Origin: Prorocentrum cordatum
Lineage: Eukaryota; Sar; Dinophyceae; Prorocentrales; Prorocentraceae
DNA: 64,000 bases
Direction of reading: 5' to 3'
Assembly (NCBI GenBank): GCA_963575745.1
Contig: CAUYUJ010019876.1
Location: 65,001 to 129,000 of the forward strand
The stretch's first letter is position 1. Each line of letters begins with the position of its first letter. The notes under the pieces are model-generated. The model saw nothing but the letters and a program-made list of their open reading frames with translations. It was not told where the DNA came from and ran no database searches. Both the position numbers and the translations under genes were made by a program. Of the stretch, positions 1-64,000 are shown one piece after another.

Positions 1-395
1 GGCCCCATAAGGAGCTCCACCGAAAGTCCCAGTGGCACCGCCCGCATGCGTCGGCCACCACCCAGTGCAGCGTTTCGTGGCCCCGTAGGGAACTCCACAG
101 AAAGACCCCAGCGGCACCGCCGGCATGCGTTTCCCCCAACCAATACAATGTTTCGTGGCCTCATCGGGAGCTCCAGCGAGGGGCACCGCCCGCATGCGTC
201 AGCCACACCCAGGACAGCGTTTCGTGGCCCATAGGGAGCCCCACCGAAGGCCCCAGCGGCACCGCCCGCATGCGTCTCCCACACCCATGACGACACGTCC
301 CTCACGCGTTTCGTGGCCCCATAGGGAGTTCCACCGAAAGCGGCACCCACAACGCGTTACTCACAACTGCAAATGGTTGGGTCCTTCGCCAGGAA
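1..395 (-). repeat. 77-bp satellite element, copy A (terminal part)
   Basis: Four to five degenerate copies of the 77-bp unit seen in full at 6470-9200, here in the opposite orientation (GTTTCGTGGCCCCATAGGG, GGGAGCTCCACCGAA). It ends with the unique terminal sequence CAACGCGTTAC...ATGGTTGGGTCCTTCGCCAGG at about 350-393, which also ends copies C (near 11878) and D (near 13605). The start lies outside the window. Open frames here are by-products of the repeat. Confidence 0.85.
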
Positions 396-639
396 AATTA
401 ATTCTCGGAAAGGGCGCAGGCCCAGGGTTCTCTTTTAGAGGTTTACCCCCGGATCTGACGGGAAGAGGGCCGGCGGATTTCTTTTGCGATAAATAACGAG
501 TGGGAAGAGGGCCGGCGAATTAAACTTTGAGGTTGTCTCGAGTGAAACGCTTGTTTTTCACAATTTGTTGAGGCTGTCTCGAGCGAAGCGCTTGTTTTGT
601 GTTATAGATTGTCCTCTCGGGGACCAGAATTTATAGGAT

Positions 640-1215
640 CTCTCAAGTGAAATGCTTGGTTTCACGTGCCCAGGTCTTGAGGATGTCTCGAGCGAGACGC
701 TTGGTTTCACGCCTCCAGGTTGCCCAGGCAGAGGTCAAGCGCCAGGATTTGTTGAGAATGTCTCTAGCGAGACGCTTGGTTTCCCGCGTCCTCGTCGCCC
801 AGGCGGATGTCTAGAATGAGGAGGTGTTGAGGAAGTCTCGATCGAGATGCTTGTTTGCACGTGTCCAGGTTACCCAGGCGGATGCCTAGCATGAGGATGT
901 GTTGAGAATGTCTTGGGAGATACGCTTGTTTTCACGTGTCCAGGTCGCCCAGGCGGATGTCTAACATGAAGATGTCTTGAGGATGTCTCGAGCGAGACGT
1001 TTGCTTTCACGTGTACAGGTCACCCAGGCGGACGTCTCACATGAAGATGTGCTGAGGATGTCTCGAGCGAACTACTTGTTTTCACGTGTCCAGTTCGCCC
1101 AGGCGGATACTTAGCATGAGAATGTGTTGAGGATGTGTTAAGCGAAACATTTGTTTTCACGTGTCCAGGTCGCTCGGGCGGATGTCTAGAATGAGGATTT
1201 TGACAGGATGTCTCG
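640..1215 (+). repeat. 75-bp minisatellite array
   Basis: About eight units built of GTCTCGAGCGAAACGCTTG, TTTTCACGTGTCCAGGTC, GCCCAGGCGGATGTCTAGC and ATGAGGATGTGTTGAGGA. The units are diverged from each other. The same array is found at 15090-15310, 33100-33740, 34720-35370, 52490-53125 and 57010-57310, always left of the 410-bp satellite. Confidence 0.8.
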
Positions 1216-1219
1216 AGCG

Positions 1220-1990
1220 AAACGCTTGTCCCCAGCACGTTCCGTAGCGCGTCCCCTTGGCACGTCCCGCGGTGCGTGCCCATGGCACGTCCCCTGGCAT
1301 GTCGCCTGGCGCGTCCCTTGGGACGTTCTGCGGCGCGTCCTCCTGGCATGTCCCCTCTGTCAATTAGCTCTGGGGCAGATACTATGTGTTCAGGCAGCTC
1401 GAGCTTAAGATCCAGATCAGTTCGGTCAGGACTCGGATGCAAAGGAGGACTCGATCCACGACGCTATAGAGCACAACCGCGGCATGGCACATCGCAATTC
1501 AGTACGGTGCAGCACAGCACAGATTTCGGCACGGTACATCAAGATCGATACAATCAGCATTGCTACTTGGCACGTTCCTTGGCACGTTCCGTGGGGCGTC
1601 CCTTGGCGAGTCCCTCTGGCACGTCGCGTGGCGCGTCCCCTGGCACATTCCGTGGCACATCCATTGGCACGTTCCGTAGCGCGTCCCTTTGGCACGTCCT
1701 ACGGTGCGACCCCATGGCACGTTCCCTGGCACGTCGCCTGGCGCGTCCCTTGGGACGTTTCGCGGCGCGTCCTCCTGGCATGTCCCCTTGTCAATTAGCT
1801 CTGGGGCAGATACTATGTGTTCAGGCAGCTCGAGCTTAAGATCCAGATCAGTTCGGCCAGGACTCGGATGCAGAGGACTCGATCCACGACGCTATAGAGC
1901 ACAACCGCGGCATGGCACATCGCAATTCAGCACGGTGCAGCACAGCACAGCCCTCGGCACCGTACATCAAGATCGATACAATCAGCATTG
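1220..1990 (+). repeat. ~410-bp satellite, two copies
   Basis: Each unit has a GC-rich part of short subrepeats (GGCACGTCCCCTGGCACGTC, GCGCGTCCCTTGGGACGTT) and a unique part containing GTGTTCAGGCAGCTCGAGC, CAGATCAGTTCGGTCAGGAC and GGCATGGCACATCGCAATTC. Further copies lie at 13665-14910, 15310-16075, 33745-34510, 35380-37140 (interrupted), 53130-53900, 57300-58200 and 58810-59590. Confidence 0.85.
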
Positions 1991-2473
1991 CACTTGCCCG
2001 TCACCCAATCAGGTGTCTTTGAAAACGCTGCCATGCGTTACATTTCTACATTCCTTTCCGGGTTTGTTGGTCGATCATGTTTTTTCCCGGAAAGGGCGTA
2101 GGCCCAGGGTTCTCTTTTAGTAGGTTTACCCCCGGATCTGACGGGAAGAGGGCCGGCGGATTTCTTTTGCGATAAATAACGAGTGGGAAGAGGGCCGGCG
2201 AATTAAATTTTGAGGATGTCTCGAGCGAAACGCTTGTTCCCGGAAAGGGCATGGGCCCAGGGTTTTCTTTTAGTAGGTTTAAAGAACCCCCCCGGTTTTT
2301 GCCGGCGAATTTTTGTGCGATAAATAACGAGGTAAAGTGCTGATTACCTAACAGCTTTTGCTGATAGGTTTCTAGTGGTGTCAAAAGAGAGCAGCAGATG
2401 ACTCCACAGGGGGGTCGGGGCGGGACCCGGGGAGCTGTGTCCGAACTCGTGTCCGAATGCGTTTTTCGCAAAC

Positions 2474-2900
2474 AGTCACACACTTCGTGCTCTTCGACCT
2501 CCCAGAACTCCATTCCCGGGCCACATTCTGAATGCCTGGAGCCAACTGTAGGCCACTTCGTGCTCTTCGACTTCCCAGAACTCCATTCCCGGGCCACATT
2601 TTGGAATGCCCGGAGCCAACTGTAGGCCACTTCGTGCTCTTCGACTTCCCAGAACTCCATTCCCGGGCCACATTTTGATGCCCGGAGCCAACTGTAGGCC
2701 ACTTCGTGCTCTTCGAGTTCCCAGAACTCCATTCCCGGGCCACATTTTGAATGCCCGGAGCCAACTGTAGGCCACTTCGTGTCTTCGAGTTCCCAGAACT
2801 CCATTCCTGGGCATGATTTTGAATGCCCGGAGCCAACTGTAGGCCACTTCGTGTTCTTCGAGTTCCCAGAACTCCATTCCCGGGCCACATTTTGAATGCT
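2474..2900 (+). repeat. 73-bp tandem repeat
   Basis: Six units containing CACTTCGTGCTCTTCGA, CCCAGAACTCCATTCCCGGG and GCCCGGAGCCAACTGTAGG. A single partial unit recurs inside the following hexanucleotide array at about 3170-3205. Translations from either strand are repeat artefacts. The stretch 2340-2470 just before it is unique and shows no gene. Confidence 0.9.
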
Positions 2901-4075
2901 GAGGCAGGCTGATGCTGAGGCTGGGGCAGGCTGAGGCTGAGGCCGAGGCTGAAGGCAGACTGAAACTGAGGCTGAGGCTGAGGCAGGCTGAGGCTGAGGC
3001 TGAGGCAGGCTGATGCTGAGGCAGGCTGAGGCTGAGGCTGAGGCTGATGCAGGCTGAGGCTGAGGCAGGCTGAGGCTGAGGCCGAGGCTGAAGGCAGACT
3101 GAGGCTGAGGCTGAAGCAGGCTGAGGCTGAGGCTGAGGCAGGCTGAGGCTGAGGCTGAGGGCAGGCTAGTTCCCAGAACTCCATTCCCGGGCCACATTTT
3201 GAATGCTGAGGCAGGCTGATGCTGAGGCTGAGGCAGGCTGAGGCTGAGGCTGAGGCTGAGGCTGAGGCGAGGCTGAAGGGCTGAGGCTGAGGCTGAGGCT
3301 GGCTGAGGCTGAGGCTGAGGCTGAGGCTGAGGCTGAGGCTGAGGCTGAGGCTGAGCTGAGGCAGGCTGAGGCTGAGGCTGAAGGCTGAGGCTGAGGCTGA
3401 GGCTGAGGCTGCTGAGGCTGAGGCTGAGGCAGGCTGAGGCTGAGGCTGAGGCAGGCTGAGGCTGAGGCTGAGGCAGGCTGATGCTGAGCAGGCTGAGGCT
3501 GAGGCTGAGGCTGATGCAGGCTGAGGCTGAGGCAGGCTGAGGCAGGCCGAGGCTGAAGGCAGACTGAGGCTGAGGCTGAAGCAGGCTGAGGCTGAGGCTG
3601 AGGCAGGCTGAGGCTGAGGCTGACGCAGGCTGATGCTGAGGCAGGCTGAGGCTGAGGCTGAGGCTGATGCAGGCTGAGGCTGAGGCGGGCTGAGGCCGAG
3701 GCCGACGGCAGACGGCAGACTGAGGCTGAGGCTGAGGCAGGCTGAGGCTGAGGCTGAGGCTGATGCAGGCTGAGGCAGGCTGAGGCTGAGGCTGAGGCTG
3801 AGGCTGAGGCAGGCTGTTGCTGAGGCAGGCTGAGGCTGAGGCTGAGGCTCATGCAGGCTGAGGCTGAGGCAGCCTGAGGCTGAGGCCGAGGCCGACGGCA
3901 GGCTGAGGCTGAAGCTGAAGCAGGCTGAGGCTGAGGCCGAGGCAGGCTGAGGCTGAGGCTGAGGCAGGCTGAGGCTGAAGCAGGCTGAGGCTGAGGCAGG
4001 CTAATGCTGAGGCAGGCTGAGGCTGAGGCAGACTGAGGCTGAGGCAGGCTGAGGCTGAGGCTGTGACTGCGACTG
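2900..4075 (+). repeat. (GAGGCT)n hexanucleotide array
   Basis: About 1.17 kb of GAGGCT repeats with regular GAGGCAGGCT variants and occasional GCCGAGGCCGA units. On the minus strand it reads as long Ser-Ala-Gln-Pro-Leu runs, which I do not regard as protein. 4076-4210 is unique with no recognisable feature. Confidence 0.9.
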
Positions 4076-4209
4076 CCGTTGCCACTGCGACTGTTATCGC
4101 GAATGCGACTACGACTGCGAGAACAGCAGAATTCTACAACTGGCTTCTCATCTGAATCTTAAGGGGAATGCTTCCAGATATGCTCCTACACATCGCTGTT
4201 AGGTTGCTT

Positions 4210-5360
4210 TGCCAGGATTTTTTTTTTTTTGTTTTTTTGTTGTTTTGAGCAAGTACGTTTCGTGCGTGCCCGCTCGAGGAAAGTGCGCCCCCCATTTCGG
4301 ATCCTCGATAAAAAAACGGGGTCCGCAGACCCCCGTTTTCCTTAGTAAGAAAAGAGTGTGCGGATCGTTTTTCGCAGAATCCTCGACAAATTACGGGGTC
4401 TGGAGCCCCGACCGCGACGCAGAAGAGCGCCCCGCGCGCAGGAATTCCGAGGATGTATCGCGCGGGCCGCGTCCCGTGCGCAGGAATTTAGAGGATGTCT
4501 CTACTAATTCGCTTGTTTTGCCAGGATTTCTTTGGATTTTCACAGGATGTCTCGAGCGAAACGGTTGTTTTCCATAATTTGTTGAGGATGTCTCGAGCGA
4601 AACGCTGGTTTTGCAAAATTGGGGGGATTTCTCGAGCGGGAGCCCCGTGGGTGGCCAGAATTGAGAGGATGTCTCAAGCGAAATGTTTGTTTTCACGCCC
4701 CGCGCGCAGGAATTCGGAGGATGTATCGCGCGTGCCGCGCACCGCGCGCAGGAATTTCGAGGATGTCTCGGCTAATTCGTTTGTTTAGCAAGGATTTCTT
4801 TGGATTTTCACAGGATGTCTCGAGCGAAACGTTTGTTTTTTTTTCGACAATTTGTTGAGGATGTCTCGAGCGAAACGCTGGTTTTGCAAAATTGGGGGGA
4901 TGTCTCGAGCGGGAGCCTCGTGGGTGGCCAGAATTGAGAGGATGTCTCAAGCGAAATTTTTGTTTTCACGTCCCGCTCGCAGGAATTCAAAGGATGTCTC
5001 GCGCGTGCCGCGTCCCGCGCGCAGGAATTTTGAGGATGTCTCGGCTAATTCGTTTGTTTAGCGAGGATTTCTTTAGATTTTGACAGGATGTCTCGAGCGA
5101 AACGCTTGTTTTTCATAATTTGTCGAGGATGTCTCGGCTAATTCGTTTGTTTAGCGAGGATTTCTTTATATTTTCACAGGATGTCTCGAGCGAAACGCTT
5201 TTTTTTTTGTTTGTTTGTTTGTTTGTTTTTTTCCATAATTTGTTGAGGATGTCTCTACTAATTTGTTTGTTTTGCCAGGAATTCTGCGGATTTTGACAGG
5301 ATGTCTCGAGCGAAACGCTTGTTTTCCAGAATTTTTTGAGGATGTCTCGAGCGAAACGCT

Positions 5361-5391
<31 letters not shown>

Positions 5392-6250
5392 AAAAGAAAA
5401 ACAATGCGTTTCGTGCGTGCCCGCTCGAGGAAAGTGCGCCCCCATTTCGGATCCTAGATAAAAAACGGGGTCCGCAGACCCCCGTTTTCCTTAGTAAAAA
5501 AAGAGGGTGCGGAGCGTTGTTTTCGCAGAATCCTAGACAAATTACGGGGTCTGGAGCGCCGACCGCGACGCAGAAGAGCGCCCCGCGCGCAGGAATTCCG
5601 ATGATGTATCGCGCGGGCCGCGTCCCGCGCGCAGGAATTTCGAGGATGTCTCGACTAATTCGCTTGTTTTGCCAGGATTTCTTTGGATTTTCACAGGATG
5701 TCTCGAGCGAAACGGTTGTTTTCCAGAATTTGTTGAGGATGTCTCGAGCGAAACGCTGGTTTTGCAAAATTGGGGGGGTGTCTCGAGCGGGAGCCCCGTG
5801 GGTGGCCAGAATGGAAAGGATGTCTCAAGCGAAATGCTTGTTTTCGCGCCCCGCGCGCAGGAATTCGGAGGATGTATCGCGCGTGCCGCGCACCGCGCGC
5901 AGGAATTTCGAGGATGTCTAGGCTAATTCGTTTGTTTAGCAAGAATTTCTTTGGATTTTCACAGGGTGTCTCGAGGGAAACGCTTGTTTTTTACAGAATT
6001 AGTCGAGGATGTCTCGAGCGAAACGCTGGTTTTGCAAAATTGGGGGGGTGTCTCGAGCGGGAGCCCCGTGGGTGGCCAGAATTGAGAGGATGTCTCAAGC
6101 GAAATGCTTGTTTTCACGCCCCGCTCGCAGGAATTCAGAGGATGTCTAGCGCGTGCCGCATCCCGCGCGCAGGAATTTCGAGGATGTCTCGGCTAATTCG
6201 TTTGTTTAGCGAGGATTTCTTTAGATTTTCACAGGATGTCTCGAGCGAAA
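4210..6250 (+). repeat. Dispersed CTCGAGCG repeat array, with 1.15-kb duplication
   Basis: Variable 40-60-bp units with the core GAGGATGTCTCGAGCGAAAC, alternating with CGCGCGCAGGAATTCCGAGG and GGATTTCTTTGGATTTTCAC modules. A block from about 4255 recurs from about 5405 (offset near 1150 bp), including the hairpin AAAACGGGGTC-CGCA-GACCCCCGTTTT and the GACCGCGACGCAGAAGAGCG module. The same modules occur in the type II mosaic elements at 17037, 19370 and 28190. A TA run lies at 5361-5386. No gene is seen. Confidence 0.8.
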
Positions 6251-6251
6251 C

Positions 6252-6252
<1 letters not shown>

Positions 6253-6333
<81 letters not shown>

Positions 6334-6359
6334 TTTTTTTTTTTTGGTTATATATATAT

Positions 6360-6390
<31 letters not shown>

Positions 6391-6395
6391 AAAAA
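6253..6395 (+). repeat. 80-T homopolymer followed by TA microsatellite
   Basis: Eighty consecutive T at 6253-6332, a short T-rich stretch, then TA repeats to about 6390 and a short A run. It separates a CTCGAGCG unit from the left end of the 77-bp satellite element at 6407. Confidence 0.95.
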
Positions 6396-6406
6396 AAACA
6401 AATTAT

Positions 6407-9380
6407 CCTGGCGAAAGACCCAACCATAAGCAATTGTTGGTAACGCGTTGTGGGTGCCGCTTTCGGTGGGGCTCCATATGGGGCCACGAAGCGCTGCCTT
6501 GGATAGGGGGAACCGCATGCGGACTGCGCCACCGGGGCGGGCCTTCGGTGGAGCTCCCTATGGGGCTACGAAACGCTGCCCTGGGTGGGGGAACCGCGTG
6601 CGAACTGCGCCACTGGGGCCTTCGGTGGAGCTCCCTATGGTGCCACGAAACGCTGCCCTGGGCGGGGGAAGCGCATGCGAACTGCGCCACGGGGGCTTTC
6701 GGTGGAGCTCCCCATGGGGCCACGAAGCGCTGCCCTGGGTGGGGGAACCGCATGCGAGGCAGCCACTGGGGCCTCCGGTGGAGCTCCCTATGGGGCCACG
6801 AAACGCTGCCCTGGGTGGGGGAACCGCATGCGAACACCCCCACTGGGGCCTTCGGTGGAGCTCCCTATGGGGCCACGAAACGCTGCCCTGGGTGGGGGAA
6901 CCGCATGCGAACACCCCCACTGGGGCCTTCGGTGGAGCTCCCTATGGGGCCACGAAACGCTGCCCTGGGTGGGGGAACCGCATGCGAACACCCCCACTGG
7001 GGCCTTCGGTGGAGCTCCCTATGGGGCCACGAAACGCTGCCCTGGGTGGGGGAACCGCATGCGAACACCCCCACTGGGGCCTTCGGTGGAGCTCCCTATG
7101 GGGCCACGAAACGCTGCCCTGGGTGGGGGAACCGCATGCGAACACCCCCACTGGGGCCTTCGGTGGAGCTCCCTATGGGGCCACGAAACGCTGCCCTGGG
7201 TGGGGGAACCGCATGCGAACACCCCCACTGGGGCCTTCGGTGGAGCTCCCTATGGGGCTACGAAACGCTGCCCTGGGTGGGGGAACCGCATGCGAACACC
7301 CCCACTGGGGCCTTCGGTGGAGCTCCCTATGGGGCCACGAAACGCTGCCCTGGGTGGGGGAACCGCATGCGAACACCCCCACTGGGGCCTTCGGTGGAGC
7401 TCCCTATGGGGCTACGAAACGCTGCCCTGGGTGGGGGAACCGCATGTGGACACCCCCACTGGGGCCTTCGGTGGAGCTCCCTATGGGGCCACGAAACGCT
7501 GCCCTGGGTGGGGGAACCGCATGTGGACACCCCCACTGGGGCCTTCGGTGGAGCTCCCTATGGGGCCACGAAACGCTGCCCTGGGTGGGGGAACCGCATG
7601 TGGACACCCCCACTGGGGCCTTCGGTGGAGCTCCCTATGGGGCCACGAAACGCTGCCCTGGGTGGGGGAACCGCATGTGGACACCCCCACTGGGGCCTTC
7701 GGTGGAGCTCCCTATGGGGCCACGAAACGCTGCCCTGGGTGGGGGAACCGCATGTGGACACCCCCACTGGGGCCTTCGGTGGAGCTCCCTATATGGGGCC
7801 ACGAAACTCTGCCCTGGGTGGGGGAACCGCATGTGGACACCCCCACTGGGGCCTTCGGTGGAGCTCCCTATGGGGCCACGAAACGCTGCCCTGGGTGGGG
7901 GAACCGCATGTGGCACCCCCACTGGGGCCTTCGTGGAGCTCCCTATGGGCCTGTAAACGCTGCTGGTGGGAACCCGGGGAACCGCATTGGACCCCCACGT
8001 GGGGCCTTCGGTGGGGCTCCCTATGGGGTCCACGAAACGCTGCCCTGGGTGGGGGGAACCGCATGTGACACCCCCACTGGGGCCTTCGTGGAGCGTCCCT
8101 TGGGCCACAAACGCTGCCCTGGGTGGGGGAACCGCATGCGAACACCCCCACTGGGGCCTTCGGTGGAGCTCCCTATGGGGCTACGAAGCGCTGCCCTGGG
8201 TGGGGGGAACCGCATGCGAACACCTCCACTGGGGCCTTCGGTGGAGCTCCCTATGGGGCCACGAAACGCTGCCCTGGGTGGGGGAACCGCATGCGAACAC
8301 CCCCCCTGGGGCCTTCGGTGGAGCTCCCTATGGGGCTACGAAGCGCTGCCCTGGGTGGGGGAACCGCATGCGAACACCCCCACTGGGGCCTTCGGTGGAG
8401 CTCCCTATGGGGCCACGGAGCGCTGCCCTGGGTGGGGGAACCGCATGCGAACACCCCCACTGGGGCCTTCGGTGGAGCGCCCTATGGGGCCACGAAACGC
8501 TGCCCTGGGTGGGGGAACCGCATGCGAACACCCCCACTGGGGCCTTCGGTGGAGCTCCCTATGGGGCTACGAAACGCTGCCCTGGGTGGGGGAACCGCAT
8601 GCGAACACCCCCACTGGGGCCTTCGGTGGAGCTCCCTATGGGGCCACGAAACGCTGCCCTGGGTGGGGGAACCGCATGCGAACACCCCCACTGGGGCCTT
8701 CGGTGGAGCTCCCCTATGGGGCCACGAAACGCGGGCCTGGTGGGGGACCCGCATGTGGCACCCCCACATCACGGGGCGCTTTCGGTTGAGCTCCCTATGG
8801 GGCTACGAAAGCCTTCCCTGGTGGAGGGAACCGATTTGGACACCCCCACTGGGGCCCTTCGGTGGAGCTCCTATGGGCCACAAAACTGCCCTCGTGTGGG
8901 AGTAACCGCATGTGGACACCCCCACTGGGGCCTTCGGGTGGAGTCTCCTATGGGGGCAGCAAAACGCTGGCCCTGGGTTGTGGGAACCGCATGTGGACAC
9001 CCCCACTGGGGCCTTCGGTGGAGCTCCCTATGGGGCCACGAAACGCTGCCCTGGGTGGGGGAACCGCATGTGGACACCCCCACTAGGGCCTTCGGTGGAG
9101 CTCCCTATGGGGCCACGAAACGCTGCCCTGGGTGGGGGAACCGCATGTGGACACCCCCACTGGGGCCTTCGGTGGAGCTCCCTATGGAGCCACGAAGCGC
9201 TGTAATGGGTGGGTGAAACGCACAGAGGAGGGAGGAGAGGGAGGGAGGAGAGGAGGAGGAGGGAGGAGGGAGGAGGAGGGAGGAGGAGGAGGAGAGGAGA
9301 GGAGGAGAGGAGGAGAGGAGAGGACGCGGGCACCGTCTCTTCAAAACGAGGACCCAACACCACAGGATGGTTGGGAAAAA
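6407..9380 (+). mobile_element. 77-bp satellite element, copy B
   Basis: Left terminal sequence CCTGGCGAAAGACCCAACCAT at 6407, then about 35 tandem 77-bp units (GGCCTTCGGTGGAGCTCCC, TATGGGGCCACGAAACGCTG, CCCTGGGTGGGGGAACCGCA) to about 9215. A GGGAGGAGGA purine tract follows, then the right terminal sequence CGTCTCTTCAAAACGAGG...CACAGGATGGTTGGG at 9375. CCCAACCAT at the left and ATGGTTGGG at the right are inverted. Because 77 is not a multiple of 3 and the unit lacks stops in some frames, very long open frames appear; they are not genes. Confidence 0.75.
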
Positions 9381-9385
9381 ACACA

Positions 9386-9768
9386 TAATTTGTTGAGGAT
9401 GTCTCGACTAATTCGCTTGTTTTGCCAGGAATTCTGCGGATTTTGACAGGATGTCTCGAGCGAAACGCTTGGTTTCCAGATTTTTTTGAGGATGTCTCGA
9501 GCGAAACGCTTTTTTTGTTGTTTCTTTTTTGTTTGCAAAATTGGGGGATGTCTCGAGCGGGAGCCTCGTGGGTGGCCAGAATTGAGAGGATGTCTCGCGC
9601 GTGCCGCGTCCCGCGCGCATGAATTTTGAGGATGTCTCGGCTAATTCGTTTGTTTAGCGAGGGTTTCTTTGGATTTTGACAGGATGTCTCAAGCGACGCG
9701 CTTGTTTTGCATAATTTGTTGAGGCTGTCTCGACTAACTCGCTTGTTTTGCCAGGATTTCGTGTGTGT

Positions 9769-9829
<61 letters not shown>

Positions 9830-10090
9830 CTTCAGCACTTGTTGAGGATGTCTCGAGCGAAACGCTGGTTTTGCAAAATTGGGGGGATGTCTCGAGCGGG
9901 GGTCTCGTGGGGTGCCAGAATTCACAGGATGTCTCAGGCGAAATGCTTGCTTTCACGTCCCGCTCGCAGGAATTCCGAGGATGTCTCGCGCGTGCCGCGT
10001 CCCGCGCGCAGGAGTATTGAGGATGTCTCGAGAAATTTGTTTGTTTGGCGATGATTTCTTGTGATTTTGTCAGGATTTCTCGAGCGAAAC
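9386..10090 (+). repeat. CTCGAGCG repeat spacer between inverted satellite elements
   Basis: The same unit types as 4210-6250. A run of 60 T occupies 9770-9829. It separates copy B (forward) from copy C (reverse), so 9190-9380 and 10098-10250 are near-perfect inverted repeats around this spacer. Confidence 0.8.
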
Positions 10091-10097
10091 GTTTTTT

Positions 10098-10357
10098 CCC
10101 AACCATCCTGTGGTGTTGGGTCCTCGTTTTGAAGAGACGGTGCCCGCGTCCTCTCCTCTCCTCCTCTCCTCCTCTCCTCCTCCTCCCCCTCCTCCTCCCT
10201 CCTCCTCCCTCTCCTCCCTCCTCTCTGCGTTTCACCCACCCATTACAGCGCTTCGTGGCTCCATCGGGAGCTCCACCGAAGGCCCCAGTGGGGGTGTTCG
10301 CATGCGGTTCCCCCACCCAGGGCAGCGTTTCGTGGCCCCATAGGGAGCTCCACCGAA

Positions 10358-10392
<35 letters not shown>

Positions 10393-11878
10393 AGTGGGGG
10401 TGTCCACATGCGGTTCCCCCACCCAGGGCAGCGTTTCGTGGCCCCATAGGGAGCTCCACCGAAGGCCCCAGTGGGGGTGTCCACATGCGGTTCCCCCACC
10501 CAGGGCAGCGTTTCGTGGCCCCATAGGGAGCTCCACCGAAGGCCCCAGTGGGGGTGTCCACATGCGGTTCCCCCACCCAGGGCAGCGTTTCGTGGCCCCA
10601 TAGGGAGCTCCACCGAAGGCCCCAGTGGGGGTGTCCACATGCGGTTCCCCCACCCAGGGCAGCGTTTCGTAGCCCCATAGGGAGCTCCACCGAAGGCCCC
10701 AGTGGGGGTGTCCACATGCGGTTCCCCCACCCAGGGCAGCGTTTCGTGGCCCCATAGGGAGCTCCACCGAAGGCCCCAGTGGGGGTGTCCACATGCGGTT
10801 CCCCCACCCAGGGCAGCGTTTCGTAGCCCCATAGGGAGCTCCACCGAAGGCCCCAGTGGGGGTGTCGCATGCGGTTCCCCCACCCAGGGCCGCGTTTCGT
10901 GGCCCCATAGGGAGCTCCACCGAAGGCCCCAGTGGGGGTGTCGCATGCGGTTCCCCCACCCAGGGCAGCGTTTCGTAGCCCCATAGGAGCTCCACCGAAG
11001 GCCCCAGTGGGGGTGTCCACATGCGGTTCCCCCACCCAGGGCAGCGTTTCGTAGCCGCCCCATGGGAGTCCACCGAAGGCCCCAGTGGGGGTGTCGCATG
11101 CGGTCCCCCACCCAGGGCAGCGTTTCGTGGCCCCATAGGGAGCTCCACCGAAGGCCCCTGTGGGGGTGTTCGCATGCGGGTTCCACACCCAGGGCAGCGT
11201 TTCGTGGCCCCATAGGGAGCTCCACCGAAGGCCCCAGTGGGGGTGTTCGCATGCGGTTCCCCCACCCAGGGCAGCGTTTCGTAGCCCCATAGGGAGCTCC
11301 ACCGAAGGCCCCAGTGGGGGTGTTCGCATGCGGTTCCCCCACCCAGGGCAGCGTTTCGTGGCCCCATAGGGAGCTCCACCGAAGGCCCCAGTGGGGGTGT
11401 TCGCATGCGGTTCCCCCACCCAGGGCAGCGTTTCGTGGCCCCATAGGGAGCTCCACCGGGCCCCAGTGGGGCCCCTCGTGCGGTCTCGCACCCAGGGCAG
11501 GCGTCCCCCACGTAGGGCAGCGCTTAGGGAGCTCCACCGTGGCGCCCCACCAAGGGGGGAGCTCCACCGAAAGCGTGGCCCCACAGGGAGCTTTCGCATG
11601 CGCTTCCCCCGGCCCCAGGGTGGGGCTGCGTTTGCATGCGTTTCTACCCAGGGCAGCGCCACCATCGGCCCAGTGGCGCAGTTCGCATGCGGTTCCCCAC
11701 CCAGGGCTCGTTTCGTGGCCCCATAGGGAGCTCCACCGAAGGCCCCAGTGGGGGTGTTCGCATGCGGTTCCCCCCATCCACTACCCAGATCGTGGCGCCG
11801 CCATATGGAGCCCCCACGAAGGGGCACCCACAACGCGTTTACCAACAATTGCTTTATGGTTGGGTCCTTTCCGCCAGG
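10098..11878 (-). mobile_element. 77-bp satellite element, copy C
   Basis: Begins CCCAACCATCCTGTGGTG and ends ATGGTTGGGTCCTTTCCGCCAGG, the reverse complement of the two ends of copy B. About 19 units of 77 bp are present; those past 11450 are degraded. The first full unit is broken by 31 consecutive G (10358-10388). Copy D follows after only 9 bp. Confidence 0.75.
10358..10388 (+). repeat. 31-G homopolymer
   Basis: It sits where other units read CCGAAGGCCCCAG, so GG has become 31 G. It could be true slippage expansion or an assembly or sequencing artefact. Confidence 0.95.
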
Positions 11879-11887
11879 TAATTTTCA

Positions 11888-13605
11888 CCAACCATCCTGT
11901 GGTGTTGGGTCCTCGTTTTGAAGAGCCGGTCCCCGCGTTTCCTTCCTCCTCGCCCCGCCCTCCTCCCTGTCCCCCTCGGTTCCCCACACCCAGGGCAGCG
12001 TTTCGTAGCCCCATAGGGAGCTCCACCGAAGGCCCCAGTGGGGGTGTCCACATGCGGTTCCCCCACCCAGGGCAGCGTTTCGTAGCCCCAGAGGGAGCTC
12101 CACCGAAGGCCCCAGTGGGGGTGTCCACATGCGGTTCCCCCACCCAGGGCAGCGTTTCGTAGCCCCAGAGGGAGCTCCACCGAAGGCCCCAGTGGGGGTG
12201 TCCACATGCGGTTCCCCCACCCAGGGCAGCGTTTCGTAGCCCCAGAGGGAGCTCCACCGAAGGCCCCAGAGGGGGTGTCCACATGCGGTTCCCCCACCCA
12301 GGGCAGCGTTTCGTGGCCCCATAGGGAGCTCCACCGAAGGCCCCAGTGGGGGTGTCCACATGCGGTTCCCCCACCCAGGGCAGCGTTTCGTAGCCCCATA
12401 GGGAGCTCCACCGAAGGCCCCAGTGGGGGTGTCCACATGCGGTTCCCCCACCCAGGGCAGCGTTTCGTAGCCCCATAGGGAGCTCCACCGAAGGCCCCAG
12501 TGGGGGTGTCCACATGCGGTTCCCCCACCCAGGGCAGCGTTTCGTGGCCCCATAGGGAGCTCCACCGAAGGCCCCAGTGGGGGTGTCCACATGCGGTTCC
12601 CCCACCCAGGGCAGCGTTTCGTGGCCCCATAGGGAGCTCCACCGAAGGCCCCAGTGGGGGTGTTCGCATGCGGTTCCCCCACCCAGGGCAGCGTTTCGTA
12701 GCCCCATAGGGAGCTCCACCGAAGGCCCCAGTGGGGGTGTCCACAAGCGGTTCCCCCACCCAGGGGCAGCGTTTCGTAGCCCCATAGGGAGCTCCACCGA
12801 AGGCCCCAGTGGGGGTGTCCACATGCGGTTCCCCCACCCAGGGCAGCGTTTCGTAGCCCCAGAGGGAGCTCCACCGAAGGCCCCAGTGGGGGTGTCCGCA
12901 TGCAGTTCCCCCACCCAGGGCAGCGTTTCGTAGCCCCAGAGGGAGCTCCACCGAAGGCCCCAGTGGGGGTGTCCACATGCGGTTCCCCCACCCAGGGCAG
13001 CGTTTCGTGGCCCCATAGGGAGCTCCACCGAAGGCCCAGTGGGGGTGTCCACATGCGGTTCCCCCACCCAGGGCAGCGTTTCGTAGCCCCATAGGGAGCT
13101 CCACCGAAGGCCCCAGTGGGGGTGTCCACATGCGGTTCCCCCACCCAGGGCAGCGTTTCGTAGCCCCAGAGGGAGCTCCACCGAAGGCCCCAGTGGGGGT
13201 GCCCACATGCGGTTCCCCCACCCAGGGCAGCGTTTCGTAGCCCCATAGGGAGCTCCACCGTAGGCCCCAGTGGGGCTGCCCTCATGCGGTTCCCCCACCC
13301 AGGGCAGCGTTTCGTAGCCCCAGAGGGAGCTCCACCGTAGGCCCCAGTGGGGGTGCCCGCATGCGGTTCCCCCACCCAGGGCAGCGTTTCGTGGCCCTAC
13401 AGGGAGCTCCACCGAAGGCCCCAGTGGGGCTGCCTGCATGCGGTTCCCCCACCCAGGGCAGCGTTTCGTAGCCCCATAGGGAGCTCCACCGAAGGCCCCA
13501 GTGGGGGTGTTCGCATGCGTCTCCACTACCCAGAGGTAGCGCCGCCGAAAACGATATTCACACTTGCGGTATTCACAGTTGCATATGGTTGGGTCCTTCG
13601 CCAGG
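11888..13605 (-). mobile_element. 77-bp satellite element, copy D
   Basis: Starts CCAACCATCCTGTGGTGTTG, passes a pyrimidine-rich tract, then about 20 units of 77 bp, and ends ATGGTTGGGTCCTTCGCCAGG. Same orientation as copy C. Units mix GTGTCCACATGC and GTGTTCGCATGC variants, and GCCCCAGAGG replaces GCCCCATAGG in several. Confidence 0.75.
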
Positions 13606-13619
13606 CTAATTTTTTTTCG

Positions 13620-14986
13620 TGGGGTGCCAGAATTCAGAGGATGTCTCAGGCGAAATGCTTGTTTTCACGTCGCGTGGCGCGTCCCCTGGCACATCCCGTG
13701 GCGCATCCATTGGCACGTTCCGTAGCGCGTCCCCTTGGCACGTCCCGCGGTGCGACCCCATGACACGTCCCCTGGCACGTCGCCTGGCGCATCCCTTGGG
13801 ACGTTTCGCGGCGCGTCCTCCTGGCATGTTCTCTTGTCCATTAGCTCTGGGCCAGCTACTATGTGTTCTGGCAGCTCGAGCTTACGATCCAGATCAGTTC
13901 GGTCAGGACTCGGATGCAAAGGCGGACTCGATCCACGAGGCTATAGAGCACAATCGCGGCATGGCACATCGCAATTCAGCACGGCACAGCACAGCACAGC
14001 CCTCGGCACGGTACATCAAGATCGATACACTCAGCATTGCAATTTGGCACGTTCCACGTTCCGTGGGGCGTCCCTTGGCGAGTCCCCCTGGCACGTCGCG
14101 TGGCGCGTCCCCTGGCACATCCCGTGGCACATCCATTGGCACGTTCCGTAGCGCGTCCCCTTGGCACGTCCCGCGGTGCGACCCCATGGCACGTCCCCTT
14201 GGCACGTCGCCTGGCGCATCCCTTGGGACGTTTCGCGGCGCGTCCTCCTGGCATGTCCCCCTGTCAATTAGCTCTGGGGCAGCTACTATGTGTTCAGGCA
14301 GCTCGAGCTTCAGATCCAGATCAGTTCGGTCAGGACTCGGATGCAAAGGAGGACTCGATCCACGAGGCTATAGAGCACAATCGCGCCATGGCACATCGCA
14401 ATTCAGCACGGCGCAGCACAGCACAGCCCTCGGCACGGTACATCAAGATCGATACACTCAGCATTGCAATTTGGCACGTTCCTTGGCACGTTCCGTGGGG
14501 CGTCCCTTGGCGAGTCCCCCTGGCACGTCGCGTGGCGCGTCCCCTGTCACATCCCGTGGCACATCCATTGGCACGTTCCGTAGCGCGTCCCCTTGGCACG
14601 TCCCGCGGTGCGACCCCATGGCACGTCCCTTGGCACGTCGCCTGGCGCGTCCCTTGGGACGTTTCGCGGCGCGTCCTCCTGGCATGTCCCCCTGTCAATT
14701 AGCTCTGGGGCAGCTACTATGTGTTCAGGCAGCTCGAGCTTCAGATCCAGATCAGTTCGGTCAGGACTCGGATGCAAAGGAAGACTCGATCCACGACGCT
14801 ATAGAGCACAACCGCGGCATGGCACATCGCAATTCAGCACGGTGCAGCACAGCACAGCCCTCGGCACGGTACATCAAGGTCGATACAATCAGCATTGCAT
14901 TTGCCCGTCACCCAATCAGGTGTCTTTAAAAACGTTGCCATGCGTTACATTTCTATATTCTTTTCCGGGTTCGTGGGTCGATCATG
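13620..14986 (+). repeat. ~410-bp satellite, three copies, with mosaic right end
   Basis: Units start near 13665, 14065 and 14490. The last is followed by CCCGTCACCCAATCAGGTG, the type I right-end module, closing in GGGTCGATCATG at 14986. The short CTCGAGCG-type stretch at 13620-13665 continues the array seen before copy C. Confidence 0.8.
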
Positions 14987-16151
14987 TTTTTCACAATTTG
15001 TTGAGGCTGTTTCGAGCGAAACGCTTGTTTTGTGTTATAGATTGTCCTCTCCTGGGGACCTGAATTTAGAGGATTTCTCAAGTGAAATGCTTGTTTTCAC
15101 GTGCCCAGGTCTTGAGGATGTCTCGAGCGAGACGTTTGTTTTCACACCTCCAGGTGGCCCAGACAGATGTCTAGCATGAGGATGTGTCGAGGAAGTCTCG
15201 ATCGAGACGCTTGTTTGCACGTGTCAAGGTTGCCCAAGCGGATGTGCAGCATGAGGATGTGCTGAGAACGTCTTGAGCGAAACGCGTGTTTTCACGTGTC
15301 CAGGTCGCCCAGGCACAGCACAGCCCTCGGCACAGTACATCAATCTCGATACCCTTAGCATTGCAGCCTGGCATGTTGCCTGGCACGTTCCGCGGAGCGT
15401 CCCGTGGCGAGTCCCCCTGGCACGTCGCGCGGTGCACGTCCATTGGCACGTTCCGTAGCGCGTCCCTTTGGCACGACCCGCGGAGCGTGCCCCCACGGCA
15501 CGTCCCCTGGCACGTCGCCTGGCGCGTCCCTTGGGACGTTCCGCAGCGCGTCCTCCTGGCATTTCCCCCTGTCGATAAGTTCTGGGGCAGCTATCATCTG
15601 CTCAAGCAGCTCGAGCTTAAGATCCAGATCAGTTCGGTCAGGACTCGGATGCAAAGAGGACTCGATCCACAACGCTATATATATATAGAGCACAATCGTG
15701 GCATGGCACATCGCAGTTCAGCACGGCCCAGCACAGCACAGCCGTCGGCACGGTACATCAAGATCGATACACTCAACATTGCACCTTGGCACGTTCCTTG
15801 GCGCGTTTCGTGGCGAGTCCACCTGGCACGTCGCGCGGCGCGTCCCCTGGCACGCCCCGCGGCACGTCCATTGGCACGTTCCGTAGCGCGTCCCTTGGCA
15901 CGTCCCGCGGTGCGTGCCCATGGCACGTCCCCTGGCACGTCGCCTGGCGCGTCCCTTGGGACGTTCTGCGGCGCGTCCTCCTGGCATGTCCCCTCTGTCG
16001 ATTGGTTCTGGGGCAGCTACCATCTGCTCAGGCAGCTCGAGCTTACGATCCAGATCAGTTCGGTCAGGACTCGGACGCCCAATCAGGTGTCTTTGAAACG
16101 TTGCGTGCCTTATATTTCTATATTCCTTTCCGGGTTCGTGGGTGGATCATG
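14987..16151 (+). repeat. CTCGAGCG units, 75-bp array, 410-bp satellite (outer element 2)
   Basis: Right-hand part of element 2: CTCGAGCG units and 75-bp units to 15310, two satellite copies (15310-15780, 15780-16075), then the right end with CTTTCCGGGTTCGTGGG. 16152-16214 is unique. Confidence 0.75.
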
Positions 16152-16214
16152 TTGAAAAACAGGGTGGCCCACCCACGGTGGAAGAGGAACAGCCGCAATG
16201 GCACAGGCAGGAGA

Positions 16215-16764
16215 CGCGGTACAAAATGCCTAACTCACCTGGTGCCAAACTCACCCAGTGCCAAACTCACCCAGTACCTAACTCACCCAATGCGCAGCTC
16301 ACCCAGTGCCAACCTCACCCGGTGCTTAACTCACCCGGTGCTTAACTCACCGGGTGCCTAACTCACCAGGTGCCTAACTCACCCAGTGCCAACCTCACCC
16401 GGTGCTTAACTCACCCGGTGCCTAACTCACTGGGTGCCTTTTTCACCCAGTGCCAACCTCACCCAATGCCTAATTCACCGGTGCCTAACTCACCCGGTGC
16501 TTATCTCACCCAGTGCTTAACTCACCCCGTGCTTATCTCAATTGGTGCTTGATTCACCCTGCGCCTAGCTCACACGGCTCCTAACTCACCCAATGCCTAA
16601 TTCACCCGGTGCCTAACTTACCTGGTGCCTGACTCGACCGTTGCCTAATTCAACCCGTGCCTACCTCGCCCAGCGCCTACGTCACCCAGTGCCAGTGCTT
16701 GACTTTCTCTGTGCCTCACTCACCGGGTGCTTAATTCATCCGCTGCTTTTTCAATTGGTGCTTA
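16215..16764 (+). repeat. CACCCGGTGCTTAACT minisatellite, left part
   Basis: About 16-18-bp units of the form CTCACCCGGTGCCTAA, degenerating to the right. The array is interrupted by element 4 and resumes at 17869-18000. Nothing coding. Confidence 0.9.
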
Positions 16765-17868
16765 GGGCCCAGGGTTCTTTTTTAGTGTGGTAAACCTGTC
16801 CCCGGTGCCTCAACTGAGGGGCGCCGGCGGATTTTTTCCTTGATGAATATCGAAGTCGAAGGGCGCCGGCGGATTAAATTTTGAGGATGTCTCGAGCGAA
16901 ACGCTTGTTTTTCAGAATTTGTCGAGGATGTCTCCAGCGAAGCGCTGGTTTTGCAAAATTGGGGGATGTCTCGAGCGAAACGCTTGTTTTCAGAATTGGT
17001 TGAGGATGTCTCGAGCGAAACGCTGGTTTTGCAGAGCCGACCGCGACGCGGAAAAGCGCTCCGCGCGCAGGAATTCCGAGGATGTCTCGCGCGTGCCGCG
17101 TCCTGCGCGCAGGAATTTCGAGGATGTCTCGACTAATTCGCTTGTTTTTCTAGGATTTCTTTGAATTTTGGCAGGATGTCTCGAGCGAAATGCACGAACC
17201 CACTCTAGCACGACCACACCCCAGCACGACCGCACCCCAGCACGACCATATCCCAGCACGACCACCCCCCCAGCACGACCCCACCCCAGCACGACCGCAC
17301 CCCAGCACGACCACACACCAGCACGACCCCACCCCAGCACGACCCCACCCCAGCAAGACGACACCCCAGCACGACCACACCCCAGCACGACCTCACCACA
17401 GCACGACCACCCCCCAGCACGACCACGCCCCAGCACGACCACGCTCCAGCACGACCACGCCCCAGCACGAGCACCCCCCAGCACGACCACTCCCCCAGCA
17501 CGACCACCCCCCAGCACGACCACCCCCCAGCACGACCACACCCCAGCACAACCACTTCCCAGCACGACCACACCCCAGCACGACCACACCCCAGCACGAC
17601 CACACCCAGTCGCACCCCCGTGGAATGTTTCGTGGGGTGTCTGGTTGAGTGGTTGCCTGTTCGTGGGGTGTCTCGTGGAATGTTTCACGGGGTGTCTCGT
17701 GGAATGTTTCGTGAGGTGTCTCGTGGAATGTTTCGTGAGGTGTCTCGTGGGATGTTTCGCGGGGTGTCTCGTGGGATGTTCCGTGAGGTGTCGCCCAGTT
17801 GGGTATCGTGAAAACGTGACCATGCTGCACATGTCTATATCCCTTTCCGGGTTCGTGGGTCCATCATG
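16765..17868 (+). mobile_element. Mosaic element 4, type II, 5'-truncated
   Basis: The left end lacks CCCGGAAA and starts at GGGCCCAGGGTTC. The body holds the GGGCGCCGGCGG pair, CTCGAGCG units, the GACCGCGACGCGGAAAAGCG module, a 12-bp CAGCACGACCACACCC-type array (17200-17610), a 24-bp TCGTGGAATGTTTCG array (17620-17790) and the type II right end (GCCCAGTTGGGTATCGTG ... GGGTCCATCATG). It is flanked by TTTCAATTGGTG-(C/T)TTA on both sides (16749-16764 and 17869-17884), a likely 16-bp target duplication with one mismatch. Confidence 0.8.
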
Positions 17869-18000
17869 TTTCAATTGGTGTTTAACCCATCCGTCCTTGG
17901 CTCATCCGTTGCTTAACTCACCTGGGTCTTGACTCACCTGGTGCCTAACTCATCTGGTGCTTAATTCACCCGGCTTAGCTCACCAGGTGTTTCTCTCACT
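17869..18000 (+). repeat. CACCCGGTGCTTAACT minisatellite, right part
   Basis: Continuation of the array at 16215-16764 beyond element 4. 18000-18170 is unique sequence with no feature recognised. Confidence 0.85.
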
Positions 18001-18169
18001 CAGTCGCGATTCCATCGAAAGGGGGGCGGGGTGAATCGGAGCGGATGAGTCGCGGTCGGGTGAACCAGCTTGTTTCCACAGTGATCATAGTATTATTAGC
18101 TCGAGTAACAGGAGACATTTTCATACCAGCACGTATGTCAATAATGCAAATCGTTTTACTTCTACGAAG

Positions 18170-18310
18170 ATATGATACTAACATTATTATTTCTGCTGCT
18201 ACTACGACTACCGCGACTACTACGACTAATGACGACTACTACGACGACGACCACTACCACGACTACTACCACGACGACTACCACGACGACTACTACAACT
18301 ACAACAACAG

Positions 18311-18341
<31 letters not shown>

Positions 18342-18372
18342 AATTACTGCTACTACTAGTACTACTAATTAT

Positions 18373-18415
<43 letters not shown>

Positions 18416-18954
18416 GCTACTCCTACAACAACAACTACTACTACTACTACTACTACTACTATTTCTTTTACTACTACTACTACTACTACTACTACTAACT
18501 ACTTTACTTCTACTACTACTACTACTACTCTACTATATCTACTACTATCCCACCATACTAACTACTACTTACCACTACTACTACACTATACTACTGCTGC
18601 TGCTGCTGCTGCTACTACTACTACTACTGCTGCTGTGCTGCTGCTGTGTGCTGCTGCTGTGTTTCTGCTGCACTATTCTACTACTTACTACTCTATTATA
18701 ACTACTACTATTACTACTACAACTACTATACTACTACTACTACTGCTTACTATACTTTACTATTACTACTTACTAGTGCACTACGATTACGCCGACGGCT
18801 AAGACTACTTACTTACGATACTAACTGCTGTTATACGATGTTTGTTTTTAGTGTTTTGTATGTTGCTATGTTACTAGGGTACGACGACTACGACTACGAC
18901 TTCACGACCACTACTAACTACTACTATAACTCTATACTATTCTATACTTAAATA

Positions 18955-18999
<45 letters not shown>

Positions 19000-19055
19000 T
19001 ACTTCTACTACTTTTACTACTTTTACTTTTTTAACTACTACTACTACTGGTACTA
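18170..19055 (+). repeat. (TAC)n microsatellite
   Basis: Nearly 900 bp dominated by TAC/ACT triplets with ACG, TGC and TTC variants. Tyr or Thr runs in translations are artefacts. Confidence 0.95.
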
Positions 19056-19080
19056 TTATGACTACCCTCTTCCTTATTTT

Positions 19081-20379
19081 CCCGGAAAGGGCGGGGGCCC
19101 AGGGTTCTCTTTTAGTATGGTAAACCTGTCCCCGGTGCCTCAACTGAAGGGCTCCGGCGGATTTTGTCTTGATGAATATCGAGGTCGAAGAGCGCCGGCG
19201 GATTAAACTTTGAGGATGTCTCGAGCGAAACGCCACGTTGTTTTTTAATCCCTGATCGATAATCGCAGGGTGCGGGCGCTTTCGTGTGTTGAGGATGTCT
19301 CGAGCGAAATGCTTGTTTTCAGACTATGTTGAGGATATCTCGAGCGAAACGCTGGTTTCGCTGAGCCGTCTGCGACGCGGAAAAGCGCCCCGCGCGCAGG
19401 AATTCCGAGACTGTCTCGCGCGTGCCGCGTCTCGCGCGCAGGAATTTCGAGGATGTCTCGACTAATTCGCTTGTTTTTCTAGGATCTCTTGGGATTTTGG
19501 CAGGATGTCTCGAGCGAAATGAACGACCCACCCAGCAGTCACACCCCAGCAGACACACCCAGACGGACACACCCAGAGTCCCACCCAGACGACCCATCCA
19601 GTTCGACCCACCAGCACGACCACACCCCAGACGACCACCCAGCACGGACCCACCCCCGCAAGACCCACCAGAAGACCACCCCAGCAGGGACCACCCAGTC
19701 ACGACCTCACCACGGCCACCACAGCACGACACCCCCAGCACGACACGCCCAGCGACCAGCCCCAGACGACCACGCCAGACGACTCCCTAGCACGACCCCC
19801 CCAGCACGACACCCCGCACGACCACCCAGACCGCCCCAACACGACCATACTCCAGCACGACCACACCCCAGCACGACCACACCCAGTCGCACCCCCGTGG
19901 AATGTTTCGTGGGGTGTCTGGTTGAGTGGTTGCCTGTTCGTGGGGTGTCTCGTGGAATGTTTCACGGGTTGTCTCGTGGAATGTTTCGTGAGGTGTCTCG
20001 TGAAATGTTTCGCCCCAGCACGACCACACCCCAGCCCCAGCACGACCACACCCCAGCACGACCACTCCCCAGCACGACCACACCCCAGCACGACCACACC
20101 CCAGCACGACCACACCCAGTCGCACCCCCGTGGAATGTTTCGTGGGGTGTCTGGTTGAGTGGTTGCCTGTTCGTGGAGTGTCTCGTGGAATGTTTCACGG
20201 GGTGTCTCGCGGAATGTTTCGTGAGGTGTCTCGTGGGATGTTTCGTGAGGTGTCTCGTGGGATGTTTCGCGGGGTGTCTCGTGGGATGTTTCGTGAGGTG
20301 TCGCCCAGTGGGGTATCGTGAAAACGTGACTATGCTGCACATGTCTATATCCCTTTCCGGGTTCGTGGGTTCCATCATG
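19081..20379 (+). mobile_element. Mosaic element 5, type II
   Basis: Full left end CCCGGAAAGGGCGGGGGCCC after CCTTATTTT; right end GGGTTCCATCATG followed by TTTGATATG. The internal order matches element 4. The CAGCACGACC array is degenerate at 19520-19830 and clean at 20010-20115, and the 24-bp TCGTGGAATG block appears twice (19900-20000 and 20130-20310), so part of the interior has been duplicated. Confidence 0.8.
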
Positions 20380-20466
20380 TTTGATATGACTAAGTATAAC
20401 AAGACGATTCGCCCTAAACATGACATTAGCCACGATCGATATTTCATCAAAACAACAAGGGCAATA

Positions 20467-20943
20467 ATGGAGGAGGGAGAGAGGGAGGAAGAGGAGGACG
20501 AGGAGAAGGAGGAGGAGGATGAGGCGGAGGAGGAGGGAGAGGAGGATGGAAGTGAGAGGCGCGAGCAGGGAGCAGGGAGGAGGGAGGAGGCAGGGGGGAG
20601 GAGGATGGGGGAGGAGCAGGAGCGGGAGGTGGGACCAGGAGCAGGAGGAGGGTGCAGGAGCAGGAGGAGGCGGGCGAGGAGGGCGAGGCGGGCGAGGAGG
20701 GCGAGGGGGGAGGACGGCGACGCCGACGGCGGCGGCGGCGACCCCCCGGCGCGCCAGCGGAGGCGGCAGGAGGCCGCGCCTGGAGAGCCGCCGCGCCCCG
20801 CGGCGGCCATGCTCGCGAACCAGAACCTCATGATCCAGGCGCCGCCGAGGGGCCGCCCGACGGCGGCGACGAGGACGGCGACGACGACGGCGACGAGGAC
20901 GACGACGGCGACGAGCTCGAGGAGGAGGGGGGGCGGCGACGGG

Positions 20944-20982
<39 letters not shown>

Positions 20983-21060
20983 CGGCCGCTAGCCCCGCCC
21001 CCGAGCCGCGCGCCGCCGTCGCCGCCGCCGACGCCGTCCGCGTCGCGTCTTCGTCGCCGC
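20467..21060 (+). repeat. Purine-rich / GACG low-complexity tract
   Basis: GAGGAG-type repeats to about 20700, then GGCGACGACGACG-type repeats. 20380-20466 and 21060-21355 are unique but show no convincing gene. Confidence 0.85.
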
Positions 21061-21355
21061 CAGTCCGGGCGCGGCGCGGGATCTCACGGCATGCCTTTTC
21101 GGGCTCTCCCTTGGTCCCAATTGTTTTGGGCTCGCTTCAGCCCCTACCAGTTCTTCTAGCCCTGGCCACTTCCACTTTTTTGTGGGGTTTCCAGTTTCAC
21201 ATTTTCCAGCTTCTCTGTATCGATTTTTTGGTGGTTGCGGGAGGTTTTATCGCCTCTGGATGCTTACCAACAGTGGCGCCTTGCCCATGCACCCCCCCCT
21301 TCTGGAGCGGTATGTGGGGCTCCCTGCGGGGCGCGATCTGCTTATTTGCTTTCAG

Positions 21356-21790
21356 CAGGGCCCAAGAGGCCCACGAGGGGCTCTGAAGGCCCGGAGGCGC
21401 CAAAAACGGCCTCCGAGGCAATCAAGACGGCCCCAAGACGCGCTTGCGAGGGCCCCAGGATGGGTCCGGACCCTTAAATGGTGGGAGGAGGCCGACGGAG
21501 AACATTCAGAGCCCAGTATCTTTGCCGCTCACTGGGGCCGACGAGGCCCCAAGATGTCCCCAAGAGGCTCCTCAGAGCCCCAAGGCTAACGTAAGAGGCC
21601 ACATAAAGGCCCCCCAAAGGCCCCTCAACAGCCCCCCAACAGGTCCCCAGAGGCCCTCATGAGGCTCCCGAGAGGCCTCCAAGCGGCCCCCACGAGGCTC
21701 CAAGACGTCCCCACGAAGCCTCCCAGAGGCGCCCGAGAGGCCCCCTCAGAAGTCTCCAAGAGACTTCCGAGGCGGCTCCGTGAAGCCCCA
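21356..21790 (+). repeat. Degenerate GAGGCCCCAAGA 12-bp repeat
   Basis: About 12-bp periodicity of GAGGCCCC(C/A)AAGAG. The reverse complement of the same motif forms the CCTCTTGGGGG array at 36245-36410. 21791-22157 lies 3' of the LINE relic on its strand and may be its 3' untranslated region. Confidence 0.7.
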
Positions 21791-22157
21791 GCAGACCCGC
21801 ACGGGATACCAACGCGCGGCAGCGTCGTTCGGCGGACCCAGCGCGGCAGACCACGGCAGGCCAGGAGGGCAGGTCGGCACGCCGTGCTGTCACGAAACCA
21901 GAGGAAGGCGGGACGCGCGAAAGCGCAGGAGCGACCGAAACGAAACAACAGCGAAGCAAAATCTAAGGCCTGGGACGAACGCCGGAGCCTCCAGAGACAG
22001 ACAATGCACAAAATCACCCCTGACAGAAATCCCCCCGTAGGGATCCTTAGGGGGAGTTTTCCTGAAGCGCATTTTGGAGGCTTCAGACCAAAGACCGAGC
22101 GCTGAGAATTCACGAACACACAAAACGAAGACGGGGAAGGGGGGGAGGAGAGGGGAG

Positions 22158-23235
22158 CTAGAGGATGAGGGGCGCAGACGTGGCCAAGAGTGCCACGTTG
22201 CCGCGCTGGAGCGTCGCCGCCAGGTGCTGGTAGCACCCGTCGATGGCGGCCGACCGCTCGCGCTCTGGAAGATCACTGGCGAAGGCTCTTACCATGCCCC
22301 GGCATCCCCCGCCCATGCGGCCGAGATGCGAGAGCACAACGGGCGTCAGGCTGAGCATGTGGTACTTGCGCCTCTTCTTGCTCTCCTCGCGCTCGATGAG
22401 CGCCCCGGCCCAGTGCAGGCGTGCGTCTCTGGGGAGTTCCCTGACGTGGGGCGTGACCACCGTGACGTCCAGGAGCTGCCGCACCGACCGCTTCTCGTAG
22501 CAATCGATGTCTGGGCGGCGTTCGTCAGGAAGCTCGCCGGGCGGGTGCTGCTCGGTATGGACGGGAACACCCATGTGCTCCGTGATTAGGCCGGCCAGGA
22601 CATCCCGAAGAGCGTCGTGCCTGCCCACCACGAGGCCTCCTCGTTTGCACATGAGACCATAGAGGCCCTTCAGGTCGACTACCTGGTTGCAGACCTGGTA
22701 TCCGGACCGCTGGCCGCCCTTGTGGAGGCAGTGGAGGTCGTGCCCCGGCCGCTTCACATGGACGTCCAAATACATCCGGAGGCGGCTGGCGGTGGCAAAC
22801 TCTTGGTTCGTCAGACAGTGGTGCGGTAGCGTGGGGACTGCCATCGAAGAACCACCACCGCTGCCACCAGACTCCAGCATCGTGGTGACGTACTCCTCAG
22901 CGGCACCGCTACGGATATCGGAGATGATGCGAGAAACCACTTCGGAGCGCCATTTGGATGCGGCGCCGATCGGGCCCAAAAGTAAAACATCGTCCATGCC
23001 AGTTGGGAGGTCCACTCCCTGCGCCGACATGCCGGCGACGACGCCGTGGAGGCAAGCCCAGAGGGCGGGCGCTTTGTCGAGTAGGGCGGAGGCGCTGGCA
23101 AGCCCCATGGTCTCTGCGCTCTCGGTGAGGTCGCGTAGCCAGGAGGCCAGGTAGTTCGGTTTGGAGCTCAAGGCCACGCTCGACAGGCCATACACCCCTT
23201 CCCTCACGGCAACATCCACCGCTGCCGGTGCGGGC
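22158..23235 (-). CDS. LINE C-terminal part: CCHC-like finger and PD-X13-D endonuclease
   Basis: The continuation of the RT after the frameshift, opening with a GVYGLSS...ASW stretch typical of the region after LINE RT domains. Near 22605-22690 a Cys-rich piece (VCNQVVDLKGLYGLMC) leads into GRHDALRD, resembling the CCHC-RHD block of R2-like elements, with Tyr where His is usual. RPDIDCYE...LLDVTVVTP at about 22460-22515 gives PD-X13-D, then EESKKRRKY. These match the restriction-like endonuclease of non-LTR elements. The open frame extends further upstream to 23960 but that part is out of phase with the RT. Confidence 0.6.
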
Positions 23236-24121
23236 GGTCCGTGACCTCGGAGGTCTCGACACCCAGGAGGTCGAAGATGCCGTCTAAGACCACCGTGTCC
23301 AACGCACTGGACTGCGCCTCCGTGAGCGGCTGACACTGCTGCAAGTAAACGCCGTCGCCGGCGGTGGCCACCCGAGCGAGGGACACAGCGAGGTGCGTAG
23401 CCAGCCCCGCCGCCTTGAGCTCGCTGGGGCGGTTGAGCGTGCGCCTCCGGTCTGCTATCACCTCGTCGCAAGGCCCGTGTGCGAGGAGCAGGGCCGGGTC
23501 GCCGGAAGGGGCCACAGCCGGGCGCTCGAGAGGCCGCTGGAGGACCAGCGGGGGCGACGCCACTCGGCGGATGCCCGGCTCCCCCACGTCGCAGGCCCCC
23601 GGAGACCACTTGGAGCACTTGCGGAGCTTGAGGGTGCAGCCAGCGGTGCGGAACGCCGGGGCTGCTCCCTCCAGGGCGTCCCGAAGGTTCGCCTGGCGGG
23701 TGAGCGAGTGCGTGTCGTCCTGCAGCCCCACCACTGCTAGATTCTCCTTCAGGGCGTCGTGAACGGGGGCGACGCCCAGGCAGGCCAAGTAGGAGGCCGA
23801 CGGGCAGCCCTGGTCGACCCCAGTCGTGGCGATGATCTCGTGGAGGGCGCCGGCTGAATCCTTGAACACATGGCGCCGTTCGAGGCGGAGCCAGCGAGAG
23901 ACCAGCGGCCACATGCGAGGGACTCGGTGTGGGACCTCGGACTCGATCTTGCCCAGACACATGCTGCCGTGCATGTTCGCCATATTGAGGGCTGTGAGGG
24001 CGAGCTCAGGGTCAGAGAACAAATGCGCCTTGACAAAATGCCGGCAGGTCACGGGGCCACCTGGCCGGGCGACGCCGTATTGAGATTCGCCCACTGGTTC
24101 ACGAACCTCCTCGGAGAACAT
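23204..24121 (-). CDS. LINE reverse transcriptase core
   Basis: A 305-codon segment in phase with the previous one. Recognisable RT blocks: GVDQGCP at residues 101-107 (the G-x-x-QG-x-P(L)S motif) and LQDDT at 133-137 in place of the catalytic Y/F-x-DD. The expected motif A aspartate appears replaced (ALNMANMHG, Asn46 where Asp is usual; my alignment by eye). The thumb-like region continues to a frameshift near 23230, after which the matching C-terminal sequence is in another frame. The listed ATG at 24121 is internal, not a natural start. Confidence 0.65.
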   Translation of the reverse strand: MFSEEVREPVGESQYGVARPGGPVTCRHFVKAHLFSDPELALTALNMANMHGSMCLGKIESEVPHRVPRMWPLVSRWLRLERRHVFKDSAGALHEIIATTGVDQGCPSASYLACLGVAPVHDALKENLAVVGLQDDTHSLTRQANLRDALEGAAPAFRTAGCTLKLRKCSKWSPGACDVGEPGIRRVASPPLVLQRPLERPAVAPSGDPALLLAHGPCDEVIADRRRTLNRPSELKAAGLATHLAVSLARVATAGDGVYLQQCQPLTEAQSSALDTVVLDGIFDLLGVETSEVTDRPHRQRWMLP

Positions 24122-24133
24122 GTTGCCCCACTC

Positions 24134-25333
24134 TCAGAGCGCGGCGCGCCAATGGCCGGACGGGGACACCAATGGGCGAATGTCGATGTCAGAGTCCGGC
24201 TTGAGAGGTGAGTGGCAGCGGCCGCTCCTGGAGGCACGGACCGCCTCGACTGGGGCCTCGCCGGTCAGCAAGTCTGCGAGGACGCCGGCCAGGACCTGCA
24301 GGCTACCCTGGATGAATGCGTGGATCTTGAGGTGCTTGTAGAAAGACCCATTGGGCCCGGCGCCGCACATCGACGGGAGTGCCGTGGCAGCCGCCGCAAT
24401 ATGCGTTACGAGCTCTTCCCGCAACTCTGGCGGGACCCCCTCATGTGCGGGCTGCAGAGGCAGCGGTCGAGCTGGCCTGGGAAACATGTCCTGCAGGCGC
24501 TTCGGGACGTCGTCGCCTTGGGCGAAACGCATGGGCGCGTGCACCCGCGCAAGGGCCTTGCTGACAGCTTTGTTGGCGACGTCCCGTGCAGCAACCGCCT
24601 CGGAGGACCGGGATTGCGCCGGGAAGCTCGTACCGTACTCTGGTGCCCCTCCAACTAACAGCAGCTGCGGCCAAGCGCCGCTCCAGAAAGCACGTAGGCG
24701 GGCGCTGAGGATCGTGTTCAGCGTGTGGTTGCCCTGCCCGCGCCGGCCTCCCCGCTGCCTAGGCACCGAATGCAAAAGCAAGGCATCGACACAAAGAAAC
24801 AACTTCCAGAATTGGCCGCGCCGACGTTCCGCCTCGTCATCGACGCGACCACGCACCGCGTCGATGGCAGCAGCAACCGCGTGCTTAGCCTCAGCGATGC
24901 TGCTCCTCCAGTGGTCCGGCACGTGGCGGATGACGTTGGGGCAGATGCGAATCCTTTCCCAGGCCACGTCGTCCCACAGGTGGAGATAGCGAAGTTCATT
25001 ACGGGGTGGGACGTGGTCCGGATCGTCAGGGAACCGTCCGAGGCGGGGTGGAGGGACGTCTCCAGGCAGGCCGTGGGCGGACGCCGCATGCGCCAGGGAA
25101 CGCTCTAGTCTCTGTCTCGTGGCCAGAGGCAGCTGCCCGAACCCCACGATAGAAGAGGTGTCGTTGACCAGTCCGTGAGAGCACCCGGGATGAATGGGCC
25201 GAGTGTTACGCGTATTGGCCCGACGAAGCCGAAGGTCCCCTGTCTCGAACGGCGTGCAGCACTTCGCACAGGTAGCAGGTCGCTGGGCCGCCTGCTCGCT
25301 CACCTCCCACGTGCAAGTAGAGGCGGCAGCCAT
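24134..25333 (-). CDS. LINE N-terminal part: zinc motif and start of RT
   Basis: A 399-codon open segment. Residues 22-52 have C-X2-C ... H-X2-C (CAKC, then HPGC), a likely nucleic-acid-binding finger. The middle is Ala/Arg-rich with no recognised domain. The last 20 residues contain DIRPLVSP...HWR, like the RPL...R motif that opens many RT domains. The segment ends at a TGA that interrupts the frame: the codons after it continue in phase into the RT core, so this looks like a nonsense mutation rather than a true terminus. The ATG used is the first in the frame. Confidence 0.6.
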   Translation of the reverse strand: MAAASTCTWEVSEQAAQRPATCAKCCTPFETGDLRLRRANTRNTRPIHPGCSHGLVNDTSSIVGFGQLPLATRQRLERSLAHAASAHGLPGDVPPPRLGRFPDDPDHVPPRNELRYLHLWDDVAWERIRICPNVIRHVPDHWRSSIAEAKHAVAAAIDAVRGRVDDEAERRRGQFWKLFLCVDALLLHSVPRQRGGRRGQGNHTLNTILSARLRAFWSGAWPQLLLVGGAPEYGTSFPAQSRSSEAVAARDVANKAVSKALARVHAPMRFAQGDDVPKRLQDMFPRPARPLPLQPAHEGVPPELREELVTHIAAAATALPSMCGAGPNGSFYKHLKIHAFIQGSLQVLAGVLADLLTGEAPVEAVRASRSGRCHSPLKPDSDIDIRPLVSPSGHWRAAL

Positions 25334-25589
25334 GGCCGGGTGCGTCCTGCGACAGCCTCTCTTGCGGCAGAAGCCGCTAGGGCAGCCGCCTCAGCCGCCG
25401 CCATTGGGGCAGCCCGGCGCCATCGCCCGGCCCGGCCCGGCCCGACCCCTGCGCCTCCTCCTCCTTCTACCTACTCCTTCCGACCGACGTGTACTCATTT
25501 ACACCAGTTCTGGAGTAACCAGTTTCGTGGATGATCCACCATTCGAATCCTGGTGGGGGTCGGTCCGATTCTGAGTGGGTTTGGGTCCG

Positions 25590-25975
25590 TCGTCGCCGTT
25601 CTCCTCCTCGTCGTCCTCCTCCTCGTCCTCCTCCTGTCTGAGGATGTTGTTGGAGGCTCTCGGGTGTTCTTAAAGGGGGGTTGGGTCGTCTTCCTCATGC
25701 TCTATGCTGCCCATGGTCCCTCTTGTCGTCGTCATCGTCGTCGTCGATCCTCCTTCTATTCTTCTTCCTCCTCCTCCTCCTCCTCCTCCTCCTCCTCCTC
25801 CTCCTCCTGGGTGAGGATGGTGTTGTGAGGTTTTCGGGCGTTCTGAGGGGGTCTGCGTCTTCCTCCCGTTCATGTTGCTCCTGGCCCCTCTCTTCCTATT
25901 CCTCCTGCTCCTCCTCCTCCTCCTGCTCCTGCTCCCTCCTCCTACTCCTGCTCCTCCTCCTCCTCTTCTGACTCC
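25590..25975 (+). repeat. (CTC)n pyrimidine tract
   Basis: CTCCTC repeats, most uniform at 25765-25808. It lies 5' of the LINE relic. 25334-25590 and 25976-26274 show no gene or clear repeat. Confidence 0.9.
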
Positions 25976-26284
25976 GCGGGTTGCGCCGCAGGCGCCAACC
26001 GTCGTAAAACGAGCGAGAGGGAGCTAGGATCAGGAGGAGCCGACGCCGCCTACCGCAGCAGACAGCGGGGCGATGCGCGCGAACCGCAGGCCAGGGGCAG
26101 CAGGGGGGCGCGGGGCGCGAGCCCGATGAGGGACGGGGAGAGGGGGGAAGCCGGGAGCGAAGGGGGCTGCCGAGCGGAGCAGGGGCGGGGAAGGAGAGCC
26201 AGGCTGCGAGGCGCAGAGGCCGAAGAGGGGAGGGGCGAGGGAGAGAAAAAACACGGAGGAAAGCGGAAGGGGGAGGGAAGAAGC

Positions 26285-26426
26285 AGGGCTGGACCTGAAC
26301 GGTGTGTTTCGTTTTCGTTTTATTTTCGCTTTCCCTCGTTTTGTCTTCAACCCGCCTTTACCGCAAAACGACATCGAAACGAAAACGGCCCACGACATCG
26401 CCCAAACACCGTTTAGGTCCAGCCCT
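26285..26426. mobile_element. Short TIR element (MITE-like) with 10-bp target duplication
   Basis: 142 bp with 21-bp terminal inverted repeats: 26285-26305 (AGGGCTGGACCTGAACGGTG plus T) and 26406-26426, differing at one position. Direct repeats GGGAAGAAGC flank it at 26275-26284 and 26427-26436. The interior has further inverted GTTTCGTTTTCG / CGAAACGAAAACG. It is non-coding. TIR plus TSD of this size also describes dinoflagellate introner-type insertions, but no host gene is seen here. 26437-26960 has no recognised feature. Confidence 0.85.
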
Positions 26427-26961
26427 GGGAAGAAGCAGGACGAGAGGCATCGCACACGGCGAGGAGCAGCGGGACGCGAACGGACGCGAACGCGACACCC
26501 GATCGGGGGCAGGAGCGATAGCGCGAACCGACACGACACGAAGACGACCACGGCGACGACGACGCCAGACGCCAGCGACACGACAGAAACGGAAGGACGA
26601 AGACGACGCGGGCCGGCGCGGTGGCCCCACGGCGGTCCACCAGGGCCGCCGACACCACAACGACGACGAAAGGCGAGCCGGCTGGCACCCTGACGACAGG
26701 CTCGCCCCCGAGGGCAGCCGGTGACGAGACAAACGAAAAGGTCGGAATGACGACGGCCCGACGCCGACCAAGCCCTCAAGACGCGGGCCAGCGGGCCGGG
26801 TTCGCCCGGCCCAGCCGAGCCGACCCAGCCACCCAGGTCTGCCCCCCTCCCCCCCAGCTTCCTCACTGCCAGAACATCTTCGGCAGAGGTGCAAGATGGA
26901 TTTCAGCCCCTGCGAGACAGGAGCCGGGCGCGGCCCCACGTCGGGGGTCGTCCCGTACCCC

Positions 26962-27080
26962 CCCTCCCGGGATGGAGCGCCCCCCTCCCGGGATGGAGCT
27001 CCCCCCTCCCGGGATGGAGGTGTCTCCCCGCTGGAGGTGTCTCCCCCCTCCCGGGATGGAGCGCCCCCCAAGTCCCCCCC
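26962..27080 (+). repeat. 21-bp minisatellite
   Basis: Units of CCCTCCCGGGATGGAGCGCC, five to six copies with a diverged middle. On the minus strand it reads as a 7-residue SIPGGGR-type repeat, judged an artefact. Confidence 0.85.
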
Positions 27081-27169
27081 CCGCCCCTGAACCATCACGC
27101 GCTGGGGCGCCCAGGGTGCCCCCCCCCCCCCCACACATCTCTTTGCAACACTCTCCTGGGGGGTCCGAG

Positions 27170-27540
27170 GGGGTGGGGCTTGCCTCCTCCTCCTCCTCCT
27201 CCCTTTCCTCCCCGTCGCCTCGTCCCCCTTCCCCCGACCTGCCCTCTCCTCCTCGTGCTCCTGCCCCTCGTCGTGCTCCGCCCTTTCTCTCCTTCCGGCC
27301 CCCCCATCGTCCTCCTCTCCGTCCCCCCCCCACCCCGCCGCTCCTGCTCTTCCACCCCTCTTCTTCCTCCTCCTTCCCCTCCCTTCACTCCTCCTTCCTC
27401 CTCCTTCCCCCCCTACTTCCTCCCCTCCGTCCTCTTGCCCATCTCCTCTGCCTTCCCTCCCCCTCTCCTCGTCCTCGTCCCTCCCCCTCTTCCTTCCCTC
27501 CTTCCTTCCCTCCTTCCCCCTCCCTTCGCTCCCCACTGAA
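27170..27540 (+). repeat. Pyrimidine-rich low-complexity tract
   Basis: CCTCCT/CCCTTCC-rich sequence. 27541-27760 is unique and shows no gene. Confidence 0.85.
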
Positions 27541-27759
27541 TCAGCAACTCAATGACAAGAGAGCAGGGCCGTTCTCTCCAGCATTACGAATGTGGTCGCC
27601 TCTTCCCCTTTTTCTCCCCCAGAGCTCGCTCCTTCTTATGGTTTGTGAGGCTTTCGCCCTCTGCCGCCGGCCCCGTCTCTATTATAATGGGACACGTCAG
27701 AGCTCTTCCGGGATGCCTGGGCGCTCATTTGAAGCAGTGTCGGAATCTCATGCGAGGAC

Positions 27760-27907
27760 GACTGGTAACCGTGACGTCATTGGAAAGGGATCGTGGTTTC
27801 GGGTGCGCGAGTCTGGCGTCATTTGCTAAGGATCGTCGCCTCAGGGGCGCGAATCTGGCGTGACCCACGCGGATAGTAGTTCTGGGGGCGCGACCCTGGC
27901 GTTTTTT
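27760..27907 (+). repeat. ~42-bp GATCGTGGCC...GCGCGA array, left part
   Basis: Units like AAGGATCGT(GG)C(C)TC-GGGGGCGCGAATCTGGCGT. The array is cut by mosaic element 6 and resumes at 28962-29165, then is cut again by the copia element and resumes at 39660-39740. A well-preserved version lies at 58430-58725. Confidence 0.75.
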
Positions 27908-28961
27908 CCCGGAAAGGGCGTGGGCCCAGGGTTATCTTTTAGTAGGTAAACCTGTCCCGGGTGCCTCAACTGAAGGGCGCCGGCGGATTTTTTCCCTGAT
28001 GAATATCGAGGTCGAAGGGCGCCGGCGGATTAAATTTTGAGTATGTCTCAAGCGAAATGCTTGTTTTTCAGAATTTGTTGAGGATGTCTCGAGCGAAACG
28101 TTGGTTCTGCAGAGTTGGGGATGTCTCGAGCGAAACGCGTGTTTTCGGAATTTGTTGAGGATGTCTCGAGCGAAACGCTGGTTTTGCAGAGCCGACCGCG
28201 ACGCGGAAAAGCGCCCCGCGCGCAGGAATTCCGAGGATGTCTCGCGCCTGCCGCGTCCCGCGCGCAGGAATTTCGAGGATGTCTCGACTGTTTCTTTTGT
28301 TTTTCCAGGATTTTTTAAATTTTGGCAGGATGTCTCGAGCGAAATGCACGACCCCACCCTAGCACGACCACACGCCAGCACGACCACACACCCCAGCACG
28401 ACCACACCCCACCACGACCCCACCCCAGCACGACCACACCCCAGCAAGACCACACCCCAGCACGACCACACCCCAGCACGACCTCACCACAGCACGACCA
28501 CACCCCAGCACGACCACGCCCCAGCACGACCACGCCCCAACACGACCACGCCCCAGCACGACCACCCTCCAGCACGACCACCCTCCAGCACGACCACCTC
28601 CCCAGCACGACCACACCCCAGCACGACCACACCCCAGCACGACCACACCACAGCACGACCACTCCCCAGCACGACCACACCCCAGCACGACAACACCCAG
28701 TCGCACCCCCGTGGAATGTTTCGTGGGGTGTCTGGTTGAGTGGTGTCCTGTTCGTGGGGTGTCTCGTGGAATGTTTCACGGGGTGTCTCGTGGAATGTTT
28801 CGTGAAGTGTCTCGTGGAATGTTTCGTGAGGTGTCTCGTGGGATGTTTCGCGGGGTGTCTCGTGGGATGTTTCGTGAGGTGTCGCCCAGTTAGGTATCGG
28901 GTGAAAACGTGACCATGCTGCACATGTCTATATCCCTTTCTGGGGTTGTGGGTTCATCATG
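27908..28961 (+). mobile_element. Mosaic element 6, type II
   Basis: Left end CCCGGAAAGGGCGTGGGCCC after GGCGTTTTTT; right end GTGGGTTCATCATG followed by TTTACTGAGG. The interior has a GGGCGCCGGCGG pair, CTCGAGCG units, the GACCGCGACGCGG module, a CAGCACGACCACACCC array (28360-28690) and 24-bp TCGTGGAATG units. It sits inside the 42-bp array. Confidence 0.85.
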
Positions 28962-29165
28962 TTTACTGAGGTCTCTGGCTTCGGCAGCGCGAGACTGGTG
29001 TAATTTACGAGGGGTTCGAGTTTCGGGAGCGCGAGTCTGGTGGCCAACAGGGTTCTGGCCCCACGAGCGCGACCCCGGCGCGATTTGCAAAAGGTTTTGT
29101 GGCCTCGGCAGCGCGCACTTGGTGCAATTTACTACCAGGTTCCGGGCCTCGGGAGCGCACATTTC
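28962..29165 (+). repeat. ~42-bp GATCGTGGCC array, middle part
   Basis: Four diverged units (for example GGCTTCGGCAGCGCGAGACT, GCCTCGGCAGCGCGCACTTG). The last bases CATTTC are repeated beyond the copia 3' LTR. Confidence 0.7.
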
Positions 29166-29294
29166 GCTCCGGATCTTGAGTGATTCGGACGCCATCAGTT
29201 CATGACATGCCCGCAGGCCCTTTTGTTCGAGCTTCGTTGGAGGAAAAAGAGCCCCAAGATACGCTTTCCCCACGCATCCGCGTAATTTCCGCCA
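29166..29294 (+). repeat. 5' LTR of the copia element
   Basis: About 129 bp, starting GCTCCGGATCTTGAG and ending TTTCCGCCA. Comparison by eye of the 118 bp from TGAG onward with the 3' LTR gives about 13 differences (near 89% identity). The right edge is fixed by the adjacent primer-binding site; the left edge rests on the flanking CATTTC and lacks the usual TG. Confidence 0.75.
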
Positions 29295-29306
29295 TGGTAG
29301 CGGAGA
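29295..29306 (+). promoter_or_regulatory. tRNA primer-binding site
   Basis: TGGTAGCGGAGA begins immediately after the LTR end. It is close to the complement of a eukaryotic initiator methionine tRNA 3' end (TGGTAGCAGAGG), the common primer for copia elements. Confidence 0.7.
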
Positions 29307-29369
29307 GCGTGGTTCTGCGGTGAACTACGCAGATCAGATCCACGGGAAGACTGACGACGTGCGCTGCCC

Positions 29370-30962
29370 ATGGCAGCGGCGCCCAGAGAGCGGCTGGTGG
29401 ATTGCAGAGGCGACATCAAGCTGCCAGAGTTCAGTGGCAGAGATGAGGACTGGCCCAGCTGGTCCATCAAAGCCCACGCGTTCTTCGCGTTGATGGGCTG
29501 GAATGACCTCATCGACAATTTTGAGGCCCAGCCAGCGCTCGCGGTGGACAACGTCAGCATGGGCGAGCGCGCGGCAGCGAGAAGCAAGCTGCTGCATGCC
29601 ATGCTGATCCCCAAGGCCCAGCGCAAGGCGCTGGCGATTTCTGCGCTCGCAGGCAGGCACGAGGGTTTTGTCGCCTGGCGGGCGGTCAAGAACGAGTGCG
29701 AGCCTGGGGTGGGTAACAGGTTCACAGCCATGCTCAGCGGCCTGCTCAACCCCAGGTGGGATGACCAGAAGCCGTTCGCTGACCAGCTCGTTGACTGGGA
29801 CAACGACGTGGCGAGGTATGTCATGCAGGCGGGGATGGACTTCGGCGGTGAGTTTCGCATCGCCGCGCTGCTCGTCCATAGCCCCGAGCCGTGCAAGACC
29901 GTACTACGCAACGCTCCGACGGCCGCCAAGGTCTCGCACGTGGCGCTGAGGACCCGCCTGAGAGAGTGGATGGCGTCTGGGCAGGTCTTCGCAGCTAGCG
30001 GCACGGTGGGCCAAGGCGTGGCGCCGATGGAGATCGGTGCGATCTCGGGCCATGCCCTGCCGCAACAGCCGCGGCCCAAGCGCAAGGGCGACAAGTCGGG
30101 GGGCGGCAAGGGTGACAGGATGAGCGGCAAGGGCGACAAGGGCGGCAAGGTCAGCAAGAAAGGAGTCAATAATGACAAGCTCAAGGGCAGCTACCCCGCC
30201 AAGTTCGAGGGGGCCTGCAACTGGTGCCAGAAGCAGGAACACGAGGAGAACGACTGCTGGCACACGGCGGCCGGCAAGCCACGGGTGCCGTCAACGGCGC
30301 CCCCGAAGGCGGCCGCAGTCCAGCAGGCCCCTGCGGGCGCCGAGGGCCAGGGGGCCGTGGGCGCGGTGGCCGCGGGCCCCGACGGCGACGAGGTCGGTTG
30401 GGTCCTTGGGGTCAGGTGCTCGGTCGGAGGCTGCCGCGGGGAGGGGCGCAGAGGGCTCATCCTCGCAGACAGTGGCAGCGACGAGCACGTCTGCGGCCGG
30501 GCGTTCGGATCACAGCATCCGACAGGTCAGGAGGACCCCGCAGCGCCCAAGCTCACCACTGTGAGCGGCCAGAGGCTTGGTGCCGAGGGGCTCCGCAGGA
30601 TCCCGATGGTCGTCGGTGGCGGGAAGGGTCGCCAGCCATGCTTGGGGAGACTCAGAGTGAGCAAAGACCTTGCCCCTCAGGGCGCGGCGCTCAGCCTCGG
30701 GAAGCTGGCGCGCAAGCAGTTCAGGTATGTCCTTGAGGAAATTGACCCGCGCGCGGTGAACCTCAGGGCGGGCGGGCGGGCGGGCGTGAAGCTAGTTGGC
30801 AGCGCGTTCTACTTCGCTGCGCAGATCCATGACGCGATGGACGAAGCCAGGCTCGCGGCCTGCCTTTGCCAGGGTCGGCGCAGCAGGTGCCGCGGGAGCT
30901 CCGTGGGGGGCGGTGCGAGGAGAGGATCCTCCGCCGCGCCCAGAAGCTCGAGGGTCGCGTGA
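29370..30962 (+). CDS. Copia Gag-protease
   Basis: Encodes the capsid-like protein and aspartic protease. The N-terminal region (KLPEFSGRDEDWPSWS near residues 15-30) is a Gag motif frequent in copia elements. A Lys/Gly-rich stretch is followed by a zinc knuckle C283-X2-C286-X4-H291-X4-C296, then the protease active site DSGSDEHV at 367-374. The ATG at 29370 is 76 bp after the LTR. The last roughly 30 residues look out of phase: a frameshift near 30.88-30.95 kb moves the continuing frame to the segment ending at 31260. Confidence 0.8.
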   Translation: MAAAPRERLVDCRGDIKLPEFSGRDEDWPSWSIKAHAFFALMGWNDLIDNFEAQPALAVDNVSMGERAAARSKLLHAMLIPKAQRKALAISALAGRHEGFVAWRAVKNECEPGVGNRFTAMLSGLLNPRWDDQKPFADQLVDWDNDVARYVMQAGMDFGGEFRIAALLVHSPEPCKTVLRNAPTAAKVSHVALRTRLREWMASGQVFAASGTVGQGVAPMEIGAISGHALPQQPRPKRKGDKSGGGKGDRMSGKGDKGGKVSKKGVNNDKLKGSYPAKFEGACNWCQKQEHEENDCWHTAAGKPRVPSTAPPKAAAVQQAPAGAEGQGAVGAVAAGPDGDEVGWVLGVRCSVGGCRGEGRRGLILADSGSDEHVCGRAFGSQHPTGQEDPAAPKLTTVSGQRLGAEGLRRIPMVVGGGKGRQPCLGRLRVSKDLAPQGAALSLGKLARKQFRYVLEEIDPRAVNLRAGGRAGVKLVGSAFYFAAQIHDAMDEARLAACLCQGRRSRCRGSSVGGGARRGSSAAPRSSRVA

Positions 30963-31260
30963 CCCAGCGCAACCAGAGGCTGGAGCCGCGCCACCACGGG
31001 CGCAGGAAGGCGCGGCGCCGCCGAGGGCGCAGGAGGCGGCGGTGCCCGCGCTGGGCCAGGAGGCACCTGCGGCGGCACAGCCGCCGGGGCGGTCGCACCT
31101 CGAGGGGCTTGGGCCAAGCTCGAGGATCGACGCCACGCGGGGGCGCTTCAAGGAGATCTTCGCCCAGTACTACGGGACCGAGGCTCAGTGCTGGGCACGG
31201 CTCGTCGAGTGCGTGGGCAGACGTAAGGTGGGGCGGCGGCGGGTGATTTCCGCGAGCTAA
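30880..31260 (+). CDS. Copia polyprotein linker fragment (frameshifted)
   Basis: Pro/Ala/Gln-rich linker with AAPPRAQEG-type duplication, then RGRFKEIFAQYYGTEAQCWARLVECV. It lies between protease and integrase in a different phase from both. A second frameshift near 31230 returns to the integrase phase. The open frame starts earlier (30796), but the part before about 30880 is out of phase with Gag. Confidence 0.5.
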   Translation, partial: AAGAAGAPWGAVRGEDPPPRPEARGSRDPAQPEAGAAPPRAQEGAAPPRAQEAAVPALGQEAPAAAQPPGRSHLEGLGPSSRIDATRGRFKEIFAQYYGTEAQCWARLVECVGRRKVGRRRVISAS

Positions 31261-31271
31261 GGCGCGAGGAG

Positions 31272-32639
31272 ATGAGGCGTCAGGCGGAGACGGGGCAGGT
31301 GCTGGAACCGACCGCGTTCCCCGACGTCCGCGAGCCGACGCCGGAGGAGAGACAGCGCCACGAGGAGAACCAGCGCTGCCCACCGCGGCGCTGGTGCGAG
31401 CACTGTCAGATGGGACGTGGGCGTGACAGGCCCCGCGAGCTTTTGGGCGCGGAGGTGGGGCGCCTCCCCGTGATCGGGCTTGACCTGGCGTTCTTCGAGG
31501 GCGAGGCGGCCGACGCCGTGGAGGCGGGCCCCCGCGCCGAGGATGGCCAGGGACAGGACGAGGAGGTGGTGCTGGTGGTCGCGGACGCCGACGCGGATGC
31601 CATGGGGGGCGTCCCGAAGCCTGACCGACGCGCTGATCCATGCGCGGTAGTAGCCGCGGCTGCGTTCATCAAGAGCCCTTTCCATCAGAAGGTTATCCTA
31701 GGGCCAGACCACGAGGGCGTCATGGTGGACCTGGCCAAAAAGGTCGAGGCTGAGCTGCCCAACCGTGTGGTCGTGAGACCTGCCCCTGCGTTCAGCCCCC
31801 AGTCGAATCCCTCCGAGAACGCCAGTGGCATCGTCCAAGCGCAGTTCCGCGCGAGCAGGGGCGCGCTGGAGGCGCGACTGGGGACCGGGGTCCAGCCAGG
31901 CGCGGCCATGTGGTTGCAGCGCCGCGCGGGCTGGGTATGCACCAACCTGAGGTTCAAGGCGAGCGGTCGCACCGCACATGAGAACCTCTATGGCCACGCC
32001 TACGCCAGGGAGATGGCCACCCCGGGGGAGTCCGTCCTGGCGCGCCTACCCAGGGGCAATAATCGCAGGGCGAGAGGCAAGGAGTACCATAAGGGTGACA
32101 TGGGCTTCGCGAGGGCGGTCTGGCTAGGGAAGGGCTACGACGCCGACGAACCCATTTGCGCCCTCGAGATGGGTGAGCTAGTCACGACGAGGACCGTCAA
32201 GAGGCTGCCCGAAGAGCCGAGGTTCAACCGCACCGCCGTGGCGGCGATTACGCGCGTGCCATGGCAGCGCCGAGGGCAGGGCGTGGTCCCGCGCGGGATC
32301 GAGCCGATTGTTACACCCCCTGCCGCCGCGGACGCTGGCCTTGCGGCGCAAGAGGCAGCTGAGGCTCAGCTGGACCCGGGCGCTGCTGCCCAGTCAGCTG
32401 GGGCCGCCCATGGCGGCGGGCCAGCTACCCTGACGGGCTCGCCCAGGGCGGCGCCCTCGGCCGATGCGGCGGGCGGCGCCGACGCGCCAGCTGGGGGCAG
32501 GCACGCGGGGCCAGCGACGCAGATTTCGGCTGCAGGAGGCGCTGGAGACGACGCCCCCATGGCGCCGAGGGCTGCAGCGCCAACGAGTGTGGCTCCGCTG
32601 ACGCCCCCGATGGGTCGATCGCCGAAGCGACCCGCGTAG
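31272..32639 (+). CDS. Copia integrase
   Basis: Catalyses insertion of the cDNA. An N-terminal zinc region has H30 and C42-X2-C45 (RWCEHC); the second His of the usual HHCC finger appears to be Cys36. The catalytic triad is complete: D71 (IGLDLAFF), D146 (GPDHEG) and E182 (NPSENASG), spaced exactly D-X35-E. A C-terminal Ala/Pro/Gly-rich tail follows. The frame ends at TAG (32637-32639), but sequence after it continues in phase towards the RT until mosaic element 7 interrupts at 32721. The ATG is internal to the polyprotein. Confidence 0.8.
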   Translation: MRRQAETGQVLEPTAFPDVREPTPEERQRHEENQRCPPRRWCEHCQMGRGRDRPRELLGAEVGRLPVIGLDLAFFEGEAADAVEAGPRAEDGQGQDEEVVLVVADADADAMGGVPKPDRRADPCAVVAAAAFIKSPFHQKVILGPDHEGVMVDLAKKVEAELPNRVVVRPAPAFSPQSNPSENASGIVQAQFRASRGALEARLGTGVQPGAAMWLQRRAGWVCTNLRFKASGRTAHENLYGHAYAREMATPGESVLARLPRGNNRRARGKEYHKGDMGFARAVWLGKGYDADEPICALEMGELVTTRTVKRLPEEPRFNRTAVAAITRVPWQRRGQGVVPRGIEPIVTPPAAADAGLAAQEAAEAQLDPGAAAQSAGAAHGGGPATLTGSPRAAPSADAAGGADAPAGGRHAGPATQISAAGGAGDDAPMAPRAAAPTSVAPLTPPMGRSPKRPA

Positions 32640-32846
32640 GAGGGTGACGACCGAGGCGCCAATGCGAGGTCCCGAGTTAGCGGAGTAGCAGCTGAGCACT
32701 GTGATGACGTTCGGCCTTTTTCCCGGAAAGGGCTTAGGCCCAGGATTCTCTTTTAGCTGTTTATCCCCGGACCTGACTTGAGGTGGGCCGGCGGGTTTAT
32801 TCCCTGATCAATATCGCGGTCGAGGTGGGCCGGCGGAAATATTTTT

Positions 32847-34596
32847 CCCGGAAAGGGCGTAGGCCCAGGGTTCTCTTTTAGTTGGTTTACCCCCGGGTCT
32901 GACGGGAAGAGGGCCGGCGGATTTCTTTGGCGATAGATAACGAGTGGGAAGAGGACCGGCGAATTAAAATTTGAGGATGTCTCGAGCGAAACGTTTGGTT
33001 TTCAGAAAGTGTTGAGGATATCTCGAGCGAAACGCTTGTTTTGTGTGATAGATGGTTCTCTCCTGGGACCACAATTTAGAGGATCACTCACATGAAATGC
33101 TTGGTTTCACGTGCCCAGGTCTTGAGGATGTCTCGAGCGAGACGCTTGGTTTCACGCCTCCAGGTTGCCCAGGCAGAGGTCAAACGCCAGGATTTGTTGA
33201 GGGTGTCTCGAGCGAGACGCTTGGTTTCACGCGTCCTCGTCGCTCAGGCGGATGTCTAGAATGAGGAGGTGTTGAGGAAGTCTCGATCGAGATGCTTGTT
33301 TGCACGTGTCCACGTTGCCCAGGCGGATGCCTAGCATGAGGATGTGTTGAGAACGTCTCGAGAGATACGGTTGTTTTCACGTGTGCAGGTCGCCCAGGCG
33401 GATGTCTAACATGAAGATGTGTTGAGGATGTCTCGAGTGAGACGTTTGCTTTCACGTGTACAAGTCACCAAGGCGGATGTCTAGAAGGTGTTGAAAACGT
33501 CTCGAGCGAAACGCTTGTTTACACGTGCCCAGGTCACCCAGGCGGACGTCTCACATGAAGATGTGTCGAGGATGTCCCGAGCGAACTACTTGTTTTCACG
33601 TGTCCAGTTCGCCAAGGCGGATGCCTAGCATGAGAATGTGTTGAGGATGTGTTGAGCGAAACGTTTGTTTTCACGTGTCCAGGTCGCTCGGGCGGATGTC
33701 TAGAATGAAGATTTTGACAGGATGTCTCGAGCGAAACGCTTGTCCCCAGCACGTTCCGTAGCGCGTCCCCTTGGCACGTCCCGCGGTGCGTCCTCATGGC
33801 ACGTCCCCTGGCATGTCGCCTGGCGCGTCCCTTGAGACGTTCCGCGGCGCGTCCTCCTGGCATGTCCCCCTGGCAGTTAGCTTTGCGGCAGCTACTATGT
33901 GTTTAGGCAGCTCGAGCTTAAGATCCAGATCAGTTCGGTCAGGACTCGGATGCAAAGGAGGACTCGATCCACGACGCTATAGGGCACAACCGCGGCATGG
34001 CACATCGCAATTCAGCACGGTGCAGCACAGCACAAACTTCGGCACGGTACATCAAGATCGATACAATCAGCATTGCAACTTGGCACGTTCCTTGGCACGT
34101 TCCGTGGGGCGGCCCTTGGCGAGTCCCCCTGGCACGTCGCGTGGCGCGTCCCCTGGCACATTCCGTGGCACATCCATTGGCACGTTCCGTAGCGCGTCCC
34201 CTTGGCACGTCCTACGGTGCGACCTCATGGCACGTCCCCTGGCACGTCGCCTGGCGCGTCCCTTGGGACGTTCCGCGGCGCGTCCTCCTGGCATGTCCCC
34301 CTGTCAATTAGCTCTGGGGCAGCTTCTATGTGTTCAGGCAGCTCGAGCTTAAGATCCAGATCAGTTCGGTCAGGACTCGGATGCAAATGAGGACTCGATC
34401 CACGACGCTATAGAGCACAACCGCGGCATGGCACATCGCAATTCAGCACGGTGCAGCACAGCACAGCCTTCGGCACGGTACATCAAGTTCGATACAATCA
34501 GCATTGCACTTGCCCGTCACCCAATCAGGTGTCTTTGGAAAACGTTGCCATTCATTACATTTCTATATTCCTTTCCGGGTTCGTGGGTCGATCATG
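32847..34596 (+). mobile_element. Mosaic element 8, type I, nested in element 7
   Basis: Left end CCCGGAAAGGGCGTAGGCCC after GGAAATATTTTT; right end GGGTCGATCATG followed by TTGAGGATGTCCC. Joined flanks read AATATTTTTGAGGATGTC, the normal junction between the end module and the first CTCGAGCG unit. The interior has the GGGAAGAGGGCCGGCG pair (second copy GAGGACCGGCG), the 75-bp array (33100-33740) and two 410-bp satellite units (33745-34510). Confidence 0.85.
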
Positions 34597-35645
34597 TTGA
34601 GGATGTCCCTAGCGAAACGCTTGTTTTTCAGAATTTGTTGAGGATGTCTCAAGCGAAACGCTTGTTTTGTGTTATGGACCGTCCTCTCCTGGGGACCAGA
34701 ATTTAGAGGATCACTCAAGTGAAATGCTTGGTTTCACGTGCCCAGGTCTTGAGAATGTCTTGAGCGAGACGCTTGGTTTCACGCCTCCAGGTTGCCCAGG
34801 CAGAGGTCAAACGCCAGGATTTGTTGAGGGTGTCTCGAGCGAGACGCTTGGTTTCACGCGTCCTCGTCGCCCAGGCGGATGTCTAGAATGAGGATGTGTT
34901 GAGGAAGTCTCGATCGAGATGCTTGTTCGCACGTGTCCAGGTTGCCCAGGCGGATGCCTAGCATGAGGATGTGTTGAGAATGTCTCGAGAGATACGCTTG
35001 TTTTCACGTGTCCAGGTCGCCCAGGCGGATGTCTAACATGAAGATGTGTTGAGGATGTCTCGAGCGAGACGTTTGCTTTCACGTGTACAGGTCGCCAAGG
35101 CGGATGCCTAGCATGAGAATGTGTTGAGGATGTGTTGAGCGAAACGCTTGTTTACACGTGCCCAGGTCACCCAGGCGGACGTCTCACATGAAGATGTGTC
35201 GAGGATGTCTCCAGCGAACTACTTGTTTTCACGTGTCCAGTTCGCCCAGGCGGATGTCTAGCATGAGAATGTGTTGAGGATGTGTTGAGCGAAACGTTTG
35301 TTTTCACGTGTCCAGGTCGCTCAGGCGGATGTCTAGAATGAGGATTTTGACAGGATGTCTCGAGCGAAACGCTTGTCCCAACACGTTCCGTAGCGCGTCC
35401 CCTTGGCACGTCCCCCGGTGCGTCCCCATGGCACGTCCCCTGGCATGTCGCCTGGCGCGTCCCTTGAGACGTTCCGCGGCGCGTCCTCCTGGCATGTCCC
35501 CCTGTCAATTAGCTTTGCGGCAGCTACTATGTGTTTAGGCAGCTCGAGCTTAAGATCCAGATCAGTTCGGTCAGGACTTGGATGCAAAAGAGGACTCGAT
35601 CCACGACGCTATAGGGCACAACCGCGGCATGGCACATCGCAATTC

Positions 35646-36668
35646 TTTACGCTTCGCGTATCCCCACCAGCCCATCTCACAGCAGCAACTCTTGCGAAAC
35701 ATGCCGACAGTCGTGTTTTTCAGGCGTGTGTCCGCTTGGCCCCGCATATCTCCCCTGTTCCTCCTTCCTCCCGCCTCCTTGTACATCCTCCTTGTGGGGG
35801 GAGCGGGAGAAGGACGAGGCGGAGGAGGAGGGAGAGAAAGCGCTCCTCGTGATTTGAGTCGTTTGGGGTTTCTCGTCCTGGTGTGAGTCGTTCGGGCCCT
35901 TCTTCCTGGTGTGAGTCGTTCGGGCTCTTCGTGGTGTGAGTCGTTCGGGCTCTTCGTCCTGGTGTGAGTCGTTCGGGCTTCTCGTGGTGTGAGTTGTTCG
36001 GGCCCCTCGTCCTGGTGTGAGTCGTTCGGGCCCCTCCTCCTGGTGTGACTCGTTCGGGCTCCTCGTGGTGTGAGTCGTTCGGGGCCCGCGTCGTGGTGTG
36101 AGTCGTTCGGGCTCCTCGTGGTGTGAGTCGTTCGGGCGCCTCGTCCTGGTGTGAGTCGTTCGGGCCCCTCCTTGTGGTGTGAGTCGTTCGGGCTCTTCGT
36201 GGTGTGAGTCGTTCGGGCCCCTCGTCCTGGTGTGAGTCGTTCGGGCTCCTCGTGGGGCCTCTTGGGGGCCTCTTGGAGCCTCTTGGGGCCTCTTGGGGGC
36301 CTCTTGGGGGCCTCTTGGGGGCCTCTTGGGGGCCTCTTGCAGGCCTCTTGGGAGCCTCCTGGGGGCCTCTTGGGGCCATCTTGGGGCCTCTTGCGACCTC
36401 CTCAGAAACGCAAATGAGCGCTGCCCCCTGAGAAGGACAACATGAGCCCAAAACCTTCGTAAAATCAATGATTTTGCTATGAAGGACGATGAGCGCGGCC
36501 CCCTCAGGAGGCCAACATGGGGCCAAAACATGAACGACCCGCGGGCCGCCCTCTCCAGGCCCAGGGGGAGGGGGTAGGGGGAGGGGTAAACCCCTCCCCG
36601 AAGGGGAAGAAGGGGGGTTGAGAACAGAGAGGGCTCCCTAAACCACTCACGCCCAAAGGGCTGGTGGG
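35646..36668 (+). mobile_element. Inverted-end insertion carrying GTGAGTCGTTCGGG minisatellite
   Basis: It splits a 410-bp satellite unit between CACATCGCAATTC and ATTCAGCACGG; ATTC is present on both sides. CCCACCAGCCC (35663-35673) and GGGCTGGTGGG (36658-36668) are perfect 11-bp inverted repeats, the left one 17 bp from the edge. The interior has a 27-30-bp GTGTGAGTCGTTCGGGC array (35870-36250), a 12-bp CCTCTTGGGGG array (36245-36410) and a duplicated GAGCGC(T/G)GCCCCCT block (36417-36530). No transposase. Confidence 0.75.
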
Positions 36669-37232
36669 ATTCAGCACGGTGCAGCACAGCACAGACTTCG
36701 GCACGGTACATCAAGATCGATACAATCAGCATTGCAACCTGGCACGTTCCTTGGCACGTTCCGTGGGGCGTCCCTTGGCGAGTCCCCCTGGCACGTCGCG
36801 TGGCACATCCATTGGCACGTTCCGTAGCGCGTCCCCTTGGCACGTCCTACGGTGCGACCCCATGGCACGTCCCCTGGCACGTCGCCTGGCGCGTCCCTTG
36901 GGACGTTTCGCGGCGCGTCCTCCTGGCATGTCCCCCTGTCAATTAGCTCTGGGGCAGCTACTATGTGTTCAGGCAGCTCGAGCTTAAGATCCAGATCAGT
37001 TCGGTCAGGACTCGGATGCAAAGGAGGACTCGATCCACGACGCTATAGAGCACAACCGCGGCATGGCACATCGCAATTCAGCACGGTGCAGCACAGCACA
37101 GACTTCGGCACGGTACATCAAGATCGATACAATCAGCATTGCACTTGCCCGTTACCCAATCAGGTGTCTTTGAAAACGTTGCCATGCGCTACATTTCTAT
37201 ATATTCCTTTCCGGGTTCGTGGGTCGATCATG

Positions 37233-37557
37233 TTTCTTGCAGATCCTCAGGGGCATGGATGTCCCGGATCCCCATGATGCGTCGGGCTCGAAGTTGATAG
37301 AGGCTTCCGCCCGACGGGCCCTCGACGGCCTGAAACAATACGGGGTGGGCAAGCTCGTCAAACGGAGCGAGGCCGCCGGCAAGAGGATCAGCGCCCGCTG
37401 GGACCATGCCTACAAGTGGGACGCGAACCTCGGATGCAGGATCGCTAAATCAAGGTACGTCGCGCGAGAGTTCAAGTGGCAGGAGTACCGCGACGACCTC
37501 TTCGCGCCAGGGAGCAGCATGGCTGACAGCCGAGTGGTGGACACTACGTGGCTCTGA
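37233..37557 (+). CDS. Copia reverse transcriptase, N-terminal fragment
   Basis: The open frame starts inside the mosaic element end at 37219; copia-derived sequence starts at 37233. Residues GKRISARWDHAYKWD and KSRYVAREFKWQEYRDDLFA match the RT fingers region (the K-ARLVARG-like block) of copia elements. It stops at TGA (37555-37557), but the next block of RT continues in another frame from about 37540, so a one-base frameshift is inferred. Confidence 0.7.
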
Positions 37558-38310
37558 AGCGCGGGTGGCCCACCTTCGCTGTTGACGCGGAGGACGCGTA
37601 CTACCATGTCCCCGAGGAGGGGGACGTGTGGGTCGAGTGCCCACCCGAAGTCCTGGAAGAGTGCCGCGCGAAGGGCGACACCGAGGACGACGTTTGGCAG
37701 CTCGCGAAGCAGTTGCCGGGACGGCGTGCTGGAGGGAAACGCTGGGTCAAGTTCGCCGCGCAGCAGCTCATGGCCAGGGGCTTCGGGCGGTCACCGACCG
37801 CGCCCCAGTTCTTCTGGCACGCCGAACTCCCATGTCTGGCGGAGCTGCACATGGACGACATGTGCGGCGCAGCGCCTGGAGTTGCAGGGTCCGGCTTCGT
37901 GCTGGACCTAGGCCTTGACATCAAGGTGAAGTGGTCAGGCCTACAGGGCGACGGTGCCGACTACGAGTTTCTCGAGAGGCGGCGCGTGCGAGAGGCTGGC
38001 GCCACCTGCATTCAGCCCGACGAGAAGTACCTCGCGAAGGCGCTGGAGGCGCTAGGCCTTGAGGAGGCCAACCCGTGCGCCACCCCAGGTGTGGAGGCGC
38101 ACAGGACAGGCGGGGATGACACGCTTGACCTCAGCCCAGACGAGGCCAAGGTGTTCAGGGGCGTGACCATGTGCCTGCTGTTGTACCTGCACGACCGTGA
38201 ATATGCTCAGTTCGGCATGAACTACCTGACCTCGTGCATCTCATCGCCCCGTGGGGCGGACATGCGAGCCCTAAAGCGGCTGGCAAGGTACTTGAAAGGG
38301 CGCGAGGGAC
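37548..38310 (+). CDS. Copia reverse transcriptase, catalytic part
   Basis: Contains motif A FAVDAEDAYYH (Asp at codon 13) and motif C LHMDDMCG (Asp103-Asp104), so the three RT aspartates are present. The end of the RT/connection region (SPRGADMRALKRLARYLKGR) is followed by a frameshift near 38300. The open frame continues to 38489, but only in the wrong phase. Confidence 0.75.
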
Positions 38311-38316
38311 CTGGGC

Positions 38317-39117
38317 GTGAGGATGGCCAAGCCCGCCGCGCCGCAGGACGTCGTCGACCTAGTCGCGTGGACAGACTCCGACTGGGCAGGCGACACGAAG
38401 GAGCGGAAGAGCCAGACCAGCGTGCACATCATTGTGCGTGGGTGTCCAATGCTCGGGGTCAGCTGTCGTCAAGACGCGCAGTCCCTTAGCAGCTGCGAAG
38501 CCGAGTGGCACGCTGAAGCTCAAGGTCTCAGCGAGGGGCTTGGGCTGAAGGTGCTCTTCACGCTCATGGGCTACAGCGTGCGCGTGAGCTGGCGATGCGA
38601 CAGCTCGAGTGCGAGAGCGCTGGCGAGGCGTCAGGGCACAGGGCGGATCAAGCACCTTCCCGCCAATGCGCTTTGGATTCAGCAGTTGGTGGCGAAGAAG
38701 GTCAGCGCCATCGAGCCTGCAGGCGGTGATGGCAACCTGGCGGATTTTGGCGCAAAGGTGTTGCCGAGGACGCGCTTCGAGTGGCTCCGCGAGAGCTGCG
38801 GGTTGAAGGAGGTGCCCGCGCCAGGGACCTCGAGGGTCGTTGGAGTCGGGGCCATGCCGACCGACTTCCAGGCCCATGCGAACCCGCTGAAGGTGTTGCT
38901 TGCAGTGGCCGCGTCGCTCCCCACGGCGGTGCAGGGGAGTTCGGCCGAGCTGTGCGAGGCGCCGCGGGAGATGGGCGAGAGCGCGCTGACGCCAGTGGCC
39001 ATGCTGGCAATCGCGGCTGAGGGCTACTACGTGAGCCTGACTGTGCGGATGGCGGGCGTGAGCCTAGGGCTCCTGCTCGCTTTGCTAGGGGCTTCCTTGA
39101 TTTGCTGGTGTGTGTGA
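38317..39117 (+). CDS. Copia RNase H and C-terminal tail
   Basis: Degrades the RNA strand of the RNA-DNA hybrid. Visible active-site blocks: AWTDSDWAGDTKERKS (Asp20), SSCEAEWHA (Glu) and WRCDSSSARAL...RIKHL (Asp, then the His block), followed by ADFGAKVL, all usual for copia RNase H. An unusual extension of about 100 residues ends in a hydrophobic stretch (VSLGLLLALLGASLICWCV) that could be a membrane segment. It stops at 39115-39117. Confidence 0.8.
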   Translation: MRMAKPAAPQDVVDLVAWTDSDWAGDTKERKSQTSVHIIVRGCPMLGVSCRQDAQSLSSCEAEWHAEAQGLSEGLGLKVLFTLMGYSVRVSWRCDSSSARALARRQGTGRIKHLPANALWIQQLVAKKVSAIEPAGGDGNLADFGAKVLPRTRFEWLRESCGLKEVPAPGTSRVVGVGAMPTDFQAHANPLKVLLAVAASLPTAVQGSSAELCEAPREMGESALTPVAMLAIAAEGYYVSLTVRMAGVSLGLLLALLGASLICWCV

Positions 39118-39524
39118 GGCCGAGCTGGTGCCGCGCGGGTGCCTTGCCGCGCGGTGGCGACGGCGGGAGGTCATATCGTGCCCCGATCGAGAGGTCGAGT
39201 GAGCCAGCAGTGAAGATCAAGACTAAGAAGGGCGACCGCAGAAGGACGGTTGCCACCCAGAGCCAGGTCAGGTATACCTGGTGGGCGACCAGCCCCCGTT
39301 TCCAGCCTCTGGGGCCGCGAGAACAGGGGGCATGGTCCGAGTAGGGCCTTGAGCTGTGTACTGTGTAGATGCGCTACAGGCGCGAGCCTAGACCTCCGCG
39401 ACTATGCGTCGAGGCACTGCGGGTTTTAGTTTCACTTTCTAGAACCCTGGTGGGAGTGGTGACCCCGAGGGGTGTCCGAGGAGGAGCGGGCCCATCACCT
39501 GCTCCCCGCTCGGCCAGGCGGTGT
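39118..39524 (+). other. Copia 3' untranslated region
   Basis: Lies between the RNase H stop and the 3' LTR. GGTATACCTGGTGGGCGACC and AGGAGGAGCGGG (39479-39490, purine-rich) are present; no perfect polypurine tract adjoins the LTR. Confidence 0.5.
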
Positions 39525-39653
39525 GCTCGGGATCTTGAGTTATTCAGACGCCATCGATTCATGACATGCCCGCAGGCGCTTTTGTTCGAGCTGCGTTTGA
39601 GGAAAAATAGCTCCAATATGCGCTTTCCCCGCGCATCCGCGTAACTTCCGCCA
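39525..39653 (+). repeat. 3' LTR of the copia element
   Basis: Matches the 5' LTR: GCTCGGGATCTTGAG at the start, GACATGCCCGCAGG in the middle, CTTCCGCCA at the end. CATTTC follows directly. The differences from the 5' LTR suggest the insertion is not recent. Confidence 0.75.
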
Positions 39654-39659
39654 CATTTC

Positions 39660-40687
39660 AGGAGGGAAAACATACCCTTTAAGAGCGCGAGCCCGGCGTG
39701 ATTTGCGAATGGATATTGCGTCGGGGGTGCGAATCTCTCGCCAGAAGGCCATGGTGGTTTTCGGTCCCCCCCCCTCTGCGCAGACAGCAAACAATTTGCA
39801 GTAGGAAGCAGAAAACTGTATTGTAACAGTGGAATCGGAGCCTTGAACTGGTGCGGGGTGCAGGGGTTTCGGACGCGCAGCCTGGGGGCCCCGCAAGGGG
39901 GCCAGCGGATGACCATCGACCTCACTCCGTACCTGGCCGCACCGGGGCAGGATCCATTCCTCTGGACCATGCGGGCCGCGCGCGCATGTTTCTTTTGTGA
40001 GATAAGACGATGCGGGCGACGCGCGCGTGCCGATTAATTTACATAACACTTGGTTACCCAACGACTGTGAAGAGGTCAATATTAAACAACGGTTTCTGCA
40101 ATGACATCAGTTTCTTGCACCCCTGCCATCCAAGTCTTGTAATAACATGTGGCGCACATTCCTGGATCCCACAATCTTAAAAACACAGTCGAAGCGCGCT
40201 GCCCAGACACCCGCGAGTTCAGACAATTGCACGATCTCTTTCATTTACCGGCTTTGAGACTGGACGCCAGCATGCGCGTGGCGAAGCATGCGCGCTTGGG
40301 CTATATACAGCAAGAGCGGTCCATAAGCGGAGCTAGTGAACACTCTACGGTTCCAGGCGCGGGTATGATCGGTTAGCACTGCCACGCCGCCGCCAGAGCT
40401 TGCCCTACTCTGTCTCCTTCCTCTCCTCCTCATCCAGAAGGGGGAGGGACAGATGCCTTGGGCAGGAAGGGAGGCAGGAAATGGTAGGAGAAGCGGGCAT
40501 GACGAGGCGGAAGAGGTTGAGGAGGAGGGGGAGGAGGAGGATAAGGAGGAAGAGGAGGAGGAGGAGGAGGAGGAGGAGGAGGAGGAGGAGGAGGAGGAGG
40601 AGGAGGAGGAGGAGGAGGAGGAGGAGGACCGTCTGGCAGGTCCAGTACACAGGTGAGGGGGGATGTGTTGCGGCGTACACCTTTTGT
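39660..40687 (+). other. Intergenic, with end of 42-bp array and a GAG microsatellite
   Basis: 39680-39740 holds two diverged 42-bp units (AAGAGCGCGAGCCCGGCGTG). 39745-40490 is unique and I see no gene. 40499-40626 is (GAG)n. Confidence 0.6.
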
Positions 40688-41060
40688 GTGGTAAACCTGT
40701 CCGCAGTGCCTCAACTGAGGTGGGCCGGCGGATTCTTTCCCTGATAAATATCAAGGTCGAAGTGGGCCGGCGGATTACAATTTGAGGATGTCTCAGGCGA
40801 AACGCTTGTTTTTGAAATCCCGATCGATAAATCACAGGGTGCGGGCCACTCTTTCGTGTGTTGAGGATGTCTCGAGCGAAACGCTTGCTCCGCAGAGTTA
40901 CCGAGGATGTCTCGAGCGAATCGCTTGTTTTGTAGAACTTGAGGGATCTGGGCGCCCCAGGAAGTGGAACGTGGAAGTGCCCGTCGCCCAATACGGTGTC
41001 GTGAAAACGTTTCCATGCATGCGGTTCTATGTCCCTTTCCGGGTTCGTGGGTCCATCATG
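40688..41060 (+). mobile_element. Mosaic element 9, type II, short
   Basis: Starts within the left module at GTGGTAAACCTGTCC (no CCCGGAAAGG), has the GTGGGCCGGCGG pair and three CTCGAGCG units, then the type II right end (GTCGTGAAAACGTTTCCATG ... GGGTCCATCATG). It lacks the 12-bp and 24-bp arrays, so it may approximate a minimal element of about 370 bp. Confidence 0.75.
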
Positions 41061-42010
41061 TTTAATAGAACGGGTCAAGCCCTCGAGCCCCTCAGCGCCA
41101 CGATACCAGCTTAGGATTGGTCACGCTTTGCAGGGTGTTCAGTTGACGTCCCCCGATCCAGGTGCCTTCAGGGGTTCTCTGGCAGGTCTCAAGGAGTCCT
41201 TTGAGAGGTCCTTTGGGTGGTCTCAGCGGGCTCCACGGGTCGTCTTGTGCGGGAAAGGTCCTGGACGTTTGTCTCGGCTCACCTCCTGAGGCTTGACTTT
41301 GTGGAAATGGATTTAGATGTGACAGTATCTAAGTACTAAGCCTGGCCTTTCATTTCGGTTGTGCGATTGTGCGTAACAACGGCAGCTTGAAATTATTGGT
41401 GTGTGTGTGTGTGTGTTAACTTTGATGCGCACTGACAGGGGCACCCGTGCCTCATCGTGTTCGGTGGCCGACCGGCGCGCTGGAGGTGTGCGAGTGCGCG
41501 GTTGCAGGGTGCATCAGTGCGCGCTCCCTCTGTGCGCGCGGAGGGGAGCCCTCGTGCCCTGGTAGGGGTCCTTCCAAGCTGCGATGCAGACGCCCTCGAC
41601 GACTGAGCCGTCGACGACGGCGGTGCCCTCGACGACGGCGACACCCTCGGCGACGACGGCGACGAAGACGACGGCTGAGGCCATCACCCGCGAAGTGGTT
41701 GCAATTAGAGATCGCCGGCGATATTGCACCGGACGCTCGGCAGTCGTGGCGGCAAGAGGAGGTGCACAAGTGAGGTGCGCTCGATTTGTTTTGCTTGTGT
41801 TTTCTTCCAGCGCACAGGTGACGGCAGCTCGCCGATACATGGCGTGCGGGGCACGCGCAGGCTGGATTTACCACTTCATGTGGTAATGCGGCAAAGGCCC
41901 AGACCGATCACGGTGCCACGAGCGGTGCGAGAGAACCATACGAAGCAGGCGAGAGGGAAGCGGCGGCTGAGAAGAGGAACGCACGCGCGGACGTAGGTTG
42001 ATTAATGTGT
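41061..42010 (+). other. Intergenic, low-complexity patches
   Basis: A (GT)n run at 41399-41416 and GACGACGGCG repeats at 41590-41680. No supported gene. Confidence 0.6.
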
Positions 42011-42029
42011 GCCCTCCCTCAATGCACGC

Positions 42030-42450
42030 GGGAAAACGGAGGAGGAGAAGGAGGAGGATAATGAGGAGAAGGAGGAGGATGAGGAGGAGGAGGAGGAGGA
42101 GGAGGCGGACGACGGCGAGGACGGAGGCGACGTCGAGGACGACGGGGTGGCCAGGCGGCCTCGTTCGATTGAGTCTTCGTGCACTTGCCTGTAAGGTTAT
42201 GGAGATGAGCCACGGCAACATCGGTTCTGTGCTGGCCTTGGTCTCGAAGGCTGGCGATGGCGGTGGGATGAGTGGAAGCGGCGAGAGCGGGGGTGGAGGA
42301 GCAAGTGTAGGTTGGAGGGGGGAGGGAGGAGGGAGCAGGAAGAAGGAGAAGGAGGAGTTGGAGGGAGGAGGAGCATTCAGGAGGAGGAGGATGAGAAGGA
42401 GGAGGAGGAGGAGGAGGAGGAGGAGGAGGAGGAGGAGGAGGAGGAGGAGG
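42030..42450 (+). repeat. (GAG)n purine tracts
   Basis: GGAGGA repeats at 42035-42105 and 42310-42450 with unique sequence between. Glu-rich or Ser-rich translations are artefacts. Confidence 0.85.
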
Positions 42451-42487
42451 TGCAGGATAGGGTGAGGAGAGTCTCCTCTCTGGCTTC

Positions 42488-42725
42488 AGTCCGGGACACC
42501 CGGGACACCCGGGACACCCGGGACACCCGGGACACCCGGAGCACCCGGGACACCCGGAGCACCCGGGACACCCGGGACACCCGGGAAACCCGGGACACCC
42601 GGGACACCTGGAGCTCCCGGAGCACCCGGAACACCCGGGACACCCGGGACACCCGGAACACTTGGGACATCCGGAACGCCCAGAGCACCGGGAGCACCCG
42701 GGACATCAGGAACACCCGGAGCCAC
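42488..42725 (+). repeat. 9-bp GGGACACCC array
   Basis: About 26 units of ACACCCGGG with GCACCCGGA variants. The minus strand reads as Gly-Val-Pro triplets resembling collagen, but the array is a simple repeat also present at 43855-44130. A TA run follows at 42880-42914. Confidence 0.9.
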
Positions 42726-42879
42726 AGCACGCGCGGAGCCAGAGCGCGGAGCCACAACACCCGCCGCTTGCTGTTGCCGCGGCGTACACCCACCCACACA
42801 ATGGGGAGGTAGAGGGGAAGCGTTCCGTACACAATGCCAGCCACGGACGACACGGGCTCCCGTTCGAGACTTCTCACGA

Positions 42880-42916
<37 letters not shown>

Positions 42917-43264
42917 CGAGAGCCCTTGGCAGGGAGGCTTCCGAATTTGAGGCCTCGAACTCAGGACTTGCGCTCTCGTTTGAGACTTTCTCGTAATTCT
43001 ACTGGCCTGCGGCCCATCCCGCTTTCGGCTGGCTGTGAGGCATGCCGCCTGTTTGGCGCCTCCGTCGTGCGCTCCTGGAACGCTCCGGGTCACCCAAGGG
43101 CCGCGCCCATATTGTCGATATTGTAGCCGGAGCGATGGTTGTCAATCTGATGCCACTGGGCAGGCGTATTTTCCCGAGGGGTGCGTGGCCGATAGAGGAG
43201 GACAGCGCTCCGGCGCTCCAGCAGGAGGGGTTCCTCCCTCCTTGCTGCGTGCTTGCGTTTGGGC

Positions 43265-43725
43265 TGGGGAGGGAACTTGAAAAGGTTCACTCTCTAGCTG
43301 CGGGAGAAAGAACTTGAAAAGGTTCACTCTTCCGCTTTGTGGTCGGACTGGAGAGGGAACTTGAAAAGGTTCACTCTTCAGTCGCGGGAAAGGGAGCCTG
43401 CAAAGGTTCACTTTCCCGCTTGCGTCTGAACTGAAGAGGGAACTTGAAAAGGTTCAGTCTCCAGACGTGGGAAAAGGAGCTTGAAAAGGTTCACTTTCCC
43501 CCTTGTATTGGGTCTGGAAGAGGGAACTTGAAAAGGTTCACTCTCCAGGCGTCGGACAAGGAACTTGAAAAGGTTCACTTTCCCCCTTCTACTGGGTATG
43601 GAGAGGGAACTTGAAAAGGGTCACTTTCTAGCAGCGGGAAAGGGAGCCTGCAAAGGTTCACTTTCTCGCTTGCGTTTAAACTGGAGAGGGAACTTGAAAA
43701 GGTTCACTCTCCAGGCGTGGGAAAG
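43265..43725 (+). repeat. GAACTTGAAAAGGTTCACT minisatellite
   Basis: About 11 units; GGAACTTGAAAAGGTTCACT alternates with 30-45-bp spacers containing CTCCAGGCGTGGGAAAGG or CTTTCCCCCTTGTATTGGG. GAACTTGAAAAGGTTC is an imperfect palindrome. Confidence 0.85.
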
Positions 43726-43854
43726 AGGGCTTGCCAAGGCCCCGAGGCCTCCGCCGACTCAGCCTACAGGGTGATGGAGGATGAGGTATGAGGTGTTTCA
43801 ACGGCTTGGGCACTTCTGGAGCCTCGGGGGTCCGCCAGAGTTCGCCCTACAATC

Positions 43855-44130
43855 ATGCCCCCCAGACACCCGGAGCACCCGGAGCACCCAGAGCATTTGG
43901 AACACCCGGAACACCCGGAGCACCTGGAGCACCCAGAACAAGACACCCGGAACACCTGGAACACCCGGACCCGGAACACCCGGAACACCCAGAACACCCG
44001 GACCCGGAACACCGGGAACACCCGGAACACCCGGACACGGAACGCCTGGAACACCCGGGACACCCGGAACACCCGGAACACCCATGACACCCTGACCCGG
44101 AACACCCAGGACACCCGGGAGCACACGCGG
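43855..44130 (+). repeat. 9-bp GGAACACCC array
   Basis: ACACCCGGA and ACCCGGACC units. Related to 42488-42725. Confidence 0.9.
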
Positions 44131-44189
44131 CCGCAGGGATGATTGGTATGGATAGGGTAGGGACGACGACGAGGGGGGGAGCATGAAAT

Positions 44190-44652
<463 letters not shown>

Positions 44653-44833
44653 TGTAGGATAGAGGAAGGAGGAGGGAGGAAGACGAGCCCAGACGTGGCC
44701 GGAGGGCACGCCTCTCCTCTTTGTCCACCGGGCGCCACCGATGGCGTGTCATGGAAGGGCAGGGCGGGGATGCTGTGCGAATGCCATAAGATGCCGTGAG
44801 CGTAAACTCCAAGCCTCCCAAACACGGGGGCGG

Positions 44834-44988
44834 GAGCAGATGAGGTCGGAGGATCGCCCCGCATCGCTGGTGCATCGGCGATGCGGCTCGATGTGGAGCC
44901 CGATTGTCTTCACGCCGACGTCGCCGATGCATCGCCGACGTCGCCGATGCCTCGGCGATGCGGCGCGATCCTCCAACCCCATCTGCTC
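44834..44988. repeat. 155-bp inverted repeat
   Basis: Arms of 33 bp (44834-44866 and 44956-44988; GAGCAGATG-(A/G)GG ... CCGCATCG) match at 30 positions. The centre is further palindromic (GCCGACGTCGCCGATGC). Could be a foldback element; no target duplication found. Confidence 0.7.
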
Positions 44989-45211
44989 GGACACCATTTG
45001 GGAGGCCTCCATATGAACGGCACGAGCCCTCTTCCTCTTGGCTTGTGATGCTCTGTCTGGCCCATGAGACCTTGATGTCAGCACATTGCCCCCCCCCACC
45101 CCCTCCTCCTTGGTGGGGTAAGAAGGCTGTCTGCAGCAGCGGCCCAGTATTCAACGGGTGTTCAAAACAACGTGATTATTCACAGAGGAAAACAGCGCCA
45201 ACGGTATTGCA

Positions 45212-45742
45212 TTGTTGTCACGGCTCGGGGGGTCGTGGCATCAGGCTTACAGTGCTTCTTTGGGAGCGCCGTCCCGCGTTTCCAGGCCGCACCTCGACTA
45301 CGAGGCGGCAAACGCATCGTGCCGCACGTTCCTGCACAGGCCAAGGTTTGCCGTGTTTGCGCGCCTCTTGCAGGTTGGCCCTCGCGTGACTGGGCTTGCT
45401 TGGCGCATCTTGACGGCATATCGTCACCCGAGGTTCGTGCTCGATGCGAGGGAAAAAATGCCTCCCGGTGTCGACGCCCATCGTATCAGACGCATGTTTG
45501 TGCACGGCCCCACATTCAGTGGGAGGGAGTCTGCAGTGCAGGCGCCAGCGCGGCCCGCGACGGTTCCCCACCGCGAGAAGTCTTCTTTTCCCGCGCTTCT
45601 TCAAGCTGACCTATGGGACGTTTGCCAGGTCGTCGCGCTCGCTCCCGCTCGTAATAAAGAGCGAATGACCGCGAGGGGGGGCTGGCGTTCAGTCGGGCCT
45701 GTCCCTCTACAGGGGGAACATTCAGAAATGGTCAAAGAATAG
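45212..45742 (+). CDS. Open reading frame, unknown, doubtful
   Basis: A 176-codon frame with a protein-like middle (RFAVFARLLQVGPRVTGLAW) but no recognised domain. It runs into the TIR element at 45688, so its 3' end is not native. The minus strand is also open over part of this region. It may be a chance frame in GC-rich DNA. Confidence 0.15.
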   Translation: MLSRLGGSWHQAYSASLGAPSRVSRPHLDYEAANASCRTFLHRPRFAVFARLLQVGPRVTGLAWRILTAYRHPRFVLDAREKMPPGVDAHRIRRMFVHGPTFSGRESAVQAPARPATVPHREKSSFPALLQADLWDVCQVVALAPARNKERMTARGGWRSVGPVPLQGEHSEMVKE

Positions 45743-45849
45743 TTGGGGGACGATTTTTTTATGATTTTTGAACCATCTGGGTCGTATTTTTGGACTCTTT
45801 CTCATTTTTCGTCCAGAATCGGCCTGTAGGGGGGACAGGCCCGACCTAA
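45688..45849. mobile_element. Short TIR element (MITE-like) with 8-bp target duplication
   Basis: 162 bp. Ends: TTCAGTCGGGCCTGTCCC and the reverse complement of GGGACAGGCCCGACCTAA, continuing as CTCTACAGG / CCTGTAGGG. A perfect 8-bp repeat GGCTGGCG flanks it (45680-45687, 45850-45857). The interior is AT-rich (GATTTTTTTATGATTTTTG), unlike the surroundings. Non-coding. Confidence 0.88.
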
Positions 45850-45857
45850 GGCTGGCG

Positions 45858-46486
45858 AGCAGGCGAGCGGGTGCGGAATGCACTGAGGCACCATGGCGCT
45901 GCTCGGGCGGGGCGAAAGGGGGGGGATAGGGAAAGGGGGGCCTACGAAATCTGCTGCATGCAGCTGGTTCCTGCCCCACCGAAAGGCCCATTCCTCGATA
46001 CATGGCCGCCTCTGGCGCCGGGAGGCGCCGGGAAAATCAGCTACGTGAGCTGATTCTCAACCCCCCCCCCGTGCTATCCACCCCTTTCGCCCGGCCCGAG
46101 CTGCGCGGCAGCAGCGCTAATGCTCAGAGGCCAAGGGCCTCCGCGGAGGGCCCGCTGCCCGAACCGGCCCTGCGCTCCTCGGGGGCCTCCGCGGCACGCT
46201 GCCGCTGCGCCGCTGCCCTTCTCCGCGAGGCTGCTGTCTTCGGGGTCCTCTCTCGCTTCGGGGGTGCTGTCCTGCGGCGGGGCTGCGGCCGTGCGAGCGC
46301 CGTGCCACTCCCGGCTTTTCTCTTGGGGGGGTCGTTTCGACGCGCGCTCGCTTGGGCCTCCTCAACAGGGCGCTCAAGGTTTCGATGATCCCCAGGACCA
46401 GTGTTAGCTTTGAGGAGGACGATCAAAGGAAAGGAAGCGTGCTGCCAAATAGTTTCCAGATGTCCAAAAGATGTTTCAGATATGTT
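45858..46486 (+). other. Intergenic GC-rich sequence
   Basis: Overlapping open frames on both strands (46002-46426), none with a recognised domain. 46440-46560 has loosely repeated ACATGTTT-type words. Confidence 0.4.
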
Positions 46487-47530
46487 TTAAGTATGTGAAA
46501 GACATGTGTACAACATTTTTAGGACATGTTTTGCACATTTGAAACACATCTTCAATTCAATGATACGACTGTTAGGGTGTCCATTGTCGTGGCATCCGCA
46601 ATGTTCGCCCAATGCGTGTTTACCCCGTTCCGTTCCACTTATGAACACGCAACTTGTGCCAGCCCTCATTGCACCGCCTGCGTCGGCCTTCGGCGGAGAA
46701 GCACGCGTTGGCGGTAGCGCACCGAGCGTTGGTTGACCGCCGCCACTGGCCTGGAATCGGTCGATATTGAATGCTGGGCGCCATCGGAACGCCGCGGTCG
46801 CTTCAAGGTTGAGCGATGCGCGCAGTGTCACGGCACCAAAGTGCCGTACGGGTACCGTTGCCTTTCCCACCCCAGCCAGAACGAACGCTCGGCGACTGCG
46901 CCCCATCCCTGACGGCGTAAGAGAACCGTAAGAGGACCGGTCAACCTGGCCGCCCAGAGCTGCACGGCAAGCTTGTGTCGTGACGAGTGGCGCGCCGGTT
47001 TCTGTCACCGCGTGGAGATATCTCGGCCATGAAAGTCCGCAGCGCTCCGGCAGTAAGTCCGTTCCAGAACCTTCTGGAACGCTTTCAGAGCGTTCCAGAA
47101 CGCTCTGAGAAGGCCGCGGCGCCCGATCCATCCTCCAGAGCCGCCAGATCTCAGAGATTCTCGAATTATCCTCACCCGATTTTATTCTCGTCCTGGCTTC
47201 GCAGTGCGCTTCCAGGCCATCCTTTGTCCTCCCACGGCGCAGTCTCTCTCGACGCGGATCAGTCTGGGGATCTCGGCCTCTCTCCGCGGGGGCCGGCCGT
47301 TCGTCCCGCGCCGGCTTCTTGGCGGCACCGGGGCCGGGGGGCAGTCGGCGACTGCAAAGGGTGCGGTTACGCCAGGGTGCGGTTTGCGATCGGCGCCGTG
47401 GGGGCCTGGAGGGACGACACTGTCCTCGTCGGGCCTCCTCGGGGCGCGGTGGGGAATTCAATCGAGGCACCCGCCCGCCCCCCATGGTGCCGCCCCCCAG
47501 GGTGCCGATTGCAAACCACACCGTTTGCAA
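46487..47530 (-). CDS. Open reading frame, unknown
   Basis: A 347-codon minus-strand frame. The N-terminal half is Arg/Pro-rich and looks like random GC-rich translation. The second half (PRYLHAVTETGAPLVTTQA to SCVFISGTERGKHALG) has a more ordinary composition, but I recognise no domain. A short Cys-containing tail (MCFKCAKHVLKM) follows. No spliced-leader relict or signal peptide is visible. Treat as hypothetical. Confidence 0.2.
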   Translation of the reverse strand: MQTVWFAIGTLGGGTMGGGRVPRLNSPPRPEEARRGQCRPSRPPRRRSQTAPWRNRTLCSRRLPPGPGAAKKPARDERPAPAERGRDPQTDPRRERLRRGRTKDGLEAHCEARTRIKSGEDNSRISEIWRLWRMDRAPRPSQSVLERSESVPEGSGTDLLPERCGLSWPRYLHAVTETGAPLVTTQACRAALGGQVDRSSYGSLTPSGMGRSRRAFVLAGVGKATVPVRHFGAVTLRASLNLEATAAFRWRPAFNIDRFQASGGGQPTLGALPPTRASPPKADAGGAMRAGTSCVFISGTERGKHALGEHCGCHDNGHPNSRIIELKMCFKCAKHVLKMLYTCLSHT

Positions 47531-48040
47531 ACCGCACCTTCTGGAGTCGCCGAGGCAATTTCTGGAGGCCGATCGGGGGCCTCGGGACGGGGGTCACTGC
47601 AAGCGGGGGTCAGCCAGAGCGCCAGATCTCGCGGGCTCCTGCAAAGCCAGGTGCTCTGACCTGAGCCGGTCCTGCAGGAGGCTGCAGGATCCTGCAGGAT
47701 CATGCGTCGCTTGACTTGCCCAGGGTTGCGTTGACCCAGGTCAGTGCGTCCCCCGAGCCGAGAGCGGGTGCCGCGGCTCCTTCTCTGCGACGCCCGCAGC
47801 CCTTACGACCTGAGGTTGCGAACAAAGTATAACCCCGTCGAAAACACGACGAGAGCCTCAGAGACCCCACCTATCTGCGGCATTCCTCGAGCCCGATCGA
47901 TCTCCGAGGCTGTCGGGGTCTGAGAAACGGGGCGAAATGGGCCGCGAGGTAATGGGGGGGTCATAGATCGGGGCGGTCAGACTGGTCACTTTTTTGGTCA
48001 CTTTTTGGTAACTTTTTAGTTGCCGTTTAGTGCTTGGCGC
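47531..48040 (+). other. Intergenic
   Basis: No gene or array recognised; CTGCAGGATCCTGCAGGATC at 47680-47700 is a short local repeat. Confidence 0.4.
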
Positions 48041-48049
48041 CTTCTCCTC

Positions 48050-48640
48050 CTCCGCCGCCTTCTTCTTCCTCCCTCCCTCCCTTCCTCCCTCTCCCTCCCT
48101 CCCTCCCTGTTTGCCTCCCTCTCTCCCTCCACCCCTCCCCTCCCTCCTTCTTCCCATCCCTCACCCCTCCTCCCCTCCCTCCCCCTTCCTCCCCCCCTCC
48201 CTCCCCCATCTTTTCTTTTCTCCGCCTACGTATTCTTCCTCCTCGTCCTCTTGAGCATTATTACATCGTCGTCCTATGGGTCCTCCAGCTCCCATCCCTC
48301 TCCCCTCCGCTCTTCCGCTGCAGGCCTGCGGCAAGCTCGGCCTTGAGGACGTAGGTGCGGAGTGCGAGCAGACCAGGGAGGCCCTGAAGGACTCCCGCTG
48401 CGTTTCTGATGCTGCTGCACCCTTCGCTCGCTCCCGGAGGGAGTGCGAGGGAGGGAGGAGGGAGGAGGACGGATGGAGAGGAGGGAGGGAGAGGAGGGCG
48501 AGGAGGGAGGGAGAGAAGGGAGGGAGGGAGGGAGGGAGAGGGGGGAGGAGGGAGGGAGAGGGGGGAGGAGGGCCCTCCCCTCCCTCCTCTCCCTCCCTCC
48601 TCTCCCTCCTCTCCCCCTCCTTCCTGATGATGCTGCTCCC
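48050..48640 (+). repeat. CCCTCC pyrimidine tract and purine/pyrimidine inverted repeat
   Basis: CCTCCCT repeats at 48065-48215. At 48440-48640 a GGGAGGGAGAGG purine tract turns at GGGCCC (near 48571) into its complementary pyrimidine tract, giving a long imperfect hairpin. Confidence 0.85.
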
Positions 48641-48649
48641 TCCCGCTTC

Positions 48650-49042
48650 CCTCGGGGAAGAGAAACGGCAGGCGCGCACATTCTCGAAGCTCCGCGCGGA
48701 TTTCTGGCGCATGTGCGTACAGTGAGCTCCAGAGGAGCAGGGAGCCCATCTAGAACTGCGTGTTCTTGAATTCGGAGTTTTCTCGAGCCGGATCCGGCTT
48801 CCAAAACATGCAGCTCTCTCATGACGCCCTTGGGTGGCCTCAAATGCGCACGGGCGTACGCTGAGCGCCAAAGGAATTGGGAGCCCGTCCCAGACCAGGC
48901 GCGTTCCACGCTGCAGCGTCTTGGCCGTACCATGTCATTGCGTGGCTCCCTCCTCTGGAGAAGCCCACGCGGATGAGGGCGCCGGGGGTCCAGCGCCGCT
49001 CCCATCAAACCATTCGCGGGCCCCAGGAAATGTCTGTTTCTT
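48650..49042 (+). repeat. Two-copy diverged repeat, period ~137 bp
   Basis: GCGCATGTGCGTACAGTGAG...GGGAGCCCATC (from 48709) resembles GCGCACGGGCGTACGCTGAG...GGGAGCCCGTC (from 48846). Otherwise unique. Confidence 0.5.
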
Positions 49043-49125
49043 CCCGGAGAGGGCGTGGGCCCGGGGTTCTCTTTTAGCTTGTAAGCTGCCCCCCGTGCCA
49101 TGACTGAGGTGGGCCGGCATAGGAC
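49043..49125 (+). mobile_element. Orphan left end of a mosaic element
   Basis: CCCGGAGAGGGCGTGGGCCC, GGTTCTCTTTTAG, then GCCATGACTGAGGTGGGCC as in other left ends, but the similarity stops at GCCGGC and no right end is nearby. Confidence 0.6.
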
Positions 49126-49540
49126 GGGGAGCGTCTTCGAAAGGCCCTGGCTCGAGCGATTTCTGGCGTTTCTCGTGTGTCGGCGGGGTCGCAAGCCCCC
49201 GCACAGCATGCATGCTGTCGATGGCGGGACAGGTTTCGTTTCTTCTTTTTCTTTGCGCCATCGCTAGCCGAAGTTACCCACGCTGGATGGCCGAGCGTTC
49301 GATGACGGCACGATCAGCGTGGAGCTCCATGACATCGACTGACGCCGATGATGGGAGCGAACCAGTGCACAGCGCAAGGAACTATCACCGTGCCTGCCGT
49401 GCCAGTCTCGCCAGGGGGCGAGCGTGGTCGTGGTCCGATCTCTATGAAGGCCAGGGCGTTGTGGCAGGTCGACGCTATGGGGGTATTCAGCTCGGCGACG
49501 CAGCAGTTGCAACAGCCACGGGAAATGCGTTGGTACTCAA

Positions 49541-49909
49541 GTGTTGGGCGCGTCGGGGCCTCGATCATCTTTTTGTTTTGCTGTAGCCCGGTCATTTTGC
49601 TCGAGGAAGCTCAGGATGATCCCGACGCCGCAGGCCATCGTGTACGCTAAACGCCAGCCAGCGGACCGACGTATCTGCTACCTCGACGCAGCGGAGTTGA
49701 GGACCGTCAGCAAGGTCTGTCCCCGGCTGTGCAACAAAGCAGACATCGCGCTCACCAGATGGCTCGTGTGGGACCCGACAGTAACCAAGTGGCTTGGCTT
49801 CCCGTGTGCCTGCATCTGGTGGTTTGCCGTCGACTACACCAACCAATTCCGTGACCTTCGGACCAAGCAGGTGCAGTGCTCTTCCGTGGCCCGTGACAGC
49901 CGACAGTGA
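49541..49909 (+). CDS. Open reading frame, unknown, doubtful
   Basis: A 123-codon frame. The part from about residue 31 (AIVYAKRQPADRRICYLDAA onward, with RWLVWDP and WWFAVDYTNQF) has non-repetitive, protein-like composition. No domain recognised. The opposite strand is open over 49592-49915. 49126-49540 and 49910-50520 show no other candidate. Confidence 0.2.
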   Translation: MLGASGPRSSFCFAVARSFCSRKLRMIPTPQAIVYAKRQPADRRICYLDAAELRTVSKVCPRLCNKADIALTRWLVWDPTVTKWLGFPCACIWWFAVDYTNQFRDLRTKQVQCSSVARDSRQ

Positions 49910-50519
49910 CCGCAATGCTTAGACTCGGCCAAGTTTTGTGCTCTCGCCCTGGTGAGGTTTCAGCTGTTGCACAATTTTGGTATGTATTTTTGCCAACGCT
50001 GGCGTGTTTCTTGCCTTTTCCCTGTCCTATGGCCTGCTGGGTTGGTGACTTTGAATTTGGCTCGGCCCGCAGCCCGCAGACAGGTGGTCGATCCGTCTGT
50101 CTGCCGCCCTCGTTTCAGCATCCTGGAGCGTTGCCGACTTTGCGCTGCCAGCAAGGGCGGCTCCAGCATCGGTGTGTTGTGTTTCTCCGCGCCTACCGCG
50201 TTGCGCCGTTTTGAGTTTCTTTGACTGCCACCAGTCTTTTGGCCAGAGGGCCAGGTGCTGATGTGCGAGCCTCCCACCAGGAGGTGGTAGCTTCGTATGT
50301 GACGCCCGCAGGTGCGCATGCGCGCGGGTTGACCACGCGTTTGGCCTTGTGATAGCTCGCGAGACCTCTTGATCTGGGGTTGTGGTTCCCCAAAACGTCT
50401 GCGAGGTACGAGGAGCGAGCTGAAGTTCTGGCTTCATCTGCATCGTACCTTAAACTTCCTTACTGTATGGGGTTCGGGATTGCATGTGGTTTTTTTCGTT
50501 GGCCGATTCCCCAAAACAG

Positions 50520-51470
50520 CGATGTCGCTCGAGACATCCTCCGAAAATGGAGATGTTGGAGGCGATCGCTTAAAACGTTATCGGTTAAACATGACGTTTT
50601 CGCTCGGGACATCCTCGGACAGCCGGCGTGCGGAAACATGTCAAGGTTTTTGTCGTGCGCGAAAAAATCAGCGTTTCGCCCGAGACATCTTCGACCACGT
50701 GATATGTTGGATAACCTGTTTTACTACCTCTCATACTAAAAATGGCGCTTTCGCTCGGGACATCCCCAGAACATCGGGAGGGGCGCGGCGAACCGAAACA
50801 AGGAGCACGGCAGACAATGATCTTTTCGCTGGGGACATTTTCAACGCATGAGATGTTCGCAACATCGCCTCGACATCGTTCTCGCAGTGCTTCAAGATGA
50901 TAAGTGAGAGCCCCAAGCTGCCGAACGTTACGATTTCGCTGGTGACACCCTCAACAAAAAAAACACATTGAACAACGTCGTTTTGAAACCTGTTGTTATA
51001 ACGTCGTCTTGGGATCGCTCTTGAGAAGGTTTCCAGCCCTTTAAAAATAATCTCGCCAAGGACATCCTCAACGAACCAATGTGTCTAACATCGCACAGCA
51101 ATGAGTTTGGAGGGCATCAAGACGGCCCCCAAAAAACCCCACACGAGCCCCAAAATGACCCCCAGGATCGCCCTTGACACGACCCCAATCTGTGATCTCG
51201 CTGGAGACATCTTCGCAGCATTGATCTGTTCGTAACATCGGTTTTATCAAACATTATCGATCCGCCTGATACATCCCCCAACAATCGGAAGTCGCGAATT
51301 TGATCTATGTTCAAAAATATGTATTTCGCCTGATACATCGTCACAACAATGATATGTCGGAGAGGTGGTTCTATTACTTCGCATGTTAAAAATGGCGCTC
51401 TCGCTGCAGACATCCTTAGAACATCGGGCGGAACACGGCGGACGAACAAAAAAGAGCACGGCAGAGAATA
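50520..51470 (-). repeat. Decayed, inverted CTCGAGCG repeat array with ~650-bp duplication
   Basis: About 12 copies of TTTCGCTCG(A/G)GACATCCTC, the reverse complement of the core used elsewhere, strongly diverged (for example TTTCGCCCGAGACATCTTC, CTCGCTGCAGACATCCTTA). 50680-50815 matches 51333-51466 (AAAAATGGCGCT, AGAACATCGGG, GAGCACGGCAGA), implying a 650-bp tandem duplication. Confidence 0.7.
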
Positions 51471-51474
51471 AATA

Positions 51475-52229
51475 TTTCCGCCGTGCTCCTTCGTTTTTGG
51501 GGTCTTTCTGCCGTGCTCCTTAGCGCTTGGGGTATATTATGCCTTGCTCCTGGTCTTCTTCTGCCGTGCTCCTTCGCTTTTCGGGCCTGCTCTGCCGTGT
51601 TCCTTTTTTTCTGCCGTCCTCCTTAGCTTTTCGGGTCCATTCTGCTGTGCTCCTAGTCTTTTTCTGCCGTTCTCCTTCGTTATTGGGGCCTATTCTGCCG
51701 TGCTCCTTCAAATTCGCTCTTGGGGTTTTCTGCCGTGCTCCTGGTCTTTTTCTGCCTTGCTCCTTCGCTTTTGTGGCTTCTTCTGCCGTGCTTCTTAGCT
51801 CTTGGGGTCTATTCTGCCGTGCTGATTTGTGTCTGCCGTGCTCCTTCGCTCATGGGGCCTATTCTCCCGTGCTCCTGTTTTTTTGTCTGCCGTGCTCTTT
51901 CGATCTTGGGGTCTATTCTGCCGTGCCTCTGGTTCTTTTCTGCCGTGCTCCTGAGCTCCTCGGGTCTATTCTGCCGTGCTCCTGGTCTTTTTCTGTCGTG
52001 CTCCTTCGCTCTTGGGGGCTATTCTGCCGTGCTCCTGAGCTCTTCGGGTCTATTCTGCCGTGCTCCTGGTCTTTTTCTGTCGTACTCCTTGGCTCCCCAG
52101 GCCTATTCTGCCGTGCTCCTTTTTTTTTGCCGTGCTCCTTGGCTCTTGGGGTCTATTCTGCCGTGCTCCTGGTCTTTTTTTGCCGTTCTCCTTCGCTCTT
52201 GGGGCCTATTCTGCCGTGCGCCTGTTTTT
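51475..52229 (+). repeat. CTGCCGTGCTCC array, left part
   Basis: Units of 25-60 bp: TTCTGCCGTGCTCCTGGTC, TTTTTCTGCCGTGCTCC, TTCGCTCTTGGGGTCTA. Leu/Phe/Cys-rich translations are artefacts. The array is split by elements at 52230 and 54361 and continues at 53985-54360 and 55924-56095. Confidence 0.9.
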
Positions 52230-53984
52230 CCCGGAAAGGGCATAAGCCCATGGTTCTCTTTCAGTTGGTTTACCTCCGGGTTTGACTTGAGGTGGGCCGG
52301 CGAATTTCTTTTGCGATAAATATCGAGGTCGAGGTGGGCGGGCGAATTGCAATTTGAGGATGCCCCTAGCGAAACGCTTGTTTTTCAGAATTTGTTGAGG
52401 ATGTCTCGAGCGAAACGCTTGTTTTGTGTTATAGATTGTCCCTTCCTGGGGACCAGATTTCAGAGAATCTCTCAAGTGAACTGCTTGTTTTCATGTGCCC
52501 AGGTCTTGAGGATGTCTCGAGCGAGACGCTTGTTTTCACGCCTTCAGGTTGCTCATGCAGAGGTCTATCGCCAGGATTTGTTGAGGATGTCTCGAGCTAG
52601 ACGCTTGGTTTCACGCGTCCTCGTCGCCCAGGCGGATGTCTAGCATGAGGATGTGTTGAGGAAGTCTCGATCGAGATGCTTGTTTGCACGTGTCCAGGTT
52701 GCCCAGGCGGATGCCTAGCATGAGGATGTGATGAGAATGTCTCAAGAGATACGCTTGTTTTCACGTGTCCAGGTCGCCCAGGCGGGTGTCTAACATGAAG
52801 ATGTGTTGAGGATGTCTCGAGCGAGACGTTTGCTTTGACGTGTACAGGTCGCCCAGGCGGATGTCTAGAATGAGGAGGTGTTGAAAACGTCTCGAGCGAA
52901 ACGCTTTTTTTCACGTGCCCAGGTCACCCACGCGGACGTCTCACATGAAGATGTGTTGAGGACGTCTCGAGCGAACCACTTGTTTTCACGTGTCCAGTTC
53001 GCCCAGGCAGATGTCCAGCATGAGAATGTGTTGTAGATGTGTTGAGCGAAACGCTTGTTTGCACGTGTCCAGGTCGCTCAGGCGGATGTCTAGCATCAGC
53101 ATTTTGACAGGATGTCTCGAGCGAAACGCTTGTCCCCAGCACGTTCCACAGCGCGTCCCCTTGGCACGTCCCGCGGTGCGTCCCCATGGCACGCCCCCTG
53201 GCACGTCGCTCGGCGCGTCCCTTGGGACGTTCCGCGGCGCGTCCTCCTGGCATGTCCCCCTGTCAATTAGTTTTGGGGCAGCTACTATGTGTTCAGGCAG
53301 CTCGAGCGTAAGGTCCAGATCAGTTCGGTCAGGACTCGGATGCAAAGGAGGACTCGATCCACGAGGCTATAGAGCATAGTCGCGGCATGGCACATCGCAA
53401 TTCAGCACGGCGCAGCACAGAACAGACTTCGGCACGGTACATTAAGAGCGATACACTCAGCATTGCAACCTGGCACGTTCCTTGGCACGTTTCGTGGGGC
53501 GTCCCTTGGCGAATCCCCGTGGCACGTCGCGTGGCGCGTCCCCTGGCACATCCCGTGGCACATCCATTGGCACGTTCCGTAGCGCGTCCCCTTGGCACGT
53601 CCCGCGGTGCGACCCCACGGCATGTCCCCTGGCACGTCGCTTGGCGCGTCCCTTGGGACGTTTCGCGGCGCGTCCTCCTGGCATGTCCCCCTGTCAATTA
53701 GCTCTGGGGCAGCTACTATGTGTTCAGGCAGCTCGAGCTTAAGATCCAGATCAGTTCGGTCAGGACTTGGATGCAAAAGAGGACTCGATCCACGACGCTA
53801 TAGAGCACAATCGCGGCATGGCACATCGCAATTCAGCACGGCGCAGCACAGCACAGCCTTGGCACGGTGCATGAAGATCGATACACTCCGCATTGCGTTT
53901 GCCCGTCACCCAATCAGGTGTCTTTGAAAACGTTGCCATGCGTTACATTTCTATATTCCTTTCCGGGTTCGTGGGTCGATCATG
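52230..53984 (+). mobile_element. Mosaic element 10, type I
   Basis: Left end CCCGGAAAGGGCATAAGCCC after GCGCCTGTTTTT; right end GGGTCGATCATG followed by TTTTTTTGCCGTGC. The interior has the GAGGTGGGCCGGCGAA / GAGGTGGGCGGGCGAA pair, CTCGAGCG units, 75-bp array (52490-53125), two 410-bp satellite units (53130-53900) and the CACCCAATCAGGTG right module. Confidence 0.88.
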
Positions 53985-54360
53985 TTTTTTTGCCGTGCTT
54001 TTTCGCTCTTCGGACCTATTCTTCCGTGCTCTTGGTCTTTTTCTGCCGTGCTCCTGAGCTCTGGGGGTCTATTCTGCCATGCTCCTGGTCTTTTTCTGTC
54101 TTGCTCCTTGGGGTCTATTCTGCCGTGCTCATTCACTCTTCGGGTCTATTCTGCCGTGCTCCTAGTCTTTTTCTGTCATACTCCTTGGCTCCCCGGGCCT
54201 ATTTTGCCGTGCTTCGGCGTTTTTCTGCCGCGTTCCTTGGCTCTTGGGGTCTATTCTGCAGTGCTCATGGTCTTCTTTCTGGCGTCTTTTTCGCTCTTGG
54301 GGCCTATTCTGCCATGCTCCTTCGCTCGTGGGGTCTATTCTGCCGTGCTCCTAGTCTTTT
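53985..54360 (+). repeat. CTGCCGTGCTCC array, middle part
   Basis: The same units as 51475-52229, resuming directly after element 10 and ending at GTCTTTT before element 11. Confidence 0.9.
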
Positions 54361-55923
54361 CCCGGAAAGGGCTTAAGCCCAGGGTTCTCTTTTAGTTTGT
54401 AAACTTAGTCCCCCGGTGCCTGCTTGAAGGAGGCCGGCGAATTGCCGGCGAATTTTTCCCTGATAAATAACGAGGTCGAAGGAGGCCGGCGAATTTTTCC
54501 CTGATAAATAACGAGCCCGAGAATTAAAATTTGAGGATGTCTCGAGCGAAACGCTTGTTTTTGAGCGCCGGCGAATTAAAATTTGAGGATGTCTCGAGCG
54601 AAACGCTTGTTTTTCAGAAAATGGTGAGGATGTCTCGAGCGAAACGCTTGTTTTGTGTTATAGATTGTCCTCTCCTGGGGACCTGAATTCTGAGGACCAC
54701 CTCCCAGCACGACCACCCCCCCAGCACGACCACCCCAGCACGACCACCCCCCAGCACGACCACACCCCAGCACGACCACTCCCCAGCACGACCACACCCC
54801 AGCACGACCCCACCCCAGCACGACCCCACCCTAGCACGACCACACCCCAGCACGATCACACCCCAGAACGACCACACCCCAGCACGACCCCACCCCAGCA
54901 CGACCCCACCCCAGCACGACCACACCCCAGCACGACCACACCCCAGCAGGACCCCACCCCAGCACGACCCCACCCCAGCACGGCCCCACCCCAGCAAGAC
55001 CACACCCCAGCACGACCACACCCCAGCACGACCTCACCACAGCACGACCACACCCCAGCACGATCACGCCCCAGCACGACCACGCCCCAGCACGACCACT
55101 CCCCAGCACGACCACCTCCCAGCACGACCACCCCCCCAGCACGACCACCCCCCAGCACGACCACCCCCCAGCACGACCACACCCCAGCACGACCACACCC
55201 CAGCACGACCACACCCCAGCACGACCACACACCCAGCACCAGCACGACCACACCCCAGCACGACCCCACCACCCCACCCCAGCACGACCACACCCCAGCA
55301 CGACCACACCCCAGCACGACCCCACCCCAGCACGACCCCACCCCAGCACGACCACACCCCAGCACGACCACACCCCAGCAGGACCCCACCCCAGCACGAC
55401 CCCACCCCAGCAAGACCACACCCCAGCACGACCACACTCCAGCACGACCTCACCACAGCACGACCACTCCCCAGCACGACCACGCCCCAGCACGACCACG
55501 CCCCAGCACGACCACTCCCCAGCACGACCACCTCCCAGCACGACCACCCCCCCAGCACGACCACCCCCCACGCACGCACCACACCCCAGCACGACCACAG
55601 CACGACCACACCCCAGCACGACCACACCCCAGCACGACCACACCCAGTCGCACCCCCGTGGAATGTTTCGTGGGGTGTCTCGTGGAATGTTTCGTGGGGT
55701 GTCTCGTGGAATGTTTCGTGGGGTGTCTCGTGGAATGTTTCGCGGGGTGTCTCGTGGAACGTTTCGCGAGGTGTCTCGTGGAATGTTTCGCGAGGTGTCT
55801 CGTGGGATGTTTCGCGGGGTGTCTCGTGGGATGTTTTGTGAGATGTCGCCCAGTTGGGTATCGTGAAAACGTGACCATGCTGCACATGTCTATATCCCTT
55901 TCCGGGTTCGTGGGTCCATCATG
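54361..55923 (+). mobile_element. Mosaic element 11, type II
   Basis: Left end CCCGGAAAGGGCTTAAGCCC; the GAAGGAGGCCGGCGAA module is present twice, and the TTTTTCCCTGATAAATAACG module is repeated. Then CTCGAGCG units, a long CAGCACGACCACACCC array (54705-55650, containing two similar halves), 24-bp TCGTGGAATGTTTCG units (55660-55840) and the right end GGGTCCATCATG followed by TTTCTGCC. Confidence 0.88.
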
Positions 55924-56300
55924 TTTCTGCCTCCTTTTTGGCTCTTCGGGCCTATTCTGACGTGTTCTGGTCTTTTTCTGCAGTGCTCCTTCGCTCCTGG
56001 GGTCTATTCTGCCGTGCTCCTGGTTTTTTTCTCTCGTGCTCCTTCGCTCTTGGGGCCCATCCTGCCGTGCTCCTGATCTTTTTCTGCCGCGCGCGCCCAG
56101 AAGCTCCGCCAAAACGACCACCGCGACGATCCGCACAGCAGAATACAGGAGCACGGCAGAACACACAGAGCACACAGAGGCACGGCAGAACACAGAAGCA
56201 CGGCAGAACAAAAGCACGGCAGAACACAGGAGCACAGCAAAACACACCCCGCACGCACGCCGACACGCGCGCCACGGCATATGTACTTGCGCGGCGTAAC
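55924..56300 (+). repeat. CTGCCGTGCTCC array, right part, with orientation flip
   Basis: Forward units to about 56095, then after a short unique stretch the reverse-complement form (GGAGCACGGCAGAACACA) at 56148-56245. Confidence 0.8.
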
Positions 56301-56302
56301 AA

Positions 56303-58280
56303 CCCAGGGTTCTTTTTGAGTTGGTTTACCTCCGGGTTTGACTTGAGGTGGACTGGCGAATTTCTTTTGCGATGAATATCGAGGTCGAGGTGGGTCGGCG
56401 AATTCAATTTTGAGGATGTCCCTAGCGAAACGCTGATGTTTGAAATCGCGATCGAGAAATCACAGGGTGCGAGACACGTTTTGGTCAGGAGCATAATGCC
56501 TATAGATTGGCCCATCCAGGGGTACGTATCTGTCTGTTTTTACGTATGTTCCTACAGATGGGCCCTCTCGTTACCTATATATTGGCTCTCTCCAAGGGCA
56601 CGAATACGTGTGCTTTTACGTGGATTCCTATAGAATTGCCCTCTCCAGGAATACGTGTGTTCCCATAGATTGGCCCTCTCCAGGGGCACGCATGCGTGTG
56701 TTTTTTACGTATGTTCCTATAGATGGGCCCTTTCATTACCTATAGATTGGCATTCTCCAGGGGCACGAATTCGTAGGTTTTTACATCTATTCCTATATAT
56801 TGGCCCTCTCCAGGATTACGTGTGTTGCCATAGATTGGCCCTTTCCAGGGGCACGAATCCGTGTGTTTTTACGTATATGTTTGAGAATGTCTCGAGCGAA
56901 ACGCTGGTGTTTCAGAATTTGTTGAGGATGTCTCGAGCGAAACGCTTGTTTTGTGTTATATATTGTCCTCTCCTGGGGACCTGAATTCAGAGGATCTCTC
57001 AAGTGAAATGCTTGTTTTCACGTGCCCAGGTCTTGAGAATGTCTCGAGCGAGACGCTTAGTTTCACGCCTCCAGGTTGCCCAGACAGATTTCTAGCATGA
57101 GGATTTGTTGAGGATGTCTCGAACCGGAGGCTTCTTTTCACGTGTCCAGGTCGCCCAGGCGGATGTCTAGCATGAGGATGTGTCGAGGAAGTCTCGATCG
57201 AGACGCTTGTTTGCACGTGTCCAGGTTGTCCAGGCGGATGTCCAGCATGAGAATATGCTGAGAACGTCTTGAGCGAAACGCGTGTTTTCACGTGTCCAGG
57301 TCGCCCAGGCACAGCACAGCCTTCGGTACGGTACATCAATATCAATATCGATACCCTTAGCATTGCAGCCTGGCATGCTGCCTGGCACGTTCCGCGGAGC
57401 GTCCCGTGGCGAGTCCCCCTGGCACGTCGCGCGGTGCACGTCCATTGGCTCGTTCCGTAGTGCGTCCCCTTGGCACGTCCCGCGGTGCGTGCCCATGGCA
57501 CGTCCCCTGGCACGTCGCCTGGCGCGTCCCTTGGGACGTTCCGCGGCGCGTCCTCCTGGCATGTCCCCCTGTGGATCAGTTTTGGGGCAGCTACCATCTG
57601 CTCAGGCAGCTCGAGCTTAAGATCCAGATCAGTTCGGTCAGGACTCGGATGCAAAGTGGACTCGATCCACAACGCTATATAGAGCACAATCGTGGCATGG
57701 CACATCGCAGTTCAGCACGGCCCAGCACAGCACAGCCGTCGGCACAGTACATCAAGATCGATACACTCAACATTGCACCTTGGCACGTTCTTTGGCGCGT
57801 TCCGTGGCGAGTCCCCCTGGCACGTCGCGCGGCGCGTCCCACGTCCCGCGGCACGTCCATTGGCACGTTCCGTAGCGCGTCCCCTTGGCATGTCCCGCGG
57901 TGCGTCCCCATGGCACGTCCCCTGGCACGTCGTCTGGCGCGTCCCTTGGGACGTTCCGCGGCGCGTCCTCCTGGCATGTCCCCTCTGTCGCTTAGTTTTG
58001 GGGCAGCTACCATCTGCTCAGGCAGCTCGAGCTTAAGATCCAGATCAGTTCGGTCAGGACTCGGATGCCAGGGAGGACTCGATCCACAACGCTATATGGA
58101 GCACAATCGCGGCATGGCACGTGGCAATTCAGCACGGCGCAGCACAGCACAGCCCTCGGCACAGTACATCAAGATCGATACATTCAGCATTGCATTTGCA
58201 CGTCGCCCAATGAGGTGTCTTTGAAACGTTGCCATGCCTTACATTTCTATATTCCTTTCCGGATTCGTGGGTCGATCATG
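56303..58280 (+). mobile_element. Mosaic element 12, type I, 5'-truncated
   Basis: Starts at CCCAGGGTTC (CCCGGAAAGGGC missing), has the GAGGTGGACTGGCG / GAGGTGGGTCGGCG pair, an unusual 53-bp array (56485-56880), the 75-bp array (57010-57310), two 410-bp satellite units (57300-58200) and the right end GGGTCGATCATG. Confidence 0.75.
56485..56880 (+). repeat. ~53-bp minisatellite
   Basis: Units of CCTATAGATTGGCCCTCTCC, AGGGGCACGAATACGTGTG and TTTTTACGTATGTT with deletions. Found only in this element, so cargo arrays differ between copies. Confidence 0.85.
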
Positions 58281-59669
58281 TTGCGTGCCCGCTCGAGGAT
58301 GGCGCACTTTGCGTGCCGACTCTCTGAGGATGTCTCGGGCGAAACGTTTGTTCTGCAGCGCTTGAAAGGCTTGGGCGCTCCAGGATGCCCAGGTGGTTCT
58401 GGGAGTCCGGTTGGACCGTTATTTATTAAGGATCGTGGCCCTGGGAGCGCAGATGCCGTGTAATTTGCAAAGGATCCTGACCCTGCGAGCGCGGACGCAG
58501 CGTAATAGACGAGGGGTCCTGGCCCTGGAGGCGCGAACCCAGCGTAATTCACACGGGATCGTGGCCCTGGGAGCGTGGACACTGCGTCATTCACGAGGGA
58601 GTGCGGCCCTGGGAGCGTGGACACTGCGTCATTCACGAGGGAGCGCGGCCCTGGGAGCGCGGACGCAGCGTCGTTTACGAGGGATCGTGGCCCAGGGAGA
58701 GCGGAAGCAGCGTAATTTACAAGGGGTTGAGCGACACGCTTGTTTTCACGTGCCCAGATCGCCCAGGCGGATGTCTAGCATGAGGATTTGGGCAGGATGC
58801 TTCGAGCGAAACGCTTGTCCCCAGCACGTTCCGTAGCGCGTCCCCTTGGCACGTTCCGCGGTGCGTCCCCATGGCGCGTCCCTTAGCACGTCGCCTGGGG
58901 CGTCCCTTGGGACGTTCCGCGGCGCGTTCTTCTGGCATGTTCCCTTGTCAATTAGTTTTGGGGCAGCTACTATGTGCTCAGGCAGCTCGAGCTTAAGATC
59001 CAGATCAGTTCGGTCAGAACTCGGATGACAGGGAGGACTCGATCCACAACTCTAGAGCACAATCGCGGCATGGCACATCGCATTCGGCACGGCGCAGCAC
59101 AGCACAGCCTTCGGCACAGTACATCAAGACCGATACACTCAGCATTGCAACCTGGCACGTTCCCTGGCACGTTCCGTGGCGCGTCCCGTGGCGAGTCTTT
59201 CTGGCACGTCGCGTGGCGCGTCCCTTGGCACGTCCCGTGGCACGTCCATTGGCACGTTCCGTAGCGCGTCCCCTCGGCACGTCCCGCGGTGCGTCCCCAT
59301 GGCACGTCCCTTGTCATGTCGCCTGGCGCGTCCCTTGAGACGTTCCGCGGCGCGTCCTCCTGGCATGTCCCCCTGTCCATTAGCTCTGGGGCAGCTACTA
59401 TGTGCTGAGGCAGCTCGAGCTTAAGATCCAGATCAGTTCGGTCAGGACTCGGCTGCAAAGGAGGACTCGATCCACAACGCTATATAGAGCACAATCGCGG
59501 CATGGCACATGGCAATTCAGCACGGCGCAGCACAGCACAGCCTTCGGCACAGTACATCAAGATCGATACACTCAGCATTGCATTTGCCCGTCTCCCAATC
59601 AGGTGTCTTTAAAAACACTGCCATGTCTTACATTTCTATATTCCTTTCCGGGTTCGTGGGTCGATCATG
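58281..59669 (+). mobile_element. Mosaic element 13, type I, right part only
   Basis: No left end is visible. Contains a GTGCCCGCTCGAGGA module (as at 4265 and 5412), the ~42-bp GATCGTGGCCCTGGGAGCG array (58430-58725), one 75-bp unit, two 410-bp satellite units (58810-59590) and the right end GGGTCGATCATG. It may be the remainder of an outer element split by element 12. Confidence 0.6.
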
Positions 59670-59689
59670 TGTTTTTGAAATTCTGAGCG

Positions 59690-60070
59690 GGGTGAAGTTC
59701 CAGCGCCCAATCTTTACGAGGGAAAGGGGCTTCAGCAGCTTATGCCGACAAGGAAGACCAGCACAGCCCACGGCGTGGGTTCCAGCACCCACTCTTGACG
59801 ACGGAACGTCGAACCAGCAGATGATGCCGTCAAAAAGGGTGGGCTCCATCACTACATTCTTGCCGAGCGCGGGCGTTCCAGCAGCCAATGGCGCGGGTTC
59901 CTGTACCTACTTTCCACGAAGGAAAATGCGTCCAGCAGCCCACGGCGCTGGTTCCAGCACTGCACGTGTACTGATCGCGAGCGCTCCAGCAGCCCACCGC
60001 GTTGGTTCTTGGCGCGAGCGTTCCAGCAGCCCGCGGCGCTGGCTCCAGCACTGCATGTCTTCCCTTCCGC
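59690..60070 (+). repeat. ~55-bp GCGTTCCAGCAGCCCACGGC minisatellite
   Basis: Degenerate at 59700-59870, clearer at 59870-60060 (GGCGCTGGTTCCAGCACTGC). Confidence 0.75.
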
Positions 60071-60094
60071 CCCCGAGGACCGAGGGGGAAGGAT

Positions 60095-60770
60095 GGGCAG
60101 ACGGAGGAGGAGGAGGAGGAGGAGGAGGACATTGACGGTGACGATGGTGATATTGGTGATAATGGCGATGGCGATTGTGATGATGGTGATGATGCTGGTG
60201 CTCATGATGATGCTGACGATGCTCACGATGATGAGACTGTTGTTGGAGATGGCGATGACGATGGTGATACTTGAGATGAGAATGGTGATCTTCTTGTTGA
60301 TGATGGTGGTGATGATGACGATGCCGATGCTGACGATGCTGATGGTAAGTGATGATGACGATGCCGATGCTGACGATGCTGATGGTAAGGCTGTTTTTAC
60401 GACTGACGGTGAAGATGGCGATGATGCCGATGGTGGCTGTTCTGGCGATGGTCATGACAGTGTCGCTGCCGAGGCTGCTTATGATGCTGTTGCCGGTCAC
60501 GACATCGATGACTCGGATGATGATGCTGATGATCACGAGGAGCATGATGCTGCTGCTGCTGCTGATGATGATGCTGATCATGATGGTGGCGACGACGACG
60601 ATGATGAATCTGATACTGATGACGATGATGCTGATGATGATGGTGATGCTGATGATGATGATGAATCCGCTGCTGATGATGCTGATGATGATGACGATGA
60701 GGCTGATGACGATGCCGATGATGCTAATCTTGATGTTGATGATGATGATCATGCTTATGCGGGCTGCGCT
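60095..60770 (+). repeat. (GAT)n-type imperfect microsatellite
   Basis: GATGAT/GACGAT/GCTGAT triplets with a clean 41-bp duplication at about 60308-60390 (GATGATGACGATGCCGATGC). Acidic translations are artefacts. Confidence 0.9.
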
Positions 60771-61093
60771 GCGGGAGTACGGCTTGAAGCGGCGGCGCGG
60801 TCGCGGCGTCTCGCGTGGCAGTACCCTCTTTTGCTTTGAGGCATTTCGTCGAGTAAAGTCATGGTGACGATGAGGCTGCTGTTGATATACGGATGATGAC
60901 GATGATGGCTGTGATGAGTACGATGGGTGTTACGATGTTGGTGCGGACAAGCTGGAGGAGGAGGATCAGGAGGAACAGCAAGAATCGGAGGAAGATGAGA
61001 GGAATGATTACGGTGGTGGCGAGGAGGAGGGAGACGAGGATGAGAGGCAAGAGGTGATGATGAGGACGAGGGGCAAGAGGCCGTCGCCAGGAC

Positions 61094-61219
61094 ATGGAGT
61101 CCATGTTCGCTACGCTGCGGGACGCCTCCACGGGGGACCTCTCGAAGGTCCTGGACGACGTCAAGAAGCGCGCCCGCCAGCCGCTCCGGCCCCAACGGCG
61201 CGGCGGGCGCGGGCCATGA
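61094..61219 (+). CDS. Possible small ORF or terminal exon, unknown
   Basis: 41 codons from ATG to TGA. The first 29 residues (MESMFATLRDASTGDLSKVL, then DDVKKRARQ) form a plausible amphipathic helix with strong third-position GC, unlike the surrounding simple sequence. CGCCAG just upstream could be a splice acceptor. Too short to call. 60771-61093 and 61220-61900 have no other candidate. Confidence 0.2.
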   Translation: MESMFATLRDASTGDLSKVLDDVKKRARQPLRPQRRGGRGP

Positions 61220-61899
61220 TGTCTGCACATCGTCCGTCCTCCAGCCTCACCCCAGCATCCATCCTCGCCCCTCTCCTTTCTCAGGAGGGGAAAAACACAG
61301 ACACAATTAATCGTCGACTCCCCAGAAAATATGGGAAAATATGTGAAGTGGGGGGGAAGACAAAAACCCAGAAACTGTAAGAACATATGGGGAAGCGTGT
61401 TATTTGTGTCTATTCATGTGTGTGTCCCAGGGCACCTTCACTTTTCCTTTTCATACAACAGCCCGTGGGCCAAGCTGAAACGAGGGCTCCATCCCTGGAA
61501 GGCTAAGGCCACAGTCAACTTGGGCACGTCTGCTGTTGCTTAACCGTGGAACCCTGCTCGTCGTCCAGTTTCCTGGCAGGTATCGTGTCAGTCCCCTTGG
61601 TGCTCCCGCCCAGCACCTTGTGGAGTATGTGGGCAGCTGCCTGGGTAACAGCAAGAAATTATGTAAATGCCTCGTGGAGGTCCACGCGGACTTCTTGCAC
61701 TGTGCGCTGGGCAAGGCATCCCCGCGGACATCAAAATATTTAGGTGACCACTTTTATCTTGAGGCGGTCTGGATAATCGTCCTGAGGGGGCCCGGGAATG
61801 TCCATTTTTGGAGCTGTCGGTGGCCTTTTGGGCCCCTTCGGGGGCCTCGGAGGCTGTCCCAAGGCATATTGGGGGCCTGTCGGGGTGGGGTTGGGTGGG

Positions 61900-62125
61900 G
61901 TGGGAGAGGGAGGAAAAGGAGGAGGAGTTGGAGGAGGAGGAGGAATTGGAGGAGGAGGAGGAGCAGGAGGAGGAGGATGAGGAGTAGGAAGAAGAAGAGG
62001 ATGATGAGGAGGAGGAGGAAGGAAGGAAGGAAGGAAGGAAGGAGGGAGGGGAGGGAGGGAGGGAGGGAGGGAGGGAGGGAGGGAGGAAGGAGGAGGAGGA
62101 GGAGGAGGAGGACGAGGAGAAGGAG
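61900..62125 (+). repeat. (GAG)n / (GGAA)n / (GGGA)n purine tract
   Basis: GGAGGA, GGAAGGAA and GGGAGGGA runs on the plus strand. Confidence 0.95.
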
Positions 62126-62207
62126 GAAGAGGACCAGTGTAAACCCAGCACCCATCCTCCCACCAAATTCCCTGGTCATAGGTCCCTGCAAGGATTCATG
62201 AAGGCAA

Positions 62208-62345
62208 CCGTCTGAAAATCGTGAACCGTGCCGGAATGCCATTCCTGAGGCTTCAACGCCGCTAATCAACCTTATTGTTGCGTCCTGAAGATCTTGAACC
62301 TGGCCAGGACGCCATTCCTGGAACTTCAACACCGCGAATCCACGT
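62208..62345 (+). repeat. Two-copy ~71-bp repeat abutting the spliced-leader relict
   Basis: CTGAAAATCGTGAACCGTGC...GCCATTCCTGAGGCTTCAAC and CTGAAGATCTTGAACCTGGC...GCCATTCCTGGAACTTCAAC. The second copy ends exactly where the DinoSL relict begins, so the cDNA may have inserted into or next to this repeat. Confidence 0.75.
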
Positions 62346-62367
62346 TCCGTAGCCATTTTGGCTCAAG
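62346..62367 (+). other. Relict dinoflagellate spliced leader (DinoSL)
   Basis: All 22 positions fit the DinoSL consensus (any of A/G/T, then CCGTAGCC ... GGCTCAAG). The leader is normally added to mRNA by trans-splicing and is not encoded in front of genes. A genomic copy directly upstream of an open frame marks reverse transcription of a mature mRNA and reinsertion. Confidence 0.95.
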
Positions 62368-62459
62368 CCGTTGCAGGTCAGAAAATATTTGTTCCGGCTT
62401 TTATCGCTGTGCTCTGCCTCGGAGCAGCACGAATCCCTGCATCATCGCCGTCCTGTGGC

Positions 62460-63962
62460 ATGGGCACCGAGGAAGTTCGGCTGCCTTCGGCGTCCAGCCA
62501 GGCAGTGGTAGAGAGCTATGTTTCCTGCATGACCTCGCAGCTGCCCGCGCACTTCGCCTTCGCCACACTGGCGCCGTGGAGGTCGCCGCAGCGACCCAGC
62601 AGGCTCGCCGCACCAGACTCTGCGCCTGGGGGCCACTGGGATGCAGAGGCGATCGCGTCCCTGGCGTCCGAGTGCACCAGCTTGCTGGTGCCGTGCATAT
62701 TCAAGACGCGATACGAGAAGCGCGTGCTGAAGGCGCTGTTGGAGCAGCTCGAGCCGCACAGTGGCCTCTGCGTGTTTGTGCTGCAGCTGCTCGAGGTCCC
62801 GGGTGAGATGAGCCGGGAGTACGTGCAGGTGGTCATGGCGCGCCACGACGCGCTCTTGGCCGTCGGTGCCAACGCGGTGGTGTTGGATCCGTGTGACGAT
62901 CCAGATTGGCTGCGCCACAAACTCGATCAAGAGCGGGCTTGGTTGGAAGCGAATGCGAAGCGTGCACATTCTATGGTTGCTCCGAACGACGATTATTACC
63001 ATCGCGTGCTGAAGTATCACCACGAGCTGCTATGGGAGGCCGTCCCCAAAGCTCTGATGCCCGAGTTCGACCCCATCGACCGCAACCTTGTGGAGACGAG
63101 CAACATGGTGGGCGGTCACCAGCTGACCAATCGTTTTGGCGCAAGGAGCGGCACCGTATTGCTTGCCGATCGAAGCGAGTCCGAGAAACTTGTCCTCAAG
63201 GTCTACGAAAAATCGGTCTATGTATCTGCTGAAGACCTGGAGTGCATCGATCGCGAATTGCGCTTCTTGAGGGACATGCTGAGGCATCCGCACATCGTCC
63301 GTTGCAGTAACATGCACCATAGCTTCTCCCGGGTGTACTTGGCCCTCGAGTTTGGGGGCATGCAGAATCTGCACCAGCGCCTCCACGACCAGCCCGGGTA
63401 CCGCCTCGACTTGGAGGATGCTGTGGACTGCGCAATGCAGATAGCAGGAGCGCTGGCCTACTGTCACTCACGGGACGTCGTGCACAGACAAGTGTCTCTG
63501 GAGCACATTGTCGCGGATGACCACTCTGAAAAGCTGTTCTGCCGCTTGGTGGATTTCAACCAGGCGGTGTGCTGCCCTGAGTCGACGCCGTCGGTCACGC
63601 CGTGCGGAGACTTGCCGTGCATCGCCCCAGAGGTGGCTCTGGACGAGTGGTACTTTGCCAAGCCTGCGGACTGCTGGAGCCTCGGGGTGGTGCTCCTCGA
63701 GGCCGCTGGGGGCCTGGGCTCGATGAGGCAGGCGGTCGGCTGGCACGAGGAGGCGGAGCTGGAGCCCACCGCCAGAAGGATCAAGAGCTTCTTCCTCCGC
63801 ACCGGCAGCCATGCTCGCGCACTGGCGGTCATGGGCGGCGTGCGCAGCGAGCCAGTGTTGGCCAAGCTGTCCGCGCTCCTCGAGCCGAGGCCCACGGCTC
63901 GGGCGGCCATGGGCGCCATCGCGCAGTCCTCCGCCTCGGAGGGCCCTGAGGGGCCAGAATGA
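62460..63962 (+). CDS. Protein kinase-like protein (probable pseudokinase), retrogene
   Basis: 500 codons, intronless. The first ATG of the frame is 92 bp after the DinoSL relict; the frame is open upstream into the relict itself. The N-terminal ~170 residues include ARHDALLAVGANAVVLDP, loosely like the end of a response-regulator receiver domain (inference). The kinase domain spans about 220-430: VLKVYEK (Lys247, the VAIK lysine), ELRFLRDMLRHPHIV (alpha-C Glu), HRQVSLEH in place of HRDLKPEN (Gln344 replaces the catalytic Asp), DFN in place of DFG (Asp365 kept), APE ending at Glu391, and DCWSLGVVLLE. Loss of the HRD Asp argues against normal catalysis. The frame is intact, so a function may be retained. 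Only 38 bp of 3' flank are in the window. Confidence 0.85.
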   Translation: MGTEEVRLPSASSQAVVESYVSCMTSQLPAHFAFATLAPWRSPQRPSRLAAPDSAPGGHWDAEAIASLASECTSLLVPCIFKTRYEKRVLKALLEQLEPHSGLCVFVLQLLEVPGEMSREYVQVVMARHDALLAVGANAVVLDPCDDPDWLRHKLDQERAWLEANAKRAHSMVAPNDDYYHRVLKYHHELLWEAVPKALMPEFDPIDRNLVETSNMVGGHQLTNRFGARSGTVLLADRSESEKLVLKVYEKSVYVSAEDLECIDRELRFLRDMLRHPHIVRCSNMHHSFSRVYLALEFGGMQNLHQRLHDQPGYRLDLEDAVDCAMQIAGALAYCHSRDVVHRQVSLEHIVADDHSEKLFCRLVDFNQAVCCPESTPSVTPCGDLPCIAPEVALDEWYFAKPADCWSLGVVLLEAAGGLGSMRQAVGWHEEAELEPTARRIKSFFLRTGSHARALAVMGGVRSEPVLAKLSALLEPRPTARAAMGAIAQSSASEGPEGPE

Positions 63963-64000
63963 GGAAAGGCACCGTGACACCGTGAGTTGAGCCTCGCTCC

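Follow-up and report, generated by a model that had tools for sequence, protein, structure and literature searches.

Satellite-carrying mobile elements of a dinoflagellate, probably of the Helitron2/Helentron type

Published descriptions give Helitron2/Helentron transposons and their non-autonomous derivatives, HINEs, terminal inverted repeats that are asymmetric, a hairpin at the 5′ end, tandem repeats in the centre and T-runs as insertion sites, where no long target duplication arises (PMC3627910, PMC4067079, PMC5148889, PMC7492417). In the definition of Helitron2, the 5′ arm of the inverted repeat lies 0–2 bp from the end and the 3′ arm about 20–30 bp from the 3′ end, and 5′-truncated copies carry target duplications (PMC3627910). 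Fly and oyster HINEs are known with satellite arrays inside them, and tandem repeats between the end modules are described as frequent in HINEs, not as universal. Dinoflagellate genomes are large and repeat-rich. Helitrons are briefly mentioned among the repeats of Symbiodinium (PMC9087856), and no dinoflagellate family of a satellite-carrying Helitron2-like kind appears in titles or abstracts among the matches listed.

In the 64,000-nt stretch of Prorocentrum cordatum DNA analysed here (the window, in which all positions are counted), nearly half of the sequence lies inside mobile pieces that carry short tandem repeats. Their ends, T-run sites and satellite cargo make them resemble Helitron2/Helentron elements and HINEs, and they are probably non-autonomous, HINE-like rolling-circle transposons of the Helitron2/Helentron type. 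Such a membership, probable on sequence grounds, would bring an already known theme into a little-studied group and would not add a new kind. Ends defined by sequence, together with rules for insertion and cargo, would turn what looks like a minisatellite jungle into a countable mobile family and make minisatellite spread in dinoflagellate genomes a testable question. The elements, assigned to two subfamilies (class I and class II), and their neighbours are the following.

404..2079, plus strand: E1, intact, class I
2086..16151, plus strand: E2, outer element, class I, broken by E3 after 2238
2239..14986, plus strand: E3, class I ends, nested in E2
within 2239..14986: interior arrays of E3 (72-bp, GCTGAG, 270-bp, 77-bp in inverted blocks, and 427-bp)
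16765..17868, plus strand: E4, class II, 5′-truncated, left repeat missing
19081..20379, plus strand: E5, class II
27908..28961, plus strand: E6, class II
32722..37232, plus strand: E7, outer element, class I, contains E8 and element B
32847..34596, plus strand: E8, class I, nested in E7
35646..36668, minus strand: element B, unrelated, satellite-bearing, breaks a repeat unit of E7
40683..41060, plus strand: E9, class II, 5′-truncated, 378 bp
49043..49119, plus strand: E10, orphan left end of class II type, right end not found
52230..53984, plus strand: E11, class I, with a TGCCGTGCTCC-type satellite as its insertion site
54361..55923, plus strand: E12, class II, also inserted in the satellite that hosts E11, with a clean empty site
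56301..58280, plus strand: E13, class I, 5′-truncated
58281..59669, plus strand: class I cargo and orphan right end at 59669, left block not found
62346..62367, plus strand: relict spliced leader of dinoflagellate type, an exact match opening a kinase ORF, by which the host is recognised as a dinoflagellate

The left-end motif CCCGGAAAGG occurs 18 times exactly on the two strands, against 0.42 expected in shuffles, and the right-end motif 11 times with at most three mismatches, against 0.00 expected. An end-profile search covering both strands recovered 13 right ends, each with E no higher than 7.1e-21, and 13 left blocks, of which ten are intact and three have lost their 5′ part (starting near 16765, 40683 and 56301), every one on the plus strand; the profiles were built from these same copies, and strongly decayed ends could escape them. 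Matching by order and nesting gives 12 left/right pairs and leaves the left end at 49043 and the right end at 59669 unpaired. The proposal of at least 13 blocks with fixed ends, made in a sequence-only reading of this DNA, is thereby borne out. The two unpaired ends were considered as one large nested element and rejected as such, the left end being of class II type and the cargo and right end of class I type. Conserved end blocks span about 130 bp at the left and 85 bp at the right, and the ends are GC-rich. Two copies sit inside others (E3 in E2, E8 in E7), and E1 and E2 lie head to tail (2079/2086), with just TTTTTT separating them.

The end motifs, which had been read as inverted, are indeed so, but asymmetrically: CCCGGAAAGG is the left terminus itself, whereas CCTTTCCGGG lies 17 nt inside the right terminus. 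This inverted repeat is 10–11 bp long, and its arms are exact in eight of the ten intact left ends and in ten of the 13 right ends, the other five showing one mismatch. Homology begins at the arm, after T, in all ten intact copies, and at the right it extends 17 nt beyond the arm to ATCATG in 13/13; the right arm is subterminal in every copy (17 nt from the end, or at most 19 if two Ts are counted as element). Helitron2, including the non-autonomous Helitron-1N1_CRe of Chlamydomonas, likewise has one arm at the 5′ end and the other in a subterminal 3′ position (PMC3627910). The arms of mite HINEs differ in lying about 2–4 nt from the 5′ end and 38–60 bp from the 3′ end; those elements also have a palindrome at the 3′ side (PMC4067079), a HINE feature not found in the three right ends folded here. 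FoHeli elements of Fusarium oxysporum share the asymmetric inverted repeats and the nested and tandem copies, but they measure about 5–11 kb, are identified by their Rep/helicase genes and have the 3′ arm about 20–51 bp from the end (PMC5148889).

After the left arm, and overlapping its final GG, GGGC-N4-GCCC is present in all ten intact left ends, with N4 in eight forms, and possibly forms a 5′ hairpin. In Helitron2 the 5′ hairpin also overlaps the arm, and 5′-truncated copies occur as they do here (PMC3627910). The folding energy of the possible hairpin in the five copies folded here is not stronger than that of shuffles (z 0 to −1.4), and RNAalifold on the left end block gives a covariation term of 0.01 and both-sided change in two of 11 pairs, in one sequence each. 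No 3′ hairpin was found in the stretch from the right arm to the terminus (z +0.61 in 3/3 folded right ends; z 0.08), and none of the 12 pairs predicted by RNAalifold in the right end block shows both-sided change. Compared with Helitron2 as described, the present elements differ in lacking a 3′ hairpin, in a 3′ arm only 17 nt from the end and in carrying minisatellites (PMC3627910); the FoHeli3–5 group is also without a 3′ hairpin (PMC5148889). The 5′ block also contains matched direct repeats, spaced by about 42 bp, that are the same within a subfamily representative but not between subfamilies; they have no counterpart in the Helitron2/HINE descriptions compared.

The two bases before the left end (−1 and −2) are T in all ten cases, within a T-run of variable length (2–6) that reaches at least four in seven; the exceptions are E3 after TGTT, E10 after TCTT and E1 after AATT. 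After the right end, +1 is T in 13/13 and +2 in 12/13. Paralogous empty sites read GTC-T5-CTG in eight of nine matches for E12, within its host satellite, and CGCTTG-T5-CA in five of six homologous matches for E3, the filled site having seven Ts in both. At these two clean sites the gain is exactly two Ts, with no duplication beyond that length, so that a 2-bp TT duplication is indistinguishable from terminal Ts. At E8 the empty-site comparison is not clean (seven Ts against three to four in 11 homologous places, with neighbouring bases also differing), and E11 yielded no clean comparison. E7 sits in what is probably a Copia-like retrotransposon, and at its site the frame stays open with two Ts removed and likewise with three or nine Ts replacing six; Pfam returned nothing in the ORFs upstream of E7 nor in the 108 residues just downstream. 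Outside the elements, T-runs outnumber A-runs on the plus strand (117 against 71 of at least four, 47 against 21 of at least five), which explains in part the one-strand bias of the elements. Similar preferences are described for Helitron2, which inserts after TTTT or similar T-rich tetranucleotides without duplication (PMC3627910), and for Helentron-associated elements (HINE, DINE-1), with TT insertion, variable border Ts, subterminal inverted repeats and, in some, tandem repeats (PMC4067079). Loss of ends is seen on the left in three cut blocks and in the missing left block of one right end, and on the right in a single left end that has no partner.

The 5′ and 3′ end types of the two subfamilies agree in 12/12 pairs (seven and five; chance of full agreement 0.0013, for markers picked after viewing the alignments). 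Class I copies E1, E7, E8 and E11 are 92–95% identical over 1,649–1,748 aligned columns, while class II is more varied (70–94% among E4, E5, E6 and E12). The cargo consists of several minisatellite modules, with periods of about 12–75 bp, and is partly class-specific; neither class II array is present in E9, itself of class II. All 246 matches to six cargo modules fall inside elements (the 58281–59669 tail counted as one) and on the plus strand, as do 102 of 105 matches to a 40-mer. The statement that only minisatellites lie between the ends was nearly right, the remainder being the conserved end blocks, a class I spacer unit and a foreign 1.0-kb element in E7, besides the large inverted 77-bp satellite blocks carried by E3. 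The cargo set, described in that reading as differing between copies, does not differ freely, given the two subfamilies and the 92–95% identity of the four class I copies. Cg_HINE of the Pacific oyster offers a close parallel, with satellite-like arrays in one orientation between two conserved modules and T-rich insertion sites without duplication, but it has one, exceptionally two, clusters of 100–500 bp monomers, where several shorter modules are found here (PMC7492417).

The asymmetric ends, GGGC-N4-GCCC, T-run insertion, 5′-biased loss, nesting, tandem copies and fixed-orientation minisatellites all support the Helitron2 reading; counted against it are the missing 3′ hairpin, the weak 5′ hairpin, the unclean E8 site, the insertion of E1 after AATT and the GC-rich ends. 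The earlier suggestion of non-autonomous mobile elements with satellite cargo is sustained by the termini that copies share, by nesting, by the two clean empty sites and by the confinement of the cargo to the elements. The same reading had seen no known superfamily signature, yet asymmetric inverted repeats, the 5′ hairpin, T-run insertion and central tandem repeats are those of Helitron2/Helentron/HINE; its view that no described family is known with these ends is not supported as regards kind, given the Helitron2/HINE match. As to its sequence, this may well be a family not yet described: 20 exact bases of the right end found nothing in viral and prokaryote collections, where a dinoflagellate repeat is not expected.

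Under rolling-circle transposition, a Rep/helicase protein encoded elsewhere would nick the 5′ end of the element; no trace of such a protein was found in 4.2 kb of E3 by a six-frame Pfam search, whose matches all lay below the curated cut-offs. The protein would unwind one strand as far as the point at which the two arms pair, stop there, and join the freed strand into a T-run. Minisatellites would be copied along, and their length would change by slippage or unequal exchange. It is also conceivable, though rather improbable, that the paired repeats of the 5′ block are iteron-like docking sites for a replication initiator, which would give each subfamily, along with its particular minisatellite cargo, a separate copying partner and make these elements a main route of minisatellite spread in dinoflagellate genomes.

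These copies are unlikely to be MITE-like DNA transposons of the cut-and-paste kind, which would have terminal inverted repeats and duplicate a 2-bp TT target on insertion. The length of the inverted repeat would suit them, and the two extra Ts at two filled sites are what a TT duplication would also give, but the arms are asymmetric, the right ends passing the arm to ATCATG while the left ends start at it, and end loss is mostly 5′; the head-to-tail pair and the satellite cargo are ordinary for Helitron-type elements (PMC7492417, PMC5148889). A symmetric TIR transposon or MITE was accordingly rejected on the internal right arm (13/13). Canonical Helitron1 was rejected too, as the 3′ ends read ATCATG in 13/13, with no CTRR, and 5′ TC is obtained only if the T before CCCGG is counted. 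A new superfamily with convergent asymmetric ends and another recombinase is very unlikely: the absent 3′ hairpin, the GC-rich ends and the matched repeats of the 5′ block would fit it, against which stand the Helitron2-fitting features and the neighbouring element B.

It is most improbable that these are SINE-like retroposons inserted by target-primed reverse transcription, whether as minus-strand elements with the T-run as their poly(A) tail or as plus-strand elements ending in 3′ ATCATG, even though T-runs at the left end vary in length and the truncation is 5′ if the elements are read as plus. Retroposons are truncated opposite the poly(A) side; read as minus, these copies would be truncated at the poly(A) side itself. 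On the plus reading intact copies should show target duplications, whereas E3 and E12 gain 2 bp only, on which ground SINE/LINE-type retroposons were rejected; complementary ends are not expected of them either. A flush 16-bp direct repeat surrounds the truncated E4, a point in favour of retroposition and also reminiscent of the target duplications of 5′-truncated Helitron2 copies (PMC3627910), but it equals the 16-bp period of the host satellite and is therefore ambiguous and was not used; no such repeat flanks the other two 5′-truncated copies. Introner elements, intron-generating transposons known from dinoflagellates, have a very slight probability. In P. cordatum the defining features of introners are inverted repeats of 8–20 nt and direct repeats of 3–5 nt near both intron ends (PMC10666404). 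At E7 a pyrimidine stretch past the right end leads to an AG at a distance of 10 nt (TTTCTTGCAG), so that this copy may conceivably be spliced. Most copies, however, lie in satellites or in each other and not in a visible gene, and the introner reading was rejected for them; E7, set aside as the exception, is without a splice pair flush with both ends.

A scan of the window for further arm-plus-hairpin elements gave two matches, within the 0–3 of ten shuffles, with 6401–13620 masked and a complexity filter that would miss element B. An Rfam match to mir-483 sits on a purine/pyrimidine-rich hairpin. Element B has an 11-bp asymmetric inverted repeat, a 5′ hairpin and a 3′ hairpin, that is, both hairpins of the Helitron2 type, and shows Helitron2 terminal features in the same DNA as the E1–E13 family.

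The E-family comprises satellite-carrying elements with common fixed ends. Profiles derived from those two ends recovered 13 right ends, each at E 7.1e-21 or better, together with 13 left blocks, of which ten are intact and three truncated at the 5' side; all lie on the plus strand of the window. There, CCCGGAAAGG has 18 occurrences (0.42 expected) and the right-end motif 11 (0.00 expected); as the copies are related, these counts do not represent independent events. Pairing by order and nesting gives 12 left-right pairs, six intact uninterrupted copies measuring 1.05 to 1.76 kb, and two copies lie inside others:

2086-16151, plus strand: E2
2239-14986, plus strand: E3, nested in E2
32722-37232, plus strand: E7
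32847-34596, plus strand: E8, nested in E7

E1 stands directly before E2, separated from it by TTTTTT only. The ten outermost paired elements, counting nested DNA and excluding orphan ends, cover 29,386 of 64,000 bases. The 5' terminus is missing from three left blocks and the orphan right end at 59669 has no left block, while the orphan at 49043 is the sole left end without a right end; 5' losses thus outnumber 3' losses four to one, a small number from one 64-kb window.

The terminal inverted repeat of these elements is asymmetric. Its left arm is the very start of the element, whereas 17 conserved nucleotides, the last of them ATCATG, lie 3' of the right arm in 13/13 copies, one of which has an extra T between. 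Eight of ten intact left ends and ten of 13 right ends have an exact arm, and the remaining five differ by a single mismatch each; as read off the end listings, they pair over 11 bp in class II and 10 bp in class I, the two subfamilies by end type. After the left arm, all ten intact left ends carry GGGC-N4-GCCC, its stem invariant and its N4 in eight forms. The folding energy of this 5' hairpin is unremarkable (z 0 to -1.4 in five copies folded), and folding of the right ends found no hairpin 3' of the right arm.

Insertion is into T-runs. TT immediately precedes all ten intact copies and a run of four or more Ts seven of them, E3, E10 and E1 being preceded by TGTT, TCTT and AATT; the base 3' of the element is T at 13/13 right ends. 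Two clean empty sites are available, both paralogous. In the satellite hosting E12, eight of nine matches read GTC-T(n)-CTG with five Ts, against 4+3 Ts at the filled site, and five of six stretches homologous to the insertion site of E3 in E2 read CGCTTG-T5-CA, against 2+5 Ts when filled. The gain at both is two Ts and nothing more, which could be either the element's terminal bases or a 2-bp duplication, the sequence being compatible with both. The E8 site gives no clean comparison, its 5+2 Ts standing against 3-4 at 11 homologous places and further differences lying alongside; for E11 (5+7 Ts) a scripted search for a comparable unit found none.

With the rolling-circle transposon Helitron2, as described in PMC3627910, the family shares its asymmetric arms, its 5' hairpin, insertion at T-runs and the absence of any long duplication, and tandem repeats between such ends are shared with the non-autonomous derivatives of Helitron2, the HINEs of flies, mites and oyster (PMC4067079, PMC7492417). 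Because the terminal and target features and the tandem repeats match these descriptions, we infer that a trans-acting rolling-circle Rep/helicase would copy the E-family, and the analogy makes a fairly strong case that it works like Helitron2. However, it is missing the 3' hairpin, a defining feature of Helitron2 and HINEs; one group of fungal Helitrons is likewise described without it in PMC5148889. Membership in Helitron2 proper is putative, pending the protein.

A second satellite-bearing element has both hairpins of the Helitron2 type:

35646-36668, minus strand: element B, a 1.0-kb insert in E7, unrelated to the E-family

The borders of element B, single-copy in the window, are fixed by 14 uninterrupted copies of its site there (nine exact, the rest with at most two mismatches). 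Its 5' end carries an 11-bp arm, complementary to one on the 3' side, that takes part in a 5' hairpin (z -1.8, 12/200 shuffles as good), and beyond the 3' arm lies a 3' hairpin, TACGC-GAA-GCGTA (z -2.9, 2/200 as good). It also carries minisatellites. Its junction fits two readings, an insert placed between T and T or a duplication of 4 bp, and a search of the viral collection with its 3' end gave no match. In its termini, which include both hairpin types, element B displays the terminal features of Helitron2 in the same genome as the E-family.

Around E7, the downstream ORF has an RVT_2 match of 30.1 bits, just under the Pfam cut-off of 31.6 bits, and Pfam gave no match in the upstream ORFs (29370-32639) or in the first 108 residues downstream. 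Since the upstream frame, open past the stop at 32637, continues into the downstream frame with 3, 6 or 9 Ts at the joint, E7 is read here as interrupting what would be a single Copia-like retrotransposon. Elsewhere, broken ORFs at 22158-25333 (minus strand) that weakly match a reverse transcriptase (RVT_1, E 0.13) are perhaps a non-LTR retrotransposon.

The cargo is in part specific to the class of the ends. Six modules (75-mer, 12-mer, spacer unit, 16-mer, 24-mer and CGCGCGCAGG unit), searched with mismatches at up to a fifth of positions, gave 246 matches, all on the plus strand and all within elements, counting as element the tail at 58281-59669, class I cargo with the orphan right end. 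The 16-mer and 24-mer are confined to class II (four of five paired copies; absent from E9), the 12-mer and spacer to class I (7/7) and the tail, and the 75-mer occurs in 6/7 class I copies and the tail; the CGCGCGCAGG unit and a 40-mer, 102 of whose 105 matches lie within elements, are common to both. The 5' type equals the 3' type in 12/12 pairs (seven class I, five class II), an agreement whose chance probability is 0.0013, although the copies are related and the markers were picked after the alignments had been seen. E1, E7 (aligned without its nested copy), E8 and E11 share 92-95% identity across 1,649-1,748 aligned columns, arrays included, which argues that, at least in class I, cargo is copied along with the element and not gained afresh per copy. 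Identity is 93% between E2 and E13 and 84-88% between these two and those four, and the class II copies E4, E5, E6 and E12 are alike at 70-94%. The other three 40-mer matches lie on the minus strand at 50520-50671, outside any element; 50520-50692 is perhaps a decayed element in opposite orientation.

A repeat ending GGCG is present twice in 11 left blocks and once in E3 and E10, for example:

27970-28033: paired direct repeats in a 5' block

Ten of the 11 have a spacing of 41-42 bp; in E12, where there is an internal duplication, it is 52 bp. On average the repeat's variable 10-base core differs by 0.8 bases between the two repeats of a copy and by 2.4 from copy to copy, a within-copy match equalled in 0/20,000 shuffles, though the copies are related. 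With each of four subgroups represented by one copy, the two cores of that copy are the same, and between subgroups they are 2-3 bases apart. The pair could be a binding-site pair kept in step, or a product of local conversion.

Blocks of a 77-bp satellite at 6407-13605 and 1-393 run in opposing directions and have inverted copies of CCTGGCGAARGACCCAACCAT at their boundaries, a boundary that also ends at 393, ten bases 5' of E1; they may be one more family that carries satellites, or else the product of a large inverted duplication. An Rfam mir-483 match at 48538-48608 (minus strand; 63.2 bits, above the gathering score of 60) sits on a purine/pyrimidine-rich inverted repeat and is most likely a composition artefact. 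Beyond the elements lies a kinase ORF:

62346-62367: exact 22-nt dinoflagellate spliced leader, at the start of the kinase ORF

This sequence, the consensus given in PMC12014239, is the only match on both strands of the window at up to two substitutions, and it opens an ORF of 534 aa that encodes a protein-kinase domain (Pkinase, E 2.8e-27). As an exact leader at the ORF start marks a dinoflagellate retrogene, 62346-63962, spliced-leader relict and kinase ORF together, is probably one.
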